Below, one piece after another: positions 1-64,000 of a stretch of DNA of 64,000 bases. The position numbers and the translations under genes were made by a program. Origin of the DNA: Liolophura sinensis (Eukaryota > Mollusca > Polyplacophora > Chitonida > Chitonidae); NCBI RefSeq assembly GCF_032854445.1, contig NC_088304.1, positions 18,301,704-18,365,703 on the forward strand, written 5' to 3'. The stretch's first letter is position 1. Every line of letters starts with the position of its first letter. Below the pieces are notes generated by a model. It had not been told where the DNA came from. It ran no database searches and worked only from the letters and a program-made list of their open reading frames with translations.

Positions 1-426
1 AAAAGGTATTGCATCTGCATGCTCATGTACTCAGAACAGGTTAGTACTCCCTCTGGCCAGGTGAGTATGTGTGCCAGCTTATGTGTGCAACATTCGCCTG
101 CACATATACTCACCTGATAATACTGGACAGGGGTTTTGTAGATTTCCCTGCTCTCAATGCCTGTGGGGCCTCTGAGACAAAAAGCAGTCCATGGTGGGCA
201 GTCTAACATTCTTTGGCCACCACTTACACCAATATGGCATGCATATCTGTGGCCCACATGTGGGAAAGTTTGGCAGAAACTTGCCAAAAGTTGATGGTTT
301 ACTTTGGGTACTCCGGTTTCCTCCACCAGTAAAATTGACTGCCATCGTATAAATGAAAAATTCTTGAGTATGGCGTTGAATAACAATTAGGTAAACAAAT
401 AAATATACTCATACATTCAGCTGATG
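1..426. other. Non-coding stretch at window edge
   Basis: I see no exon with supported splice sites. Bases 304-400 resemble the 3' part of the common SINE (AATTCTTGAGTATGGCGTTG followed by AATAAATA near 396-411) in plus orientation, but the match is weak. The TBC-like gene must continue toward lower coordinates, so its next exon is probably outside the window. Confidence 0.4.
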
Positions 427-800
427 CACAGGCAGCCACATGGACTCAGTGCTCAGTGCACATGCAGTCACATGCACTCAGTGCTCAGTGCACATGTAGC
501 CACTTGTGCTCTGTGCTCAGTGCACATGTAGCCTCATACACCCGGTGCTCAGTGCACATATTGCCAAATGGACTCAGTGCTCAGTGCACATGTAGCCACA
601 TGCGCTCTGTGCTCAGTGTAGATGTAGCCTCATACACTCGGTGCTCAGTGCACATGTTGCCAAATGGACTCAGTGCTCAGTGCACATGTAGCCACATGCA
701 CTCAGTGCTCAGTGCACATGTAGCCACATGCACTCAGTGCTCAGTGCACATATAGCCACATGCACTCAGTGCACATGTAACCACATGCACTCAGTGGGTA
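427..800. repeat. Minisatellite, about 30-bp unit, CACTCAGTGCTCAGTGCACATG
   Basis: About eleven imperfect copies built on CTCAGTGCTCAGTGCACATG with TAGCCACATG-type linkers. The array starts about 9 bp past the splice donor of the TBC-like exon 806-890, within the following intron. Open frames across it are repeat-driven and show no protein similarity. Confidence 0.9.
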
Positions 801-805
801 CAAAC

Positions 806-3800
806 CTTGAGTAGGATCTAATACAGGTATAGCTGCCTTATTGTCTTTCTCCAGCATGCGATACAGTTCACTGTAATGCTTATGTTTAATCTGAAATAAA
901 ATGAAGTAGTAAAATGTCAGTCCAGACCCTGCCAGTTTTTAAGTAGTCTAGCCACATTCGTCAAAAGCAGTTTCACTGTGTGTTTCATGGGCAAGTTGAC
1001 ACTATAAAATAACAAAATCCACCTTTATACTGTCCAATATTTTTTATGATTTTCAACATTCTCTGATCACATAAACATGTCTTCAGCAGGATAACTTGCC
1101 TGGATAGTCCACATTTTGCCATATATTAAATTTTTTTTTTTCGAGTTTTATTTTATTTAATTAAAACCCATAAAACAGAAATAGAAACTGTTGTGGCCTT
1201 ACTACTGCATGTTCTACATTCATGAATCAGGAATTTGTCATCATGCATTGCAAAATGGCATTTGCATTTGTCTTGGAGTAATTGGATGGTTATGTTATAA
1301 ACATAATCTTTGCAGACAGAAATGAAAATGAATTTCTTCTGCATTTCAGGCTGACAAGCATGATTGCTAGATGATGAGCTTACTATGGCTGCTCCTAGGT
1401 TTTACTTGGCTGAGTACAGTGTACTTGTTTTCTTCAGATGACTACCGCATGCTCTTAGGAGAACGGTTTACCACCACTACTGTGCATTTATTTATTTGAT
1501 TGGTGTTTTAGGTCACACTCAAGAATGTTTCACTTATAAGACGGTGGTCAGCATTATGATGGGAGAAAACCATGGAGAATCCAGGGGAAACCCCTGACCA
1601 TCTGCAGGTTGCTGATTGCCGGTTGCTTCCAAAATACTGCCAGAGAGCAAGCCAGCATGAACTGGACTTGAACTCACAGCAGTCAATGGGCCCTGTATTG
1701 ATACCAGGGTCATTGTGCTGCACTAGAATGCTAACCACGTCCCACCCATCCCCACTATACAAGCCATATACATGTAGTTTACCTGATACTGGAACTGAGG
1801 CACTATCAGCTTCACGCCATGAGTTTGTAACACAGATTCCAAGCCACTTGTCTGTAAGAACAGGAAATATTAGCAAATATAAACTAATTAAAGTCAAAAA
1901 TACACAGGCAGAAATATTAAAGAAGCATAGAACAAATTGTTTAATTGTTTAAGCACCTAAGTCAATGTCCCATCTACAGAATATATAGGTCTCCAACATG
2001 AATATGCTGTTAGGGTTTAATGTCATATTGAGAGTGATAGACTGCAGGTGTCACAGATCGAATGCAGGTGTCACAGATCGAATGCAGGTGTCCCAGATAG
2101 AATGCAGGTGTCAGAATGCATGCAGGTTACACAGATAGAATGCAGGTGTCACAGATAGTATGCATGTGTCATGGGTCACCTCTATCAATCATTTTCAACA
2201 CCTTACCGAAGTGCACTCCCGCAGGCGCTCCCCTAACAGAATGAACATTGTAGCCATCACAGCAGACAGAAGCTCGTCAGAAAACCCAGGTGTGTCCAAG
2301 CCAATCATGTACTGGTCCCAGATGTACAACAGTGTTTCTGCATTCAGGTAGCCTGTGTAACACAAACATCAGAGAATCTAGGTGTGACCAGACCTTGTAC
2401 TGTTCCCAGACGTACCACAGTGTCTTAATATTCAGGTGTAACACACACATCAGAGAATCCGGGCATGACCAGACCTACCATGTACTGATCCCAGATGTAT
2501 AACAGTGTCTACACATTCAGATGTAACACAAACATCAGAGAATGCAGGTGTGACAGACCTACTATGTACTGATCCCAGACGTACAATAGTGTCTCTACAT
2601 ACAGGTGTAACACAAACATAAGAGAATGCAGGTGTGACCAGATCTACCATGTACTGTTCCCAGATGTACAACAGTGTTTCTACATTCAGATGTAACACAA
2701 ATATCAGAGAATGCAGGTGTGACGAGATATACCATGTACTGTTCCCAGACGTACAACAGTGTCTCTATATTCAGGTGTAACACAAACATCAGAGAATGCA
2801 GGTGTGACCAGACTTACCATGTACTGTTCCCAGACATACAACAGTGTCTCTATATTCAGGTGTAACACAAACATCACAGAATGCAGGTGTGACGAGATAT
2901 ACCATGTACTGTTCCCAGACGTACAACAGTGTCTCTATATTCAGGTGTAACACAAACATCAGAGACTGCAGGTGTGACCAGACCTACCATGTACTGATCC
3001 CAGGTGTACAACAAAATCTCCACATTCAGATGTAAAACAAACATCAGAGAGTGCAGGTGTGAGCAGACCTACCATGTACTGATCTCAGATGTACAACAGT
3101 GTCTCCCTCTACCAAAATGGAACCAGGTAAAATTCACTCTAAACTGAAGTCACACAAACATGTGGCAAGGTAACACAGGAAGCTGAGCTTCGTTAAGCGA
3201 AAACTTTGCCAGTCTTAAGTTTACAACGCACAGAAATCAGAAATTAAAAAATCAGAGAAATGCTTGCCAAAGGTTACTTCTTGTTTACCACATGTAGTTA
3301 GTGCTGACCAGTAACCAGCCTTAAGTTTAAGCAGAATTTATAGCTACATGTACCAAGCAGTTCACCAAGATTTTCATCTCCAGTATCATACCAAAAAAGA
3401 TGACTGATGTCTATATTTAATTCTTTTTGAATGCCACACCCACAAAGTTTACACTTATACGATGGACACTGGTTTTAGGGTGGAGGAAACTGGAGAAGCT
3501 GGTGTAAGCCACTGACCTTACTGTAACTCTTTCACATGTTTGCAAGGAGTTTATTTAAGCATTTTCTGAGAGCATTATTCTGTGTTGACTGATAAAATTA
3601 TACTTTTCTTAAAGCCCTGAAATTGGCCAATTCAATCAATGTAGTTTTGTCTCCAAAATCATATTAAAAATTTATATAAATTGCAGTGAAAGCTGCTCTT
3701 TTATAAACGAAAAGGTTGAGGAATCAGAATACACCGCAAGTTACATGTGGTCACATAATACATGTACATGTGTACTGACGGATCCAAGTAACCTACCCAC

Positions 3801-6800
3801 AAACATAGCTCTGATGACTGGAAGGATGACAAACTTTAACCCGTCCACAAACAGTCCATGACCTGCTGCTTCTGTCGTGATGATTTTATCTGGAGGGAAT
3901 CAGAAATCATAGATATACACAAAATTTTTTCTTTATCTGAGGGGCCTTTGCTGGCTTAATGATAAAGAAGAAGTCACTGATTTAGAAGATGGTTGTGACT
4001 TGCGTAAATCCAGCATTGTTTACATTCATGCACCAGTGGGTGGTACTTCATGTATCTCTGCGAAATAAGCAGTAAATGTTAATGTTTTTAGTTTGTTTAT
4101 TGAGTTGTTCATTAAGTAAAATTATTAATCAAATTTCGCCCCCCCAAAAAAAAAAATGCTGGGAATTTAGGCAACTGGCAAATAAACAAAGTCACAGGGT
4201 TTGAAGAGAACCAGACCAGGTAGCAGTCCAAAAAATTTTCAAAGGGTCTGTGAAAACTATCGGTATCATTTGTTTACATATTTGGTTTAGAATAGTAGTG
4301 AGGAATAATTTTTGGTCGGGTTTATTTAGGGAACAGGAGTTCCCGGGGTAAACCATCGACCTTTACCCAGTTACTGATGAACCATGTTGTCAACTACGGT
4401 CACCACGGTGGCAAGACCCCATGAACAGTGGTAGAGGATGTACCTACAAGTTCCTTGTCCAAGGACGGGTTTGAACTCGTGCCTCATGTATCCTAGTGAC
4501 TAATAGGAGGAGCACAGGGCCATGGTATTTTCCACAATAATCTTTATAAGCTATTACCTTGGGTTGTGACAAACTGCTTAGCGATGTCTTTGGCTAATTC
4601 TGGGTCTTGTTCCTCTATTATCCTGGCTACTCTCTCTGTGAAGCCTGTCACCTCTGTATCACGTGACTGTGACGGGATAACAAATACAACACAAGGGTAT
4701 ATGTACAGGTACATAGCATGTCTCTTTCTACATCAGAATGCATAATTAATTCCTGATAATGACATCGCTCTGTACAGAATCAGCACATCTTAAGGAATTT
4801 GGAGAAGTATAATGTGTCCACAGGGCACTGATACATGTACATTCCATGAGTAGTGTTACATGAAGGACTCATTTAGCTTGATACTGGCTAAAAGTGATTT
4901 CCTTATATATTACATAACTTACCAGTGGAACATATGTATTTATTTGATTGGTGTTTTACCACGTACGCAAGAATATTTCACTTATACGACAGGGTGGTTG
5001 GAAACCAGGCAGCACCAGGGGGAACCCACCAGTGGAACACAAGATAGAGATATATTATAGGAGCTGACAAGTTCAACAGGAACAGGGGTAGAGTAATTCC
5101 TCAAGCTTTTTGCATGTTTTCAAGATGTTTATTCAAGCATAGGCCTATTCAGAGGGGAATTATTTTAATGTAGATTGATAAAGTTATATTTTTGCGAAGC
5201 TTTGAAATTGGCAAATCCAATCAATGTAGTTTTGTCTCTAAAACAAGATTAAAAAAGTGCATAAATTGCATTTAAATTTGCTCTTTCATATGGAAAAAGG
5301 TTGAAGAATTAGAGTAATCATAGTTATATATTTATTTATTTGATTGGTGTTTTACTCCATACTCAAGAATATTTCACTTATACGACGGCGGCCAGCATTA
5401 TGGTGGGTGGAATCCGGGCAGAGCCCAGGGGAAACCCACGACCATCCGCAGGTTGCTGACAGACCTTCCCATGTAGAACGGGAGAGGAACCCACCATGAG
5501 TAATCATAGTAAAGAGAAAATAAAATAATGTGAGCAGAGAAGTAGTTTGATAGCCCAAAAAGGGCAGAGAAGTGAAGTTTGGTCTCAAACGTTTGAAGCA
5601 AGGTGAGAAGTGAAGTCTGGCCTCAGAGCCCAAGAGCAAGGTGAGAAGTGAAGTCTGACCTCAGAGCTCAGGAGCAAGGTGAGAAGTGAAGTTTGATCTC
5701 AAACGTTTGAAGCAAGGTGAGAAGTGAAGTCTGGCCTCAGAGCCCAAGAGCAAGGTCAGAAGTGAAGTCTGGCCTCAGAGCCCAAGAGCAAGGTGAGAAG
5801 TGAAGTCTGGCCTCAGAGCTCAAGAGCAAGGTCAGAAGTGAAGTCTGACCTCAGAGCTCAAGAGCAAGGGGAGAAGTGAAGTCTGGCTTCAGAGCCCAAG
5901 AGCAATGTCAGAAGTGAAGTCTGACCTCAGAGCTCAAGAGCAAGGGGAGAAGTGAAGTCTGGCCTCAGAGCCCAAGATCAAGGTCAGAAGTGAAGTCTGA
6001 CCTCAAACCCCAAAAGTAAGGTGAGAAGTGAAGTCTGGCCTCAGAGCCCAAGATCAAGGTCAGAAGTGAAGTCTGACCTCAGAGCTCAAGAGCAAGGGGA
6101 GAAGTGAAGTCTGGCCTCAGAGGCCAAGAGCAAAGTCAGAAGTGAAGTCTGACCTCAAACCCCAAAAGCAAGGTGAGACGTAAAGTCTGGCCACAGAGCC
6201 CAAGAGCAAGGTAAGAAGTGAAGTCTGGCCTCAGAGCCCAGGAGCAAGGTGAGAAGTGAAGTCTGGCCTCAGAGCCCAGGAGCAAGGTGAGAAGTGACGT
6301 CTGACCTCAGAGCTCAGGAGCAAGGTGACAAGTGAAGTCTGACCTCAGAGCCCAGGAGCAAGGTGAGAAATGAAGACTGACCTCAGAGCTCAAGAGCAAG
6401 GTGAGAAGTGAAGCCTGGCCTCAGAGCCCAGGAGCGAGGTGAGAAGTGAAGACTGACCTCAAAGCCCAGGAGCAAGGTGAGAAATGAAGACTGACCTCAA
6501 AGCCCAGGAGCAAGGTGAGAAATGAAGACTGACCTCAAACCCCAAAAGTAAGGTGAGAAGTGAAGTCTGGCCTCTGAGCCCAGGAGCAAGGTGAGAAGTG
6601 AAGACTGACCTCAAAGCCCAGGAGCAAGGTGAGAAGGGAAGTCTGACCTCAGAGCCCAGGAGCAAGGTGAGAAATGAAGACTGACCTCAGAGCTCAAGAG
6701 CAAGGTGAGAAGTGAAGCCTGGCCTCAGAGCCCAGGAGCGAGGTGAGAAGTGAAGTCTGGCCTCAGAGCCCAGGAGCAAGGTGAGAAGTGAAGTCTGGCC

Positions 6801-9800
6801 TCACAGCCCAGGAGCAAGGTGAGAAGTGAAGTCTGACCTCAGAGCCCAGGAGCAAGGTGAGAAGTGAAGTCTGGCCTCAGAGCCCAGGAGCAAGTTGAGA
6901 AGTGAAGTCTAGCCTCAGAGCCCGGAGCAAGATGAGAAGTGAAGTCTGGCCTCAGAGCCCAGGAGCAAGTTGAGAAGGGAAGACTGACCTCAAAGCCCAG
7001 GAGCAAGGTGAGAAGTGAAGTCTGACCTCAGAGCCCAGGAGCAAGGTGAGAAATGAAGACTGACCTCAGAGCTCAAGAGCAAGGTGAGAAGTGAAGCCTG
7101 GCCTCAGAGCCCAGGAGCGAGGTGAGAAGTGAAGTCTGGCCTCAGAGCCCAGGAGCAAGGTCAGAAGTGAAGTCTGGCCTCACAGCCCAGGAGCAAGGTG
7201 AGAAGTGAAGTCTGACCTCAGAGCCCAGGAGCAAGGTGAGAAGTGAAGTCTGGCCTCAGAGCCCAGGAGCAAGTTGAGAAGTGAAGTCTGGCCTCAGAGC
7301 CCAGGAGCAAGTTGAGAAGGGAAGTCTGACCTCAGAGCCCAGGAGCAAGGTGAGAAGTGAAGTCTGGCCTCAGAGCCCAGGAGCAAGGTGAGAAATGAAG
7401 ACTGACCTCGAAGACCAAAAGTAAGGTGAGAAGTGAAGTCTGGCCTCTGAGCCCAGGAGCAAGGTGAGAAGTGAAGACTGACCTCAAAGCCGAGGAGCAA
7501 GGTGAGAAGTGAAGTCTGACCTCAGAGCCCAGGAGCAAGGTGAGAAATGAAGACTGACCTCAGAGCTCAAGAGCAAGGTGAGAAGTGAAGCCTGGCCTCA
7601 GAGCCCAGGAGCGAGGTCAGAAGTGAAGTCTGACCTCAGAGCCAAGGAGGAAGGTGAGAAGTGAAGTCTGGCCTCAGAGCCCAGGAGCAAGTTGAGAAGT
7701 GAAGTCTGACCTCAGAGCCTGAATCCAGCATGTAGCCTGGCCTTGTGCTCATGAATGACAGGAACTCCTCCACCAGCAGGGTCACAGTTTTGGCAGGGGC
7801 GGGGTCACGTCTGACAGAACACAAGAGGCTCATCAACATAAACATTGTTAAGGATCATGGAATCTTGGATCATTTGATACCAGAATAAGTCTCAGCTAGT
7901 ACAGCCGAGATTGTCTGCTACATTAAGCAATATTTATTAACAGATAACTGATGAAGTACTACAATAGGATGAGAGCACTAAAAAAAAAGACAAAGCTGCA
8001 ATGTTGTTATTGATGAATCTGCTTATCTGTACCTCGCACAAAGCTAAAGGTTCAGCATGTTAGTCAAACAGTCTACTGATATACAAAAAAATAAATATAT
8101 AAATATATTACTTAAACTAGTGCATTTCCACTGTGTGTAGTAAGGCATTCATACCTTTCACTCATATTACTGAAGATCTTTGATTTCTATAACTTTCATT
8201 ACATGAATATAATGTTTTTAAAATTTATGTTCAAATATTGCAGAAAATGTGACTGTCAGAAAAATCAAAATTATTTCACTTCTATTTCTCTGCAAAATGT
8301 ATCACTAAAGATCTTTGATCTGTGTTTGTCGAATATCATCTTTTTAAACTATATGTACAAAAACATGTACTGAAGAAAATGTGATTGTTGGGAAATCAAA
8401 TAAAAATATAATCTTGTATTTGTAATTCTTGGCGACAACTGACCTTGAGAGTGTGGAGGAGGTCTCCAGTACCAGAGGCACAACTAACATGTAGTCAATG
8501 TCTGGTAGACGATTGGCTGAGCCAGACAATGCATGGTGATAAGACAATACTGCCTTCATCGCATAAAACGCGCCTACAATAGAAGATGTAATTCCATAGG
8601 GATAAAAAGTCTCATTTAAACATCTCAATAAATACATGAATGTGCACTGAAAGGTAATTTTTTTTTTATTTTATTTCCTTGCAGTGTCAGGGATCAAAAT
8701 GTTTGGTCATGTATTCATTATCAACAGATCAAAAAAAAAAACCCCATTAACCTCAAATTGAGCAGCAGTCATCATAAAGATGACTTTTTACTGAGTAAAT
8801 ATTCATAATTTCAGACTCATAAATGATTGATTTCATCCACTTATAAGTTGTCATCACAATGATATGCATGGAACCTAAAACATTTCATGTCTTAAAAGCA
8901 CACTGGGTGACTTCAGTGTTTGTTGAGGTAATCACTCTAAAGAGCTTGATATAGCAAACCTTGCTACTTCACCTAGTATGATATATTTGATACTTCACCT
9001 AGTATGATATATTTGATACTTGACCTAGTATGATATATTTGATACTTCACCTAGTATGAGCTACCTATAGGATAAATGATATCACTAACATTGACAATGA
9101 ACAATAAAAACAAACCATCACTGACCTACAGACCCCTTGATGGTGCTGAATGTAGGCTCTGAGCTGAGCAGGTTTTCACACTTCTGGGAGATCTCCAGGT
9201 CAAATGGAGAGATGGCCTTGCGTGGATGTTTGGACATCACATCTACATACTGCTTCCTGACTGGGGGCAGAAAATACATTTTGACATTTAATTCTGGGTT
9301 AACGCTATACTCAAGAATTGTTCACTTATCCAATGGCTGTCAGTTTTATTGGTGGAGGAAAATTGAGTGCGTGGGATAAACCAGCAGCCTTTGGCAAGTT
9401 AATGATAAACTTTCCCCACATTTGACGTATAGATATGCACACCATGCTTTTCGCTAATCATCTCCTAACCTACAGATCATACATGTAGCTGGATAAAAAA
9501 TCCATGAATTCATCTCTGATTACTACTCACTTTTAGCATTACTCAGGAAGAGTTTCCATGTCAGGCTCCTCAGTGAGGAAGGCAACGGCTGGTTCAGACA
9601 CACGTGTAGCTTTGTCCTCATCTCTGGCCATCTCCTCAGCAAGCTGACTGCTCCTTCTTCAGCATTTGAGACGATCAAATCAGTTTTTGTCCCGATGGGA
9701 TGGTCCTCCATCAACTCTCGGCTTACCTCCTCATTCAAGTGTTGATCCAGTAGCACTGAGACCTGAGAATACAGGCTACCAAAAACACCACCTGAAAAAT

Positions 9801-10305
9801 GTAATCATGAGTCGTACGCCTACATGAAGAGAAGACACCTACATATAAAGTATACCCCAAATCTTACCATCAGAAACCTGAGCACAGGGCTTATCATGTT
9901 GAGAAAACCATGACCTGAATACAAGTATATGTACATGTATTTGATTGGCATTATACACTGTATTATGCGGCCAGCATTATGGTGGGAAGAAACTGGGCAG
10001 AGCCTGGGGGAAACCCATGACAATCCGCAGGAGAACCCGGAATATCAAACCCTGTAAAACTTGGAATTGTAATTCATGAAACACTTCCTACCCTAAACCC
10101 TGGTAGCCTCACCCCAAGGCTTTGTGACTCTACATAATGCAGAACAAATGAGTGCGTCCTCCTCACCAGTTTCTATGGCCCTAATGGCCCTCTCCATGAA
10201 GAGAGTTTTCTCTGCCTCTGACAGGTCAGTAAAGTACTGGACATGGCTCTCAGTCAGCTGTTGTTGTATGGCCTCGTGAAGTTCACTCAGGAAGACGTTC
10301 CATTC
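806..10305 (-). CDS. TBC (Rab-GAP)-like domain protein, ten internal exons, partial
   Basis: Ten exons with GT-AG borders and matching phases read in order on the minus strand: 10167-10305, 9531-9791, 9126-9260, 8444-8573, 7711-7810, 4558-4666, 3797-3889, 2207-2352, 1783-1851 and 806-890, giving about 420 residues. The sequence resembles a TBC Rab GTPase-activating fold. PLPSSLRSLTWKLFLSN looks like the opening TBC motif, LPDIDYMLVVPLV lies mid-domain, and LLYIWDQYMIGLD resembles the late motif with a Trp-Asp pair. I could not name the orthologue, and the catalytic Arg and Gln fingers are not obvious, so GAP activity is not claimed. The first listed exon starts in phase 0 with no Met, so an upstream exon is missing; the last ends in phase 1, so the gene continues beyond base 1. 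Introns carry six minisatellites, each beside a splice site. Confidence 0.75.
1487..1738 (-). mobile_element. tRNA-derived SINE (family 1), minus orientation, diverged
   Basis: Read on the plus strand it begins with TTTATTTGATTGGTGTTTTA, continues through the CACTTATAAGACGGTGGTCAGCATTATG block, and ends in the head region with GGACTTGAACTCACAGC and GCTAACCAC. It lies between exons 806-890 and 1783-1851 of the TBC-like gene, about 45 bp from the latter's donor. Confidence 0.85.
2043..2163. repeat. Short minisatellite, 20-bp unit AATGCAGGTGTCACAGATAG
   Basis: Six copies, some imperfect, in the intron just past the donor of exon 2207-2352 (about 45 bp away). The unit shares the words AATGCAGGTGT and CAGAT with the neighbouring 85-bp array, so a common origin is possible but not shown. 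Confidence 0.85.
2353..3110. repeat. 85-bp tandem array copied from the acceptor end of exon 2207-2352
   Basis: About nine copies at 85-bp spacing; a shared TAACACAAACATCAGAGAA word recurs near 2358, 2438, 2523, 2608, 2693, 2777, 2862, 2947 and 3032. Read on the minus strand each copy resembles the first 70 bp of the neighbouring exon (LNxETLLYxWEQYMVxLVTPAFS against LNAETLLYIWDQYMIGLDTPGFS) plus about 20 bp of intron. Copies lack seven bases that in the true exon include the acceptor AG. Because 85 is not a multiple of three, the frame rotates from copy to copy, so the array does not encode a protein. Confidence 0.92.
3525..3735 (+). mobile_element. MITE-like element, copy 1
   Basis: About 210 bp closely similar to the elements at 5084-5317 and 44509-44690. 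Shared internal words include CAATGTAGTTTTGTCTC and ATTGATAAAATTATA-like sequence. The right end reads GAAAAGGTTGAGGAATCAG, the inverted repeat of the family's left end; the left end here is eroded. It lies in the intron between exons 3797-3889 and 2207-2352. Confidence 0.75.
4300..4525. repeat. Possible dispersed repeat with tRNA-like B-box word
   Basis: The stretch GGTCGGGTTTATTTAGGGAACAGG through GACGGGTTTGAACTCGTGCC to the GGAGCACAGGGCC end has the look of an old SINE: a box-B-like GGTTTGAACTC and a compact non-coding body. No second copy was found in this window, so the call rests on style only. Confidence 0.3.
4936..5035 (-). mobile_element. SINE family 1 tail fragment, minus orientation
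   Basis: Bases contain TTTATTTGATTGGTGTTTTA, AAGAATATTTCACTTATACG and GGGGGAACCCACC, the 3' half of the family. The head and box regions are absent. Confidence 0.8.
5084..5317 (+). mobile_element. MITE, best-preserved copy, with terminal inverted repeats and target duplication
   Basis: Left end ATTCCTCAAGCTTTTTGC and right end GGAAAAAGGTTGAAGAAT are inverted repeats with few mismatches. The element is flanked on both sides by the direct repeat TAGAGTA, a likely target-site duplication. The body is about 220 bp, AT-rich and non-coding. Related copies are at 3525, 44509 and, inverted and truncated, 23977. The size and ends fit a non-autonomous DNA transposon; the superfamily is not assigned. 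Confidence 0.8.
5325..5497 (-). mobile_element. SINE family 1, 5'-truncated, minus orientation
   Basis: It runs from TTTATTTATTTGATTGGTGT through ACTTATACGACGGCGGCCAG and ACCATCCGCAGGTTGCTGAC to GGGAGAGGAA. The tRNA-like head is missing. It directly precedes the 38-bp minisatellite. Confidence 0.88.
5570..7722. repeat. Large 38-bp minisatellite seeded at a splice donor, about 56 copies
   Basis: The plus-strand unit is AAGGTGAGAAGTGAAGTCTG followed by ACCTCAGAGCCCAGGAGC. On the minus strand each unit contains GGCTCTGAG/GTCAGACTTC, which is exactly the sequence across the donor of exon 7711-7810 (GGC TCT GAG / GTCAGA). Roughly half the copies keep GT and the rest have GC at that site. The array fills most of the intron between exons 7711-7810 and 4558-4666. 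The unit is not a multiple of three, so long open frames across it are fortuitous. Confidence 0.95.
8675..8955 (+). repeat. Dispersed repeat shared with 57205-57430
   Basis: Ordered shared blocks with the ULK intron copy: GGATCAAAATGTTTGG, ACCTCAAATTG, CATCATAAAGAT, ATCCACTT and TTGTTGAGGTAATCACT. The body is non-coding and AT-rich. No terminal structure was recognised. Confidence 0.6.
8966..9058. repeat. 26-bp tandem repeat, four copies
   Basis: Unit TTCACCTAGTATGATATATT plus TGATAC, nearly perfect over four copies. It lies in the intron about 70 bp past the donor of exon 9126-9260 of the TBC-like gene. Confidence 0.92.
9285..9420. repeat. Dispersed repeat, GTTTTATTGGTGGAGGAAA family
   Basis: GTTTTATTGGTGGAGGAAA, AAACCAGCAG and TTTGGCAAGTTAATGAT recur near 44009-44100, and a shorter form is at 3440-3520. 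A preceding CTCAAGAATTGTTCACTTAT block resembles the SINE family 1 tail, so this may be a related SINE. Confidence 0.6.
9936..10033 (-). mobile_element. SINE family 1 fragment, minus orientation
   Basis: TTGATTGGCATTATACACTG, GCGGCCAGCATTATGGTGGG and CCATGACAATCCGCAGG mark a partial, diverged copy in the first listed intron of the TBC-like gene. The CTTATACGA block is deleted. Confidence 0.8.
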
Positions 10306-10339
10306 CTGCAAGTAAAATACACTGGGACATCTTAAACAG

Positions 10340-10790
10340 TTCAACATGCTAACAAGGTATCCTCCCATAAGAAAAAACTTAGGAGTAAATACATCCCTAA
10401 AATTGTACCATAATAACAAGGTACCCTGACATAAGAAAAAAATGAGGAGTAAACACATCCCTAAACTTGTACCATGATAACATGGTATCCTGCCATAAAA
10501 AAACTTAGGAGTAAATACATCCCTAAAGTTGTATCATGAGAACAAAGATATCCTGCCATAAGAAAAAAAATTTGGAGTAAACACATCCCTAAATTGGAAC
10601 AATGATAACAAAGACATCCTGACATAAGAAAAAACATAAATACATCGGTAGTGTTCTACCATGATAAAAACATACCCTGCAATAAGAAAAAAATCAGGAG
10701 TAAATACATCCCTAAAGTTGTATCATGATAACAAGGTATCCTGCCATTAGAAAAAACTTAGGAGTAAATACATCCCTAAAGTTGTATGGC
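10340..10790. repeat. About 64-bp minisatellite upstream of an exon acceptor, seven copies
   Basis: Units carry AGGAGTAAATACATCCCTAA and AACAAGGTATCCTGCCATAA joined by A-rich runs. On the minus strand each unit has a pyrimidine-rich tract, then TTATGGCAG/GATACC, which resembles a splice acceptor. The array ends about 35 bp from the real acceptor (TTACTTGCAG/GAATGG) of exon 10167-10305. Confidence 0.9.
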
Positions 10791-12224
10791 TTCTCAATAA
10801 ATGTAAAACTGTTTTGCTTCACAGTACTCCATTTGTGGTATGCAGCTTATCCTATACTAGGTAGGTGGGTGTGCATGTAGATGAGTGTGAGGAGAGGTGG
10901 GTGGCTGGGCAGATGTAATATGTTAAATGCGGGCACATGTATCTTCACAAACTGTAGTCAAATTAGCCAGAGGGACAAGATTCTTTTCATCTACACATTC
11001 CTGTTTGTGTCACTTTGATCTGTAGGTCAAGCCTATACTGCCATATCCACCACTCCAGAGCAGTGGTAAATTATAGGAAGTCCTACCTCTTGATCAAATC
11101 ATACTACAGTGCTTCTTTCAGCCAACATAAAAAATGTATCTTTATAACCAATACTTAGTTACCTGTACTGTAAGCTTGAACTTAAATAGAAAGAATACCA
11201 CAGCATGTAGAGTTCAGTACTAACGTTTGGTAGAATCTTGATTATGCCCTGAAAACTTGCAGGCCATCACTGCCCATCTAAATTTTGCTCTGCAAAAGAA
11301 GACCCCAAACCAACTTCACAGCCCGCACTCCACGCAATTGCTGTGGTTGTTTGTTAGGGCGTTTGACACAAAATTAGCCATTAAATACATCTCCACTACC
11401 TTAAGTTTGTAGACACTCATGTTCCTTATCTTTCTGTTGGTTGATTTATCACAAGCACAACATCAATAAGTTATTTCCTTAGCCATGTGGGCTCGAGATT
11501 CCTTGGTATGCACAAAGTGACATTTCGCCACAATATGGCTGAAACACTGCTGATAACTGCATCAGGTTTTTAAATGCAGCACACACTGACACTGGCCGAG
11601 AATTAGAAAGATTGAAGTTATTCTTTGCAGACGGCAATGGAAATATAATAGTTTTCTTGAGGATTTCAACGCCAAAACTCAGTTGCATTTCAAACCCAGA
11701 TGTAGCTAGGTCACATAGCATTTCAAACATGGCTGTTGATGGAAAAGCACTCTGACTCGTTACTGTTGAAGTTCTAGCAGTCAGAGTGACCACAAGGCAG
11801 CAAGATAATTAGTGAGTTTCATCAGTGAGTTAAGTAGGCCTATAAGAGATTCTACTAGAAAATTACATATAATTATGAAAAGAGGAGGTTAGATTGTTAT
11901 AAGTCGAAAGGAGATGGAAGTTTGAAATTCGCGCCATGTTTTTGGAGAGGCGGAGATGGTCTCAGTGTCTCAGTGTTACGATGAATGTCAGCACCATGAG
12001 TCCATCTAGATGGATTAATATAATATGTGTTGTTGTTGCACGAGCACCTTGGTTACGTTTGGGAAGCCTGCTGCACACAATGTAGTGAAGCTCATTGAGT
12101 ATAAAACTAGAACATGCGTGGTGCATGTGCTTAAAACAACAGCATTTCAATTGATATCCAGTTTACCTTTGTCTGAGATATATGATCTTTACAATCAAGT
12201 AACCATCTCGGAAACACTATCGCC
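10791..12224. other. Region between the two divergent genes; missing 5' exon of the TBC-like gene
   Basis: No exon could be supported. A minus-strand open frame at 11479-11793 has an ordinary composition but no phase-0 donor that would join the exon at 10305. A minus-strand ATG in the context AAACATGGCG at about 11938 is a possible start, but no donor follows it in frame. The 5' exon of the TBC-like gene and its promoter should lie here. Confidence 0.4.
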
Positions 12225-12410
12225 GAGGACGCCATATTGACAACAATGCTGTATCTGCACGTCAAAAGGTACCAATATGGTGATTGGTAAAAAATAACAC
12301 TGTCAGTTTTTTTCAGCCAATGAGCAACGGCGTTTTATCGTGTTTCGGAACTTGCGGTACAACGCGGTAGTATTGACTGAAGTGACAGACAAGTGATGAA
12401 CTTCTGAAGT
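12225..12410 (+). promoter_or_regulatory. Candidate B3GLCT promoter region
   Basis: Within 190 bp of the start codon lie a YY1-like site on the minus strand (GACGCCATATTG at 12228-12239), an inverted CCAAT (GATTGG near 12280) and a direct CCAAT (AGCCAATGAG near 12316). No TATA box is evident. The placement relies on the well-supported first coding exon; the transcription start is not visible. Confidence 0.4.
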
Positions 12411-15400
12411 ATGGCATGGGTATTCAATCGATTCACAGTGAGCGGTGAGTGAATCAATACAATGCACAAATGTTATCAAATGGTGTTTTTTTTTCTTTTT
12501 GTGATTTGTAATGTAGACGCACACTGTGACAGACTAGCTCTAGATACATGTAGCTCTACACCTTCAGTAATAGGGCCTACTACCGCCAGTAGTCCTGCTA
12601 ATACTATGGTAGAGCTGTACAACGTTCTACATGTATTTGATTTTTGGATGGCCGAGGTTGTTAGCACGCCCATGACCCAGAAGCCCCTCACCAATACGGT
12701 CTCTGTGAGTTTAACTCCAGCTCATACTGGCTTTCTCTCCGGGGGTGCGTGGGTGCGTGGGTAGATCTTACAGCAACCTGGGGATGGTCGTGTGTTTCCC
12801 CCGGGCTCTGCCCGGTTTTCTCAGACCATAATGCTTGCTGATGTCGTATAAGTTAAATATTCGGGGTTAACTGTCCATGTGCACACACAGGAGACGACAC
12901 TCACCATCATCATCATGATGGATATACATGCAGGTTTCGTTTTAACAAGAGGCAATGGTCTTCGAGGTCAGCAATCTCCTGAGGAATGAACGTAAGGCCA
13001 CCAAACTTGTAGTGCACTTATTTGTGTTGGCCTTTTCCTTTGCAGGAGACATGAGAAAAGTGCCTGTAGTGCGAGTTGGCAGAACTACTCCAAGATATCA
13101 AATACAACATTGTCACTACCATTATGTTATAGTATGGACCTATGTAGAGCTAAGGGAGACTAGTATTTTATAGTTCTGACGACACAGTCAAACTCAAACT
13201 TTTAACCCATTCATGTTGAAAAGCACATGTACCCCATCTGATTTCGCTGGAGTAGTTAAAGCTTTGAAACTTGAGTATTGAATCTGACAGACAGCATGAC
13301 TGACGCTCAGATTATTGTTCGAAAACTTTTTTGAGAAGCGACATACATTCCAATAAGTAATAAATATACATTAAATTTGGATCACAGTAATGGACTTGAG
13401 TCATTTCTTTAAGATGTGGAAGCGATACGGATTTCTGTCATGAGCTTTTCAACCATTGCTTGTTGATTCTGGTTACTTTTAATACACGCCATTGATCAGA
13501 TGAATGAGGTGTTGTCAGTATAGACTGGTTGTTTGGGATAGTCTTCATGATAGCATTGTTATGTACAATAATAAAGGCAATTTTATTTCTTTGCTTATTG
13601 TTGTTTCTTTAGATACACATGTTGTCTTTTCATTACCAGCCTCGGATAGGGAATTTTCAGGGGCCTTCATTGCCGAGGAGGTTAGCACGTCAACACAGCG
13701 CAGTGATCCATGATCCTCTGACCAATTTGGTTGCTGTGAGTTCAAGTCCAGCTCTTGCCGGCTTCCTCTCAGGCCTCCCAGCAACCTAAAGAGGGTTGTG
13801 GGTTTCCCCTGGGCTCTGCCCGGTTTGCTTCCCACCATAAAACACCAATCAAATAAATAAATAAATGGAGAATTTTCGAGATTAGCTAATGTGTGACACA
13901 ATTATTCAATAAAGTCATGCATGAATCCCCTCAACATTATACATGTACACTGTTTATCACTTAATCATTTGGTCTGAGAACTCAACCTAGAACTACCATA
14001 CTAACGTGTTTGCCTAACGATCAGATTGTCTTGCATTAAAAAATGGTAAGAAGGGGATAGGTTTTCACAAAGACATGGTTGATAGAAATATACATTGCTC
14101 CAAAATGAATACTCCTTTGTTGACATACTTAAGGCACAAGATGCCTACAACCTGGCTTCAAGAGTTTCTGACAATGTGACTGCCTTCTTCAATCAACATT
14201 GGTTCCGCTCCAAGTCAAATCGGCAGAAGAAAAAAAAAATTTTAATAATTTTGCAAAAATTCTTAAAAATACCGTAGCGTATAAGAGGAAGCTTTGCTAA
14301 GTTATAGCTCAGAATTTTTGGTTTTTGAGATAAGGCCCTTCAGAAACACTATATACTGTTTGTTTTTTACAGTCTTGACATGCTTATTTGTTCTTGAAGC
14401 CTTTTTAGATGGCTGTAACTTTCTGTTTAAGGGGACAAGAGGTCTGGAAATCAGATAATGTAGGTTTTCTTTCAGTGGCTTTTAGAATACATGTATTGCC
14501 TCAGAAATGTAATATCTTCTGTACTTTTTGAGATTAAAGACCATAAACATCTAACTTTGATTAGTGCTCTCGTTAAATTTTGTATTTTCAGTGAGCTGCC
14601 ATATAGGTCAGGTGAAATATATATAGGAGGTCATTGTTACCTGGTTATTATTTATTTAGGAACATGGTCATTTCACAAGAAGCCTGACTCCTTCAGAACT
14701 TTACTTTGTAATTGAACTTGGTGTCAGCAGGAAGTATGCTCTACAAACGATTGCACAATTTACCTCTTTTTTACCTTAAAAAATGGAAGACAATTCAGTT
14801 GTTCTGAACTCCATCAGTTGAAACAAAATTGTGGGAAAGGCTTAAGCCAACCACTTGACTTACATTTTCTGATCATTTATGTACATTTATAATGATAGGT
14901 TTTGAAATTTAACATTTGATGTATCATGGGGATGTGATGAATGACAAAATTAATTGACAAAAATAAATTATTGCATGTCAGGAATTATGATTTACTCTCA
15001 TGTTATTAATACTTTGATTTTTTCTTTATACCGGTTTTTCAATTTTTGTAGTTGGTGTGTACCTTACAGCCTTAATAGCAGTGGTTACCTCACTAGGTGA
15101 GTACAATATATATATATATATATATGTAGGTGAGGTTTCAGGCCCACAGGTAGAAATCAGAGTGGGGGGGAGGGCGGAGAGAGGGGGAGTGCAAAACAGA
15201 GGAAAGCGCCGTGACTATCCCAGCCAATGATAGGTGAGGTTCCAGCTGCCACTTAGACCCTGTAAGCTCTTGAGATTCCAAATGGCCATAGACATGCTCA
15301 GACTGCTTTGTGGTCTAACAAAATGACATGTATACTTAATCAGAGGGTCCTCTGTGGCTCAGTTGGTTAGCGCGCTAGCGCAGTGTAATGACCCAGGAGC

Positions 15401-18400
15401 CTCCCACCAATGCAGTCACTGTGAGTTCAAGTCCAGCTCCTGCTGGCTTCCTCTCCGGTTGTAAGTGGGAAGGTCGGCCAGCAACCTGCGGATGGACATG
15501 GGTTCCCCCTGCCTCCCCCTGGGCTCTGCCCAGTTTCCTCCCACCATAATGCTGGCCGCCGTCGTATAAGTGAAATATTCTTGAGTACGGCGTAAAACAC
15601 CAATCAAATAAATAAATATATAAAATACATAATCAGATGTCAACAGAGTATAGTAGGAGAGAAAGTATGGGAGCCAAGGTGGAACTCATAAAATTCGTTT
15701 GAAAAAACAGAAGGATATCCTTCTGGAAAAGTTTCAGTTTCAGCATCAATAATAATATTTTCAGGACATTCATTTGCCCCCAAAATGCACTATTATAAGT
15801 GACCGGCCCGGATGGCACAATTGGTAGATCGCCCGCTCCTGGGTCGAGTCACACCTAAGACTTTAAGAGAGGAAGTTGTAATTTCCTCTTGGCATTCAGC
15901 ATGAAGGGGATAGTGCAACAACTTGTTGACCCGTATCAGTATAATGGCTCGGTCGGGTCAGGTTACTCACCTTCGGTAAGGTGTCTCAGTGAAGCAGCAC
16001 TAGATAAAAGAGCGGTGGAAATCTGTCCTGCAACAAGGAAGCACATTACATACACCCTAAGGATTCCTTCGTCGTCATATGACTGAAAAATTGTTGATCC
16101 CGACGTTATACCCCAAGCACTCACTCACTCACTCACTATTTTAAGTGAATATTTAGGTCCTTTACAATATTTTCTTCACTAATTCATGTATTACAGGCTT
16201 AGCAGATTCTTGAGATTAAACATTGATAAATGGCGTGTTTCATTTGTGCTCTGTGGTATGAGGTTTTAAAGAGGACATTGCCTTGTGACTTAAAAGTGCT
16301 CGAGAAAGTTTAAAAAATGCACTTCATTATTCTTTGGGTTTAGCTTTGTGGGGGGCTTTACAAAAGCGTGTGAATTTTAATTTAAAACACCCGTTAGCTT
16401 TACATATAAGTAAATAAATTTGAGATTACTGTATTTCACCTGAAGTTTAGCATTTTTGAAATGACATGTTTTGCTTGTTTCTGATGCTGTCATCCACCTT
16501 GTAGGGCCACTTATCAGTTTTTTGTGAAATTTGATAAAATTCTAGGAGTTCCAGAAAACTTTAAAAGCTGACATCAAAAGTATCATTATAATTAAAGGCT
16601 TTGCATGCTTTTGAAAGTGTATATCTGCATACTAATCTTTAAGTGAATTACAGTATCTTAATTCTTCTAAAATTTGGGACAGATATTAGTAGTGATCAGA
16701 GTAGAATATTACATTTCTTTACCAGCCGTTTAGAAAAGTAAAGATATGAGTATGTTGTTCACTAGATGGCCTAACCATGTGAGGAAAAAGAAAACTCAAT
16801 ATTGCTGCTAGAATTACATATATACTGTATTGGCTAAAATGAGCATACCAGGTGTCTCAAATTTTTAGAAGAAATTGGGTAATTAATGAATCATTATGTA
16901 TATTAATATATGTTTGTAATACATTCCTGATTTTGGTTTAACATTTTCAGATCTAAGTGATCTTGTCATTATTGTTCGAAGTCAACCAAACCCATTCCAT
17001 GCCAAGAGGGCCCAAGTCTTCAAAGATCATATCAACCAACAGATCAACAAGGATGCGGAGAAGGTTTGATGACACTTAAATCGTTTAAACTGCACCACGA
17101 AGCAATTGTCTTTTTGGAAAAAAAAATAAACAACAACACTAGACCAAATGTTTATAAGTAAGAAACAAAAAGCATACTTGTTTATTTTAGTGATGTGGGG
17201 CAACTGAGATATTACAGTTATTTATTTATTTATTTTTTTGATTGGCGTTTTATGTTGTACTCAAGAATATTTTTCTTATGCGACGGCAACCAGCATTATG
17301 ATGGGAGGAAGCTGGGCAGGGCCCGGGGGAAGCCTAGGGCCATCCACAGGTTGCTGGCAGACCTTCCCATGCATGGCCGAAGAGGACTTCCCACTTTAAA
17401 GTAAAACCATGTAACCACTTGCAAGCTATCAGTTTTATCCAATCAGGTGCAAGTTATTCCTGTAACATGAGAATGCTCCTTTAATTTCCCATGGCATGAT
17501 AGGTATTTACATTAAATATCAATTTATGGGAACAGTGACAGAATTTTGATTTGAAGGATTTTATGAAGGTCAGACTTTCTCTTCAGCATGGCAGGTCACT
17601 GTAACACTATTAAAACTTATCACGTCTTTGATTTTGTGTAGCTCTATCTTGTGAACATGCTTTTATTTATTCAGTTGTCTTTGGTGCTTAACCCAGATAA
17701 AAATAGTGCCTCAGAAAAATGTTCAGGAAGTGAACACACAACTGTGTTGTGCAGTTAAAGTGGACACAGTGATGACTTACTCAACTGTATCATTTGGGAA
17801 AAGTAACAAAAAAAATGTTTAAATGTAATTTACTTTTTGTTATGTATTTTTCAACTGACCACATTGAATGCATTGGTCAAATTTATAAATTTTTAGGGCA
17901 AGAGTTAAGCGTGGATATATCAGACTGTAGACAGTACATTGCTCTGCTTGTTATGTAGTGTATGCCCTGTAGGATAGTGTTACTATGGTAATGGTTTGTC
18001 TTTCTATGTGTACATTTGTTATGTAGTATATGCCCTGTAGGATAGTGTTACTATGGTAATGGTTTGTCTTCCTGTGTGTACATTTGTTATGTAGTATATG
18101 CCCTGTAGGATAGTGTTACTATGGTAATGGTTTGTCTTTCTGTGTGGACAATGAGTATGTATATGCCCTATAGGATAGTGTTACTATGGTAATGGTTTGT
18201 CTTTCTGTGTGTACATTTGTTATGTAGTATATGCCCTGTAGGATAGTGTTACTGTGGTAATGGTTTGTCTTTCTGTGTGTACATTTGTTATGTAGTATAT
18301 GCCCTGTAGGATAGTGTTACTGTGGTAATGGTTTGTCTTTCTGTGTGTACATTTGTTATGTAGTATATGCCCTGTAGGATAGTGTTACTGTGGTAATGGT

Positions 18401-21400
18401 TTGTCTTTCTGTGTGTACATTTGTTATGTAGTATATGCCCTGTAGGATAGTGTTACTGTGGTAATGGTTTGTCTTTCTGTGTGTACATTTGTTATGTAGT
18501 ATATGCCCTGTAGGATAGTGTCACTGTGGTAATGTTTTGTCTTTCTGTGTGTACATTTGTTATGTAGTATATGCCCTGTAGGATAGTGTTACTATGGTAA
18601 TGGTTTGTCTTTCTGTGTGTACATTTGTTATGTAGTATATGCCCTATAGGATAGTGTCACTATGGTAATGGTTTGTCTTTCTGTGTGTACATTTGTTATG
18701 TAGTATATGCCCTGTAGGATAGTGTTACTGTGGTAATGGTTTGTCTTTCTGTGTGTACATTTGTTATGTAGTATATGCCCTGTAGGGTAGTGTTACTATG
18801 GTAATGGTTTGTCTTTCTGTGTGTACATTTGTTATGTAGTATATGCCCTGTAGGATAGTGTTACTTTGGTAATGGTTTGTCTTTCTATGTGTATATTTCA
18901 GAAGAATCAGCCAGATGTTTATCTGTTACATGAAACCTGGCCAGAAGTTGGATCATGGACCATTTTACCCCTCATAACAGAGTAAGCCATCTGTATCAGT
19001 CATTCAGTCATTCATTGCCTGCTGTTGTATTGGCCAAATAAATGTGTATTCACTTTGCCCAATGCTTTGTTTCAGATTTGCTGACAAATTTTCCCTTAAA
19101 AAGTGGTTATTAATTTGTGAAGAAGAGACGAGAGTGGACCTCTTAGGGTTAACGAAAGTCTTACAGAGGTTTGACCCAGACAAGGTTTGTCGTTCATTAT
19201 TTGATAGAATTTAAGAGTCTCACTGTGGTAACAAAACTGATATGAAATAAAAAGGGGTCTCCGCATCCTCTTGGTTAGTGTGATATAGTGCAGCGTAATG
19301 ACCCAGGAGCCCCTCACCAATACGGTCACTGTGAGTTCAGCTCATGCTGGCTTACTGTCTGGTCATACGTTGGGAGGCCAGCAGATAACCTACGGATGGT
19401 CGCTGGTTTCCCCTTGGCTCTGCCTGGTTTCCTTCCACCATAGTGTTGGTAGCGGCCGTGATAGTACAGTTTGTAGAGTGTCCTCAAAGTATTTTGACAG
19501 AGACAGTATAGTGTAAGCTTTGTTACTGCGTGAAGTTTGTTCTGACTGCTTGTTGGTGCAGCCATTGTAAAACAAATCACTCTCCACGCCCATTGACGTT
19601 TGAATAATTTTGACGTCGCCTGAGGCACTGGGTTCTTGGTGTCGGAACTAACCAACATTATGAATCAGAAAAAGTGTTCTAAGTGCATTTTCTTGGTAAT
19701 AACATGGACGTTCAACTTGTCAGTGTGTAGAGCTTGGACTGGTACGTATCACTGTCTAAAGGCAATTTTGGTAGAGAGTATGACTGATTTTACAGACAGC
19801 TGAATATAGGCGACTCTGTAAAAGAAATAGACTATAGTCATTTACTTACCTACATTGCCCAGCGGTTAGTGAGCCTACCAATGTGATTGCTGTGAGTTTA
19901 TGTGGGAAGGTCTGGCAGCAACCTGTGAATGACTGTCGGTTTTCTCTGGACCCTGTCTAGTTTCATCGCAGCATAATGCTGGCTACTGTTGTATAAGTGA
20001 AATATTCTTGACTATGGGGTGACACCAATGAAATATATCAGTTAATCCCAATTTCCGATTTCCATGTGGCAAATTGCACGATTTTCACCTGTTTCAGGAT
20101 CAGTTTCTTGGTCAGGCTCTCCAGGATTCCCAGCCTGTCATTACCCACCATTTTGCCTTCGCTGAAAAGCCCTCAAGTTTCTCCTATCCAGATTTTGCTG
20201 CTGGCATTGTACTCAGTCTCACACTGATTAAAAGGTTTGAATTATTGATCACTTTTTTGTACGATTTTATTGCTGTACATCTCCATGTTTATTGGACCGA
20301 TGCTGGCTCATTTGTCTAAAACATTAGCGTCACAACAAAAAAGTTTGAGTATTTCTGACCAATCAGATTACAGACTTGAATCAAGCCTTTGCTACTTTGG
20401 CTTCATCTTTAAATCACTGGATTTGTCACATCCTCCAAATAAAGGTGGATAGGTTATGTTCATTGTCGTATTGTAAGCTGTAATAATTACACAAATTTCA
20501 AGTTTTAAGAAAGGTACAGTTTGTACATTAAATCAAACATTCTTTTAAGTTGAAAGCTTTCATCCTCTGTGGCCCCTACAATACGATTTCCAAACACCAA
20601 GCTGTTTTATATGTACTTATATATGTTGTGATGTAAAGTGGGATTGCTTTGATAGAAATTTATTAAAAATGCAGTCAGTTAGTACTATTTTGGTTTAATT
20701 TGGGTGTGTTTAGAATTGAAATAAAGGCTCGATTTAGACAGTGAAATGCATGAGATTTATGCTGCTAAAATGGACACGCCAATCATTTGGTGGGGAGTGC
20801 ACAGAGTTGAAAGTGTGTACATGTAGGTGTTCTCTGTAATCTCTGAGGTCTTTAATAATAACAAAATAACGTGTGTACATGTGGGTGTTCTCACTAATCT
20901 CTGAGGTCTTTAATAATAACAAAATAACGTGTGTACATGTGGGCGTTCTCTCTAATCTCTGAGGTTTTTAATAATAACAACACCAAAGTCCATTGTACAT
21001 GGAGTAATATTCATGTGGGTGCACTTCCTTGTTCTGGATTTATTTCATTTATTTGATTGGTGTTTTATGCCTTAAACAAGAATATTTCACTTATACGACT
21101 ACGGCCAGGATTATGGTGGGAGAAAACCGGGTCCTGGGAAACCCATCCTTGTCCTTGAGGTATGAGTGTAGATACTGCTTGAATGTCATGATGCACACAT
21201 GTTACAGGCGTTATTGACTGTTGTTGCTTCTTCTGGTAATTTCCCCTAGATTATCCACAGAATGGGCGATACGTCCGCAAGCGGGCATGGGAGGAGATTT
21301 CACCATAGACATTCAACATGAGGTATGTCATCAAACCCGTCCTGTAAACACAGCTGCATACACAATTTACTGTATTTCACTTTTTTTTTTAAAAAATGCA

Positions 21401-24400
21401 CTTTCAGAAGCATAAAGGCGTTTTAATGATACTTTTGATGTTACTCAACGCTTTAACTTTTCTGAAATTCTAAGAAATTAATCACTCTTTACAAAAAATT
21501 TTTAAGTGGGCATGTATAAAGTGGGCATGTATAAAGTGGGATTGCATAAAGTGGGCATGTATAAAGTGGGATTGCATAAAGTGGGCATGTATAAAGTGGG
21601 ATTGCATAAAGTGGGCATGTATAAAGTGGGATTGCATAAAGTGGGCATGTATAAAGTGGGATTGCATAAAGTGGGCATGTATAAAGTGGGATTGCATAAA
21701 GTGGGCATGCATGTATAAAGTGGCATTGCATAAAGTGGGCAGGCATGTATTAAGTTGGAATGCATAAAGTGGGCATGCATGTATTAAGTTGGAATGCATA
21801 AAGTGGGCAGGCATGTATTAAGTTGGAATGCATAAAGTGGGCAGGCATGTATTAAGTTGGAATGCATAAAGTGGGCATGCATGTATTAAGTTGGAATGCA
21901 TAAAGTGGGCATGCATGTATTAAGTTGGAATGCATAAAGTGGGCATGCATGTATTAAGTTGGAATGCATAAAGTGGGCATGCATAAAGTGGGCATGCATA
22001 AAGTGGGCATGTATAAAGTTGGCATGTATAAAGTTGATGAATCAGTGAGAACCAAACCAAAGGTGCCAAAGATGAAAATTGCTAAACTTTACACTGCCTC
22101 ATGAATCATAACCCTCATAAAACAAAAGGAAAAAAACAAAACAAAATTTATTTCATTCTGTTTCCATGCTTGATTGTTAACTTGTTACATAGTGTACAAC
22201 TGCCAAATTCTTTTCTTTTCTTTTTTTTCAGTTCGCATTGTTCCTGTGGAATGATGGGAAGGGTGTTCGTCTGACTGATGTACCCGAGCTGTGTGCAGGG
22301 GACCGGGACAATGATAGATGTGTGACACATTATGCTGTCCATTTCCCAGACTGTGTAAGCCCCATTGGTCTTGTGTTAACAGGGCCATGTCTAGAAAAAT
22401 ATTCAAGGCTCTTATCCCAAATGTTAAAAGATGTGACTGCATAAAGAAATTTTATAGAATGAAGTTCAAAATGACAAGAGAATTTTTGAGAAATAAAGAA
22501 ATTTGTATAAAAACATGTTACTGGTAAACAATCATATTTTTGTTCAGTTTAATTGTCAGTTGTAATACAACATCATTAGTTTGGGAGCCAGACGTTTTCC
22601 GAAAGTGTTACGGCTCTAGACATGGCCCTAAAGAATGCGATCTTTTATTAGATAGAGGACATGGTTATAAAGACTTGTTTGTTTGGGGTAAAAAGTCTAG
22701 AAAATTAATCTAGAGATTACTTACTTACTTAAAGAATTAATTACCTTTTGCATACCTTGTTTAGTCTTAAAATAATATTTTCAAATTAATTAATATGTGT
22801 TAATTGCTGAATAATATCCCGATTGCAACATGCATTAAATAAATGATGTAAAACTTTTCCAAAAGTTAAATTTCTGATGTTAGTTAAAAAAATCGCTTTT
22901 GGACAGGGTGATTTTTCAGTAGTTTCATGCTGTTGTAGTTTTCCCTGCTTTCCTGAACCCAACAATCTTGTCATGTTAGTGAAAGGCTCATAATAAAGTC
23001 TGGTGTTTATGTACTCCAGCCTAATCATTTAAAACCTATGGGGGCCTCCGTGGCTCAGTTGGTTAGCGTGCTAGCGTAGCGTAATGACCCGGGAGTCTCT
23101 CACCAATGCGGTCGCTGTGAGTTCAAGTCCAGCTGATGCTGGCTTCCTCTCTGGCCGTACGTGGGAAGGTCTGCCAGCAACTTGCCGATGGTTGTGGGTT
23201 TCCCCCGGGCTCTGCTCGGTTTCCACCTACCATAATGTTGGCTGCCGTCGTATAAGTGAAATATTCTTGAGTACAGCATAAAACACCAATCAAATAAATA
23301 AATTTAAAACCTATGTACCTGTACAAAAGTGGCATGAAGAATAATTCACTTGGGTACATGTAATGTTGGCTGGATTTGTCTCCCTTTGTGGTTGTAAGTA
23401 AATCCTGATCTCCTGTTCCATATAGGGGGAGCCTGTGCCTAAGGAAGATCTGTTTGTGGCAGTTAAAACCTGTGAAAAGTTTCACAAAGACAGAGGTGAG
23501 ACCCTCGCTCTATATCATCATTACACATGTACATTTACACCCCAGGGCAAGTACACACTCATTTGTTAATGTATATGTGGTTAGTTTATTAATCCTTTGT
23601 ATTCTTTCCAGTACACTCATTGATACAAATGAAGAATTTTTCATTTGCCAATCACTAAGCTACAGGTCTGTTGAATATAACAGATTTTCCACTTGTATAT
23701 AGACCAGTTAGTTTATGACATAGAATCCCTAATCCCTAAGTGCATTTAACTCCTTGTGATGTCCCTTTCCACCAAGTTTAGAAACAAAATAAATAAGTTT
23801 GTTAACAAAATAAATAAGTTCATAAACAAAATAAATAAGTTTGTATTGCTGTAATGGTAAAAAAATGAAATGAAATACAAATAATTCTATTCAAGAGAGT
23901 TAAACAAAAAAGTGAAACTGTTTTTGGATACAGTTTTCCACGATGTATCTGATAATTGTGACTTTTTTTTTTTTTTTTAATGCGTTAATTCCTCAACCTA
24001 TTCGTATAAGAAAGGGTAACTTTCAATTCTATGTACGCACCTTTTTGATTTGATTTTGGAGACAAAATTACATCCTTTGGGCTCGCCAGTTTGTTCCTCT
24101 CAAATATTTAATGATATCTGTCTATGATGGAAGAATTGCAGTATTACCTTTCCTTTTGGATAGACATACCAGTATTGTGAGCAGCTGGGATCTCTACATG
24201 TACATTATATTGGCTTATAACCATTTTTTAGAGAAATCATTAATGTCAGATATCGTGTTCAAAATATTCCCATGATGCCATTTTTTAAATTTTTTAGCTT
24301 GTGCATCATTACATAAATGAAATTCTTCAACAGAGCATTAAATACCAATCGAATAAATAAATAAATGATGTATGTGTATTATTTTTGTGGTGATTCAAAA

Positions 24401-27400
24401 CTGTGTCCTACTCTAAACTTGGTTGTGTTTTGCCTTACAGTGCCTGTTGTGAAGAAAACATGGTTTAAGGACGCAGGTCCCCTAGAGTTTTACAGTGAAA
24501 AGGCAGATAAGAGCATCCCCACCATTACCCTGGGAGTGCCGAACACAGAAAGAGGTGTGCTAAGACACTAGTCTTTTGCAGCCGAATAATTATTATGTAC
24601 GGGGTACAACTCCAAGCATACAACATATGCAGCTTTGCCTTTTAATTGCAAAGTCTCTCAGTGTGCAATTCGTTAGGGAAGTCGTCAGACGTGCTCCTAA
24701 TGAATCTCTGCCAATAGGCGGTATTCAGCCCTGGCTGAAATCTTTGGTGAGCCGAGGGATTTCGCCAATATTTATTTATTTATTTATTTGATTGGTGTTT
24801 TACGTTGCACTTAAGAATATTTCACTTATATGACGGCGGCCAGCATGATGGTGGGTGGAAACTGGGCAGAGCCCATGGGAAAACCCACGACCAACTGCAG
24901 GTTGCTGATAGACCTTCCCACGTACGGCGGGAGAGGAAGCCAGCATGAGCTGGACTTCCTCATCTGGTTGCTATGAACTCATAGCGACTGCATTGGTGAG
25001 AGGCTTCTGGGTCATTACACTGCGCTAGTGCGCTAACCAACTGAGCCACGGAGGCCCTGATTTTGCCAATAGTGGTAACAAATAGTGCAGAGATTTGTGA
25101 AGTTACTCCGGATGTCTTGGGCTGACAGGAGTGTACTCGCTATATATGGACAGATGTTGACAGATAAATCATCCGACTTTCTGGCATATATGCACGGCAG
25201 ATGCATTTTTTTTTTTTTTACTTTTTTTAATCCATTGGTAGATAAAGGTCAAAAATCAATAATACAGATAATGAAAGTAGCAAATCCAATGTAGTATAAT
25301 GAATACAGTAATAATATGTTATCCTTACTCGCATTGTCCTGCGGCTCTCACGGATATTCTCTGAAGTCTAGAACAACTTTTTGTAATTGGTAAACCGTTT
25401 CATGTACCACTAATGAAGTGGTGAAATTCTTAAATATCAATGTAGTATATGCAAAGGTCTGTCAGCAACCTGCTGATGGTCGTGGGTTTCCTCTGGGTTC
25501 TACCCGGTTTCCTCCCACCATTATGCTGGCCGCCATGGTATAAGTGGAAATATTCTTGAGTACGGTGTTAAACACCAATCAAATAAATAAATAAATAAAT
25601 ATCAATAGTATTTAAAATGTAATACATGTACTTTTATCCAGCTGTAGTTACAGTATGTGTTAATGCTGAGACGAAAGCAGTTCATTAAGATAATTGTCTG
25701 TATGGTATTTTAAATGTTCTACATACAAAACACAGGTCACTGTGGGAAGACAATGGGGATTTTGCGGAGAATTTTTAACGACCCTGAGAAGTCACAGAAA
25801 CCCTGGGTGTTGATTGCAGATGATGATACAATTATCAGGTAAGTGTCAGTTTAGGGATTAAGTTTGATCCAAATCTCGTCATCAGAAAACCCAAAAAATC
25901 CTGGGTCAAATGTTTTTAAAATGTGCAGCAGGCATTTCATGCACGTATCATGTGTTAACCCAGACAATCCGGAAAATAAGTAATTGGCATTTTTTGAAAA
26001 TGTAACACCAGATATATATATAAGGGAATGAGGCAGCTCATACACAAGCCACTGGATGTACAGGACATCATATATGGACTTCCTCTGGAAATGCCTGCAA
26101 CAGCAATATTTCAGTAAAGAAAACAGAGATGGCAAAGCCATGTTGTTCCTTCCGAAATCAGCGTCTGGCGCGTGTGCCAACAATTGTTGCAAATTCGTAA
26201 CTTTCACGACAGAGAATTAGGGGAAAGGCCTACTAAATACAATTATATATTCAGCGTCTGTGTATATTTAAGAAAAAGAAAATGTATAGATGGGGGGCAC
26301 TACAACACTGCTTTACAAAAACACCCCTTTGCAGAAAGTAGTAAAACCCACATCGCCAACGTTAATCTTTGTCTACGATTGTATTTCATGGAAAATGTGA
26401 GTCTCACCACTTTTTTAAAGGGATGTGACAGTCCTTGAGGTTTGGAGGATACAAAGTTGTCTGAATAATAAAAGTGAACAAATGTTTAGTTTGGATTTTG
26501 CACCAGTTGCTATTCACAATATTTGAACTACATGTACTAAGTTTCGTTGGCTGTTCCACCTTCTTACCCAGCTTGCCTCGTCTACGTGAACTCTTAGCCT
26601 GTTATAACCCAGATGAAACTGTGGCTCTTGGAGAGAGATACGCCTATGGGGTGGTGCACGGCTATGGTTATGATTACATCACTGGAGGCGGAGGGTATGA
26701 TTGGCTGAGATTTTTGTCCATATTGTCTATACTGATGTATTTAAAATGTTACTTTAGTTTGCAGTGAAGATTAAATGTGTCTGAGTCTCATTTGATGTCA
26801 TAGTTAATTTGAAATTTATAAGAATTTCCTTGCAATGAATGTAGACTAAATCTTCTGTTTTTTTTTTGTTTGTTTATTTGGCTGTTTTACAGGTATATGA
26901 ATAGATTTTGACATTTGTGCAGCGTTAATTTAATTAAGGCCTGACCAAGCTGAAGTTTTTGAAATTTCAACTTTCAGTTTTTGATTATCACAATGTAAGT
27001 AATGCACCCAAGATTAATGAATTAAATACATGTATATTGTCAACCAGATTGAAGTCCCCGTAATATAATTCAAATAGCATATTGTACTCTTCCAAAACAT
27101 ACAAATACTTATTTGCAGTTGGTAAGACATCTTTAAAAAACATTTAATAGAATTATTCAAGGAAAGTTCTTAAGGAAAAAAGTATAACTTTGTCTAATAC
27201 GGTGCACTTTTGAAGCAATTAATGTCATAAAAACTGAGTGTAAGTGGGTGCTGAAACTTACACTTTTTGAGTAGGAATCACCTGTCTACGATCATAGATA
27301 GAATTAGACAAGATAAGGTAAATGACCGAAATTTTGACTCGCAGAATTTTACTGGATTCTAAGAGTTGTATTAATCTTAAAAGGTGTTTTAAAGGTTTTT

Positions 27401-28786
27401 TTTTTGTTTGATTGTTTTTTTAGGAATGTAGGAAAAAATATTCATGAATCATGGGAAATATGCATTTTGGGTGGATATGTACGTACTAAAATGTTTACTC
27501 TTTGTTTTCCGTGTTGTGCCAGGATGGTGTTCAGCCGACTGAACCATCCACCAGCTGATTGACAGCGACTTGTGCTCATGTGCATCCGATGACTCGCCAG
27601 ACGACATGACCTGGGCATGTGCCTCCAGCGACTCGCTATCCCGGTGACACATAGCCCTTTGTTTCATCAAGGGTCTGTGGTCCTCTGCATTTCTGTGTGA
27701 CATTTTACTATCCTCTGAACCATAATTGAACATGATCTCAGCTATGTTCTATCATTGCGATAGGCATGTAGATTTGCTGGAGGAGTTTAAGGAAGTAGCT
27801 GGGGCTTCCATGACCCAGAGGGTTAGCACCCCAGGGCAATGACCCAGGAGCCTCTCACCAATGTGTTCACTGTGATCAAGTCTAGCTCATGCTGGCTTCC
27901 TCTCCGACCATGAACGTGGGAAGGTATGACGGCATCCTGTAGATTGTGGGTTTCCCTCAGACTCTGCCTGGTTTCCTCCCACCATTATGCTGGCTGCCGT
28001 TGTATAAGTGAAATTTTCTTTGAGTATGACGTAAAACACCAATCAAATAAATCAATAAATAAATGTAAGTAGTTCCGCTTTGTGTTGTAATTCTTTGTGA
28101 CTCAGCTGAATTTTGCCACACATTTGATGTTTTGTTTTAGACCAAGGAATTTAGGTGTCCTTGTAATGGCATGAAATCTTCAGTTTTAATGTAATTTTCC
28201 TTGACATTGCAATCTTCTGCTGAGTTCGTTAACATGTTTATTAACATACAAACATGTAGTATCTTCCCGAAAGAGAACCGTATATCCATCTTGAAGACTG
28301 GTCCACAATGCATACTTTTATGTCTGATGATCTTTAAACTGATATAATATTACAGAAATTTTGTCTAAAACAGCATGCTGACACATTTCAGTGTTACAAG
28401 TATGGTTACATGTTTCTGGCTTCTCATGGACAGTTAAGTCTTGCATTAAATTTTACTCCACATTTTATATGTGCGACCATGCATATGCCAGGTTATGGTT
28501 TTGAATAAACTGGCAGTTGTTACCATGGCAATCAAGATGGCAGTTATGGATTAATCCAGTGCTTATATCATAGCTCAAATATCTGTCATTTATAGGTCTC
28601 CAACACGTCAGATGTGACATTACATGTGACAGTAACTATTTCATTTTTTAGGCTAGGCCTGAGGACTACTCTTCCAGACTGCTTTCACATCAACGCCCCA
28701 TCTCTTTTCACAAGCATTGGATGATTGACCCTGTACAGACGTACAAGGACTGGTTTACTGAGGGGTCATCCAGGGACGAACTATAG
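12411..28786 (+). CDS. B3GLCT: Beta-1,3-glucosyltransferase (B3GLCT / B3GALTL), 14 exons
   Basis: Exons: 12411-12444, 15052-15096, 16951-17063, 18902-18981, 19076-19184, 20098-20234, 21250-21322, 22232-22354, 23426-23495, 24441-24554, 25736-25838, 26572-26694, about 27523-27672, and 28652-28786. All but exon 13 join in phase. The product is about 469 residues; the human protein is 498. Family knowledge: it adds glucose to O-linked fucose on thrombospondin type 1 repeats in the ER and belongs to GT31. Seen here: an N-terminal hydrophobic stretch ([14 protein letters not shown], residues 12-26), CEEETR near residue 105, YPDFAAG in exon 6, the metal-binding-type DDD near residues 328-330, YDYITGGGG in exon 12, and a C-terminal RDEL that would retain it in the ER (the human protein ends REEL). 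The start ATG opens a short exon that splices precisely into the hydrophobic segment. Exon 13 holds two frame lesions and a poor donor. Confidence 0.93.
12645..12866 (+). mobile_element. SINE family 1, diverged, plus orientation
   Basis: The head (GATGGCCGAGGTTGTTAGCA, CCCCTCACCAATACGGTCTC) and tail (TAATGCTTGCTGATGTCGTA) are both recognisable, but boxes are mutated and the AATAAATA end is lost. It lies in B3GLCT intron 1. Confidence 0.82.
13668..13867 (+). mobile_element. SINE family 1 with internal tail deletion
   Basis: A diverged head, then GTGAGTTCAAGTCCAGCTCT (box B), GGGCTCTGCCCGGTTTGC, CACCATAAAACACCAATCAA and AATAAATA. The CTGGCCGCCGTCGTATAAGT block is deleted between CACCATAA and AACACC. 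Confidence 0.85.
15104..15126. repeat. (TA)n microsatellite
   Basis: An uninterrupted run of about ten TA dinucleotides starting a few bases past the donor of B3GLCT exon 2. Confidence 0.95.
15343..15628 (+). mobile_element. SINE family 1, near full length, plus orientation
   Basis: TGGCTCAGTTGGTTAGCGCG (box A), GTGAGTTCAAGTCCAGCTCC (box B), the CCGCCGTCGTATAAGTGAAA block and a final CACCAATCAAATAAATAAAT are all present. It lies in B3GLCT intron 2. Confidence 0.93.
15803..16138 (+). mobile_element. SINE family 2 (different tRNA-like head, CACT-repeat tail)
   Basis: The head reads GGCCCGGATGGCACAATTGG with TCCTGGGTCGAGTCAC, tRNA-like but unlike family 1. The 3' end reads CATATGACTGAAAAATTGTT, then CCCGACGTTATACCCCAAGC and a (CACT)n run. 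A short relative of this tail lies at 63258-63330. The open frame inside it (15889-16086) is SINE sequence, not a gene. Confidence 0.8.
17217..17387 (-). mobile_element. SINE family 1, 5'-truncated, minus orientation
   Basis: TTTATTTATTTATTTTTTTG and GATTGGCGTTTTATG lead to ACCAGCATTATGATGGGAGG and GTTGCTGGCAGACCTTCCCA. The tRNA-like head is missing. It lies in B3GLCT intron 3. Confidence 0.88.
17945..18895. repeat. 68-bp minisatellite running into the acceptor of B3GLCT exon 4, about 14 copies
   Basis: Unit TTGTTATGTAGTATATGCCC, TGTAGGATAGTGTTACTGTG, GTAATGGTTTGTCTTTCTGT, GTGTACAT. Copies are highly alike, so expansion is recent. The last copy runs into exon 4: its GTTTGTCTTTCTATGTGTAT is the pyrimidine tract of the acceptor TATATTTCAG at 18892-18901. 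Confidence 0.96.
19255..19468 (+). mobile_element. SINE family 1, plus orientation, 3'-eroded
   Basis: GTAATGACCCAGGAGCCCCT, ACCAATACGGTCACTGTGAG and CCACCATAGTGTTGGTAGCG are recognisable; the terminal AATAAATA is absent. It lies about 70 bp past the donor of B3GLCT exon 5. Confidence 0.82.
19850..20035 (+). mobile_element. SINE family 1, diverged, plus orientation
   Basis: A shortened head (CAGCGGTTAGTGAGCCTACC), TGTGGGAAGGTCTGGCAGCA and a tail of CTACTGTTGTATAAGTGAAA with ACACCAATGAAAT. It lies just upstream of B3GLCT exon 6. Confidence 0.82.
20812..20988. repeat. About 60-bp tandem repeat, three copies
   Basis: Unit GTGTGTACATGTGGGTGTTC, TCTCTAATCTCTGAGGTCTT, TAATAATAACAAAATAAC in B3GLCT intron 6. 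Confidence 0.92.
21040..21153 (-). mobile_element. SINE family 1 tail fragment, minus orientation
   Basis: TTTATTTGATTGGTGTTTTA, AATATTTCACTTATACGACT and GGATTATGGTGGGAGAAAAC. It lies about 100 bp upstream of B3GLCT exon 7. Confidence 0.85.
21506..22035. repeat. Two-stage minisatellite: 30-bp then 34-bp units
   Basis: The left half repeats GTGGGCATGTATAAAGTGGG plus ATTGCATAAA (30 bp, six or seven near-perfect copies). The right half repeats GTGGGCATGCATGTATTAAG plus TTGGAATGCATAAA (34 bp, about eight copies), then decays to single 15-bp units. It lies between B3GLCT exons 7 and 8. The overlapping open frames on both strands are repeat artefacts. Confidence 0.95.
23040..23305 (+). mobile_element. 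SINE family 1, full length, plus orientation
   Basis: From GGGGCCTCCGTGGCTCAGTT to CACCAATCAAATAAATAAAT, with box A (TGGCTCAGTTGGTTAGCG) and box B (GAGTTCAAGTCC) intact. It is one of the best templates for the family consensus and lies about 120 bp upstream of B3GLCT exon 9. Confidence 0.95.
23772..23845. repeat. Short tandem repeat, three copies of AACAAAATAAATAAGTTTGT
   Basis: Three copies at about 22-bp spacing in B3GLCT intron 9. Confidence 0.85.
23977..24100 (-). mobile_element. MITE copy, inverted and truncated
   Basis: It starts TTAATTCCTCAACCTATTCG and continues TTTTGGAGACAAAATTACAT, the reverse complement of the inner part of the elements at 3525, 5084 and 44509. The other terminus is not found. 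Confidence 0.68.
24770..25060 (-). mobile_element. SINE family 1, full length, minus orientation
   Basis: It begins TTTATTTATTTATTTATTTG and ends CTGAGCCACGGAGGCCC, the complement of the intact tRNA-like head. It lies in B3GLCT intron 10. Confidence 0.94.
25453..25603 (+). mobile_element. SINE family 1 3' half, plus orientation
   Basis: AAGGTCTGTCAGCAACCTGC through CTGGCCGCCATGGTATAAGT to CACCAATCAAATAAATAAAT. The tRNA-like head is absent. It lies about 130 bp upstream of B3GLCT exon 11. Confidence 0.9.
27523..27672 (+). pseudogene. B3GLCT: B3GLCT exon 13 with frame lesions
   Basis: The exon follows a good acceptor and starts MVFSR in the frame set by exon 12, then meets a TGA. In the next frame it reads [12 protein letters not shown] and DDSPDDMT, and it returns to the first frame for LGMC and [11 protein letters not shown]. 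All these match the known family order. A net +1 after MVFSR and a lost base in the ATGACCTGGGC stretch would account for the shifts. The donor after FHQ is not a clean GT at phase 0: the usable GG/GTCTGT site would pair only with a second AG at 28655-28656, giving HQGPED instead of the conserved HQARPED. The other 13 exons are intact, so local assembly error is the simplest reading; true exon decay is possible. Confidence 0.8.
27803..28066 (+). mobile_element. SINE family 1, full length but diverged, plus orientation
   Basis: GGGGCTTCCATGACCCAGAG to CACCAATCAAATAAATCAAT. The box A region is mutated. It lies in B3GLCT intron 13, about 130 bp past the damaged exon 13. Confidence 0.9.
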
Positions 28787-30324
28787 CCACGCGCAGTCTC
28801 ACCTGGGCGGAATCCTGATAACCTGTGCAATATCGTTATGTTATTTGTGCTGTGTTTTCACCTGTTACTTTTCTCAAGTAGGGCCAAAAATGAACATCTG
28901 TTTGTCATATAATATTACAAGGTGCTGCCAAACTGTGATGTCAGAATATGAGACATTCTGATGTTTCTGATCATAGCATGTCGTTATATCGTTTTATATT
29001 ACAGATGAGGTGTGATTGCAATGGTTGTTTTCACAGTCAATGCTGTCCATTTATGCCCAATTAAAATGTACTAAAATTAAACAACCAGTGTCTTCAGCAA
29101 GGTTGCCAAAATCTGGGAGTAAGTCTTCCCTGTTTCTTCTTGGTAAGACACCCTGTGATGCTGTGATGCTGCATGGAAGTCAATACGTTAACCAAGAATG
29201 GGAGCATAATATGTGAAACCAAACTTTGCCTGCCTGCATTTGTCTTGGGGCAGGGAGGGTGGGGGGTGGGGGTAGGGGGGAATGTTTTAATGCCATGTAA
29301 TATTTCAATGTTTCATGGATTTTTATTAACAATGCAGTCAGCACGGTGCTGTGAATTTTGAAATGGTTTATTAGTCATCGGTTTACGGTTTAATCACCGG
29401 TGTTGGCAGCTTTTTCACCTTCTACAAGCTGGGTGCAGTGTCAGTCTCATGGAAATCAGATTCAGTAGCCCCTATATTGCCACTTTTCACTATATTTAAA
29501 GAAACATCCTGAAATATCAACCACAAAGTATTGCTGGCATTTTGCCAGCATGGCTGTCATCCTTCCTTGCAAACAGGCCTCTTAAACACTTTTCTAAGAT
29601 CAATAAAACTCACAGCATGAATCAAAATGAGTCAGTGTCATGTACTAAAGTGTAGAGCTGTTTCACCTATCAACTTCTGTACTTTGAGAAAAAAAAATCA
29701 CATGGACAGATTGGGTAAATTGGGACAAACATTTGGTGTTACGGCAATCTTCAACCCTAATCAACGACCCCATCAGCAAACACACCACTTGATTTATTAT
29801 ATTCTAGCTAAAGCTGGGTATTTTTCTCCATTCTGATTGATTTATCCACCTTATGGAGACTTAAACGATTTTTATATGAAGTTTGATTAATTTCATCACG
29901 ATTTTATTTTATCAGAAAGACTAAAGTGTTTCACAGCTTTTTTATGTGCTTTTGAATGTGCATTTTGAATTTCCAAACTTTTGGCAAAATACAGCGGTGT
30001 CTAAATATTTGTCAGTAATTCATATACATTTACATGCATGCTTACTTGTTTGTATACAAATTCATTTTACATGCATAAATTCATTTTTGATAGAATGTGT
30101 CCAATAATGAACACATAATTGGTCACATTCCAGGTGTTTGGTTTCTTTGGTGCTTGGTTTCTATGGTGCTTGGTTTCTATGCAATATTTTGTATTGGTTT
30201 GTTTTATTGTACTTCAGGGTCAAAGCTAGCACTGGTGGAATTCCTACTTTTTTTCAAATCTTGTATGAAAACTTTAAGATTTAGTGTGTATGTGTATCAG
30301 CTAGTTTCCTCATTTTTATCTCAG
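28787..30324. other. 3' flank of B3GLCT, no gene seen
   Basis: No exon with support on either strand. An ATTAAA near 29059 and an AATAAA near 29605 are candidate poly(A) signals for B3GLCT. A G-rich run (AGGGTGGGGGGTGGGGGTAG) lies near 29257. Confidence 0.4.
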
Positions 30325-30840
30325 TCTCATGCCAGTGTCCAACTCATCCCCTTGTCAGTGTCCAACATATCCCCTTGTCAGTGTCCAACTCATGCAAGTG
30401 TTGAACACATCTCCTTGTCAGTGTCAAACTCATGCAAGTATCCAACATATCCTCTTGTTAGTGTCAAATTCATGCCAGTGTTGAACACATCTCCATGTCA
30501 GTGTACATCTCATGCCAGTGTCCAACATATCCCCTTGTCAGTGTCCAACTCATGCCAGTGTCCAACATATCCCCTTGTCAGTCTCCAACTCATGCCAGTG
30601 TCCAACATATCCCCTTGTCAATGTCCAACTCATGCCAGTGTCCGACTCATCAAATTGTCAGTGTCCAACTCATGCCAGTGTCCAACATATCCCCTTGTCA
30701 ATGTCCAACTGATGAGTGTCCAACTCATGCCCGTGTCCGACTCATCAAATTGTCAGTGTCCAACTTATGCCAGTGCCAAACACATTTCCTTGTCAGTGTC
30801 CAGCTTATGTCAGTTTTCAATGTATCCCCTTATCAATGTC
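30325..30840. repeat. 39-40-bp minisatellite, about 13 copies
   Basis: Unit TCATGCCAGTGTCCAACATA, TCCCCTTGTCAGTGTCCAAC. Two of the three plus-strand frames stay open for over 130 codons because the unit lacks stops, which yields Cys/Pro/Ser-rich translations. Neighbouring sequence gives no splice or start support for a gene. Confidence 0.93.
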
Positions 30841-31184
30841 TTATCGGTGTTTGTCTCTTCCCAGTCTCTCTGTCGTCCCATTGTGTAACCTTCAGCATGC
30901 ATACATACTGATATTCTGTTGGCACAACCTGTACATTTTATCACACGTTTTTAAGGATGACTCAAGTTCATAACTGCTTCTGCATCTGTATGGTATTCAC
31001 TTGCATGAGGCTATTTGAGTCAAAGTGATAGTTTGTTGTCACTAGCATCTGTTTGATAGCAGAATAATAATTTGTTGACTATGTTGGACATTACGATAAT
31101 ATTGGCAACTGTATAGGTAGCTATGTTCCACAAGTGCCCAAACTTTCCAGGTCTTTGAGGAAAACAAATCAATATGTTCACAGA

Positions 31185-31345
31185 TGAATAATTTTAGGGG
31201 GCATGTTTCATGAAACGTCATTTAAACATAGCATTTTTGCTTTGTGCAATTATAGTTTTGTTGAGTTTTGTTGAACTTCTCAATTAAGCGACGACGGTCA
31301 GTTTTGTAAATGAAGAAAATTGGAGTCCCCTGGGGAAGACATAGG
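31185..31345. repeat. Dispersed repeat, copy 1 (partner at 32395-32545)
   Basis: Shared words include CATGTTTCATGAAACGTC (partner CATGTTACATCAAACGTC), TTTAAACATAGCATTTTT, TTCTCAATTAAGCGACG and TCAGTTTTGTAAATGAAG. The two copies are about 1.2 kb apart in direct orientation. Confidence 0.75.
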
Positions 31346-32139
31346 AAGACATTTGTGTAGGATCCGATAAGGATGAGTCTTGGGCATATGGTGGCTGTAT
31401 GATGTTACTACATTAAAAGGAATTACATATATAGGTATGCTTTTTGCTACAACAGCTGAGCGTATAGACAAATTTCTACCTATACTATGAAGTTCTACAG
31501 CCATATTGGCATTTTCAGTGATAATCAAATGTGAAGCAGTAATAAAATTGAGGTGTGTGCATACCTGTAAAGTTTGTCACTGTCACTGAAGATAGCCTTA
31601 TTTGGCCACTGCCTATGGATCCTGAGCACAAAGAAATACTTGTCAGTAGGTGCACGGTCTTGGGGTATGCTTAGTTCTGTTTTTATTATTAGAATTGAAT
31701 ATGTAGACACTTTTTGTGTTGTTCGTTTCTGACTTTCAGCTGTTTACCTGGAATGGATGTGCTTTGCGTAAGTGAAAATTTTGCTGTCAACAATCAAATA
31801 AATACTAACAGCCACACAGAACATAGCTCTTATTAGCAGTGTCAAAGTTCAGGTATAGTACTTAACCAGGGAAGGTTCCTCTTTGCATCATCAAAACATA
31901 GGCTGTAATTGTTACTTTTTCCAGCTGTAGAACAAAGTGTTCAAGAGAAATAAGATCTGAATAAAAGAAGTATTTCTTTCCACATTATGATGTAACAATG
32001 TATCATGTTTACCAATGTCAAAATTGTAAGTTTTATTATGTTGTACAAATGTACGTTATTAAAGGTTATTGAACAATGTTACAAGGTTAGTTGTTATTTG
32101 TTTTTTTTTGTTTTGCTTTTATAACAGAACTGGAATCTT

Positions 32140-32240
32140 TGTCAAACAAGAATAGCCATGTCCAAAACTGCTCCATAAGCAGTGTGAGGACAGAAATCCA
32201 CAAAACGTCCACGACAGATTTTGAATCTATTTACAGGAGT
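32140..32240. repeat. Dispersed repeat segment (partner at 32645-32735)
   Basis: Both contain AAGCAGTG(T/C)GAG(G/C)ACAGAAATC, CGTCCACG and AGTTTTGAATCTATTTA-type sequence. With 31185 and 32395 they suggest a longer repeat family copied locally. Confidence 0.6.
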
Positions 32241-32394
32241 GCACCGTGCATGGCATTTGCCTGCCACACCATGACACTAGCCTGACACACTGTCATCCTT
32301 CATGTCGCACAACATGTAAGTAAACTCACTGGAAGTGGTCATTGAAATTGGGCCACTTGATTTGACGAAAATGAAATCAATCAGTACATAAATG

Positions 32395-32545
32395 AATCAC
32401 TTTGTGGGCATGTTACATCAAACGTCGTTTAAACCTAGCATTTTTTGTTTGAGCGATTAAAGTTTTGTTGAATTTCTCAATTGAGCGATGGCGGTGAGTT
32501 TTGTAGGTGAAGAGTTCGCTTGGGAAGACAGTGGAACATTCCCAG
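32395..32545. repeat. Dispersed repeat, copy 2 (partner at 31185-31345)
   Basis: See the partner for shared words; this copy reads TTCTCAATTGAGCGATGG and GTGAGTTTTGTAGGTGAAG. Confidence 0.75.
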
Positions 32546-32724
32546 GAATGATATACAAATATGAACATTATGATGGGTGAAAGCTTGATAAGTGGTCTTC
32601 AGGAACGTTGTACTGCTTTTATGGTCACACCAGTGTGGTTGACTGTTAATTGTCGCCAAGGCTCAGTAAGCAGTGCGAGCACAGAAATCTACCAATTCCC
32701 CCCGTCCACGGCAGGTTTTGAATC

Positions 32725-32993
32725 TATTTATTTATTTATTTGATTGGAGTTTTATGCTGTAATCAAGAATATTTCACTTATAGGACGGCGGCCAGCATTA
32801 TGGTCAGAGGAAACTAGACAGAGCCCAGGGGAGACCCACGACCATCCACACGCTGTTGAAAGAGCTTCCCACATACGGCCGGAGAGGAAGCCAGCATGAG
32901 CTGGACTTGAACTCACAGCGACTGCATTGGTAAAAGGCTGCTGGGTCATTATGCTGCACTAGCGCGCTAACCAACTGAACCAAGGAGGCCCCG
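32725..32993 (-). mobile_element. SINE family 1, full length, minus orientation
   Basis: TTTATTTATTTATTTGATTG to AACCAAGGAGGCCCC, with GGACTTGAACTCACAGCGAC (complement of box B). It has inserted inside a dispersed repeat: TTTTGAATCTAT occurs on both sides (32716 and 32994), a likely target duplication. Confidence 0.93.
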
Positions 32994-33892
32994 GTTTTGA
33001 ATCTATACCTGTTGTACACTTTCAATGATTTAAAGGCAAGCGCCAACAACCACTTAACCAACAGTTCAAGGAACAACATCGTGTACATTAGAGATGTGAT
33101 ACACTGAAAAGTTTATTGACACAGTCCTAGATCCCAAGCTATGTAAAAATACTGATAAACAAGTATACTTCTTAGTCCAAAAATTGAAAAGTGTTACAAA
33201 GAATTTACATCAGCACAAAGAAAGGAGATCTCAAAAACACATAACCTGATTAGCTGATCTAAGAACTGGGTTCAGAGTGCTTTCAAACTCAACTTATTAT
33301 ACACAGAAAAACTGTTCACTTCAGGCCAGGGTCTACTTCAGCATGATTCCTTTCATCCATTGTCTTGTTTATACATCTTATATATGATCTCGTCATAATT
33401 AGAATGTTAAAGCATAGTTAAGCAATTTATCTGAAAGTTGAAGAAACAAAACACTATTTGCGATTCTTTGCAAACCTTTCCGCAATCGTTATTATAGATG
33501 GACATTTTTTCTTTCATGCAAAAGACCGTCGCCAGTTCTGGTGGAGAGTTTTTTGTTAAACTACATAACCTGGAAATTAGTCTGCAGGACATGTACTGCA
33601 CCGGACAGTAGCAGGAAAGGGACAACCATTACTACGTAACAGAACTTGCCATGTACACTTGTGATATCTGGAAAATGTGCCATTTATGTCAGCCACCAAC
33701 TGTACAATTATTTCCATTGTCTTTTTTTGGTAAACTAGAATTGCTCGTGTTTTAAGGGATCACTGCTGCCGGGAATCTGATATGTCAGCCATTGTTGCAG
33801 GACTGGTACTACACATTTGTTACTTTTCACCTCCCTTCAGACAAGCTAGAGAAACAGCTATTAACCCTCAAAATGCCTAAACTGCACTAAGC

Positions 33893-33897
<5 letters not shown>

Positions 33898-33937
<40 letters not shown>
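33898..33937. repeat. (AT)n microsatellite
   Basis: A near-uninterrupted run of about 16 AT dinucleotides. Confidence 0.95.
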
Positions 33938-34149
33938 GATTCTTTACAAGTAGTTGTATTTCCCTTTGTTGTGACAAAATATTGTTTGGTTAATGTATTT
34001 TGTGATCTCGAGCTTCCAGCTTTAAAATACGTAACTTTACAGGAATTATTCTTGTGAACCTCTTAGCCATGTGACACCGCAATTCATACCATTCCAGGGA
34101 TGAAAAAGGTTGCAAGAAATGGATTAAGGTACTACCATACTCCTTAAGC

Positions 34150-34500
34150 CTAGGGCACACGAGAGCTATGTGCTTAGCAAAAAATCATGCGTGGCATTTG
34201 TCTTAAGCACGCACCTCGTCTGCGGTGAACCTTTTTGTAAGTTTTTTTGCCTTTAGTGGAGATATTTAACGTGTTTGATAATTTCGTTCATTTATGCACA
34301 ATGCCTTGCCTTGTCCGCGGCAAAGGAAAGCTGCCTCCTTTCAAGTAACCGCCAATGCGCTTTTGTTTGCGGGTCACATGATTTGGAAGATGGTTGTCCA
34401 CAGCGACATGATAGAAGACGTTGTATTAGAAGATAGGCTGATTGAATTACGGCCAGACTACCCGTGTTTACGTGATGTCCACTTCCACCACTAGACAAGC
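34150..34500 (+). mobile_element. Possible MADF-domain fragment from an old DNA transposon
   Basis: Plus-strand 34408-34491 reads MIEDVVLEDRLIELRPDYPC, then LRDVHFHH and a stop. The LIEL...PCLxD spacing resembles the start of a MADF domain, common in Harbinger-type elements. The upstream TAGGGCACACGAGAGC has the look of an element end. The frame is short and both strands are open, so this is tentative; it could also be chance. Confidence 0.25.
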
Positions 34501-36902
34501 TTGACCTCTGGAGCTCGCGCTATTCTTTAGCATCACTCGTGTGTACCATTCTAATCACCATTCAACTATAAATTTATTTCAGGCTAGAATCAAGTGCATG
34601 TGTATAATGCATAAAGAAACAAAGGCTGAGACATTGTTTTTGTTTTCTGACATCAAATCCTGCCTCAGTAACACCGTTACCCCAGTGACGGCACTGTTCA
34701 AGATTTCTCTTCAAAACTTGCTAGTGGTGGCAATGATATAAAGCCAACGTAGGGAGCAACCCATGCCATGTAATGAGTACGTTTATGAAAGCTAGACTCG
34801 TGCCCTCGGGACAAAATTGCTACCTGTAGCTTATGAAATACCTCAGAAAAAAAGAGCCCTATCAGAAATGATTAGCATAAAGACTGTTCATTCATTCCTC
34901 GCACTATCTAACATACAACCTGAATACATAATTGGAGAATACCATCAAGTGACAAATATAGCAGAAATAAACAGGTCACAAAATGCTTGAAATTACATCA
35001 CAAATAGAATTAGATCTTCTATGCTGCAAAAAAAAAAATTACACTAAAGTTGAACAATTATTTTATGAAACAAATGACAAAAAAGGATGGGACATTCTTA
35101 AATGTATTTATATTGTAGTGAAGGCTAGGGATTATCAAATATCAACTAAATAGCAAGAAAACAGAACACGCAGCAGTACGAAATGCAAAAGGCAGAAAAG
35201 TGAACTGATTTCAGTACTCAATAAATCCACTGTACCAGATATGCTAATCTACATTAAAGGACTACCACAAAATAGATTTTCTTAAAACTAACTATTGCTT
35301 TCACTTTGATTGGAAGATACATGTTGCAAAATATTGGAAGAAATTTTAAAAGATGCAAATTAACTTTTTATGTTAACTTCTATGACAAGTAGACATTTAC
35401 AATTAATCAATGGAATATACATTTTGCTCCTGATGTTTCACTCAAAACATCAGCTCCTGTTTTACACTACGCTGATGTCTGGATATAAAATGTAAACATA
35501 TCTCCTACACTTTCATTCAAGAAGAACTTTGGGACATAGTTCTGTCCATAATTCTGAGAACAATTAAGACAGATGCTGCATCATTGAAAGTACCGGTCCA
35601 TTTTAATGTGGCAACAGGTAACAGTATGTATTCTTAGGAATAAAGGGAACAAACGCTTTTCAAAGGAGGAGAAAACAGAATGTGAACAAGTTATTTAAAG
35701 AGAGTTTAAATGAATTAAATTGAATGGCATCATGTAGTACACACAAAAAGATGAGGGCTTGAACTCAACATTTTAGCTACTGGTCTCTCAGACAGGCACT
35801 GGTACAAAGTTACCTGACCAAACACTGACAAACCTAGAGATACAGTACGATACTGTGCATCTAATTCTATAACGACTTGATATATTGGACTGGGGCTGTT
35901 ACAAATCGAAGCTGGTTCTTCCCCTGGGAATCACCATGAGCCCACTGTCCAAGCCCATTTGTTTTCTCCCTGAACATTAAATCCTTTGTGCAAACATTCC
36001 TCAGCTTTCTAGCTTGACCCAGCCGAGAGTACAGGCCATAACAATTTACTTCCCTCATCGTGGGTAAAGTAACTAGAAAAACCCCTGCTATGGACTTTCG
36101 ACAATAAATGCAAAGTTTCACAAAGTTTCAAAAATGTTACAAATTTTACCACCTGTTCCTCACAAAAAAAGATTAAAGAACAATTTCAATTGTGCAAGTG
36201 ACAGGAAATGGGACGGCCTTGGGCACCATTGAAAACACTTGTTACCTTTGCGGATGGGAAACCCCATTAAATATTCAGAATTTGATGAATTTGGCAATCT
36301 TGAATATATAATTCATGTTGAACACTCGCACACAAAATAAACAAATGAATGTTCATGCAACTGTTCATCTTGAACATTACACTGTACTGGATACGTTCAT
36401 ACAGGTATGCAAATGGCACATTTCTTGTATATAATGTAAGCAGAAACACATCCCATCCTTTTATCTGCGATTTTAGTTTGGAGGCAAGCACTGTAACAAA
36501 ATATCTCATAGATTAGATGAAAAAAATCACCTGGGTAACAAGCTGCACGACGAAAAAAGCTTTCTTGAAAATATTCTAAATGCTTCGGAAAGCCAAAAAG
36601 TTAAACGAGTAATTATTTTTAAAGTTGAGAGCATGTGTGGTCATGCCCTCTCAGATGTATCATCACATATCACCCATAAACCATCGAGACAAAAATCGCT
36701 TAAAAAAATACAAAACACATCCCACATGTGACGATCAACAAATTTTTGGACTCCTTTTTTTTTTTACCACTATCTACAATTTACACCTGAGTAAAGCAAA
36801 CTTTAAATTTGGCAATATTTCTCTTCTGGCATAACAATCTACAGTAATATTTTCATACAAGTGGACACCATAATAGACAAAATTTGGAACTCGGAAAATC
36901 TA

Positions 36903-37080
36903 TGAAGTTGGTTGAACATCAGTAAGCTGTTAAAGGTTGAACATCAGAGAGTTGTTGGTTGAACATCAGCGAGTTGTTAAAAGCTGAAATTCAGTGAGCT
37001 GTTGGATGAACATCAGTGAGTTGTTGGACGAACATCAGTGAGTTGTTGGATGAACATCAGTGAGTTGTTGGATGAACATT
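36903..37080. repeat. 22-bp tandem repeat, about eight copies
   Basis: Unit GAACATCAGTGAGTTGTTGG with AT/AC before GAACATC. It lies inside the presumed AKAP1 3' UTR. Confidence 0.92.
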
Positions 37081-37822
37081 CTTGATTTTCTGGTTATGGT
37101 CTCAACCTTTTCATTTTGGTTGTCATGGCAGCTGGCACTTGATAACAGTGCAACCAGAAATATTGTCATATGTTTAAAACAGATCTTAATCTAACAATTC
37201 TGAATATCTGGCTGAATTAAACTAATACATGCATGCATACAAAAACAGAAACCAATGTAACCTATATGTATATGATGCAAACACTTCGCTTGAAATAAAT
37301 GAAGCAAGAATTAATTGCACAAAACCTGTTCCAAAATATGACCCCAGGCAGATAAATGCATAAATAGCGGGCAAGAGACATTCAAGAAAAATCTGTCAAT
37401 AAACTTGTTGCTAAAGTCACTGACATTAGGTTGTTTTCCATTAAGAAGTACATGTATGATGTTGTCCAGCTTAGTATGCAATATTTTAAAAAACAAATTG
37501 TTACACTAACAAATTCTATATAAAGCTCCGTCATAGAGAGTACATTTTTTTTTTACACCAAAAAAAAATACAATTTGAGAAAAGAGACAAAAAAGTATTT
37601 GATGAACGCTGCTACAATTTTTCACACCACGGAATCCTTCAGCAAAGTCAAAATATATCTCCCAAAACGAAAAAAAAGAAAGAAAAGGAGGTAAACAGTT
37701 TTTCTATGGCTAACCTAAATTATTTACACGCAAAAGCACTAAGATCACATTTAATGCACTTGAGAAAAAAACACCTTCAACAAGCTACTATTAAATATGC
37801 AATCTATTGTGAATTGATTCAA

Positions 37823-40800
37823 CTACAGCCGTTCTATCCACCGTGCCACACCCCTGTTCACCATCTCGCGGTTCACAAACAGCGCCTGAAATACAAATAA
37901 AGACTTTGTCAGTGAAGTTACGACATATCATTCTTGATTTGGCATAACTCCTTAATCATGTTTTCATTCATTCATTCATCACCAAAGTCACCAGGCAATA
38001 TTGCTGAGGTAGCATAAAGCCATAATCATTCATTCATCACCAAAGTCACCACACGCAATATTGCTGAGGTAGCATAAAGCCATAATCATTCATTCATCAC
38101 CAAAGTCACCAGGCAATATTGCTGAGGTCAGCATAAGCCATAATCATTCATTCATCACCAAAGTCACACACGCAATATTGATGAGGTAGGATAAAGCCAT
38201 AATCATTCATTCATCACCAAAGTCACCAGGCAATATTGCTGAGGTAGCATAAAGCCATAATCATTCTTTCATCACCAAAGTCACCACACGCAATACTGCT
38301 GAGGTAGCATAAAGCCATAATCATTCATTCATCACCAAAGTCACCACACGCAATATTGATGAGGTAGCATAAAGCCATAATCATTCATTCATCATCAAAG
38401 TCACCACATGCAATATTGCTGAGGTAGCATAAAGCCATTATCATTCATTCATCACCAAAGTCACCACATGCAATATTGCTGATGTGGCATAAAGTTATAA
38501 TCATTCCTTCATCAAGTAAGACCAAGAAACTGTTATTACACTGAAACAGGACAAAAATGGTCCAAATTTTGTTGAATATGGAGTCAAACGATCTAATATA
38601 CCAACTTGATATATAACGGTGAAGCTAAAAACATGATAAAAAATGGCTATGGTTTGCAGAATCAAACAAATGTGAGTTGCCTGAAGCCCAAACTTGATCT
38701 AGAACTTGTTATGATGAAGCCATGAATCAAGATCCATTTCACTACAATTCGATGAAATTTGTCCAAAACTGATTTGTGATGTTTCTAGTCCTCTCTGGCT
38801 CTGGTAGGGGGCTTATAACAACACCAAAAGCTTACTGATGTTCCAAACTTACCTTGTTTCCACTGACTTGGTATATATGAACAAATGGTATACCATCTTC
38901 TGCCCTACCAACAACTTGTGCCTGGAGTAGTTTCCCTTGGGTGAGCTCTTCTAACACAGTGGCACCATCACTATTGAAGTACATATCACCTGAGCAAAGA
39001 TTAAAAAAATAAAAGCGATCAAATACAGACTCTATAAACCATTTCATTTTGATATTTTGTTTACTTGTAGCACTAGCATTCTAAAATTATATATTTTTTT
39101 CTTTGCTTAAAGCCACAAACCTATACATGTTGACATGACCATGTTTTTCACATTTCATTTCAGAAAAAAAACTGGAATTATACTGGCGTGTTTGCAGATA
39201 TATTTCTTAATGTCGGATTTATTAAAGCGACTTCAGATGGCACAGGTCAGATGGGTCCCCAAAAATTCTAAACACATAATCAAACTATTTTCCTGGACAG
39301 TGTTTAATGGTCTTTCATCTGATAAATACTTTATTTCAAATCTTTTCTTTGCCTTTAACACCATGGCTTCACTGAAAACATTTTTTCAAGGGTATAGTCA
39401 GTGAAATTCCCTTAAATATGCTTTAAAACAACGTGGAAACATTTTAAGACAAAGGTTAACAGCAAACTACGTGGACAGTTTACCTTGTATTGGTGTTATA
39501 TTGGCCATGTAACACTCCACTGCCTGGAATGGCAGTGTCATGAAGTCACTCCTGTAAACAACAACAACAACAACATGGTTACTCCTACTCCAGCAAACTC
39601 TTACTGGATAAAAAATGAGTTTGTTTCCTTTATCACATTCTGAAATATTGTTCAATACAATATCTATGCTGCAGAGGGTCTGAACAAGTTTACTTCTTTA
39701 ACATAATGTTGCACCTCCATGAGCTTTAAGCGATCACAAATTTTGGCCTTTTATTTGCTTTTGTGCAAGATGCCAATAGTGGTTTCAAATAGGCAAGACA
39801 CATTCAGCTATAAATGTGGTCCGATGAAATCAACTCGAGCGACTGTCCCATAATTGAAGTCCAACTGAATCCCGGAGATCTGTGTTATTTTCATAACGTA
39901 CAGTAGTAGGGGGAAGTAACCTTACATACTTCATTATAAGTCTTTGACGGCGCTCTGGTGTTTTCTCGTTAGCTCTGTGCCTTTCTATAAACACTGACTA
40001 GGAAATGTTGATGGAAGAATAATTTTCACTATTTCGAACGCAACATGGAATTGTACAATAACAAAAATCCAATTTTCAAAACAATGTAGATGAAACATTA
40101 AGATTCCTTGCTGTAAAAAAAAACAGTTCACAATGAGCTACCTGTATTACAGATAACCCTTTGTCAACAGCCAAATTGTTGTAGAGCCAACCCTTCTTGC
40201 TAGCAAAACTGAACTTCATTTCTGCCAGAAAGCAGACACAAAAAGTGCATCTAGCCTTACAAGGCAAAACATTCCTCTCTTACTTATTGTATTTATTCAA
40301 CAATAAGTATATTTACAGTATTTACATCTACATTTGATCTATCCCGAGGAAGTACAAGTATAAAAGATGGCGGTGGTTTTAGGTGAGTCATAAGTCATAA
40401 ATCATAATAACAGAGAAAAAGTTTTACATATTTAAGAAAAACACATAGTGTAACGTGCCAAAAGAAATGCTGTGTGCATAGCTATGAGACATGTATGTGT
40501 TTGAAAATAAGTCAGAATTGTTTCATCAAGTAAACTTTCATTTTGGACTTAAAAAGACAAAGTGAGTCGACAGATTTGAGAGAAATTGGTAGCCTGTTCG
40601 ATTTCCAGGGGGATCATATTTCGAATTGAGTAGACAGACAGGTTGGGAGAGTGGAGGGTCTAATAGGTTAAGACACTGTGTTCTGGTTTGGATAATTGCG
40701 TATATCTGATTATTTTCGAAACATGTTACGCAGTTCAGGGGTATATTATAGGGGTGATATATACATATTTATGAATGATTGATAAGGATAGAAAATTTTA

Positions 40801-43800
40801 CCGGTAAAATATTCAGAGATCTGAAGAGAGGGTCTGTAAGCTGGAGTCGATTAGATAGGGTGTACTGAATGCACTGAGCGTTTTTGTAACAGACTCAACG
40901 GTCTGAGATGAGAGGGATAAGTGCTACCCCATAAAAACACAAGCATAGTTCAGAAAAGGGGAAATTAAGGAGTTCTAAAGTATTAGTAGAGTTGGTTTGT
41001 TCATAAAGTGTTTCATATGGTTAATTATGCCAATGTTGCGAGATACTTTTTTTGCATGTGTAACTGATATGGGATGTCCAGAAAAGTTTGCTGTTAAACA
41101 TTATACCCCAAAATTTAAATTCGGAAATATAATCTATAACTGACCCTTGCATAGAAAGCCGAGGAATGTCCTTAGGAGAAGAGGATACTGGTCCGATGAC
41201 CATACATTTGGTTTTGTTAATGTTTATCAATAGCCTGTTTGAAGTCATCCAGTCATGGATCTTTTCAAGTTCAGCAGACATAAACAAAACAATATACTTC
41301 GTGACAATTACATGGGACAATTGGAGCCATTTCATTGGACCAAAACCACAGCTAAAGAATAATTACGCACATTTATCAGTAGTTAGTGGGCAGGAGACTG
41401 TAGAGACTTTGACATCAGACTGTAATCACCAACAAACCTGATTTGCCGCAGATGGCTGATGGGTAATCTAGAGTAGCCGCCGTAGTCGACAAACTTGATA
41501 TCACACTCCTCTCCGTCCTCTGAGAGATCAACGACCAGTGCACGATACCAGCCATTCATCACTGGAGCTGCACAGATCACGCCCGCTACAACAACAACAA
41601 GGCTGCATGGTCAGACAGACCCAAACACCTACAAGTACACGACAATGTCGGGCAGATTTACGGAGATTCAGGGTAACAGGAATATGCCTAATTCATGAAA
41701 AGCAACTATAAATCCAACATTATGGTTAAGTGGAAAATAAAGAATCTATATTAATTTTTTTGCTAATTTCATATTTTATGTTTCAACAATAATTTCTCTG
41801 ATATATGCATATTTTCATCATCTGCTGAAAATGATTAGAAATGAGACTTTCAGGGTTTGAAATTACCATTTAATTGTCAAGACATGTCCAGCAAAAAATG
41901 GTCTTGTCTGTCAAAATTTATGTGCAGCACGCAGAAGTGTCCGGTTGAATATTTGGCGATGAAAATTTGCACCTACATGAAATTTTGCTACTTCATCAGT
42001 TTCCGAAATTGGCATTCGAGTGGATTCATAGCGGCTCCTTTTATTCGTAAGAGAAGTTCAAATTATTTCAAATCATTGTTTCATCCGAAAGATCACATTT
42101 CTATAAAATGTGCCAGATTTCCTGTACGAGACTTTCCTTGTTATGAAAATAGATTACTTTGTTTCTGTAGCTTTTCATTGACCAAAGAGACGTAAGGCGC
42201 TTAACATGTCATCAAGTTCATGGGGACAGAAAACCCCTCTGGTCAGTTATTAATTGATTGATGGTGTTTTCGCTGTACTCAAGAATATTTCGCTTATACG
42301 ACGGCGGCCAGCGGTGGGTCGAAACCGGGCACAGCCCGGGGGAACCGGGGGAATCATTACGCTGCGCTAGAGCCCTAACCAACTGAGCCACGGAGGCCAA
42401 AAATCTTAGTCATGATTTTGTAATTTACAGTAACGAATATGCATGCAACATTCCCTTTGTGTTATTGTGCTTTACATGTATGCAAAAAAAAAACATTAAT
42501 AAAAAAATAAATAAAAACAAAATGTTAAATACATACGGTACTGAGGAGTTTATGTACGCTTAATGTTTATTATAAACTTGCCTCAGCTACATGTAGCACT
42601 GTACAGCAAACAAAAAATACCTCAAGAAAGTCATAAATATTGATCAGAAATGTTTTATCTAAGATCTACATACTGGAGATACCATTAGACTGCTGCATGA
42701 ACTTATCAATTATGCAGAATTGCAGTGATTTCGAGAAAGCTTTTGATACAATCTTGATTTTTATCTGAAAAGCACTAAAATTTTTTGTCTAATCCATGTA
42801 TTTTACAAAGGGATTTCAAATCTTTTGTACAAATATATAATCATAAGTCTTACAATGCAGTTCCTGAAGTTAAGTGAAGCTTTTCTAATACAAATAGGCT
42901 GCAGACAAGGTTATTCTCCATACATCTACATACATGTGAATGGTTTCTCTTCGTGCTCTCTTGTCTTAAATGGGTTTATTTTAGTCACAAAATGACTGCC
43001 CTTGTGTTACACTGTACATGTAGGTTTCAGCTTAAACATGTAACATAGTGCACTGCATGGTCACACTGAAAACCTGAAATAACGTATTTTAAGACTTGAC
43101 TATGAAGTAAGGGTGTTTTAAACTAAAAATGCAAATGTCTGCAATATGTTGATGATTGTAATGTTTAACTGTTTTCTTGAATCTTAGCTTACAATACACT
43201 GTATAGTAGCATCTTGAGAGAACTAAGGGAATGTCACAGTAAGAAATGAAGACTTTTCAAAATTCAAAACGTCATAAAGTAGGCAAATATTTTGTACAGA
43301 TACGGCTGGTATACACACTTGGTATGAGAGTAACACAAAATGAGCGTGCATATGAAATGTTATATATTCAGTATTTGGCAATATTTAGAGCAGTGTTTCC
43401 ATGAAAACCAATGACCAATGAATATTGTGGAATTCATTAAATATGCTAAATTTATGCGGGGATTATTTTGGTTTTCAAGCTGGATCATTTCGCATACATG
43501 TGAGTTTCATGATTCTCCTTATTTGTTTTCAAGATATGAGCCACAGACAAAGAAAATCACTCTTTCCCCTCACCACTTGTTTAAGAAAATACATCCAGTG
43601 TGTACCCCCCCCACCGACCCCCCAATTATATACATGTATGCAAGTATTGGCTTACCCTCGACAGGTCTGGGGAGCTGGGGCACACTTTGATCCTGGGTAT
43701 AACAGGCCAGCATAAACTGGTTCAGCCTCTCCAGGGACGGGAACGTCGGGTGTGTGGGCTGCTGGAGGAAGACGAGGCCAGCATTTACAATGCTGGAAAC

Positions 43801-46800
43801 AATCACATCCACCGATACCCCATGAGGCAGGTTCATCTACAGAGAGAAACAGAGGCTTTGTTCATGTCCATGATGCTGATGTGAAAATGTCCTCGAACTT
43901 TAGTTCTGCAATGTTCTGAACAAACTAGAGGAATTTCTGACTGGTGGAATTTATATATTTATTTGTTGCTTAATGAAATCTGCAAATTTGTTTTTCTCAG
44001 ACAATGGTCTGTTTTATTGGTGGAGGAAACTGCAGAGCCCAGGTTAAACCACCAGCCGTTGGCAAGTTAATCATGAATTTGCGCACCTGCCCACTATGAC
44101 TGGTGGAAGACAGGTGATCTTTATTTAACATGCCCTTCACTTAAACAGATTTATGCGGCTGATTTCTGACAAAAAAATTAGCAACAAATTACATACAAGA
44201 ATAAGACATTACTGAAACATGTAACAATTCAATGCCATAACTTTCTGTATAAGTCCAAAGACCAAGTTGCAATTCTCCTTTAAAGAATTAACATGGAGAG
44301 AAAACCAAAGGAAAAAAAACTTCTATCAAAATAAAAATAGAACAAGAAAAACAACCTTTAAAACAGTTCTTTTTTTTTTTCAGCCAGAATGTTGGATTAT
44401 GTTTGATGAAAATACACTTTTAATGACAGCCCTACAGCCATTTTCACAGGGTTGGTAATTTATTTTCCACTCTTGGCTTTCTGCTTCACATATATGTGTT
44501 GAACTAAATTCTTCAACCCTTTCCCATGTGTGCATGACATTTATTCCAGCATATTCTGAAAGCATCATTCAGTGTAGAATGACAAAATTACCCATTTTGT
44601 GAAACCTTGAGCCAACCCAGCCAATATAGTTTTGTCTCCAAGATCAAACTAAAAAGGTGCATAAATATGCGAAAAGGTTGATGAATTAGTAAGATGGGTA
44701 TACCTGGAGATCTGGCAGTACTACAGGTGGTTCAGGTGCCATGTTGTTGGGTGTCAGCTGTAGGTTGGGGTACCTGGATTTGGGGAACTTCTGACGAATC
44801 ATTGCCAACGTCTCCTCAATTTCATGGGGAAGGCCTGTGGCACAAAACACAACAAACTGAATCAGTGACACCACATGAAAATTATGCAGGAAGTTATAGT
44901 CCAATAAAATCCCTTCTTCACTGTGCCCTATGCCCACAGTGCCCTGTCACACTGCAGATGGCTAATACTTTAAAACACAAATCCGGGTAATCAGAGGAAA
45001 AAGGAAAAAAATATCTTATTTTGCTTTCCATTTGTTCGTTTAGTTTAGAGTTTGACTTGTATGACATACATGTATATATGGTTCTGCCTCACTGAATTGC
45101 CATGCAAAAGACACCAGCACTGATGCATACCTGCCAGCACACGGTACTGATTCTTTAGTTTAGATGTACAGACAGAATCAGATAACTAGGGTTGGACGCA
45201 CTAGCAGTATAAATGTACTAGATGAGAGTCAATGTTACTGTGTTGGAGTGCCAGATGTACACAATTCTGATAATGGAGCATTTGTGCAGAACTGTGTGCC
45301 CCATTTCCCGACTACCCTAGTTTTAATTTAGCACATCCAACTAGTGATAAGCTATCAACCCAGTTGAGTGACCCTAGCTGACCGGTGGCTTATGTCCAGA
45401 CAGCTGTCTGTGGAAAATCTCCACCCATAGACCTCACTGATGACCAGCGGTCAGAAATAGGACATCGGCCACCCATGTTGCTAAGAAAATGATTATCAGA
45501 CAGCCGAACAACATTAGACAACAGGGATGACACTGGCACAAATAGTTTTGTTGACAGTTTTGAAATGGCATGTACATGTAACTCCAGTTTCAAAATCTAA
45601 TACAGAATTGTCAGGTAAAAAAGTAAGCATGCACGCCACTATATAAAAAAATTTGAAATTTATTATCTATGATTTTACCCCTCTGTACCAAGTTGGTGAT
45701 AAATCATGACAAATTTTATGTGATAGGCAAATATATCATGCAGCACTTCAACTATAATCGCCTCTCTGCTGACTGTCCAACAGAAAATTTAAAAAAAAAA
45801 AAAAAGATGTACTGATGTCCATTTCTGATTAACAAACTTGGTAGATCACCTGCAGGAGCAGTATTAACCAGATGCACAGACAGACACCCAGACTCAACAC
45901 ATACGTGTGACTCACCCAGACTCAACCAGGGTGTTCATTTTGTATTGAAGTAGCAGGTTGTTGCCCAAAAGTAGGCGGATGTTTGCTGATCGATCAATGG
46001 CTGGCGCCCAAGGGTGCCTACGTCCCTGGTACCTCTAGGGGTCTAGATGTTCTCAGAGGCTATCTGAGTTTATTCTAGATACTACATGTATATACACAAT
46101 TCTAATTAGTAAATGAGCACATAAGAAAGTTTCATATATAGCAATGACAATTTTTTCTCGTTTCTTTTTTCTCCCTCATACACAGTATACATATACATGT
46201 CCAGTTCTTATGTGCTGACATTGGAGCCACCAATAATTAACAGCAAGAAACTGTGTCTTTGCAGTATATTCAGCCATCACATTACAGCAATTCAAAAGTT
46301 CCAAGAGTTAGGTGCAAGCATGTGAATGTATACAATATTGTAAACATTAAATGAACAAATTTAACAATGAAACACTTTCTCATAAAACATATCAGTCATG
46401 GCATGTCAGTCATTTCTGTCCAATTATCAGACTACAGTATCTTAAATCATAAAAACATGTCCAAAGTCTGATTTATTTGATTGGTGTTTTTACGCCGTAC
46501 TTAAGGATATTTCACTTATACGACGGCGGCCAGCATTATGGTGGGTGAAAACCGGGGGAAACCCACGAACATCCGCAGGTTGCTGGCAGACCTTTTCACG
46601 CATGGCCGAAGAGGAAGCTAGCATAAGCTGGAATTGAACTAACATTGACCGCATTGGTGAGAGACTCCTGGGTCATCACGCTGCGCTAGCGCGCTACCCA
46701 ACTGAGCCCCGGACGCCCCCTTTCAGAGTCTGAAGATGTAAACTGAGAGTTCATACTGTCAATGTCATCATTTATATCCTCTTCATCCAGGTGCTCTCTC

Positions 46801-49800
46801 TGAACACTGGAGGGCTAGGTTTGAATCTTTTGTTTGATTTCACTTTCTTCCTATCCTTCAGTTTCTCCCACCTGTCCACCTGTCAGGGCCATTGACAGAG
46901 ATATGTAGCAAAGTCTCAGGCAATATCCTGATTGAGACGATTCCTAAGCCAGGTCTTCAACCAGTTCGCAGATGCTCCTCTCTCAGGCCAGGCATTAGTC
47001 TAAGGTAGAGACAAACAAATCTCCATGGTTTGGAGCAGCACTGGTAGAAAATATCGATATGTACCTCACATGGATAGTACTTTCCCCAAAAGCCATTCTG
47101 TTGTAGACTTTGATATGAGTTGCCTCCCTTTTGGTGGATTCTTGATGTTCCTTGGAATTTCTTCCGATTGCACCTAAACTTCTGCCATTCACATTTGAGT
47201 TCCTCAGACCTCAATTTTATCCTTCTTGTCCATCATTTGGCAAAAGTACTGATTACCTGTCAACCCATATTCATTAAACTGTGGTGAAGACTGGTCAGGG
47301 ACAACAGATGGGTAGAAAATCCGGAAAGCTGTAGGCACATCGAGACTGTTCTCAAAGCAGCTGTTGATGTTCACTGCGACAATATTGATGCAAGACTCAG
47401 CAAGCTTCGCAAGATGAGTCACTGTGTTCTGATGGACTAGGAACATTGCATGTTCATACTCTGTCTCCCTCAGAAAGGTCTACATGGAGATGTTTTGGTG
47501 TTTGTTGTGTGGCAACATCTTTCAGTGCATCCACAGTGAACTGCTGGCGCAATTGAGGCAAGTGAAAAGGTACTCTTTTGAAAAGCTCTGCTGAGGTGAC
47601 CAAGTATTGGCAAAACTTCGTACAGCAAGTAAATTGTAATCTGAATTAAAACCCTGTAGCTGTCGGATCACCTTCTGCTCTCAGCGGACTTAAGAGTCTG
47701 AGTCAAAGCATGGTAATTTATGAAAACTCAAGTCACAGAATGGATAACCATCTTGTCCTAACAGCTTTCTGCCATTTCTTGGATTTCTTACCGGCAACAT
47801 TCGGCCCACTGCTTTCATTAACACCCCTTGGTGTCTGAATAGATTTTGAATAGGCTGCTGTTCTCTTTGCAGAATTGTCAAAAAAATTCCAAAGATTAAG
47901 GAGAATGTTCTCAACAGTTTATGTAAGAAATTTTAGCATATGCATCCCCATAGGCTAGTGCCAGTCTATGACATATACAGTGAACTGGTAATATACAGCT
48001 AGAAATGCTTCTCAGCTTTGCAGTCAAACCATTTCTTTTTTCCTAGCATCACAATTGTGCTATCAGATGCAATTCCACTCACCTTTTCAATTGCAAACCC
48101 ACAGTTATCAAGTTCCTGCAACAAAACTGTTTTTCATAGTTTCAGCATTAGCAGATATTGAATTTTCCAGTAAATCATTGGCTAATATAAACTTTACTTC
48201 TGCTCTTGTGGTGTCAGTGCTTAAGTACTGCACAAAAGTGATCAACTGTCGTTTCATGATAATGTCAGAGATTTCATCCAACAAGATACCAAAACTATCA
48301 GCCTTTTGAGCTGCACCAACAGCATTGGCTTTTAACTGTCTGTCACAATGTCAAAAAAATTTCCCAGATACACCCACCAGAACAGTGCTGAAAATACCGG
48401 ACATCAGAAAGTCCAACTTGTTGCGCAACCTCTAGAAGATGTGGTAATTTTCGGTTGCTGATTTCTTCCTTTGCAAGCCAATACGCCAACTGAAAAGTTT
48501 TTATGTTATGCGTCCAACTGATTAAGCGCCTTGTGAAGGAATTACTTGTGGAATGTTGATCGACAACTGAGTAGTTTTTTATTCACTGCATCTTGGTGCA
48601 TATCTGATACAGCATGCTCTTCCATAGCACTTTGTTTAAATCAAACTGCTCCAACTTTGTTGAATTTCATCGACGGTTTTTGGGGGCATTGGAAGTGGTG
48701 TGTTTTCTGCAAAGCAGCAAAACATTCCTTCTTCTCAACATACACCTACCATTTGTAGCCAGTTCTAAGACAATATGTACAGAAGGCAGCTGAATGGACC
48801 AAGTCGCTATTTCTGAAGAGTGAAGCTACGGTACTGTTCAGGCCTTCAGGCTCTGTGGCAGCATGAGGCTTTATTGCATGAAAGGGTCTTGAACAAGCAG
48901 GCAAACTGGAGACAGCCCCACTATTTTCCAATGTTACATCAGCCAGGTTCAGCCACTTGGGATATAATTTGAAATGGTTCTGTTGGATGGAAAAAACAAA
49001 AGGTGCTTTAGTGTTATTTAAACTTATGTAAGGGACCAAGATTTACTGTGAGTATTAACTATTTATTTGGAACGAAAAACAAAAATGCCAGAATTTAAAA
49101 GAAGAAAAAATAGAGTCTTAACACTCAATGTGCACATGTATTTATATTTTGTATGAATCGGCAACAATTTTAGACTAAAATCACTGACTTATACTAATCC
49201 AGATGTGTTAATAATACAGATATGTGTTAGACATGTACAATATAGAGGTAGGCCTTTAAGCTCTGAAGATAACTAACAGGCCCTGTTGTTGTTATATGTT
49301 TTCTAAATGAATGCGGCAAGCCAAAGCCCAATAAATGAGAACAATAAGGGCCAGGCCTTATCTGATTTGTCACTACAAAGCAGTCTGGTTTATTAGTAAT
49401 TTCCTCCCACCATAACGCTGGTTGCCGTCGCATAAGTGAAATATTCCTGAGTACAGCGTAAAACAACAATCAAATAAATAAATAAATAAATAGTTAAGTG
49501 TACTGGTAACTTATTTATGAACATATTCTAAAAAAAAATGTTTTACGTAAATGCATTATTGAGAAAGCGAAACCGAAAACATGTAATGTAAGCACTACCA
49601 AACTATGTATTTGATTTCGTACATACATGATCAACTCATCACTAGTCCCGACCTAAAATAAAGCATGAAATTAAAAAAATCTACAAACAAGGCAGACAAA
49701 AGTCAACATTAACATTTAAAACTGGTTTTCAGTCAGTGATTTGTAAAGTGCATAATTAGAAATCGGTCTAATGCGTGAATTATTTTGAGTTTACATACAT

Positions 49801-52800
49801 GTACTGTTGTATATGAAGACCTATATGTAAATGCTAGAACCTTGTGTTTGAGTATTTATCCAAAATTCATTTCTGTCAGTCATTCCATCTAGTTTGTAAA
49901 AAGTTACAAAAACATAAAAAGACATACAAACCTTGTTCCTTGGTCCCAGAACCGAAGCGAAGAAACGATGCCGGATTCATGATTTCATCTTGGGTGTTTG
50001 TTTGACAAGTACACCTAGTCGGTGTGGCTATCAAAAACATGTGGTTCAAGTTTCCCCACGAAGCTGTGAGGCGCAATAGGACAAGTCATCGTCGGAAATG
50101 GGCACTGCATATCACATTGTTAAACACTTCCCAAACCTTACGGTGCTCAGAGAGGTCACAGGCACCTGCTAGGGTTACAGATTGCCATAAACTAGGTCAG
50201 CGATACCAGTAGTGGTCTCTTAAACCAGCTGACCAGGACCAGCTTCGAAATGACACCCAGCTGTCCAGGGACAATTAAGAGCAGTTTACAACTTTACTTT
50301 GCTGTGGATAAATTTGATAAGATGCAAGTAGCCAGCGGTACATAAACACAGGATTTGGGGGCGGGGTGGAGATGGTGCGGAGCTCCGCCGGCTACCGGCT
50401 TAAAATGAAAACCCCACTCAACACATACATGTAACTCACCCTCTATAGTACAGATCTGAAAGTCAGGAGAAAATGGGTTATTTCGCAACGTCACGATCGC
50501 TCCGGTTTTCTCCTTCATGTAATTTATGTTCTTTCCGTATCGACCAATCAGACGGCCACACAGCTCTGTAGGGAAGTCCATTTGGTAGATACTCAACTCT
50601 GGTTGCTGTGGTATCCCAATGGTCTCCCCAACACTTGCTCCCTTACCACTGTCATTTGATGCCTGAACGTAGAATATTATTTAGATTAGATCAAGAGATG
50701 ACAATAAATGTAAGTAATGCCATGGGATATTGCAATGCTAAGCTGGAAAATGTAAATTATCCGTATTGTCTACTTATTTATAAATGTATCTTATCTGACT
50801 GGTGTTTTAACGCTGTACCAGTACTCAAGAATTTTTTGGTACTGTGGCAGCAGTCAGGTTAATGGGTTGAGGAAGCTGGAGTGCCTGGACAAAACCACCA
50901 ACCTCAGATAGGATTATTATACCATGACACCTTCTGGAATCGAATAAATTATTATTATTCTTCTTAGTCAGTTCATAGAATTGTGATATTTCAAAAACTG
51001 GCATAGAAAAACCAAAGTTTGGAATTTTAGTAACAAACGACTTTTGAGCTTTTGTGCTGTTTGACAGACAACAGGTAAAGCTATATGAGACCGTGCACAC
51101 CCTGGCACTTCACTCGCACGAGGCAGAGGCAAGCAGACGAGGTGAAAGATAACATAAGAAAGAATAAGGGAAATGAAAATTGGATGATATTCTGGAGAAC
51201 TACAGCTGATAAGAATCGCAAGTTACAGTATGTTAGACAACAGAACAATGTTGACAGCAAACATGTATGTAAATTATAAACGTCCACAAAACCTGGTTTT
51301 AGAATTACAAGGCCATACATTTTTCACTTAACTTCCATGTTATTTAATTTAGGCAATGTTTTCACGGCCATGTCTGTTCCACTAAAGCGTGTCTGTGTGA
51401 GTAAAATATGTTTGCGCAAGTAAAACCTCAAATGGGGGCCTCCGTGGCTCAGTCGGTTAGCGCGCTAGCGCAGCGTAATGACCCAGGAGCCTCTCACCAA
51501 TGCGGTCGCTGTGAGTTCAAGTCCAGCTCATGCTGGCTTCCTCTCCGGCCGTAAGTGGGAAGGTCTGCCAGCAACCTGTGGATGGTCGTGGGTTTCCCCC
51601 GGGCTCTACCCGGTTTTCACCCACCATAATGCTGGCCGCCGTCGTATAAGTGAAATATTCTTGAGTACGGCGTAAAACACCAATCAAAAAAAAAAAAAAA
51701 ACACCTCAAATGCCTGTATATCTGTAGTCTCAAATGCTGGAAGTTCACTGCGATACCAACAGGGTACTGATATAAATATAGTGCATGCAGATATTAGGAA
51801 TTGCACAAGAAAAGTGATGTTACATATACCACTCCTGTTATCTGCTGTTATCCCATCCCTCAGTGTGCACTGCATGTTACATTCTTTTGTTATACTGGAG
51901 AAACAATGTATCTGCTCAACTGGCACTTTAAATCAGTGGATTCGCTCACTGTCATTAGAACAAGCCATCATCCAGCTGTTTACTGTACAAGCAAGCTCAT
52001 TAAATGAAAATGTGATCTAATGTTAGAGAGGCACACAAAGGGAGGTAACTGCAGTGGACAGAACATGTGATTATTGGGTATTAAGATAAGATTGTTGGTT
52101 ATTACCTTGTGAACACGGGATATTATATTATCTTCTGAGTGAGACGCTGTTTTGCATGAGTGTATAATCTTCATACATGCCGGGTTTGCGGAATATTGTG
52201 TGACATGGAGACCAGGAAAAACTCCAAGACGTTTAATGATTATAAAAAACTCGAAAGTTTACTGTTTAACACGTATTTCCTTACCTCACTGGTGTTATCG
52301 CAGTTGTTTGAGGGAGTTTCTGCTTTCTCAACCACTTCTGTATGTTTTACATTGGTGTTGGGGTCAGTTGGTGTCAGTAAGAGGCCGCTGTCGTTGTCTG
52401 GTGCCTCTTCTGTTTCTGTCTCATCCAACACTGTCGTCTGCTGGCTTGTGTCTATGGGCTCCAAACTATCTCTTGAAAGCCCACTCTCTGTGGACCGAGA
52501 TGGCTCTCTCTCATTAGAGTTCATTTCACCGTGTTTATCACAGTCGCTTCCAGAAACCTCAGACTCTGCATCATTGCAGACATTCAAATCATTCAGGGAT
52601 TCTGTGACTTCACCAACTTTCTCCCTTACCAAATGCTCAAGGTAGTCTCCCTTTGAGGAGCTCTCTGTACTTGAGCTCTCAACTGTTACACTTTGGCCGC
52701 TGTCAGATCCACTCTGACTACATTGAGATCGTACATGTACTTCTGGTTCTGGTGACGTCTCTAGACTGTCCAATGAAACAGAGTCTTGCAAATTTAAGAT

Positions 52801-53742
52801 GGGTTTCACATCAGTCGAGGAAGTCTCGGCTTCATGAGAATTTTCCATTCCATTTGAGTCCGTTACAGTTTCCTCGCTTGACGGATTTGTCTCAACTGGG
52901 GAGGTTTCTTTTGAAATAACATATTCTAGCTCGGCTGGAGAACTTTCAGGAACATTCACAGTATCGACATTGTCACTGATCAACAAAGCTGCCACAGTCA
53001 CAGGACTTGAATCCCTTGATTTCTCACAACACTCAGCAGAATCAGACGCCATCGTCAGAACTAATTGTTCAGATTTGCTTTCAGCATCTTCAGCACCAGA
53101 AACCCGCATTTCGTTTTCAATAACTGTCACCTGTGTCATCACCGGAGCAACATTTCCTTGTGGTACAACATCACTGTCAGATTTTAACACATCTTTTGAG
53201 TCTAACGATACAGTAATTCCAGCTGAGACTTCTTTGCTCGCTGAGTTTTCCTCAGTTTTGTTTTCGGCATCAACTGGGCTCTTCAGTTCCGGTTCTACTG
53301 TTTTATCATGAGTGTCTAAAACACCACTCTGTTCAGGAGCCACTGATTTTATCTCCTCCATAAAGCAAAGATCACGATTCCTGGTGATGCCTGCATCATC
53401 CACCTCTCTGCAGATGTTCCCTGCGTACTCGTCATCTTCGAGACTGTTTTGGTTAATTTCGGCTTCTGCGCCGTGCGATAACTGGTTGCTGGTTTTTTCA
53501 GATTTCACTACGTCATCGTCCACAATTATATCATCTTCAGGCGTTGTTTGCGTGCAAAGTGATGGCAGTTCTGGGTGTGTAACCTGATTGTCTACAACCC
53601 AGACTGGATCGCCATCTTTTTGCTTTTTCTGTCTTCTGTTCTGGTCGGGGTCTCGCTTATTCCAGTACCAGAAAAGCGCGATCACTGCTGCCAGGGTTGT
53701 CCCAACAAAGGAGAACCCCACCAGTACCCGCGAATTTGCCAT
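37823..53742 (-). CDS. AKAP1: A-kinase anchor protein 1, mitochondrial (KH + Tudor), 8 coding exons
   Basis: Coding exons in order: 52285-53742, 50440-50662, 44704-44834, 43656-43836, 41438-41585, 39484-39551, 38853-38989 and 37823-37885. All phases agree and total about 802 residues (human about 900). Known role: it tethers PKA, phosphatases and mRNAs to the mitochondrial outer membrane. The start (MANSRVLVGFS) leads into a hydrophobic segment at about residues 8-26 followed by KRDPDQNRRQKK, as expected for a mitochondrial signal anchor. A long acidic, Ser-rich region follows. Exon 2 is a KH domain with ELCGRLIGRYGKNI (GRYG loop). Exons 4-7 form the Tudor domain, with HPTFPSLERLNQFMLACY and FVDYGGYSRL. 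The end is VNREMVNRGVARWIERL. A likely RII-binding helix lies near residues 366-383. The in-frame extension upstream of this Met has no ATG. Confidence 0.92.
37962..38515. repeat. About 60-bp minisatellite upstream of the last AKAP1 exon, nine copies
   Basis: Unit AATCATTCATTCATCACCAA, AGTCACCACACGCAATATTG, CTGAGGTAGCATAAAGCCAT. The array ends about 75 bp from the acceptor of exon 37823-37885, within the last intron. Confidence 0.94.
40460..41340 (-). mobile_element. Degraded LINE (non-LTR retrotransposon) reverse-transcriptase 3' fragment
   Basis: Minus-strand translation gives ELEKIHDWMTSNRLLININK, then TKCMVIG, YISEFKFWGIMFNSKLFW and TSHISY, the conserved late palm/thumb region of jockey/CR1-type reverse transcriptases. 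Broken frames after it carry NKPTLLIL and SLISPFLNYACVF, also typical. Several stops and shifts make it dead. It lies in AKAP1 intron between exons 41438-41585 and 39484-39551, in the gene's own orientation. Confidence 0.85.
42248..42400 (-). mobile_element. SINE family 1 with large internal deletion, minus orientation
   Basis: The tail (GTACTCAAGAATATTTCGCT, CGACGGCGGCCAGCGG) is joined after GGGGGAACCGGGGGAA directly to the head end (TCATTACGCTGCGCTAGAGC, CTGAGCCACGGAGGCC). The middle with box B is gone. Confidence 0.9.
43955..44115. repeat. Dispersed repeat, GTTTTATTGGTGGAGGAAAC family
   Basis: TGTTTTATTGGTGGAGGAAA, AACCACCAGCCGTTGGCAAG and TTAATCATGAA match the copy at 9285-9420. It lies in AKAP1 intron 3. 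Confidence 0.65.
44509..44690 (+). mobile_element. MITE, copy with both terminal inverted repeats
   Basis: Left end ATTCTTCAACCCTTTCCC and right end GCGAAAAGGTTGATGAAT are inverted repeats. Internal TATAGTTTTGTCTCCAAGAT matches the other copies. It stops about 14 bp from the donor end of AKAP1 exon 44704-44834, close enough to matter for splicing. Confidence 0.8.
46466..46722 (-). mobile_element. SINE family 1, near full length, minus orientation
   Basis: ATTTATTTGATTGGTGTTTT to CTGAGCCCCGGACGCCCC, with a small deletion near AAAACCGGGGGAAACCC. It lies next to the hAT-like fossil in the AKAP1 intron. Confidence 0.93.
46960..49040 (-). mobile_element. Decayed hAT-like / ZNF862-type (DUF4371) transposase
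   Basis: Successive minus-strand pieces, broken by shifts and stops, follow the order of ZNF862-like hAT transposases. A C-x2-C start (AAFCTYC near 48790) comes first, then ADSFGILLDEISDIIMKRQL, ITFVQYLST, ELDNCGFAIEKVSGIASDS, CILPVHCICHRLALAYGDAY, a downstream NSAKRTAAYSKSIQTP piece, and C-terminal remnants such as FYPSVVPDQSSPQFNEYGL. LLDESTD-type and HC-HRLALA motifs are the hallmarks. It is not functional. It sits in the 5.6-kb AKAP1 intron, in sense orientation. Element ends and target duplication were not identified. Confidence 0.82.
49397..49493 (+). mobile_element. SINE family 1 tail fragment, plus orientation
   Basis: TTTCCTCCCACCATAACGCT, GGTTGCCGTCGCATAAGTGA and CAACAATCAAATAAATAAAT. 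Only the last third of the element is present. Confidence 0.9.
50795..50930. repeat. Diverged SINE-related repeat
   Basis: GACTGGTGTTTTAACGCTGT with GTACTCAAGAATTTTTTGGT resembles the family 1 tail (minus orientation). The following AATGGGTTGAGGAAGCTGGA and AAACCACCAACCTCAGATAG resemble the 44009 repeat, so it may link the two families. It lies in the AKAP1 intron 1. Confidence 0.55.
51434..51705 (+). mobile_element. SINE family 1, full length and the least diverged copy, plus orientation
   Basis: GGGGCCTCCGTGGCTCAGTC to AAACACCAATCAAAAAAAAA. Both pol III boxes are intact (TGGCTCAGTCGGTTAGCG and GAGTTCAAGTCC). The end is a pure A run instead of the usual AATAAATA. It lies in AKAP1 intron 1, antisense to the gene. 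Confidence 0.95.
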
Positions 53743-53795
53743 ACTAATGCTTTCCTTTGAGCTGTTCACATTACATCTTCCTATAGGGAACACGT
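53743..53795 (-). other. AKAP1 5' UTR segment with likely upstream splice acceptor
   Basis: On the minus strand TTGACATTCTGCAG/ACGTG places a plausible acceptor at 53796-53797 upstream of the start codon, implying a non-coding first exon further up. The frame stays open through this stretch but has no ATG. Confidence 0.45.
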
Positions 53796-55469
53796 CTGCA
53801 GAATGTCAAACTGTTGGAAAGAGATAAAAGATTGCATGAAAGAATTTGAAATCAAAACTAAGAACTTAGAAAGTCAACCTTTTAGTCAGGTGGCATATCT
53901 TTTCTGAATTACTCTTCATAAACAAAGTGATACACTATTTATACATAAAACAATGACACTACTTCAGACTGCAGAAAAAAACTGGAGCAACTATATGGAA
54001 GTTAGGAACCTTGAATCATTCAAGTTTTAGAGCTGACAAGATTCAAGAGACATACTCATTATATATAGATGTGACCTAAATCTTTAACATTGCCCTTATG
54101 CAATCTAGGCATAAAAACACTTCATAACTAAAATAATTTGATAATTAAACCTTCTGCCTACAATGTAAATTTAACACAAATAGCTAATACATGCCCTGTA
54201 GCAGATTCTGTATCCTTTATAACATATATACACTACAGGCTGTATACTGGGGTTTGGTATAATAGGATATGCCACAACAAAGTGTTTTTGCCATTAGATC
54301 AGAGACATGATGTTTTTAAGTGCAACTTTTCATCATACTGCAAAGATTTACTATTTCTCACAAATTTAAATCAATTTCATTCTGCCTTAACATAGCCTAC
54401 GTACATTTACAACTGTGATAACTTCTGAATCAATTTCCATTTTGCAAATTGCACCTCGATCTTGGGACGTCAACGACAGGAGTCGGAACTTTCACTTTTA
54501 AAATTAATCAGGCCACGCACCAAGTCAACAACATCTCGGCGAGCATATTCCAAGACCTAGTTTACATTCATATGGTGATTACTGCCACTTAGTCGACACA
54601 GCTGTAGCAAAACAAACACTTCAGACAGTTACATCTGTTGACAATACCTAACAATATGGCTATTTGAAATCTGCGTCTTTTAGTTCAAAACAGTTTGCGT
54701 CGCATTCGCAAGCAGCGCGAAAAAAAAGCTGAATTGTGCATCGCGATTGATAACCCAGGAAAACTGACATTTACCTGAGATCCCTACAACAGAGAGAGTC
54801 AAGGCTATCTATTGAAAGTTATGCGATCAGCGCCTTACCCTGGCTTGTTTATGCAACGTTGCCAAGCTAATGAACGACTTATATGCGATAGAAATTCAGC
54901 ACTACACGTGGTCCTCTACCTTTCACCGTCCATAGAAATACCTAGTCTCGTCTTTGTACAGATTATCGCGAGAGAATACGGGATTTCTCGGGCTATTTTC
55001 AAGGGCACATGTCAATATTCATCCGCCATATATTATATTTCAGTTGTTCTTCACTGATGCAACTATATTCTCCAAAAATACATGTTTCGGATAGCTTTCC
55101 TGTATGGTTCAGAGATAACATACCTTTAATTCCGAAACACAAGGTACAAATGAAGGACGCAGCGTTTGTTTTCGGAACTACTTTGCGCATTATGTAAATG
55201 TTGTGCGGTCAAACCAAAACATAATCAGATGGTTTTCACTTTGACCTCTTAGTCGAAAACGACGTTCACAAAACGAGCGCTGAAAACTGGAGCATTTGAC
55301 CGATTTCTTTTTCTTTGACAGAAAATTAGATATCACCATGATTGTGAGGCATTTAACGATACTGAACGTTTAGACGATTGTCTGTCAAGATGTAGACCTC
55401 TGCCGTGACAACAGCGTGGTGGAGAAAGATGCTAAAAGAAGCGATGGCTTCATTTTGACAGCTGTGTTG
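53796..55469. other. Divergent intergenic region between AKAP1 and ULK
   Basis: About 1.8 kb separates the two start codons. No repeat family member or exon was recognised. CpG words are commoner between about 54450 and 55500 than in the surrounding sequence, in keeping with promoters. Short open frames here lack support. Confidence 0.45.
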
Positions 55470-55552
55470 TGACGTTACAATGGCCGGATTGGCTCGCCTT
55501 CTATATTAGACAGGTGCTTTCATATTGCATATTTTTCACATTTTCTTCGACG
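55470..55552 (+). promoter_or_regulatory. Candidate ULK proximal promoter / 5' UTR
   Basis: Within 85 bp of the start codon lie a CRE-like TGACGTTA (about 55470-55477), GGCCGGAT (ETS-like) and an inverted CCAAT (ATTGG, 55488-55492). The order and distance are typical of a TATA-less housekeeping promoter, but the transcription start is unknown. Confidence 0.4.
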
Positions 55553-58500
55553 ATGGAGGTTGTAGGAGATTATGAGTACAGCAAGAAGGACCTGATAGGT
55601 CACGGGGCCTTTGCTGTGGTCTTCAAGGGCAGACATAGGAAGGTAAGGATATATACATTCATTGTCAGCTTGCCTGACCTCTTTGTTGTTGCGTTAAAAT
55701 TTCATCATCATTTCTTTATCTCAACAGTTGAAAAAAAGAAACTGTGGAGTAAACATTATTCCACTCAAACAGGATAAACAAGGATGTTTAGAAAAAACTG
55801 CATCATCAAGTGGCAGAATTTGTCACGACGCTTGGGGATTATCTCGTTTTGAGCTCAGTTTCGTTTACTTCATCACTACACTGTTAGATGAAGATGCGAG
55901 CCACTGTAAATTAAGAATCTTACATACACCTTAGCTAGGTAGCTAAGGTTTTTGAACAGTATTGAAATAAATACATATATTTACGTGGTATAATTTAGCA
56001 CATATTATTAATTACTAACATTTTAAAAGATACAGCATCTCTCATAAATAAGCATTAATTGAGTTCATAGTTATTGATTAATCTCATTGCCTGTTGGTTA
56101 CTTTAGAAAATATGTTTTCCAGCTTGGTGGCTTGGGGGCTAAAGTCGCAAATATCTCTTGTAATGTCAATTAAAGAGATTAAATGAAATCTATGGGATGA
56201 AATTCTGTAAACTTGACAGTTATACATTTCTTTTCTTTTCATTATATCCTTTACAGTTTGGATTTACCTACAGTACAATTTTAGCATTATTCATAAACAT
56301 TTGTTGTGTCTAACATATGCCTGAATGGTGTGCATGTTGAACAACTGTGGATGTGTGTTGATATAAGATTTAAAGGTGGAGAAAACATAAAAATTACATA
56401 AAGTTCAGATGAAAGAGTTCGAAAAGCTTTTCCTAAATGTGGTCTCCAATATTTTTTCCGATTTTTCCTTGAGGAGAAAAAGACATGTGAAAATAATTTT
56501 TGTATGGTGGGTATTTGTGACCACCTTTTGGTATTTATAGTCTTTGTTTAATAATGTCATAAATGAGGATGTAACACAGGTTTAATAAATATTTTTGCAC
56601 TAGAATTTGTTCTTTTCAGCTAACAAGTGTATTAAACCTCAGTTTGATTCATATTTATGTTTTTAATATGTTCATAAATATTATCATAATTTAGGTTAAA
56701 TGCATATGTTTCGATATGAACAACAAATTTACATTCAAATAAATCATCACATGTGACAAGCATCACATCCTTATTTAGAACATTGTTATGGAACAGTGAT
56801 AAATACCAAAAGTTGGTCCCAGATTTACAAATAAGTTTTGACGCTCTTTCATCTGATTTGGCATCATTTTTGTGTTTTCTACTCTTTTAAGCACATCACT
56901 ATAATGTTGAGGCCATCTGACTTGACCCTAGAAGGGTACATGTACTTGTACAAAATATGCTCCTTAACACACATTGGTGAAGTTGAACTTGTACATATGT
57001 TTTTCGCAGTTTATTTCTTATGGCTTCAGTTTTATGAACAGCATTGTCATTTTGCCACATCAAATCTAGGACATCTTAATTCATTAAGATTAATTAATTG
57101 TGACTGCAAATGCGCCTACTTAGATTAGATTTGTGTTGCACAGAAGTTGAATAGTGTTTTATTCACTCACACTGCCAGCAAATACCTTACTACAATTGAC
57201 CTACCAGGGGTCAAAATGTTTGGGCATTCACTCGCTCAGAATAAAAACGATGACCTCAAATTGTGCCCTGGTCATCATAAAGATAAAGACTCATATTTGA
57301 TTGTTTGTTATATTTTATCCACTTCCATGTGGCTTTACCTTGATGTTAATAAAATCTAATGCATTTAACATCCTTACTTCATATTCAGACAAATATTTTT
57401 TGTTGAGGTCATCACTTTGAAGAGCTCAAAAATCAGAAGATTTTGACCCTTACACACAGTTGGTCATATTTGCTTGTGATGACAGGATTTGAGCATTGAG
57501 CAGGTGGCACTTATCTAATCTGACAGCATGATAATTAAACTGAAAACACCTGAAACCAAGCTAACACTGTCAACGTTTCCCTCTTTGTTAAAATGACAGC
57601 ATGAGCGTCCTCATTATGTAATTACTTCTCTCCATTGTGCTTTTGACAAAGCTGTGGACTATACCCTTCTGTTTGTCATCACATGTAAATGCTGTTTACA
57701 ATAAGATAACTGTTAATATTATGACTAACACATTAGGCACAGTACTGGAGCATAGTATAACTATTACCATGAGAGGTACACATTCATGTTTACAAGTGTG
57801 TAAAGAACAAAGGGAAAGAAGCCAGTTTGACAGTTTATTCTGAAGTGTGACAGCTGTTTTGGTTGAGTCAGAAAGCCAGTGGATGGAACAATGCCATGTG
57901 TGAAAACTGTTAAAATCCACCACTTCCAGTCTCAGCACTACACATACATGTAAACTATGGGATTAACAGTAATTAACACTACAGTCTCCATTATGATCTT
58001 GGAGATGTTTTGATGTCCTTCAAAGAATTTACGCTGAAGTCCTTCCTACATGTCGTTACAGATGGCACATGTGCTTTTGCATGCCATCCCTTATGGATAT
58101 TATTTATTGACAATTAATGTCCAGCTTATGCTGGCTTCCTTTCCGGCTGAAGATCTGCGAGTAACAGACTGGTGGATGATTGTGGGTTTCCCACGGGCTT
58201 TGCACTGTTTCCTCTCACTATAATGCTGGACGGCCAATGTACATGTATAAGTGAAATATTCTTTACGGTGTGAAATCACAATCAAATAAATAATTATTGA
58301 TAATTAGAATGTAGGTATGCATGTATGTATGTATGCATGCAAACCAGTATGTTAACTTTACTTGTACGTGTGATATTAAAATGTTAAATCTAAAACTAAT
58401 GACAGCAGAACAAAATGTTTCGCTAGACATGCACATACATCTATCTTGCCTTAAAACACTGTGTTCTTAAATTTGGACTTATTTATTATACTTACATTTG

Positions 58501-61500
58501 ATTGGTGTTTTTTTGTCGTATTCAAGAATATTTCATTTTATTTATATGATAGTAACCAGCATTATGGCTGGAGGACAAAACCAATGAACATCTGCACGTT
58601 ACTGGCAGACCTTCCCACCATACAGTGCTAAATTCTGCTTCTAACACTTGATATCATGCATCAGCCTGCATGCAATCAAATTTAATACATTCACATTTTA
58701 GACACTGTGTTACCAGTAGTTTACCTAGGGATTACATGGTCATGTACCTGCCACAAAAGTACATCGTATACATGTGCATGTAACCTGTACATGTATATAC
58801 AGGTATAGTGTAATAATGCACATGTTCACACACAAGTTGTGCACCTGTCACATCACTGTTTTGCATATGTGTACACATATGTACCTTTATGCATACCCTA
58901 GGGCAGGGATTGTACCTTTATGCGTACCCAAGGGCAGGGATTGTACTACATGTACAGGTACCTTTGCACTTGGAAGTGCAGAATGTTATGTGAACATGCT
59001 TTGAGCTTCCTAATCTGATTAAACCCACTGTGTATCCAATGTGCCGGGTTATGTCATAGGTCTGCACACACATGGCAAAATTCCCAGCCAGCTGCTTAAT
59101 TCATAGAAGGGGGGGTCATATAGGTGGGGAGATGAGTTGACATCAGAGCAAGATGCACACACAAACATCAAACAGGTCAACATCAGTGATGTGTACATTG
59201 AGGAGTGCATGTGTAGTGAAATCCTCCCCCATGGCTTTGGAGACAAATTAAGTTTTGTCTACATTTTGCCAAAAGCATTGCATACATGTACATGTTGCCA
59301 AAGGATTGCAGATTTACTTCGTGACATGTGGAACAGAATGGATTGGAAAGCTGCTGGGCCTATATGTACATGTGAATGTACATTAATTGAATTATCAATT
59401 TTATAAACTTAGGTAGCTTTATTTAACATTTGAAAGCATATACTTTTAGTTTTAACATGGGGCTTGCAGATGAACATGCATAGATGTACTTTTGTTATAC
59501 ATGTGTTAATGTGTAAACTTAATATAGGTTTTGGAGTAATTAAATCTGCTGTGATAATAAATCAGTAGTCGATTAATTTCTCTCCACCACATTGTCTTAG
59601 TGACATTAAGCCATATCCATTCATTAAAGATTTATTTGTGGAGTTGAAAAAAACTTTTTTTACTTCATTTGTTGCGAGACTGAAGATCTTCTACTTATAA
59701 TTCTGGTCAGGTTTATGATTGGTGGAAATTGGAGCAAGTGAAGAGAACCATGCACTGTTGTTTTTTTCCCTGAGAAAGCTCCAGGCTTTAAGCTACTGTT
59801 TAGGATACCCAAACTGGATTTGATGATATTGTATACACGTGCATGTACATCGATGTATATAACTCAGATACTTGTATATGAATGGCTAGTGTTTACAAAC
59901 ATTAGCCAAGTCACTCAACAACACACACCTCCACCCCATTCAACCTTAAGAGTTTAATTCTGCCAAGCCATGTCACTGTGGTTTGAGCTGGCAGATTAAA
60001 GACACTCATGTGTAAGCATCATCCCTATATTTAGGTGTGACACTGTTGGTTTGTTTTCATACAAGAGCGGTGATGTGTTGCTAAGTAAATTTACATACAT
60101 ACTGTGGTGTAAGTTTCCACATGGCCAGAGCATTTTGACCTACTTTAATTGTCCACATTACCTTGATCATTGACACACTTTTTTTTGGCTTCTGTGGCCA
60201 ATGATGTCAGTTTATTCAATTCCTGAATCTCTTATGTATGTTACAAGTATGTGTGTCTACTGGTCTCTACTTCAATGTAGATAAGTATATGACATGCAAG
60301 TTTACAAATATAATCTGTATGTGAATTACGAGCTTAGAATAATACACAGCTCCTGATTTCTACTTCACTTCAGTTTAAGTGCAGAAGCACTGGAAAATAG
60401 TTAACCTAAAATGATAAAGGGTGACTGTGTATTCATGTTAGACCTAAGTGAGAAGCAAGTCAGGTGGGACTGTATAACCCAGTGATCTAGAAACCTTGTT
60501 TTTGTATATATGTACATGTGTCTTTCAGTTATTTAGTCTTGCTCTGGAATGAGTTCACCGTTGGTTGCTGTTGTTTTGGTCACATGATAGACTTCTGCTT
60601 AAAGCATGCTTCATAAGAGGCTCTTGGCATGATTACCCTGGTTTGTGCCTAGGCCTTCAGACAGGTGTGCATACTTACATTTACCTGTCTTAAGTTGAAA
60701 GCTTCCTGAACTCAGCCTTGCTTAATGCTCAGCATATAGGCGAGGAATGGAACAAGAACTGGTCAGCGCAGCATGGTTGGGTGAAACATGGTGTCTTAGG
60801 CAAGAGATTCCAGTGGGCCAGCATTCAACAAATATATATACATGTACCCATGTAAACAATTAAACACACAAACAAATCCTTAACTCAGGAGGCAATGTAA
60901 ATAAAGAGAAAAGTAATGTCCAGTCAGGGGCTGGTACACAAGTCACTGTGACTGGTACACAAACACAGCCACTACTGTCCATACATGTACATGTACAAAT
61001 GGTGCCTGTACATGTACACAAGTCACACGTCACTGTGACTGGTACACAAGTACACTGTGACTGGTACACGAGTCATGGTACTGGTACACAAGAACACTGT
61101 AACTGTAAATACACAAAAAAAAAAGCCCTCTACTTTACATGTAGGCCTAAATGTAGCATGGTGTAGAATTCATGAAGATAAAAAATTGGATAGGTTGTCT
61201 TTAGTGTGTCTTGACCTGACCAGTCAGATTCAGGATCATATGTTTAAAGGTAATTACTAATATACGTTATGTATGTGGCCCCCTGTACATGTAAAATCTG
61301 TGAATGTTGCTTTAATAATGGTGTTTTACTGTGTGGGGTGGATCATCAGATCCTGTTTAATGATGACATGTATGATGTAGGTGTTCCCTCCACACCTATC
61401 GATTGGACTGATAAACATGAAAGTATACTTGTATGTATGATTGGTAATTAGGTCAGTCATGTGATGTTCATTGGCATTTTGTCCTGGGTTGACCCAGTGC

Positions 61501-63212
61501 AGTATTATTTGTTTATAATAATATAGGTTATCTTGAGTTGTATTGCCCTTGGTTGTATAAAACAGGATATTGTCACAGTTTTTATAGCGTTCTGTAATTC
61601 TGTCAGTGTGTTCCAAGTAGGAAAGTAGCATTTTGGTTGTATTTTTTTTTTTTCAGATTGCTTTGTTGATTTTTTGTTTCTCCATCCAAGTACATGTATA
61701 ATACAGTTGTAATTTTAAGGCATCTACATTGTATTGTAGTATTTATAAATTGTGTGGTTTTATACACTGCATGTGAGGGTACTTGTACTTGTACTGTATC
61801 TGCATATACATGTATATAGTTAATTCATTAAGGTGTTAACTAAAGGCACAGGTGCTTGCCAGGTACTAAAGGTAACAGCAGTGTCAGATATTACTGTGCT
61901 GTCTACTCGTTGGCATGTCCCAGATTCCAGCCAATCAGACTTGCTGATTACTGAGTCACACTTTTTTGAACTTGAGCAGGATTTCTTGCACTGATGCAAT
62001 ATCAAATTCCTTGTGTAAATAAATATACACTGTTCAGGTACATGTAATGAAGCTGTCTTTTATATTTAGTAGAACACTGCACAGACATATTTACCTGGAT
62101 TCTCTGACCTATTTCTGTGAATGTTGATCTGCTTGGCTTTATTTTGAATGCATGAGCATGTCTGGAACAAAAAATATGATGTGGGTCCTAAGATTTTTGG
62201 TATCATTATCAAGGTACAAATAAATAAACCTCTTTCAGGTTGGTATAACGTTAGCTCTTCTCTAGCTCAGGCACATTTATGCCCATGACTGTCATGTACA
62301 TGAGAAAAAGGAAATGAACCAATATAGGCATTACATTACTACATCATGAAGTTAATAAATAGTATAAATATTTAATATACATATGCACTTACACAGGTAG
62401 TAGTGTCATAGATACAGGTGACAGATTCCAAACTTGTCATACTTATAAATATACTTTTAACAGTATTAATAAACTTTTGTGTGAAGTGTTACCTGTCCTA
62501 TACATACACATGGCACGATGCTCTGTTGATTTCATGAAGCCATGTTTGACTCAATTAAGTGAAAATTTATAGTTTCATTATGAATTAAATTAATACTTAG
62601 TAAAAGTGTTTTTGTTCTTGCTACTTGAGTTCCATTGGACTTGAATGGCATAAAATCTCTAATTGTTTTTTCTCCATTGAAAGTTTTTTATTCTCATCTA
62701 CATGTAAACACAGGAGTAAGAGTTGACACCATCTTCCATGTTGGTACAATCTTCCTATTGGACTTGGAATAGCATAAAGTCTCTAATTTGTTTTTTCTCC
62801 ATTGAAAGTTGTTTATTCTAATCTACATGTAAACACAGGAGTAAGAGTTGACACCATCTTCCATGTTGGTGCAATCTTCCCATTGGACGTGGAATAGCAT
62901 AAAATCTCTAATTGTGTTTTCTCCATTGAAAGTTGTTTATTCTCATCTATATGTAAACACAGGAGTAAGAGTTAAGGTCATCTTCCGTGTTATGTAAGAA
63001 ACACATAGTTTTATCATGAAATTTGCCAGTTAGAATTTGATGATGTATGTATTATAAATGTTGTATACTATACTTTTGTGAAACTGTTGATTTATAAAAT
63101 ATTTTAAAAAATTTTTCAGAGACCTGACCATACTGTGGCTATCAAAAGTATAACAAAGAAGAACTTGGCAAAATCACAGAACCTCCTCAGCAAAGAGATT
63201 AAAATTCTGAAG
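55553..63212 (+). CDS. ULK1: ULK1/ULK2 (Atg1) autophagy Ser/Thr kinase, first two coding exons
   Basis: Exon 1 is 55553-55642 (30 residues, donor AAG/GTAAGG). Exon 2 is 63120-63212 (31 residues, acceptor TTTTTCAG, donor AAG/GTGAGT). Both are phase 0; the gene continues past the window. Exon 1 reads [20 protein letters not shown], the ULK glycine-rich loop at residues 16-23. Exon 2 gives VAIK with catalytic Lys39, then [19 protein letters not shown] with the helix-C Glu at 56. Spacing from this Lys to Glu equals that in human ULK1. Known role: it phosphorylates ATG13, FIP200 and other autophagy initiation factors. ULK1 and ULK2 cannot be told apart here, and an invertebrate may have one gene for both. 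The intervening intron is about 7.5 kb. Confidence 0.93.
56510..56835. mobile_element. Fold-back (inverted-repeat) element, about 320 bp
   Basis: The left arm GACCACCTTTTGGTATTTAT and inner AATGTCATAAATGAGGATGT are matched in inverse order and orientation by ACATCCTTATTTAGAACATT and ATAAATACCAAAAGTTGGTC on the right. The arms are over 100 bp and imperfect. This is the structure of a fold-back MITE. No second copy was seen in the window. Confidence 0.65.
57205..57430 (+). repeat. Dispersed repeat shared with 8675-8955
   Basis: GGGTCAAAATGTTTGGGCAT, GACCTCAAATTGTGCC, CATCATAAAGATAA, ATCCACTTCC and TTGTTGAGGTCATCACTTTG, in the same order and orientation as the copy in the TBC-like gene's intron. 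Confidence 0.6.
58115..58294 (+). mobile_element. SINE family 1 fragment, plus orientation
   Basis: GTCCAGCTTATGCTGGCTTC, GTGGGTTTCCCACGGGCTTT, ACATGTATAAGTGAAATATT and AATCAAATAAATAA. The head is missing. Confidence 0.87.
58312..58340. repeat. (ATGT)n-type microsatellite
   Basis: GTATGCATGTATGTATGTAT and following ATGT/GCAT tetranucleotides. Confidence 0.9.
58494..58624 (-). mobile_element. SINE family 1 fragment, minus orientation
   Basis: ATTTGATTGGTGTTTTTTTG, ATTCAAGAATATTTCATTTT, AACCAGCATTATGGCTGGAG and TTACTGGCAGACCTTCCCA. It lies about 200 bp from the opposite-oriented fragment at 58115. Confidence 0.85.
58884..58944. repeat. Short duplication, two copies of about 33 bp
   Basis: CCTTTATGCATACCCTAGGG and CCTTTATGCGTACCCAAGGG, each followed by CAGGGATTGTAC. 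Confidence 0.85.
60925..61100. repeat. Degenerate ACTGGTACACAAG tandem repeat
   Basis: Repeats of CACTGTGACTGGTACACAAG with variable spacers, plus ACATGTACATGTAC words. Open frames across it are compositional. Confidence 0.8.
62628..62995. repeat. About 122-bp tandem triplication near ULK exon 2
   Basis: Three copies of a unit with ATTGGACTTGGAATAGCATA, TTCTCCATTGAAAGTTGTTT, CTACATGTAAACACAGGAGT and CACCATCTTCCATGTTGG. The array ends about 125 bp before the acceptor of ULK exon 2. Confidence 0.93.
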
Positions 63213-63257
63213 GTGAGTTTGTAATGTACTGTGTAAACATGTATTCATAAACGCAGA

Positions 63258-63330
63258 TGGTTGTCATATGACTGAAAAAGTGTCAAATATGATATTAAAC
63301 CCCAACCATCCATACATACAATGACATACA
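63258..63330 (+). mobile_element. SINE family 2 tail fragment
   Basis: GTTGTCATATGACTGAAAAA, then GATATTAAACCCCAACCATC, corresponds to the 3' end of the element at 15803-16138. It lies just past the donor of ULK exon 2. Confidence 0.6.
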
Positions 63331-63789
63331 TTCATACTGCCATTGAGTATTCTTACTATTTAAAAAAACAGTAGCAATTGTGGTATGATTACTTTTAATT
63401 CAGCCACCTGACCTCCGTCTCCAGTTGGAAATGTTGAGGTCATGTTGAGGTTATTTGTCCAATTTTAATCAGTGATGTCCATGGCTAGCAGCTGGTGCCT
63501 GACATCTCTCCCATTTAGAAAGGTAAATAATGTGTGATGCATGTAGGGATAGTGTATAGGCCTGGAACTGCCGGTGATGCCCACTCCTTACACATGTGGA
63601 CAAGCAGATCTAACAGCCTTAATGATTCATCTCAGTTTGGGCATTAAAGTTTAGGGCAGTTATTATGGTTATCATTTATAATTACTAAGATTAAGAGGAC
63701 TACAAAATTATATAAGAAGCAAATTTATACATGATTAATTACACCCTAAAGTAATTTTGAAGATACCGAAAGTGATGTCAGTGTGCTAC

Positions 63790-64000
63790 TTTAAATACAT
63801 GTATGTTGTGTATATGTGACTTCGGAGGGGCCCCTTACATACAGTTACCATAAAGGTGCATGCTCCTGTAGCTACCTGTATGGCTACACTACATGTACGT
63901 TATGTATATGTGACTGCATATGACTTTGGAGGAGTCCCTTACAGTTATCATAGAAGTGCATGCTCCTGTGGCTCCCTGTATGACTACACTACACATACAT
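63790..64000. repeat. About 100-bp tandem duplication at window end
   Basis: Two copies of ATGTATATGTGACT, CCCTTACA, AAGTGCATGCTCCTGTGGCT and GACTACACTACA-type sequence. It may continue beyond the window. Confidence 0.85.

What the first reader, a model, noticed from the sequence alone, without database searches (positions are those of the whole stretch)
427..63119. Minisatellites cluster at splice junctions across four genes
Arrays lie beside exon borders far more often than seems likely by chance. In the TBC-like gene: 9 bp past the donor at 806; 45 bp past the donor at 2207; across the acceptor at 2352; on the donor at 7711; 70 bp past the donor at 9126; and 35 bp before the acceptor at 10305. 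In B3GLCT: into the acceptor at 18902. In AKAP1: 75 bp before the acceptor at 37885. In ULK: 125 bp before the acceptor at 63120. Units differ in sequence and length (20-122 bp), so this is not one repeat family. It suggests a process that repeatedly duplicates short segments at exon-intron borders in this genome.
Basis: partly seen in the sequence, partly recalled or inferred. Interest (0 to 1): 0.75.

Follow-up and report, generated by a model that had tools for sequence, protein, structure and literature searches.

The report
Splice-junction minisatellites in a chiton
In this chiton genome short tandem repeats are very common inside genes, and some of them copy the very border between an exon and an intron, but they seem to land there about as often as elsewhere in introns, so no special border-copying process is needed.

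Summary
All nine arrays exist at the stated places. The window is from the chiton Liolophura sinensis. The clustering replicates in independent loci: at 319 other exon edges the rate of meeting an array in the first 25 bp is 6.6 times that beyond 100 bp. Of the 14 arrays met there, 12 straddle the splice junction: the repeat unit includes exon bases. These resemble the 'mirages' of amphioxus. Straddling arrays occur at 14 of 379 junctions. If duplications are born uniformly and purely exonic ones are lost, straddling is expected in proportion to unit length. Against that null the excess is small: 12 seen, 7.0 expected (P 0.03), all on donors (9 v 3.8), none on acceptors (3 v 3.2). A genome-wide motif test finds no donor enrichment in tandem arrays (ratio 0.93) and depletion of the acceptor motif (0.60). 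Best reading: a minisatellite-rich genome with junction-straddling births tolerated at donors and partly purged at acceptors. A dedicated border-duplicating process is not supported. The structures are real, but of a kind already described in amphioxus and human genes.

The parts
425..796 (-). 32-bp array, 10 bp downstream of the donor of exon 807-889 (TBC-like gene); no exon sequence found in the unit
2036..2171 (-). 20-bp (58-bp) array, 36 bp downstream of donor 2207
2355..3105 (-). 85-bp array at acceptor 2352: the units copy the start of exon 2208-2352 (exon bases about 5-47 align; by eye to about base 75) plus the last bases of the intron; the 7 recognised copies lack the acceptor AG
5597..7719 (-). 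38-bp array (about 56 copies) straddling donor 7711 by about 8 exon bases; GT intact in 26 of 55 recognised copies; the stretch 6600-7700 matches only this place in the genome
8961..9059 (-). 26-bp array, 67 bp downstream of donor 9126
10345..10786 (-). 64-bp array, 39 bp upstream of acceptor 10305
17948..18898 (+). 68-bp array ending 3 bp before acceptor 18902 of the B3GLCT gene; no exon copy found
37968..38514 (-). 60-bp array, 81 bp from the acceptor of the last AKAP1-like exon
62630..62991 (+). 125-bp array, 129 bp before acceptor 63120 of the ULK gene, in a 7.5-kb intron
20813..20980 (+).
21504..22034 (+).
23774..23842 (+).
58880..58946 (+).
61024..61105 (+).
2208..2352 (-). exon of the TBC-like gene whose acceptor side is copied in array 2355-3105
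7712..7809 (-). exon of the TBC-like gene whose donor side is copied in array 5597-7719

Best explanation
The chiton genome gives birth to minisatellites (tandem duplications of roughly 12-140 bp units) at a high rate throughout the gene regions sampled, with no special aim at splice sites. Duplications lying wholly in coding exons are mostly removed by selection. Duplications in introns are tolerated, and so are many that straddle a junction, because the exon-proximal copy remains the authentic splice site. At donors the first site transcribed is used and the decoy copies lie downstream, so straddling is nearly neutral. At acceptors the decoy AGs lie upstream of the authentic site, so straddling is partly purged or survives when the AG is lost. 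Shown: arrays are abundant in the loci sampled; one searched genome-wide is private to its locus; junction copies exist, most with intact GT/AG; their numbers fit this geometry to within a factor of about two; one acceptor motif is depleted in arrays genome-wide. Inferred: the selection steps, the splice-choice rule and the neutrality of donor straddling. No RNA or population data were available.
For: Arrays passing the filter cover 35,170 of 184,516 bp of 16 myosin loci and 7,381 of 64,000 bp of the window. The 38-bp array matches only its own locus. Paired introns: 7 straddling arrays seen, 4.4 expected from unit length and intron slack, P 0.13. Independent edges: acceptors 3 seen v 3.2 expected; non-straddling arrays at 1-25 bp, 2 seen v 2.1 expected. 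If only the straddling arrays whose exon part aligns to the array better than shuffled exon are counted, 7 of the 12 independent ones remain, equal to the 7.0 expected. Genome-wide: donor motif GGTRAGT, 4444 triples on 191,959 singles against 4163 on 166,803 for the reversed control, ratio 0.93; acceptor motif TTTCAGG 733 on 127,801 against 570 on 59,512, ratio 0.60. In the window's acceptor array the AG is gone in 7 of 7 recognised copies.
Against: Donors in the independent sets show more straddling than the null allows (9 v 3.8, P 0.008), and non-straddling donor arrays lean towards the exon (10 of 16 in the nearest third, p 0.016). Non-straddling arrays in paired introns, window included, also lean towards the edges (8 of 32 in the outer tenth, p 0.012). 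The motif test compares one motif with its reversal, counts matches rather than arrays, covers units of 17-47 bp only, and was not calibrated on neutral motifs; only 27 of 149 independent donors match GGTRAGT, and only 2 of the 9 straddled ones do. Two acceptor arrays keep most decoy AGs (40 of 42 and 12 of 16), against strong purging at acceptors. Loss of purely exonic arrays was not measured.
Confidence: 0.62

Rival explanations
1. A donor-focused process: tandem duplications are seeded preferentially at and just downstream of 5' splice sites, for example through co-transcriptional structures or breaks there, and then expand.
For: Independent sets, donors: 9 straddling arrays v 3.8 expected (P 0.008), and 10 of 16 non-straddling arrays in the nearest third (p 0.016); acceptors null. 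8 of the 10 straddling arrays in the myosin loci are at donors.
Against: The donor/acceptor split was made after seeing the data. Direct comparison 9 of 149 donors v 3 of 170 acceptors, p 0.07. Set 2 alone has 1 straddling donor of 51. With the stricter exon-alignment criterion 6 independent donor cases remain. Genome-wide donor-motif ratio 0.93, where about 1.2-1.3 would be expected if 13-20% of motif hits were true donors and these were 2.4 times as prone (my estimate).
Confidence: 0.2
2. The arrays mark introns newly gained by tandem duplication of an AGGT-containing exon segment.
For: Units often contain AG|GT at the junction. Such intron gain is documented (PMC4974935, listing and start of abstract), was proposed for amphioxus mirages (PMC3087553, passages) and for tandem repeats in human duplicated genes (PMC2812944, passages).
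Against: In the 39 array-intron pairs no array reaches both splice sites of its intron; at least 59 bp of other sequence remains on the farther side. The model predicts duplicated segments at both ends.
Confidence: 0.04
3. The arrays are functional: repeated splice signals or enhancers are kept near weak exon borders by positive selection.
For: Decoy donors stay intact (64 of 65 recognised copies outside the window; copies were recognised by similarity of their flanks, so decayed ones may be missed).
Against: Homogenisation within an array explains intact copies as well. Straddling is erratic (10 of 194 myosin edges), and the window's two junction arrays have lost GT in 29 of 55 or AG in 7 of 7 recognised copies. 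No RNA was tested.
Confidence: 0.05
4. Purely chance or an assembly artefact.
For: The window list was selective (5 of 14 intronic arrays omitted), and introns are short compared with arrays.
Against: Replicated in independent loci (9 of 25, p 0.0005; 6.6-fold edge rate). The assembly is from HiFi reads (PMC11068029, passages). Exon copies inside arrays exceed shuffled exon clearly in 8 of the 14 straddling cases.
Confidence: 0.09

Closest known systems
'Mirages' of amphioxus: tandem repeats spanning exon-intron boundaries in Adh3, globin, troponin C and PGBD5 genes (PMC3087553 and PMC3902484, passages seen; the original Canestro et al. 2002 is not held)
   Same: Tandem units that include exon tail and intron head, or intron end and exon head; reported units 10-160 bp; both donors and acceptors; units differ from gene to gene; many copies keep AG/GT.
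   Different: Here in a mollusc, counted over 379 junctions (14 straddled) rather than as single genes, and set against a null of uniform birth. Normal splicing and length variation, reported in amphioxus, could not be tested here.
Variable tandem repeats at exon-intron boundaries of human genes in segmental duplications (PMC2812944, passages)
   Same: Minisatellites (about 30-bp units on average) lying at exon-intron boundaries; 27 intron modifications reported there.
   Different: There they are variable between recent paralogues and change transcripts, with evidence from RNA. Here no paralogue or RNA comparison was made.
Intron gain by tandem genomic duplication (potato RdRp case PMC4974935; listing and start of abstract)
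   Same: Tandem duplication; the AGGT and splice-site link is recalled from that literature and from the passages of PMC3087553.
   Different: There the duplication creates an intron. Here arrays sit inside existing introns and reach at most one end.
Ordinary intronic minisatellites of molluscs: a 27-bp, length-variable one in an abalone intron (PMC6905558, passages); 9.21% of another chiton genome flagged by Tandem Repeats Finder (PMC11545220, Table 4 seen)
   Same: High tandem-repeat load, many copies, intronic.
   Different: Those passages say nothing of splice junctions; here a share of the arrays overlaps them.

Membership tests
Mirage (amphioxus-type exon-intron boundary minisatellite) | Tandem repeat whose unit spans an exon-intron boundary | tested here: met
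   14 of 379 junctions by TRF borders, 2 of them in the window; in 8 of the 14 the exon part also aligns to the array clearly better than shuffled exon, the other 6 rest on about 7-16 exon bases
Mirage (amphioxus-type exon-intron boundary minisatellite) | Copies carry splice dinucleotides | tested here: met
   144 of 187 recognised copies over 14 arrays keep GT or AG; the window's acceptor array does not (0 of 7)
Mirage (amphioxus-type exon-intron boundary minisatellite) | Normal mRNA is still produced | not testable with these tools
   no RNA data; frames stay open through the modelled sites of the paired myosin introns
Mirage (amphioxus-type exon-intron boundary minisatellite) | Length polymorphism between alleles or within an individual | tested here: inconclusive
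   no second copy of window 7720-8940 was found in the assembly, so no allele to compare
Intron gain by tandem duplication | The intron is bounded on both sides by copies of the same segment | tested here: not met
   0 of 39 array-intron pairs reach both splice sites
Dispersed repeat family or transposon with tandem structure | Same unit at many loci | tested here: not met
   array stretch 6600-7700 matches only its own locus (3 matches). One array tested; the search skips very common words

The most novel reading that the evidence does not exclude
A chiton carries thousands of 5'-splice-site minisatellites seeded by a donor-biased duplication process, each a row of intact decoy donors behind the real one. 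They would form a genome-wide natural experiment on how the spliceosome picks the first of many identical 5' splice sites.
Probability: 0.17. Interest if true: 0.7.

Novelty: new member of a known kind. Interest (0 to 1): 0.4.

Why it matters
Even without a special process, 14 of 379 junctions examined (3.7%) carry tandem copies of their own splice site. That can mislead gene prediction, supplies raw material for alternative exons and introns, and allows a direct test of splice-site choice: many identical donors in a row, of which one should be used. The structure is known from amphioxus and from human duplicated genes; among the papers my searches returned I saw no molluscan case. The work also shows that counts of such arrays need a null that includes straddling duplications.

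Tried and rejected
1. Frame hypothesis: the first 12 straddling units included no multiple of three; set 2 added units of 27 and 30 bp (2 of 14 in all), so I dropped it.
2. GC-driven expansion: arrays 42% GC, other non-exon sequence 37%, exons 45%. Suggestive only, not pursued.
3. Age: copy number of straddling (10) and other (52) myosin arrays does not differ (medians 5.6 and 7.9, p 0.45).
4. SINE insertions as a positional control: 0 events in the first 25 bp over 254 edges, but a higher rate at 50-200 bp (0.7 per kb) than beyond 200 bp (0.2-0.3 per kb). So edge proximity in general is not flat even for SINEs, and part of the decline of array rates with distance may be of that kind.
5. Haplotype comparison: no second copy of the stretch searched.
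6. PF00102 exons and the kinase exons were not used: many of the first lie in clusters of similar copies; the second were not needed within the letter limit. Set 2 was picked by hand: 75 of 132 kinesin, 23 of 33 TBC and 5 of 57 ubiquitin-hydrolase places, mostly without internal stops. Its flanks are only about 450 bp, so long arrays are cut.
7. Rows dropped: TRF rows with period under 8, score under 60 or length under 50; array pieces with under 25 bp in the intron; 34 of 104 consecutive myosin exon pairs that failed frame or profile continuity, although single edges from them were kept where a site scored well. TRF depends on the strand read: one repeat of locus M11 found on the first strand was not found on the other, which I used.
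8. 'TBC-like': Pfam gives no hit for the chained protein at E<=0.001, nor for its core at E<=10.

Full report
WHAT THE WINDOW IS. The window lies in an assembly of 632 contigs and 609,464,459 bases as held here. Contig lengths (C1 96,433,062; C4 25,057,479) and the number of scaffolds equal those in the paper on the chiton Liolophura japonica (PMC11068029, passages; its stated total, 609,495,693, is slightly larger). The species name was later corrected to L. sinensis (PMC12441733, whole text). That assembly is built from PacBio HiFi reads. I read the exons of four genes by hand and checked splice signals and frames for 32 of the 34 modelled exons; edges are good to a few bases. B3GLCT is consistent with a Fringe-domain hit, AKAP1 with KH and Tudor hits, ULK with PDB ULK1/2 hits.

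CHECK OF THE OBSERVATION. Two copy a junction: 2355-3105 repeats the first part of exon 2208-2352, and 5597-7719 overlaps the donor of exon 7712-7809.

INDEPENDENT REPLICATION. I took 16 myosin-head loci from a Pfam search, 184,516 bp, found exons with a profile built from the hits and paired 70 of 104 consecutive exons into whole introns. Arrays lie in the outer tenth of the free intron space in 9 of 25 cases (p 0.0005), against 6 of 14 in the window (p 0.0015). A second set of 103 exons from kinesin, TBC and ubiquitin-hydrolase families, 99,782 bp, shows the same trend at lower frequency: 2 arrays within 25 bp of 125 edges. Pooling the two independent sets (319 edges), the rate of meeting an array is 1.83 per kb in the first 25 bp and 0.28 per kb from 100 to 400 (myosin) or 440 bp (set 2), ratio 6.6. 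SINEs show 0 events in the first 25 bp, though they too are somewhat commoner at 50-200 bp than farther in.

WHAT THE NEAR-EDGE ARRAYS ARE. Of 26 edge-array cases within 60 bp in the window and myosin loci, twelve straddle the junction by TRF borders. In a 31-bp case the unit is 16 bases of exon tail plus 15 of intron head; in a few others the copied exon part covers the whole 60 bases compared. Set 2 adds two. That makes 14 of 379 junctions: 10 of 179 donors and 4 of 200 acceptors. In 8 of the 14 the exon part aligns to the array clearly better than shuffled exon; the other 6 rest on short exon overlaps, about 7-16 bases. These fit the term 'mirage' used for amphioxus (PMC3087553 and PMC3902484, passages).

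THE NULL THAT MATTERS. Adding copies does not shorten the unique sequence between an array and the exon, so nearness reflects where the first duplication occurred (inference). If first duplications fall anywhere, some units must straddle a junction, in proportion to unit length, while those wholly inside coding exons are lost. With this null, paired introns show 7 straddling arrays against 4.4 expected (P 0.13), and 21 of 39 arrays straddling or within 100 bp against 14.4 (P 0.009; myosin alone 13 of 25 against 9.0, P 0.04). At the edge level in the independent sets, straddling is 12 against 7.0 (P 0.03): donors 9 against 3.8 (P 0.008), acceptors 3 against 3.2. Counting only the alignment-supported cases, 7 remain (6 donors, 1 acceptor). 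Non-straddling arrays at 1-25 bp number 2, with 2.1 expected; at donors, 10 of 16 lie in the nearest third of the first 300 bp (p 0.016). So there is a small residual lean, mainly at donors, found by a split made after the fact.

GENOME-WIDE PROXY. A motif that occurs three times in a row at 10-40 bp gaps marks an array that contains it. For the donor motif GGTRAGT the genome has 4,444 such triples and 191,959 single hits; for the reversed motif, 4,163 and 166,803. The triple-to-single ratio is 0.93 of the control (0.99 on one strand, 0.87 on the other). For the acceptor motif TTTCAGG it is 0.60 (0.73 and 0.46). The donor motif is therefore not enriched in arrays. The acceptor motif is depleted, as expected if acceptor-straddling births are partly purged, but one motif with one control cannot separate this from sequence context. 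Only 27 of 149 independent donors carry the motif.

MECHANISM. Steps shown: many arrays in the loci sampled, one of them searched and found private to its locus; junction copies; intact decoys (144 of 187 recognised copies over the 14 arrays; 64 of 65 at donors outside the window; recognition by flanking similarity favours intact ones). Steps inferred: uniform birth, loss of exonic arrays, use of the exon-proximal donor, cost of upstream decoy acceptors. In the window's acceptor array none of the 7 recognised copies keeps the AG, whereas two other acceptor arrays keep most of theirs (40 of 42 and 12 of 16), which speaks against strong purging.

PRIOR WORK. The searches of the held library returned junction-spanning repeats for amphioxus (above) and for human genes in segmental duplications, where tandem repeats at exon-intron boundaries can alter splicing (PMC2812944, passages). 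I saw no molluscan case among the papers listed; an abalone gene has a length-variable 27-bp minisatellite inside an intron (PMC6905558, passages). Finds for 'tandem' in PMC11068029 and for 'tandem repeat', 'minisatellite' and 'satellite' in PMC12005716 gave none; a third chiton paper reports 9.21% of its genome from Tandem Repeats Finder in a table (PMC11545220). Most subscription papers are not held, so this is no proof of absence.

VERDICT. The structures are real and worth knowing for gene annotation and for tests of splice-site choice. The claimed process aimed at borders is not supported beyond a possible, modest donor bias.

Noticed in passing
window 27524-27672: A B3GLCT exon seems to read only with one-base frameshifts (hand reading, not tested further); could be an assembly error or a damaged gene.
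   Followed up: no
window, e.g. 51433-51688: A tRNA-headed SINE ending in CAAATAAATAAATA; BLAST with this copy finds 24 pieces in the window. That it is a molluscan SINE is recalled, not tested.
   Followed up: partly
L002, about 5287-6490: Three very similar alternatives of one myosin exon (LEDQI.QANPVLEAYGNAKT) in a row, perhaps mutually exclusive exons of a muscle myosin gene.
   Followed up: no
   Followed up: no
window 46957-49042: A run of medium minus-strand ORFs in a large intron of the AKAP1-like gene, perhaps a decayed mobile element; no Pfam hit for the 6 ORF pieces tested.
   Followed up: partly
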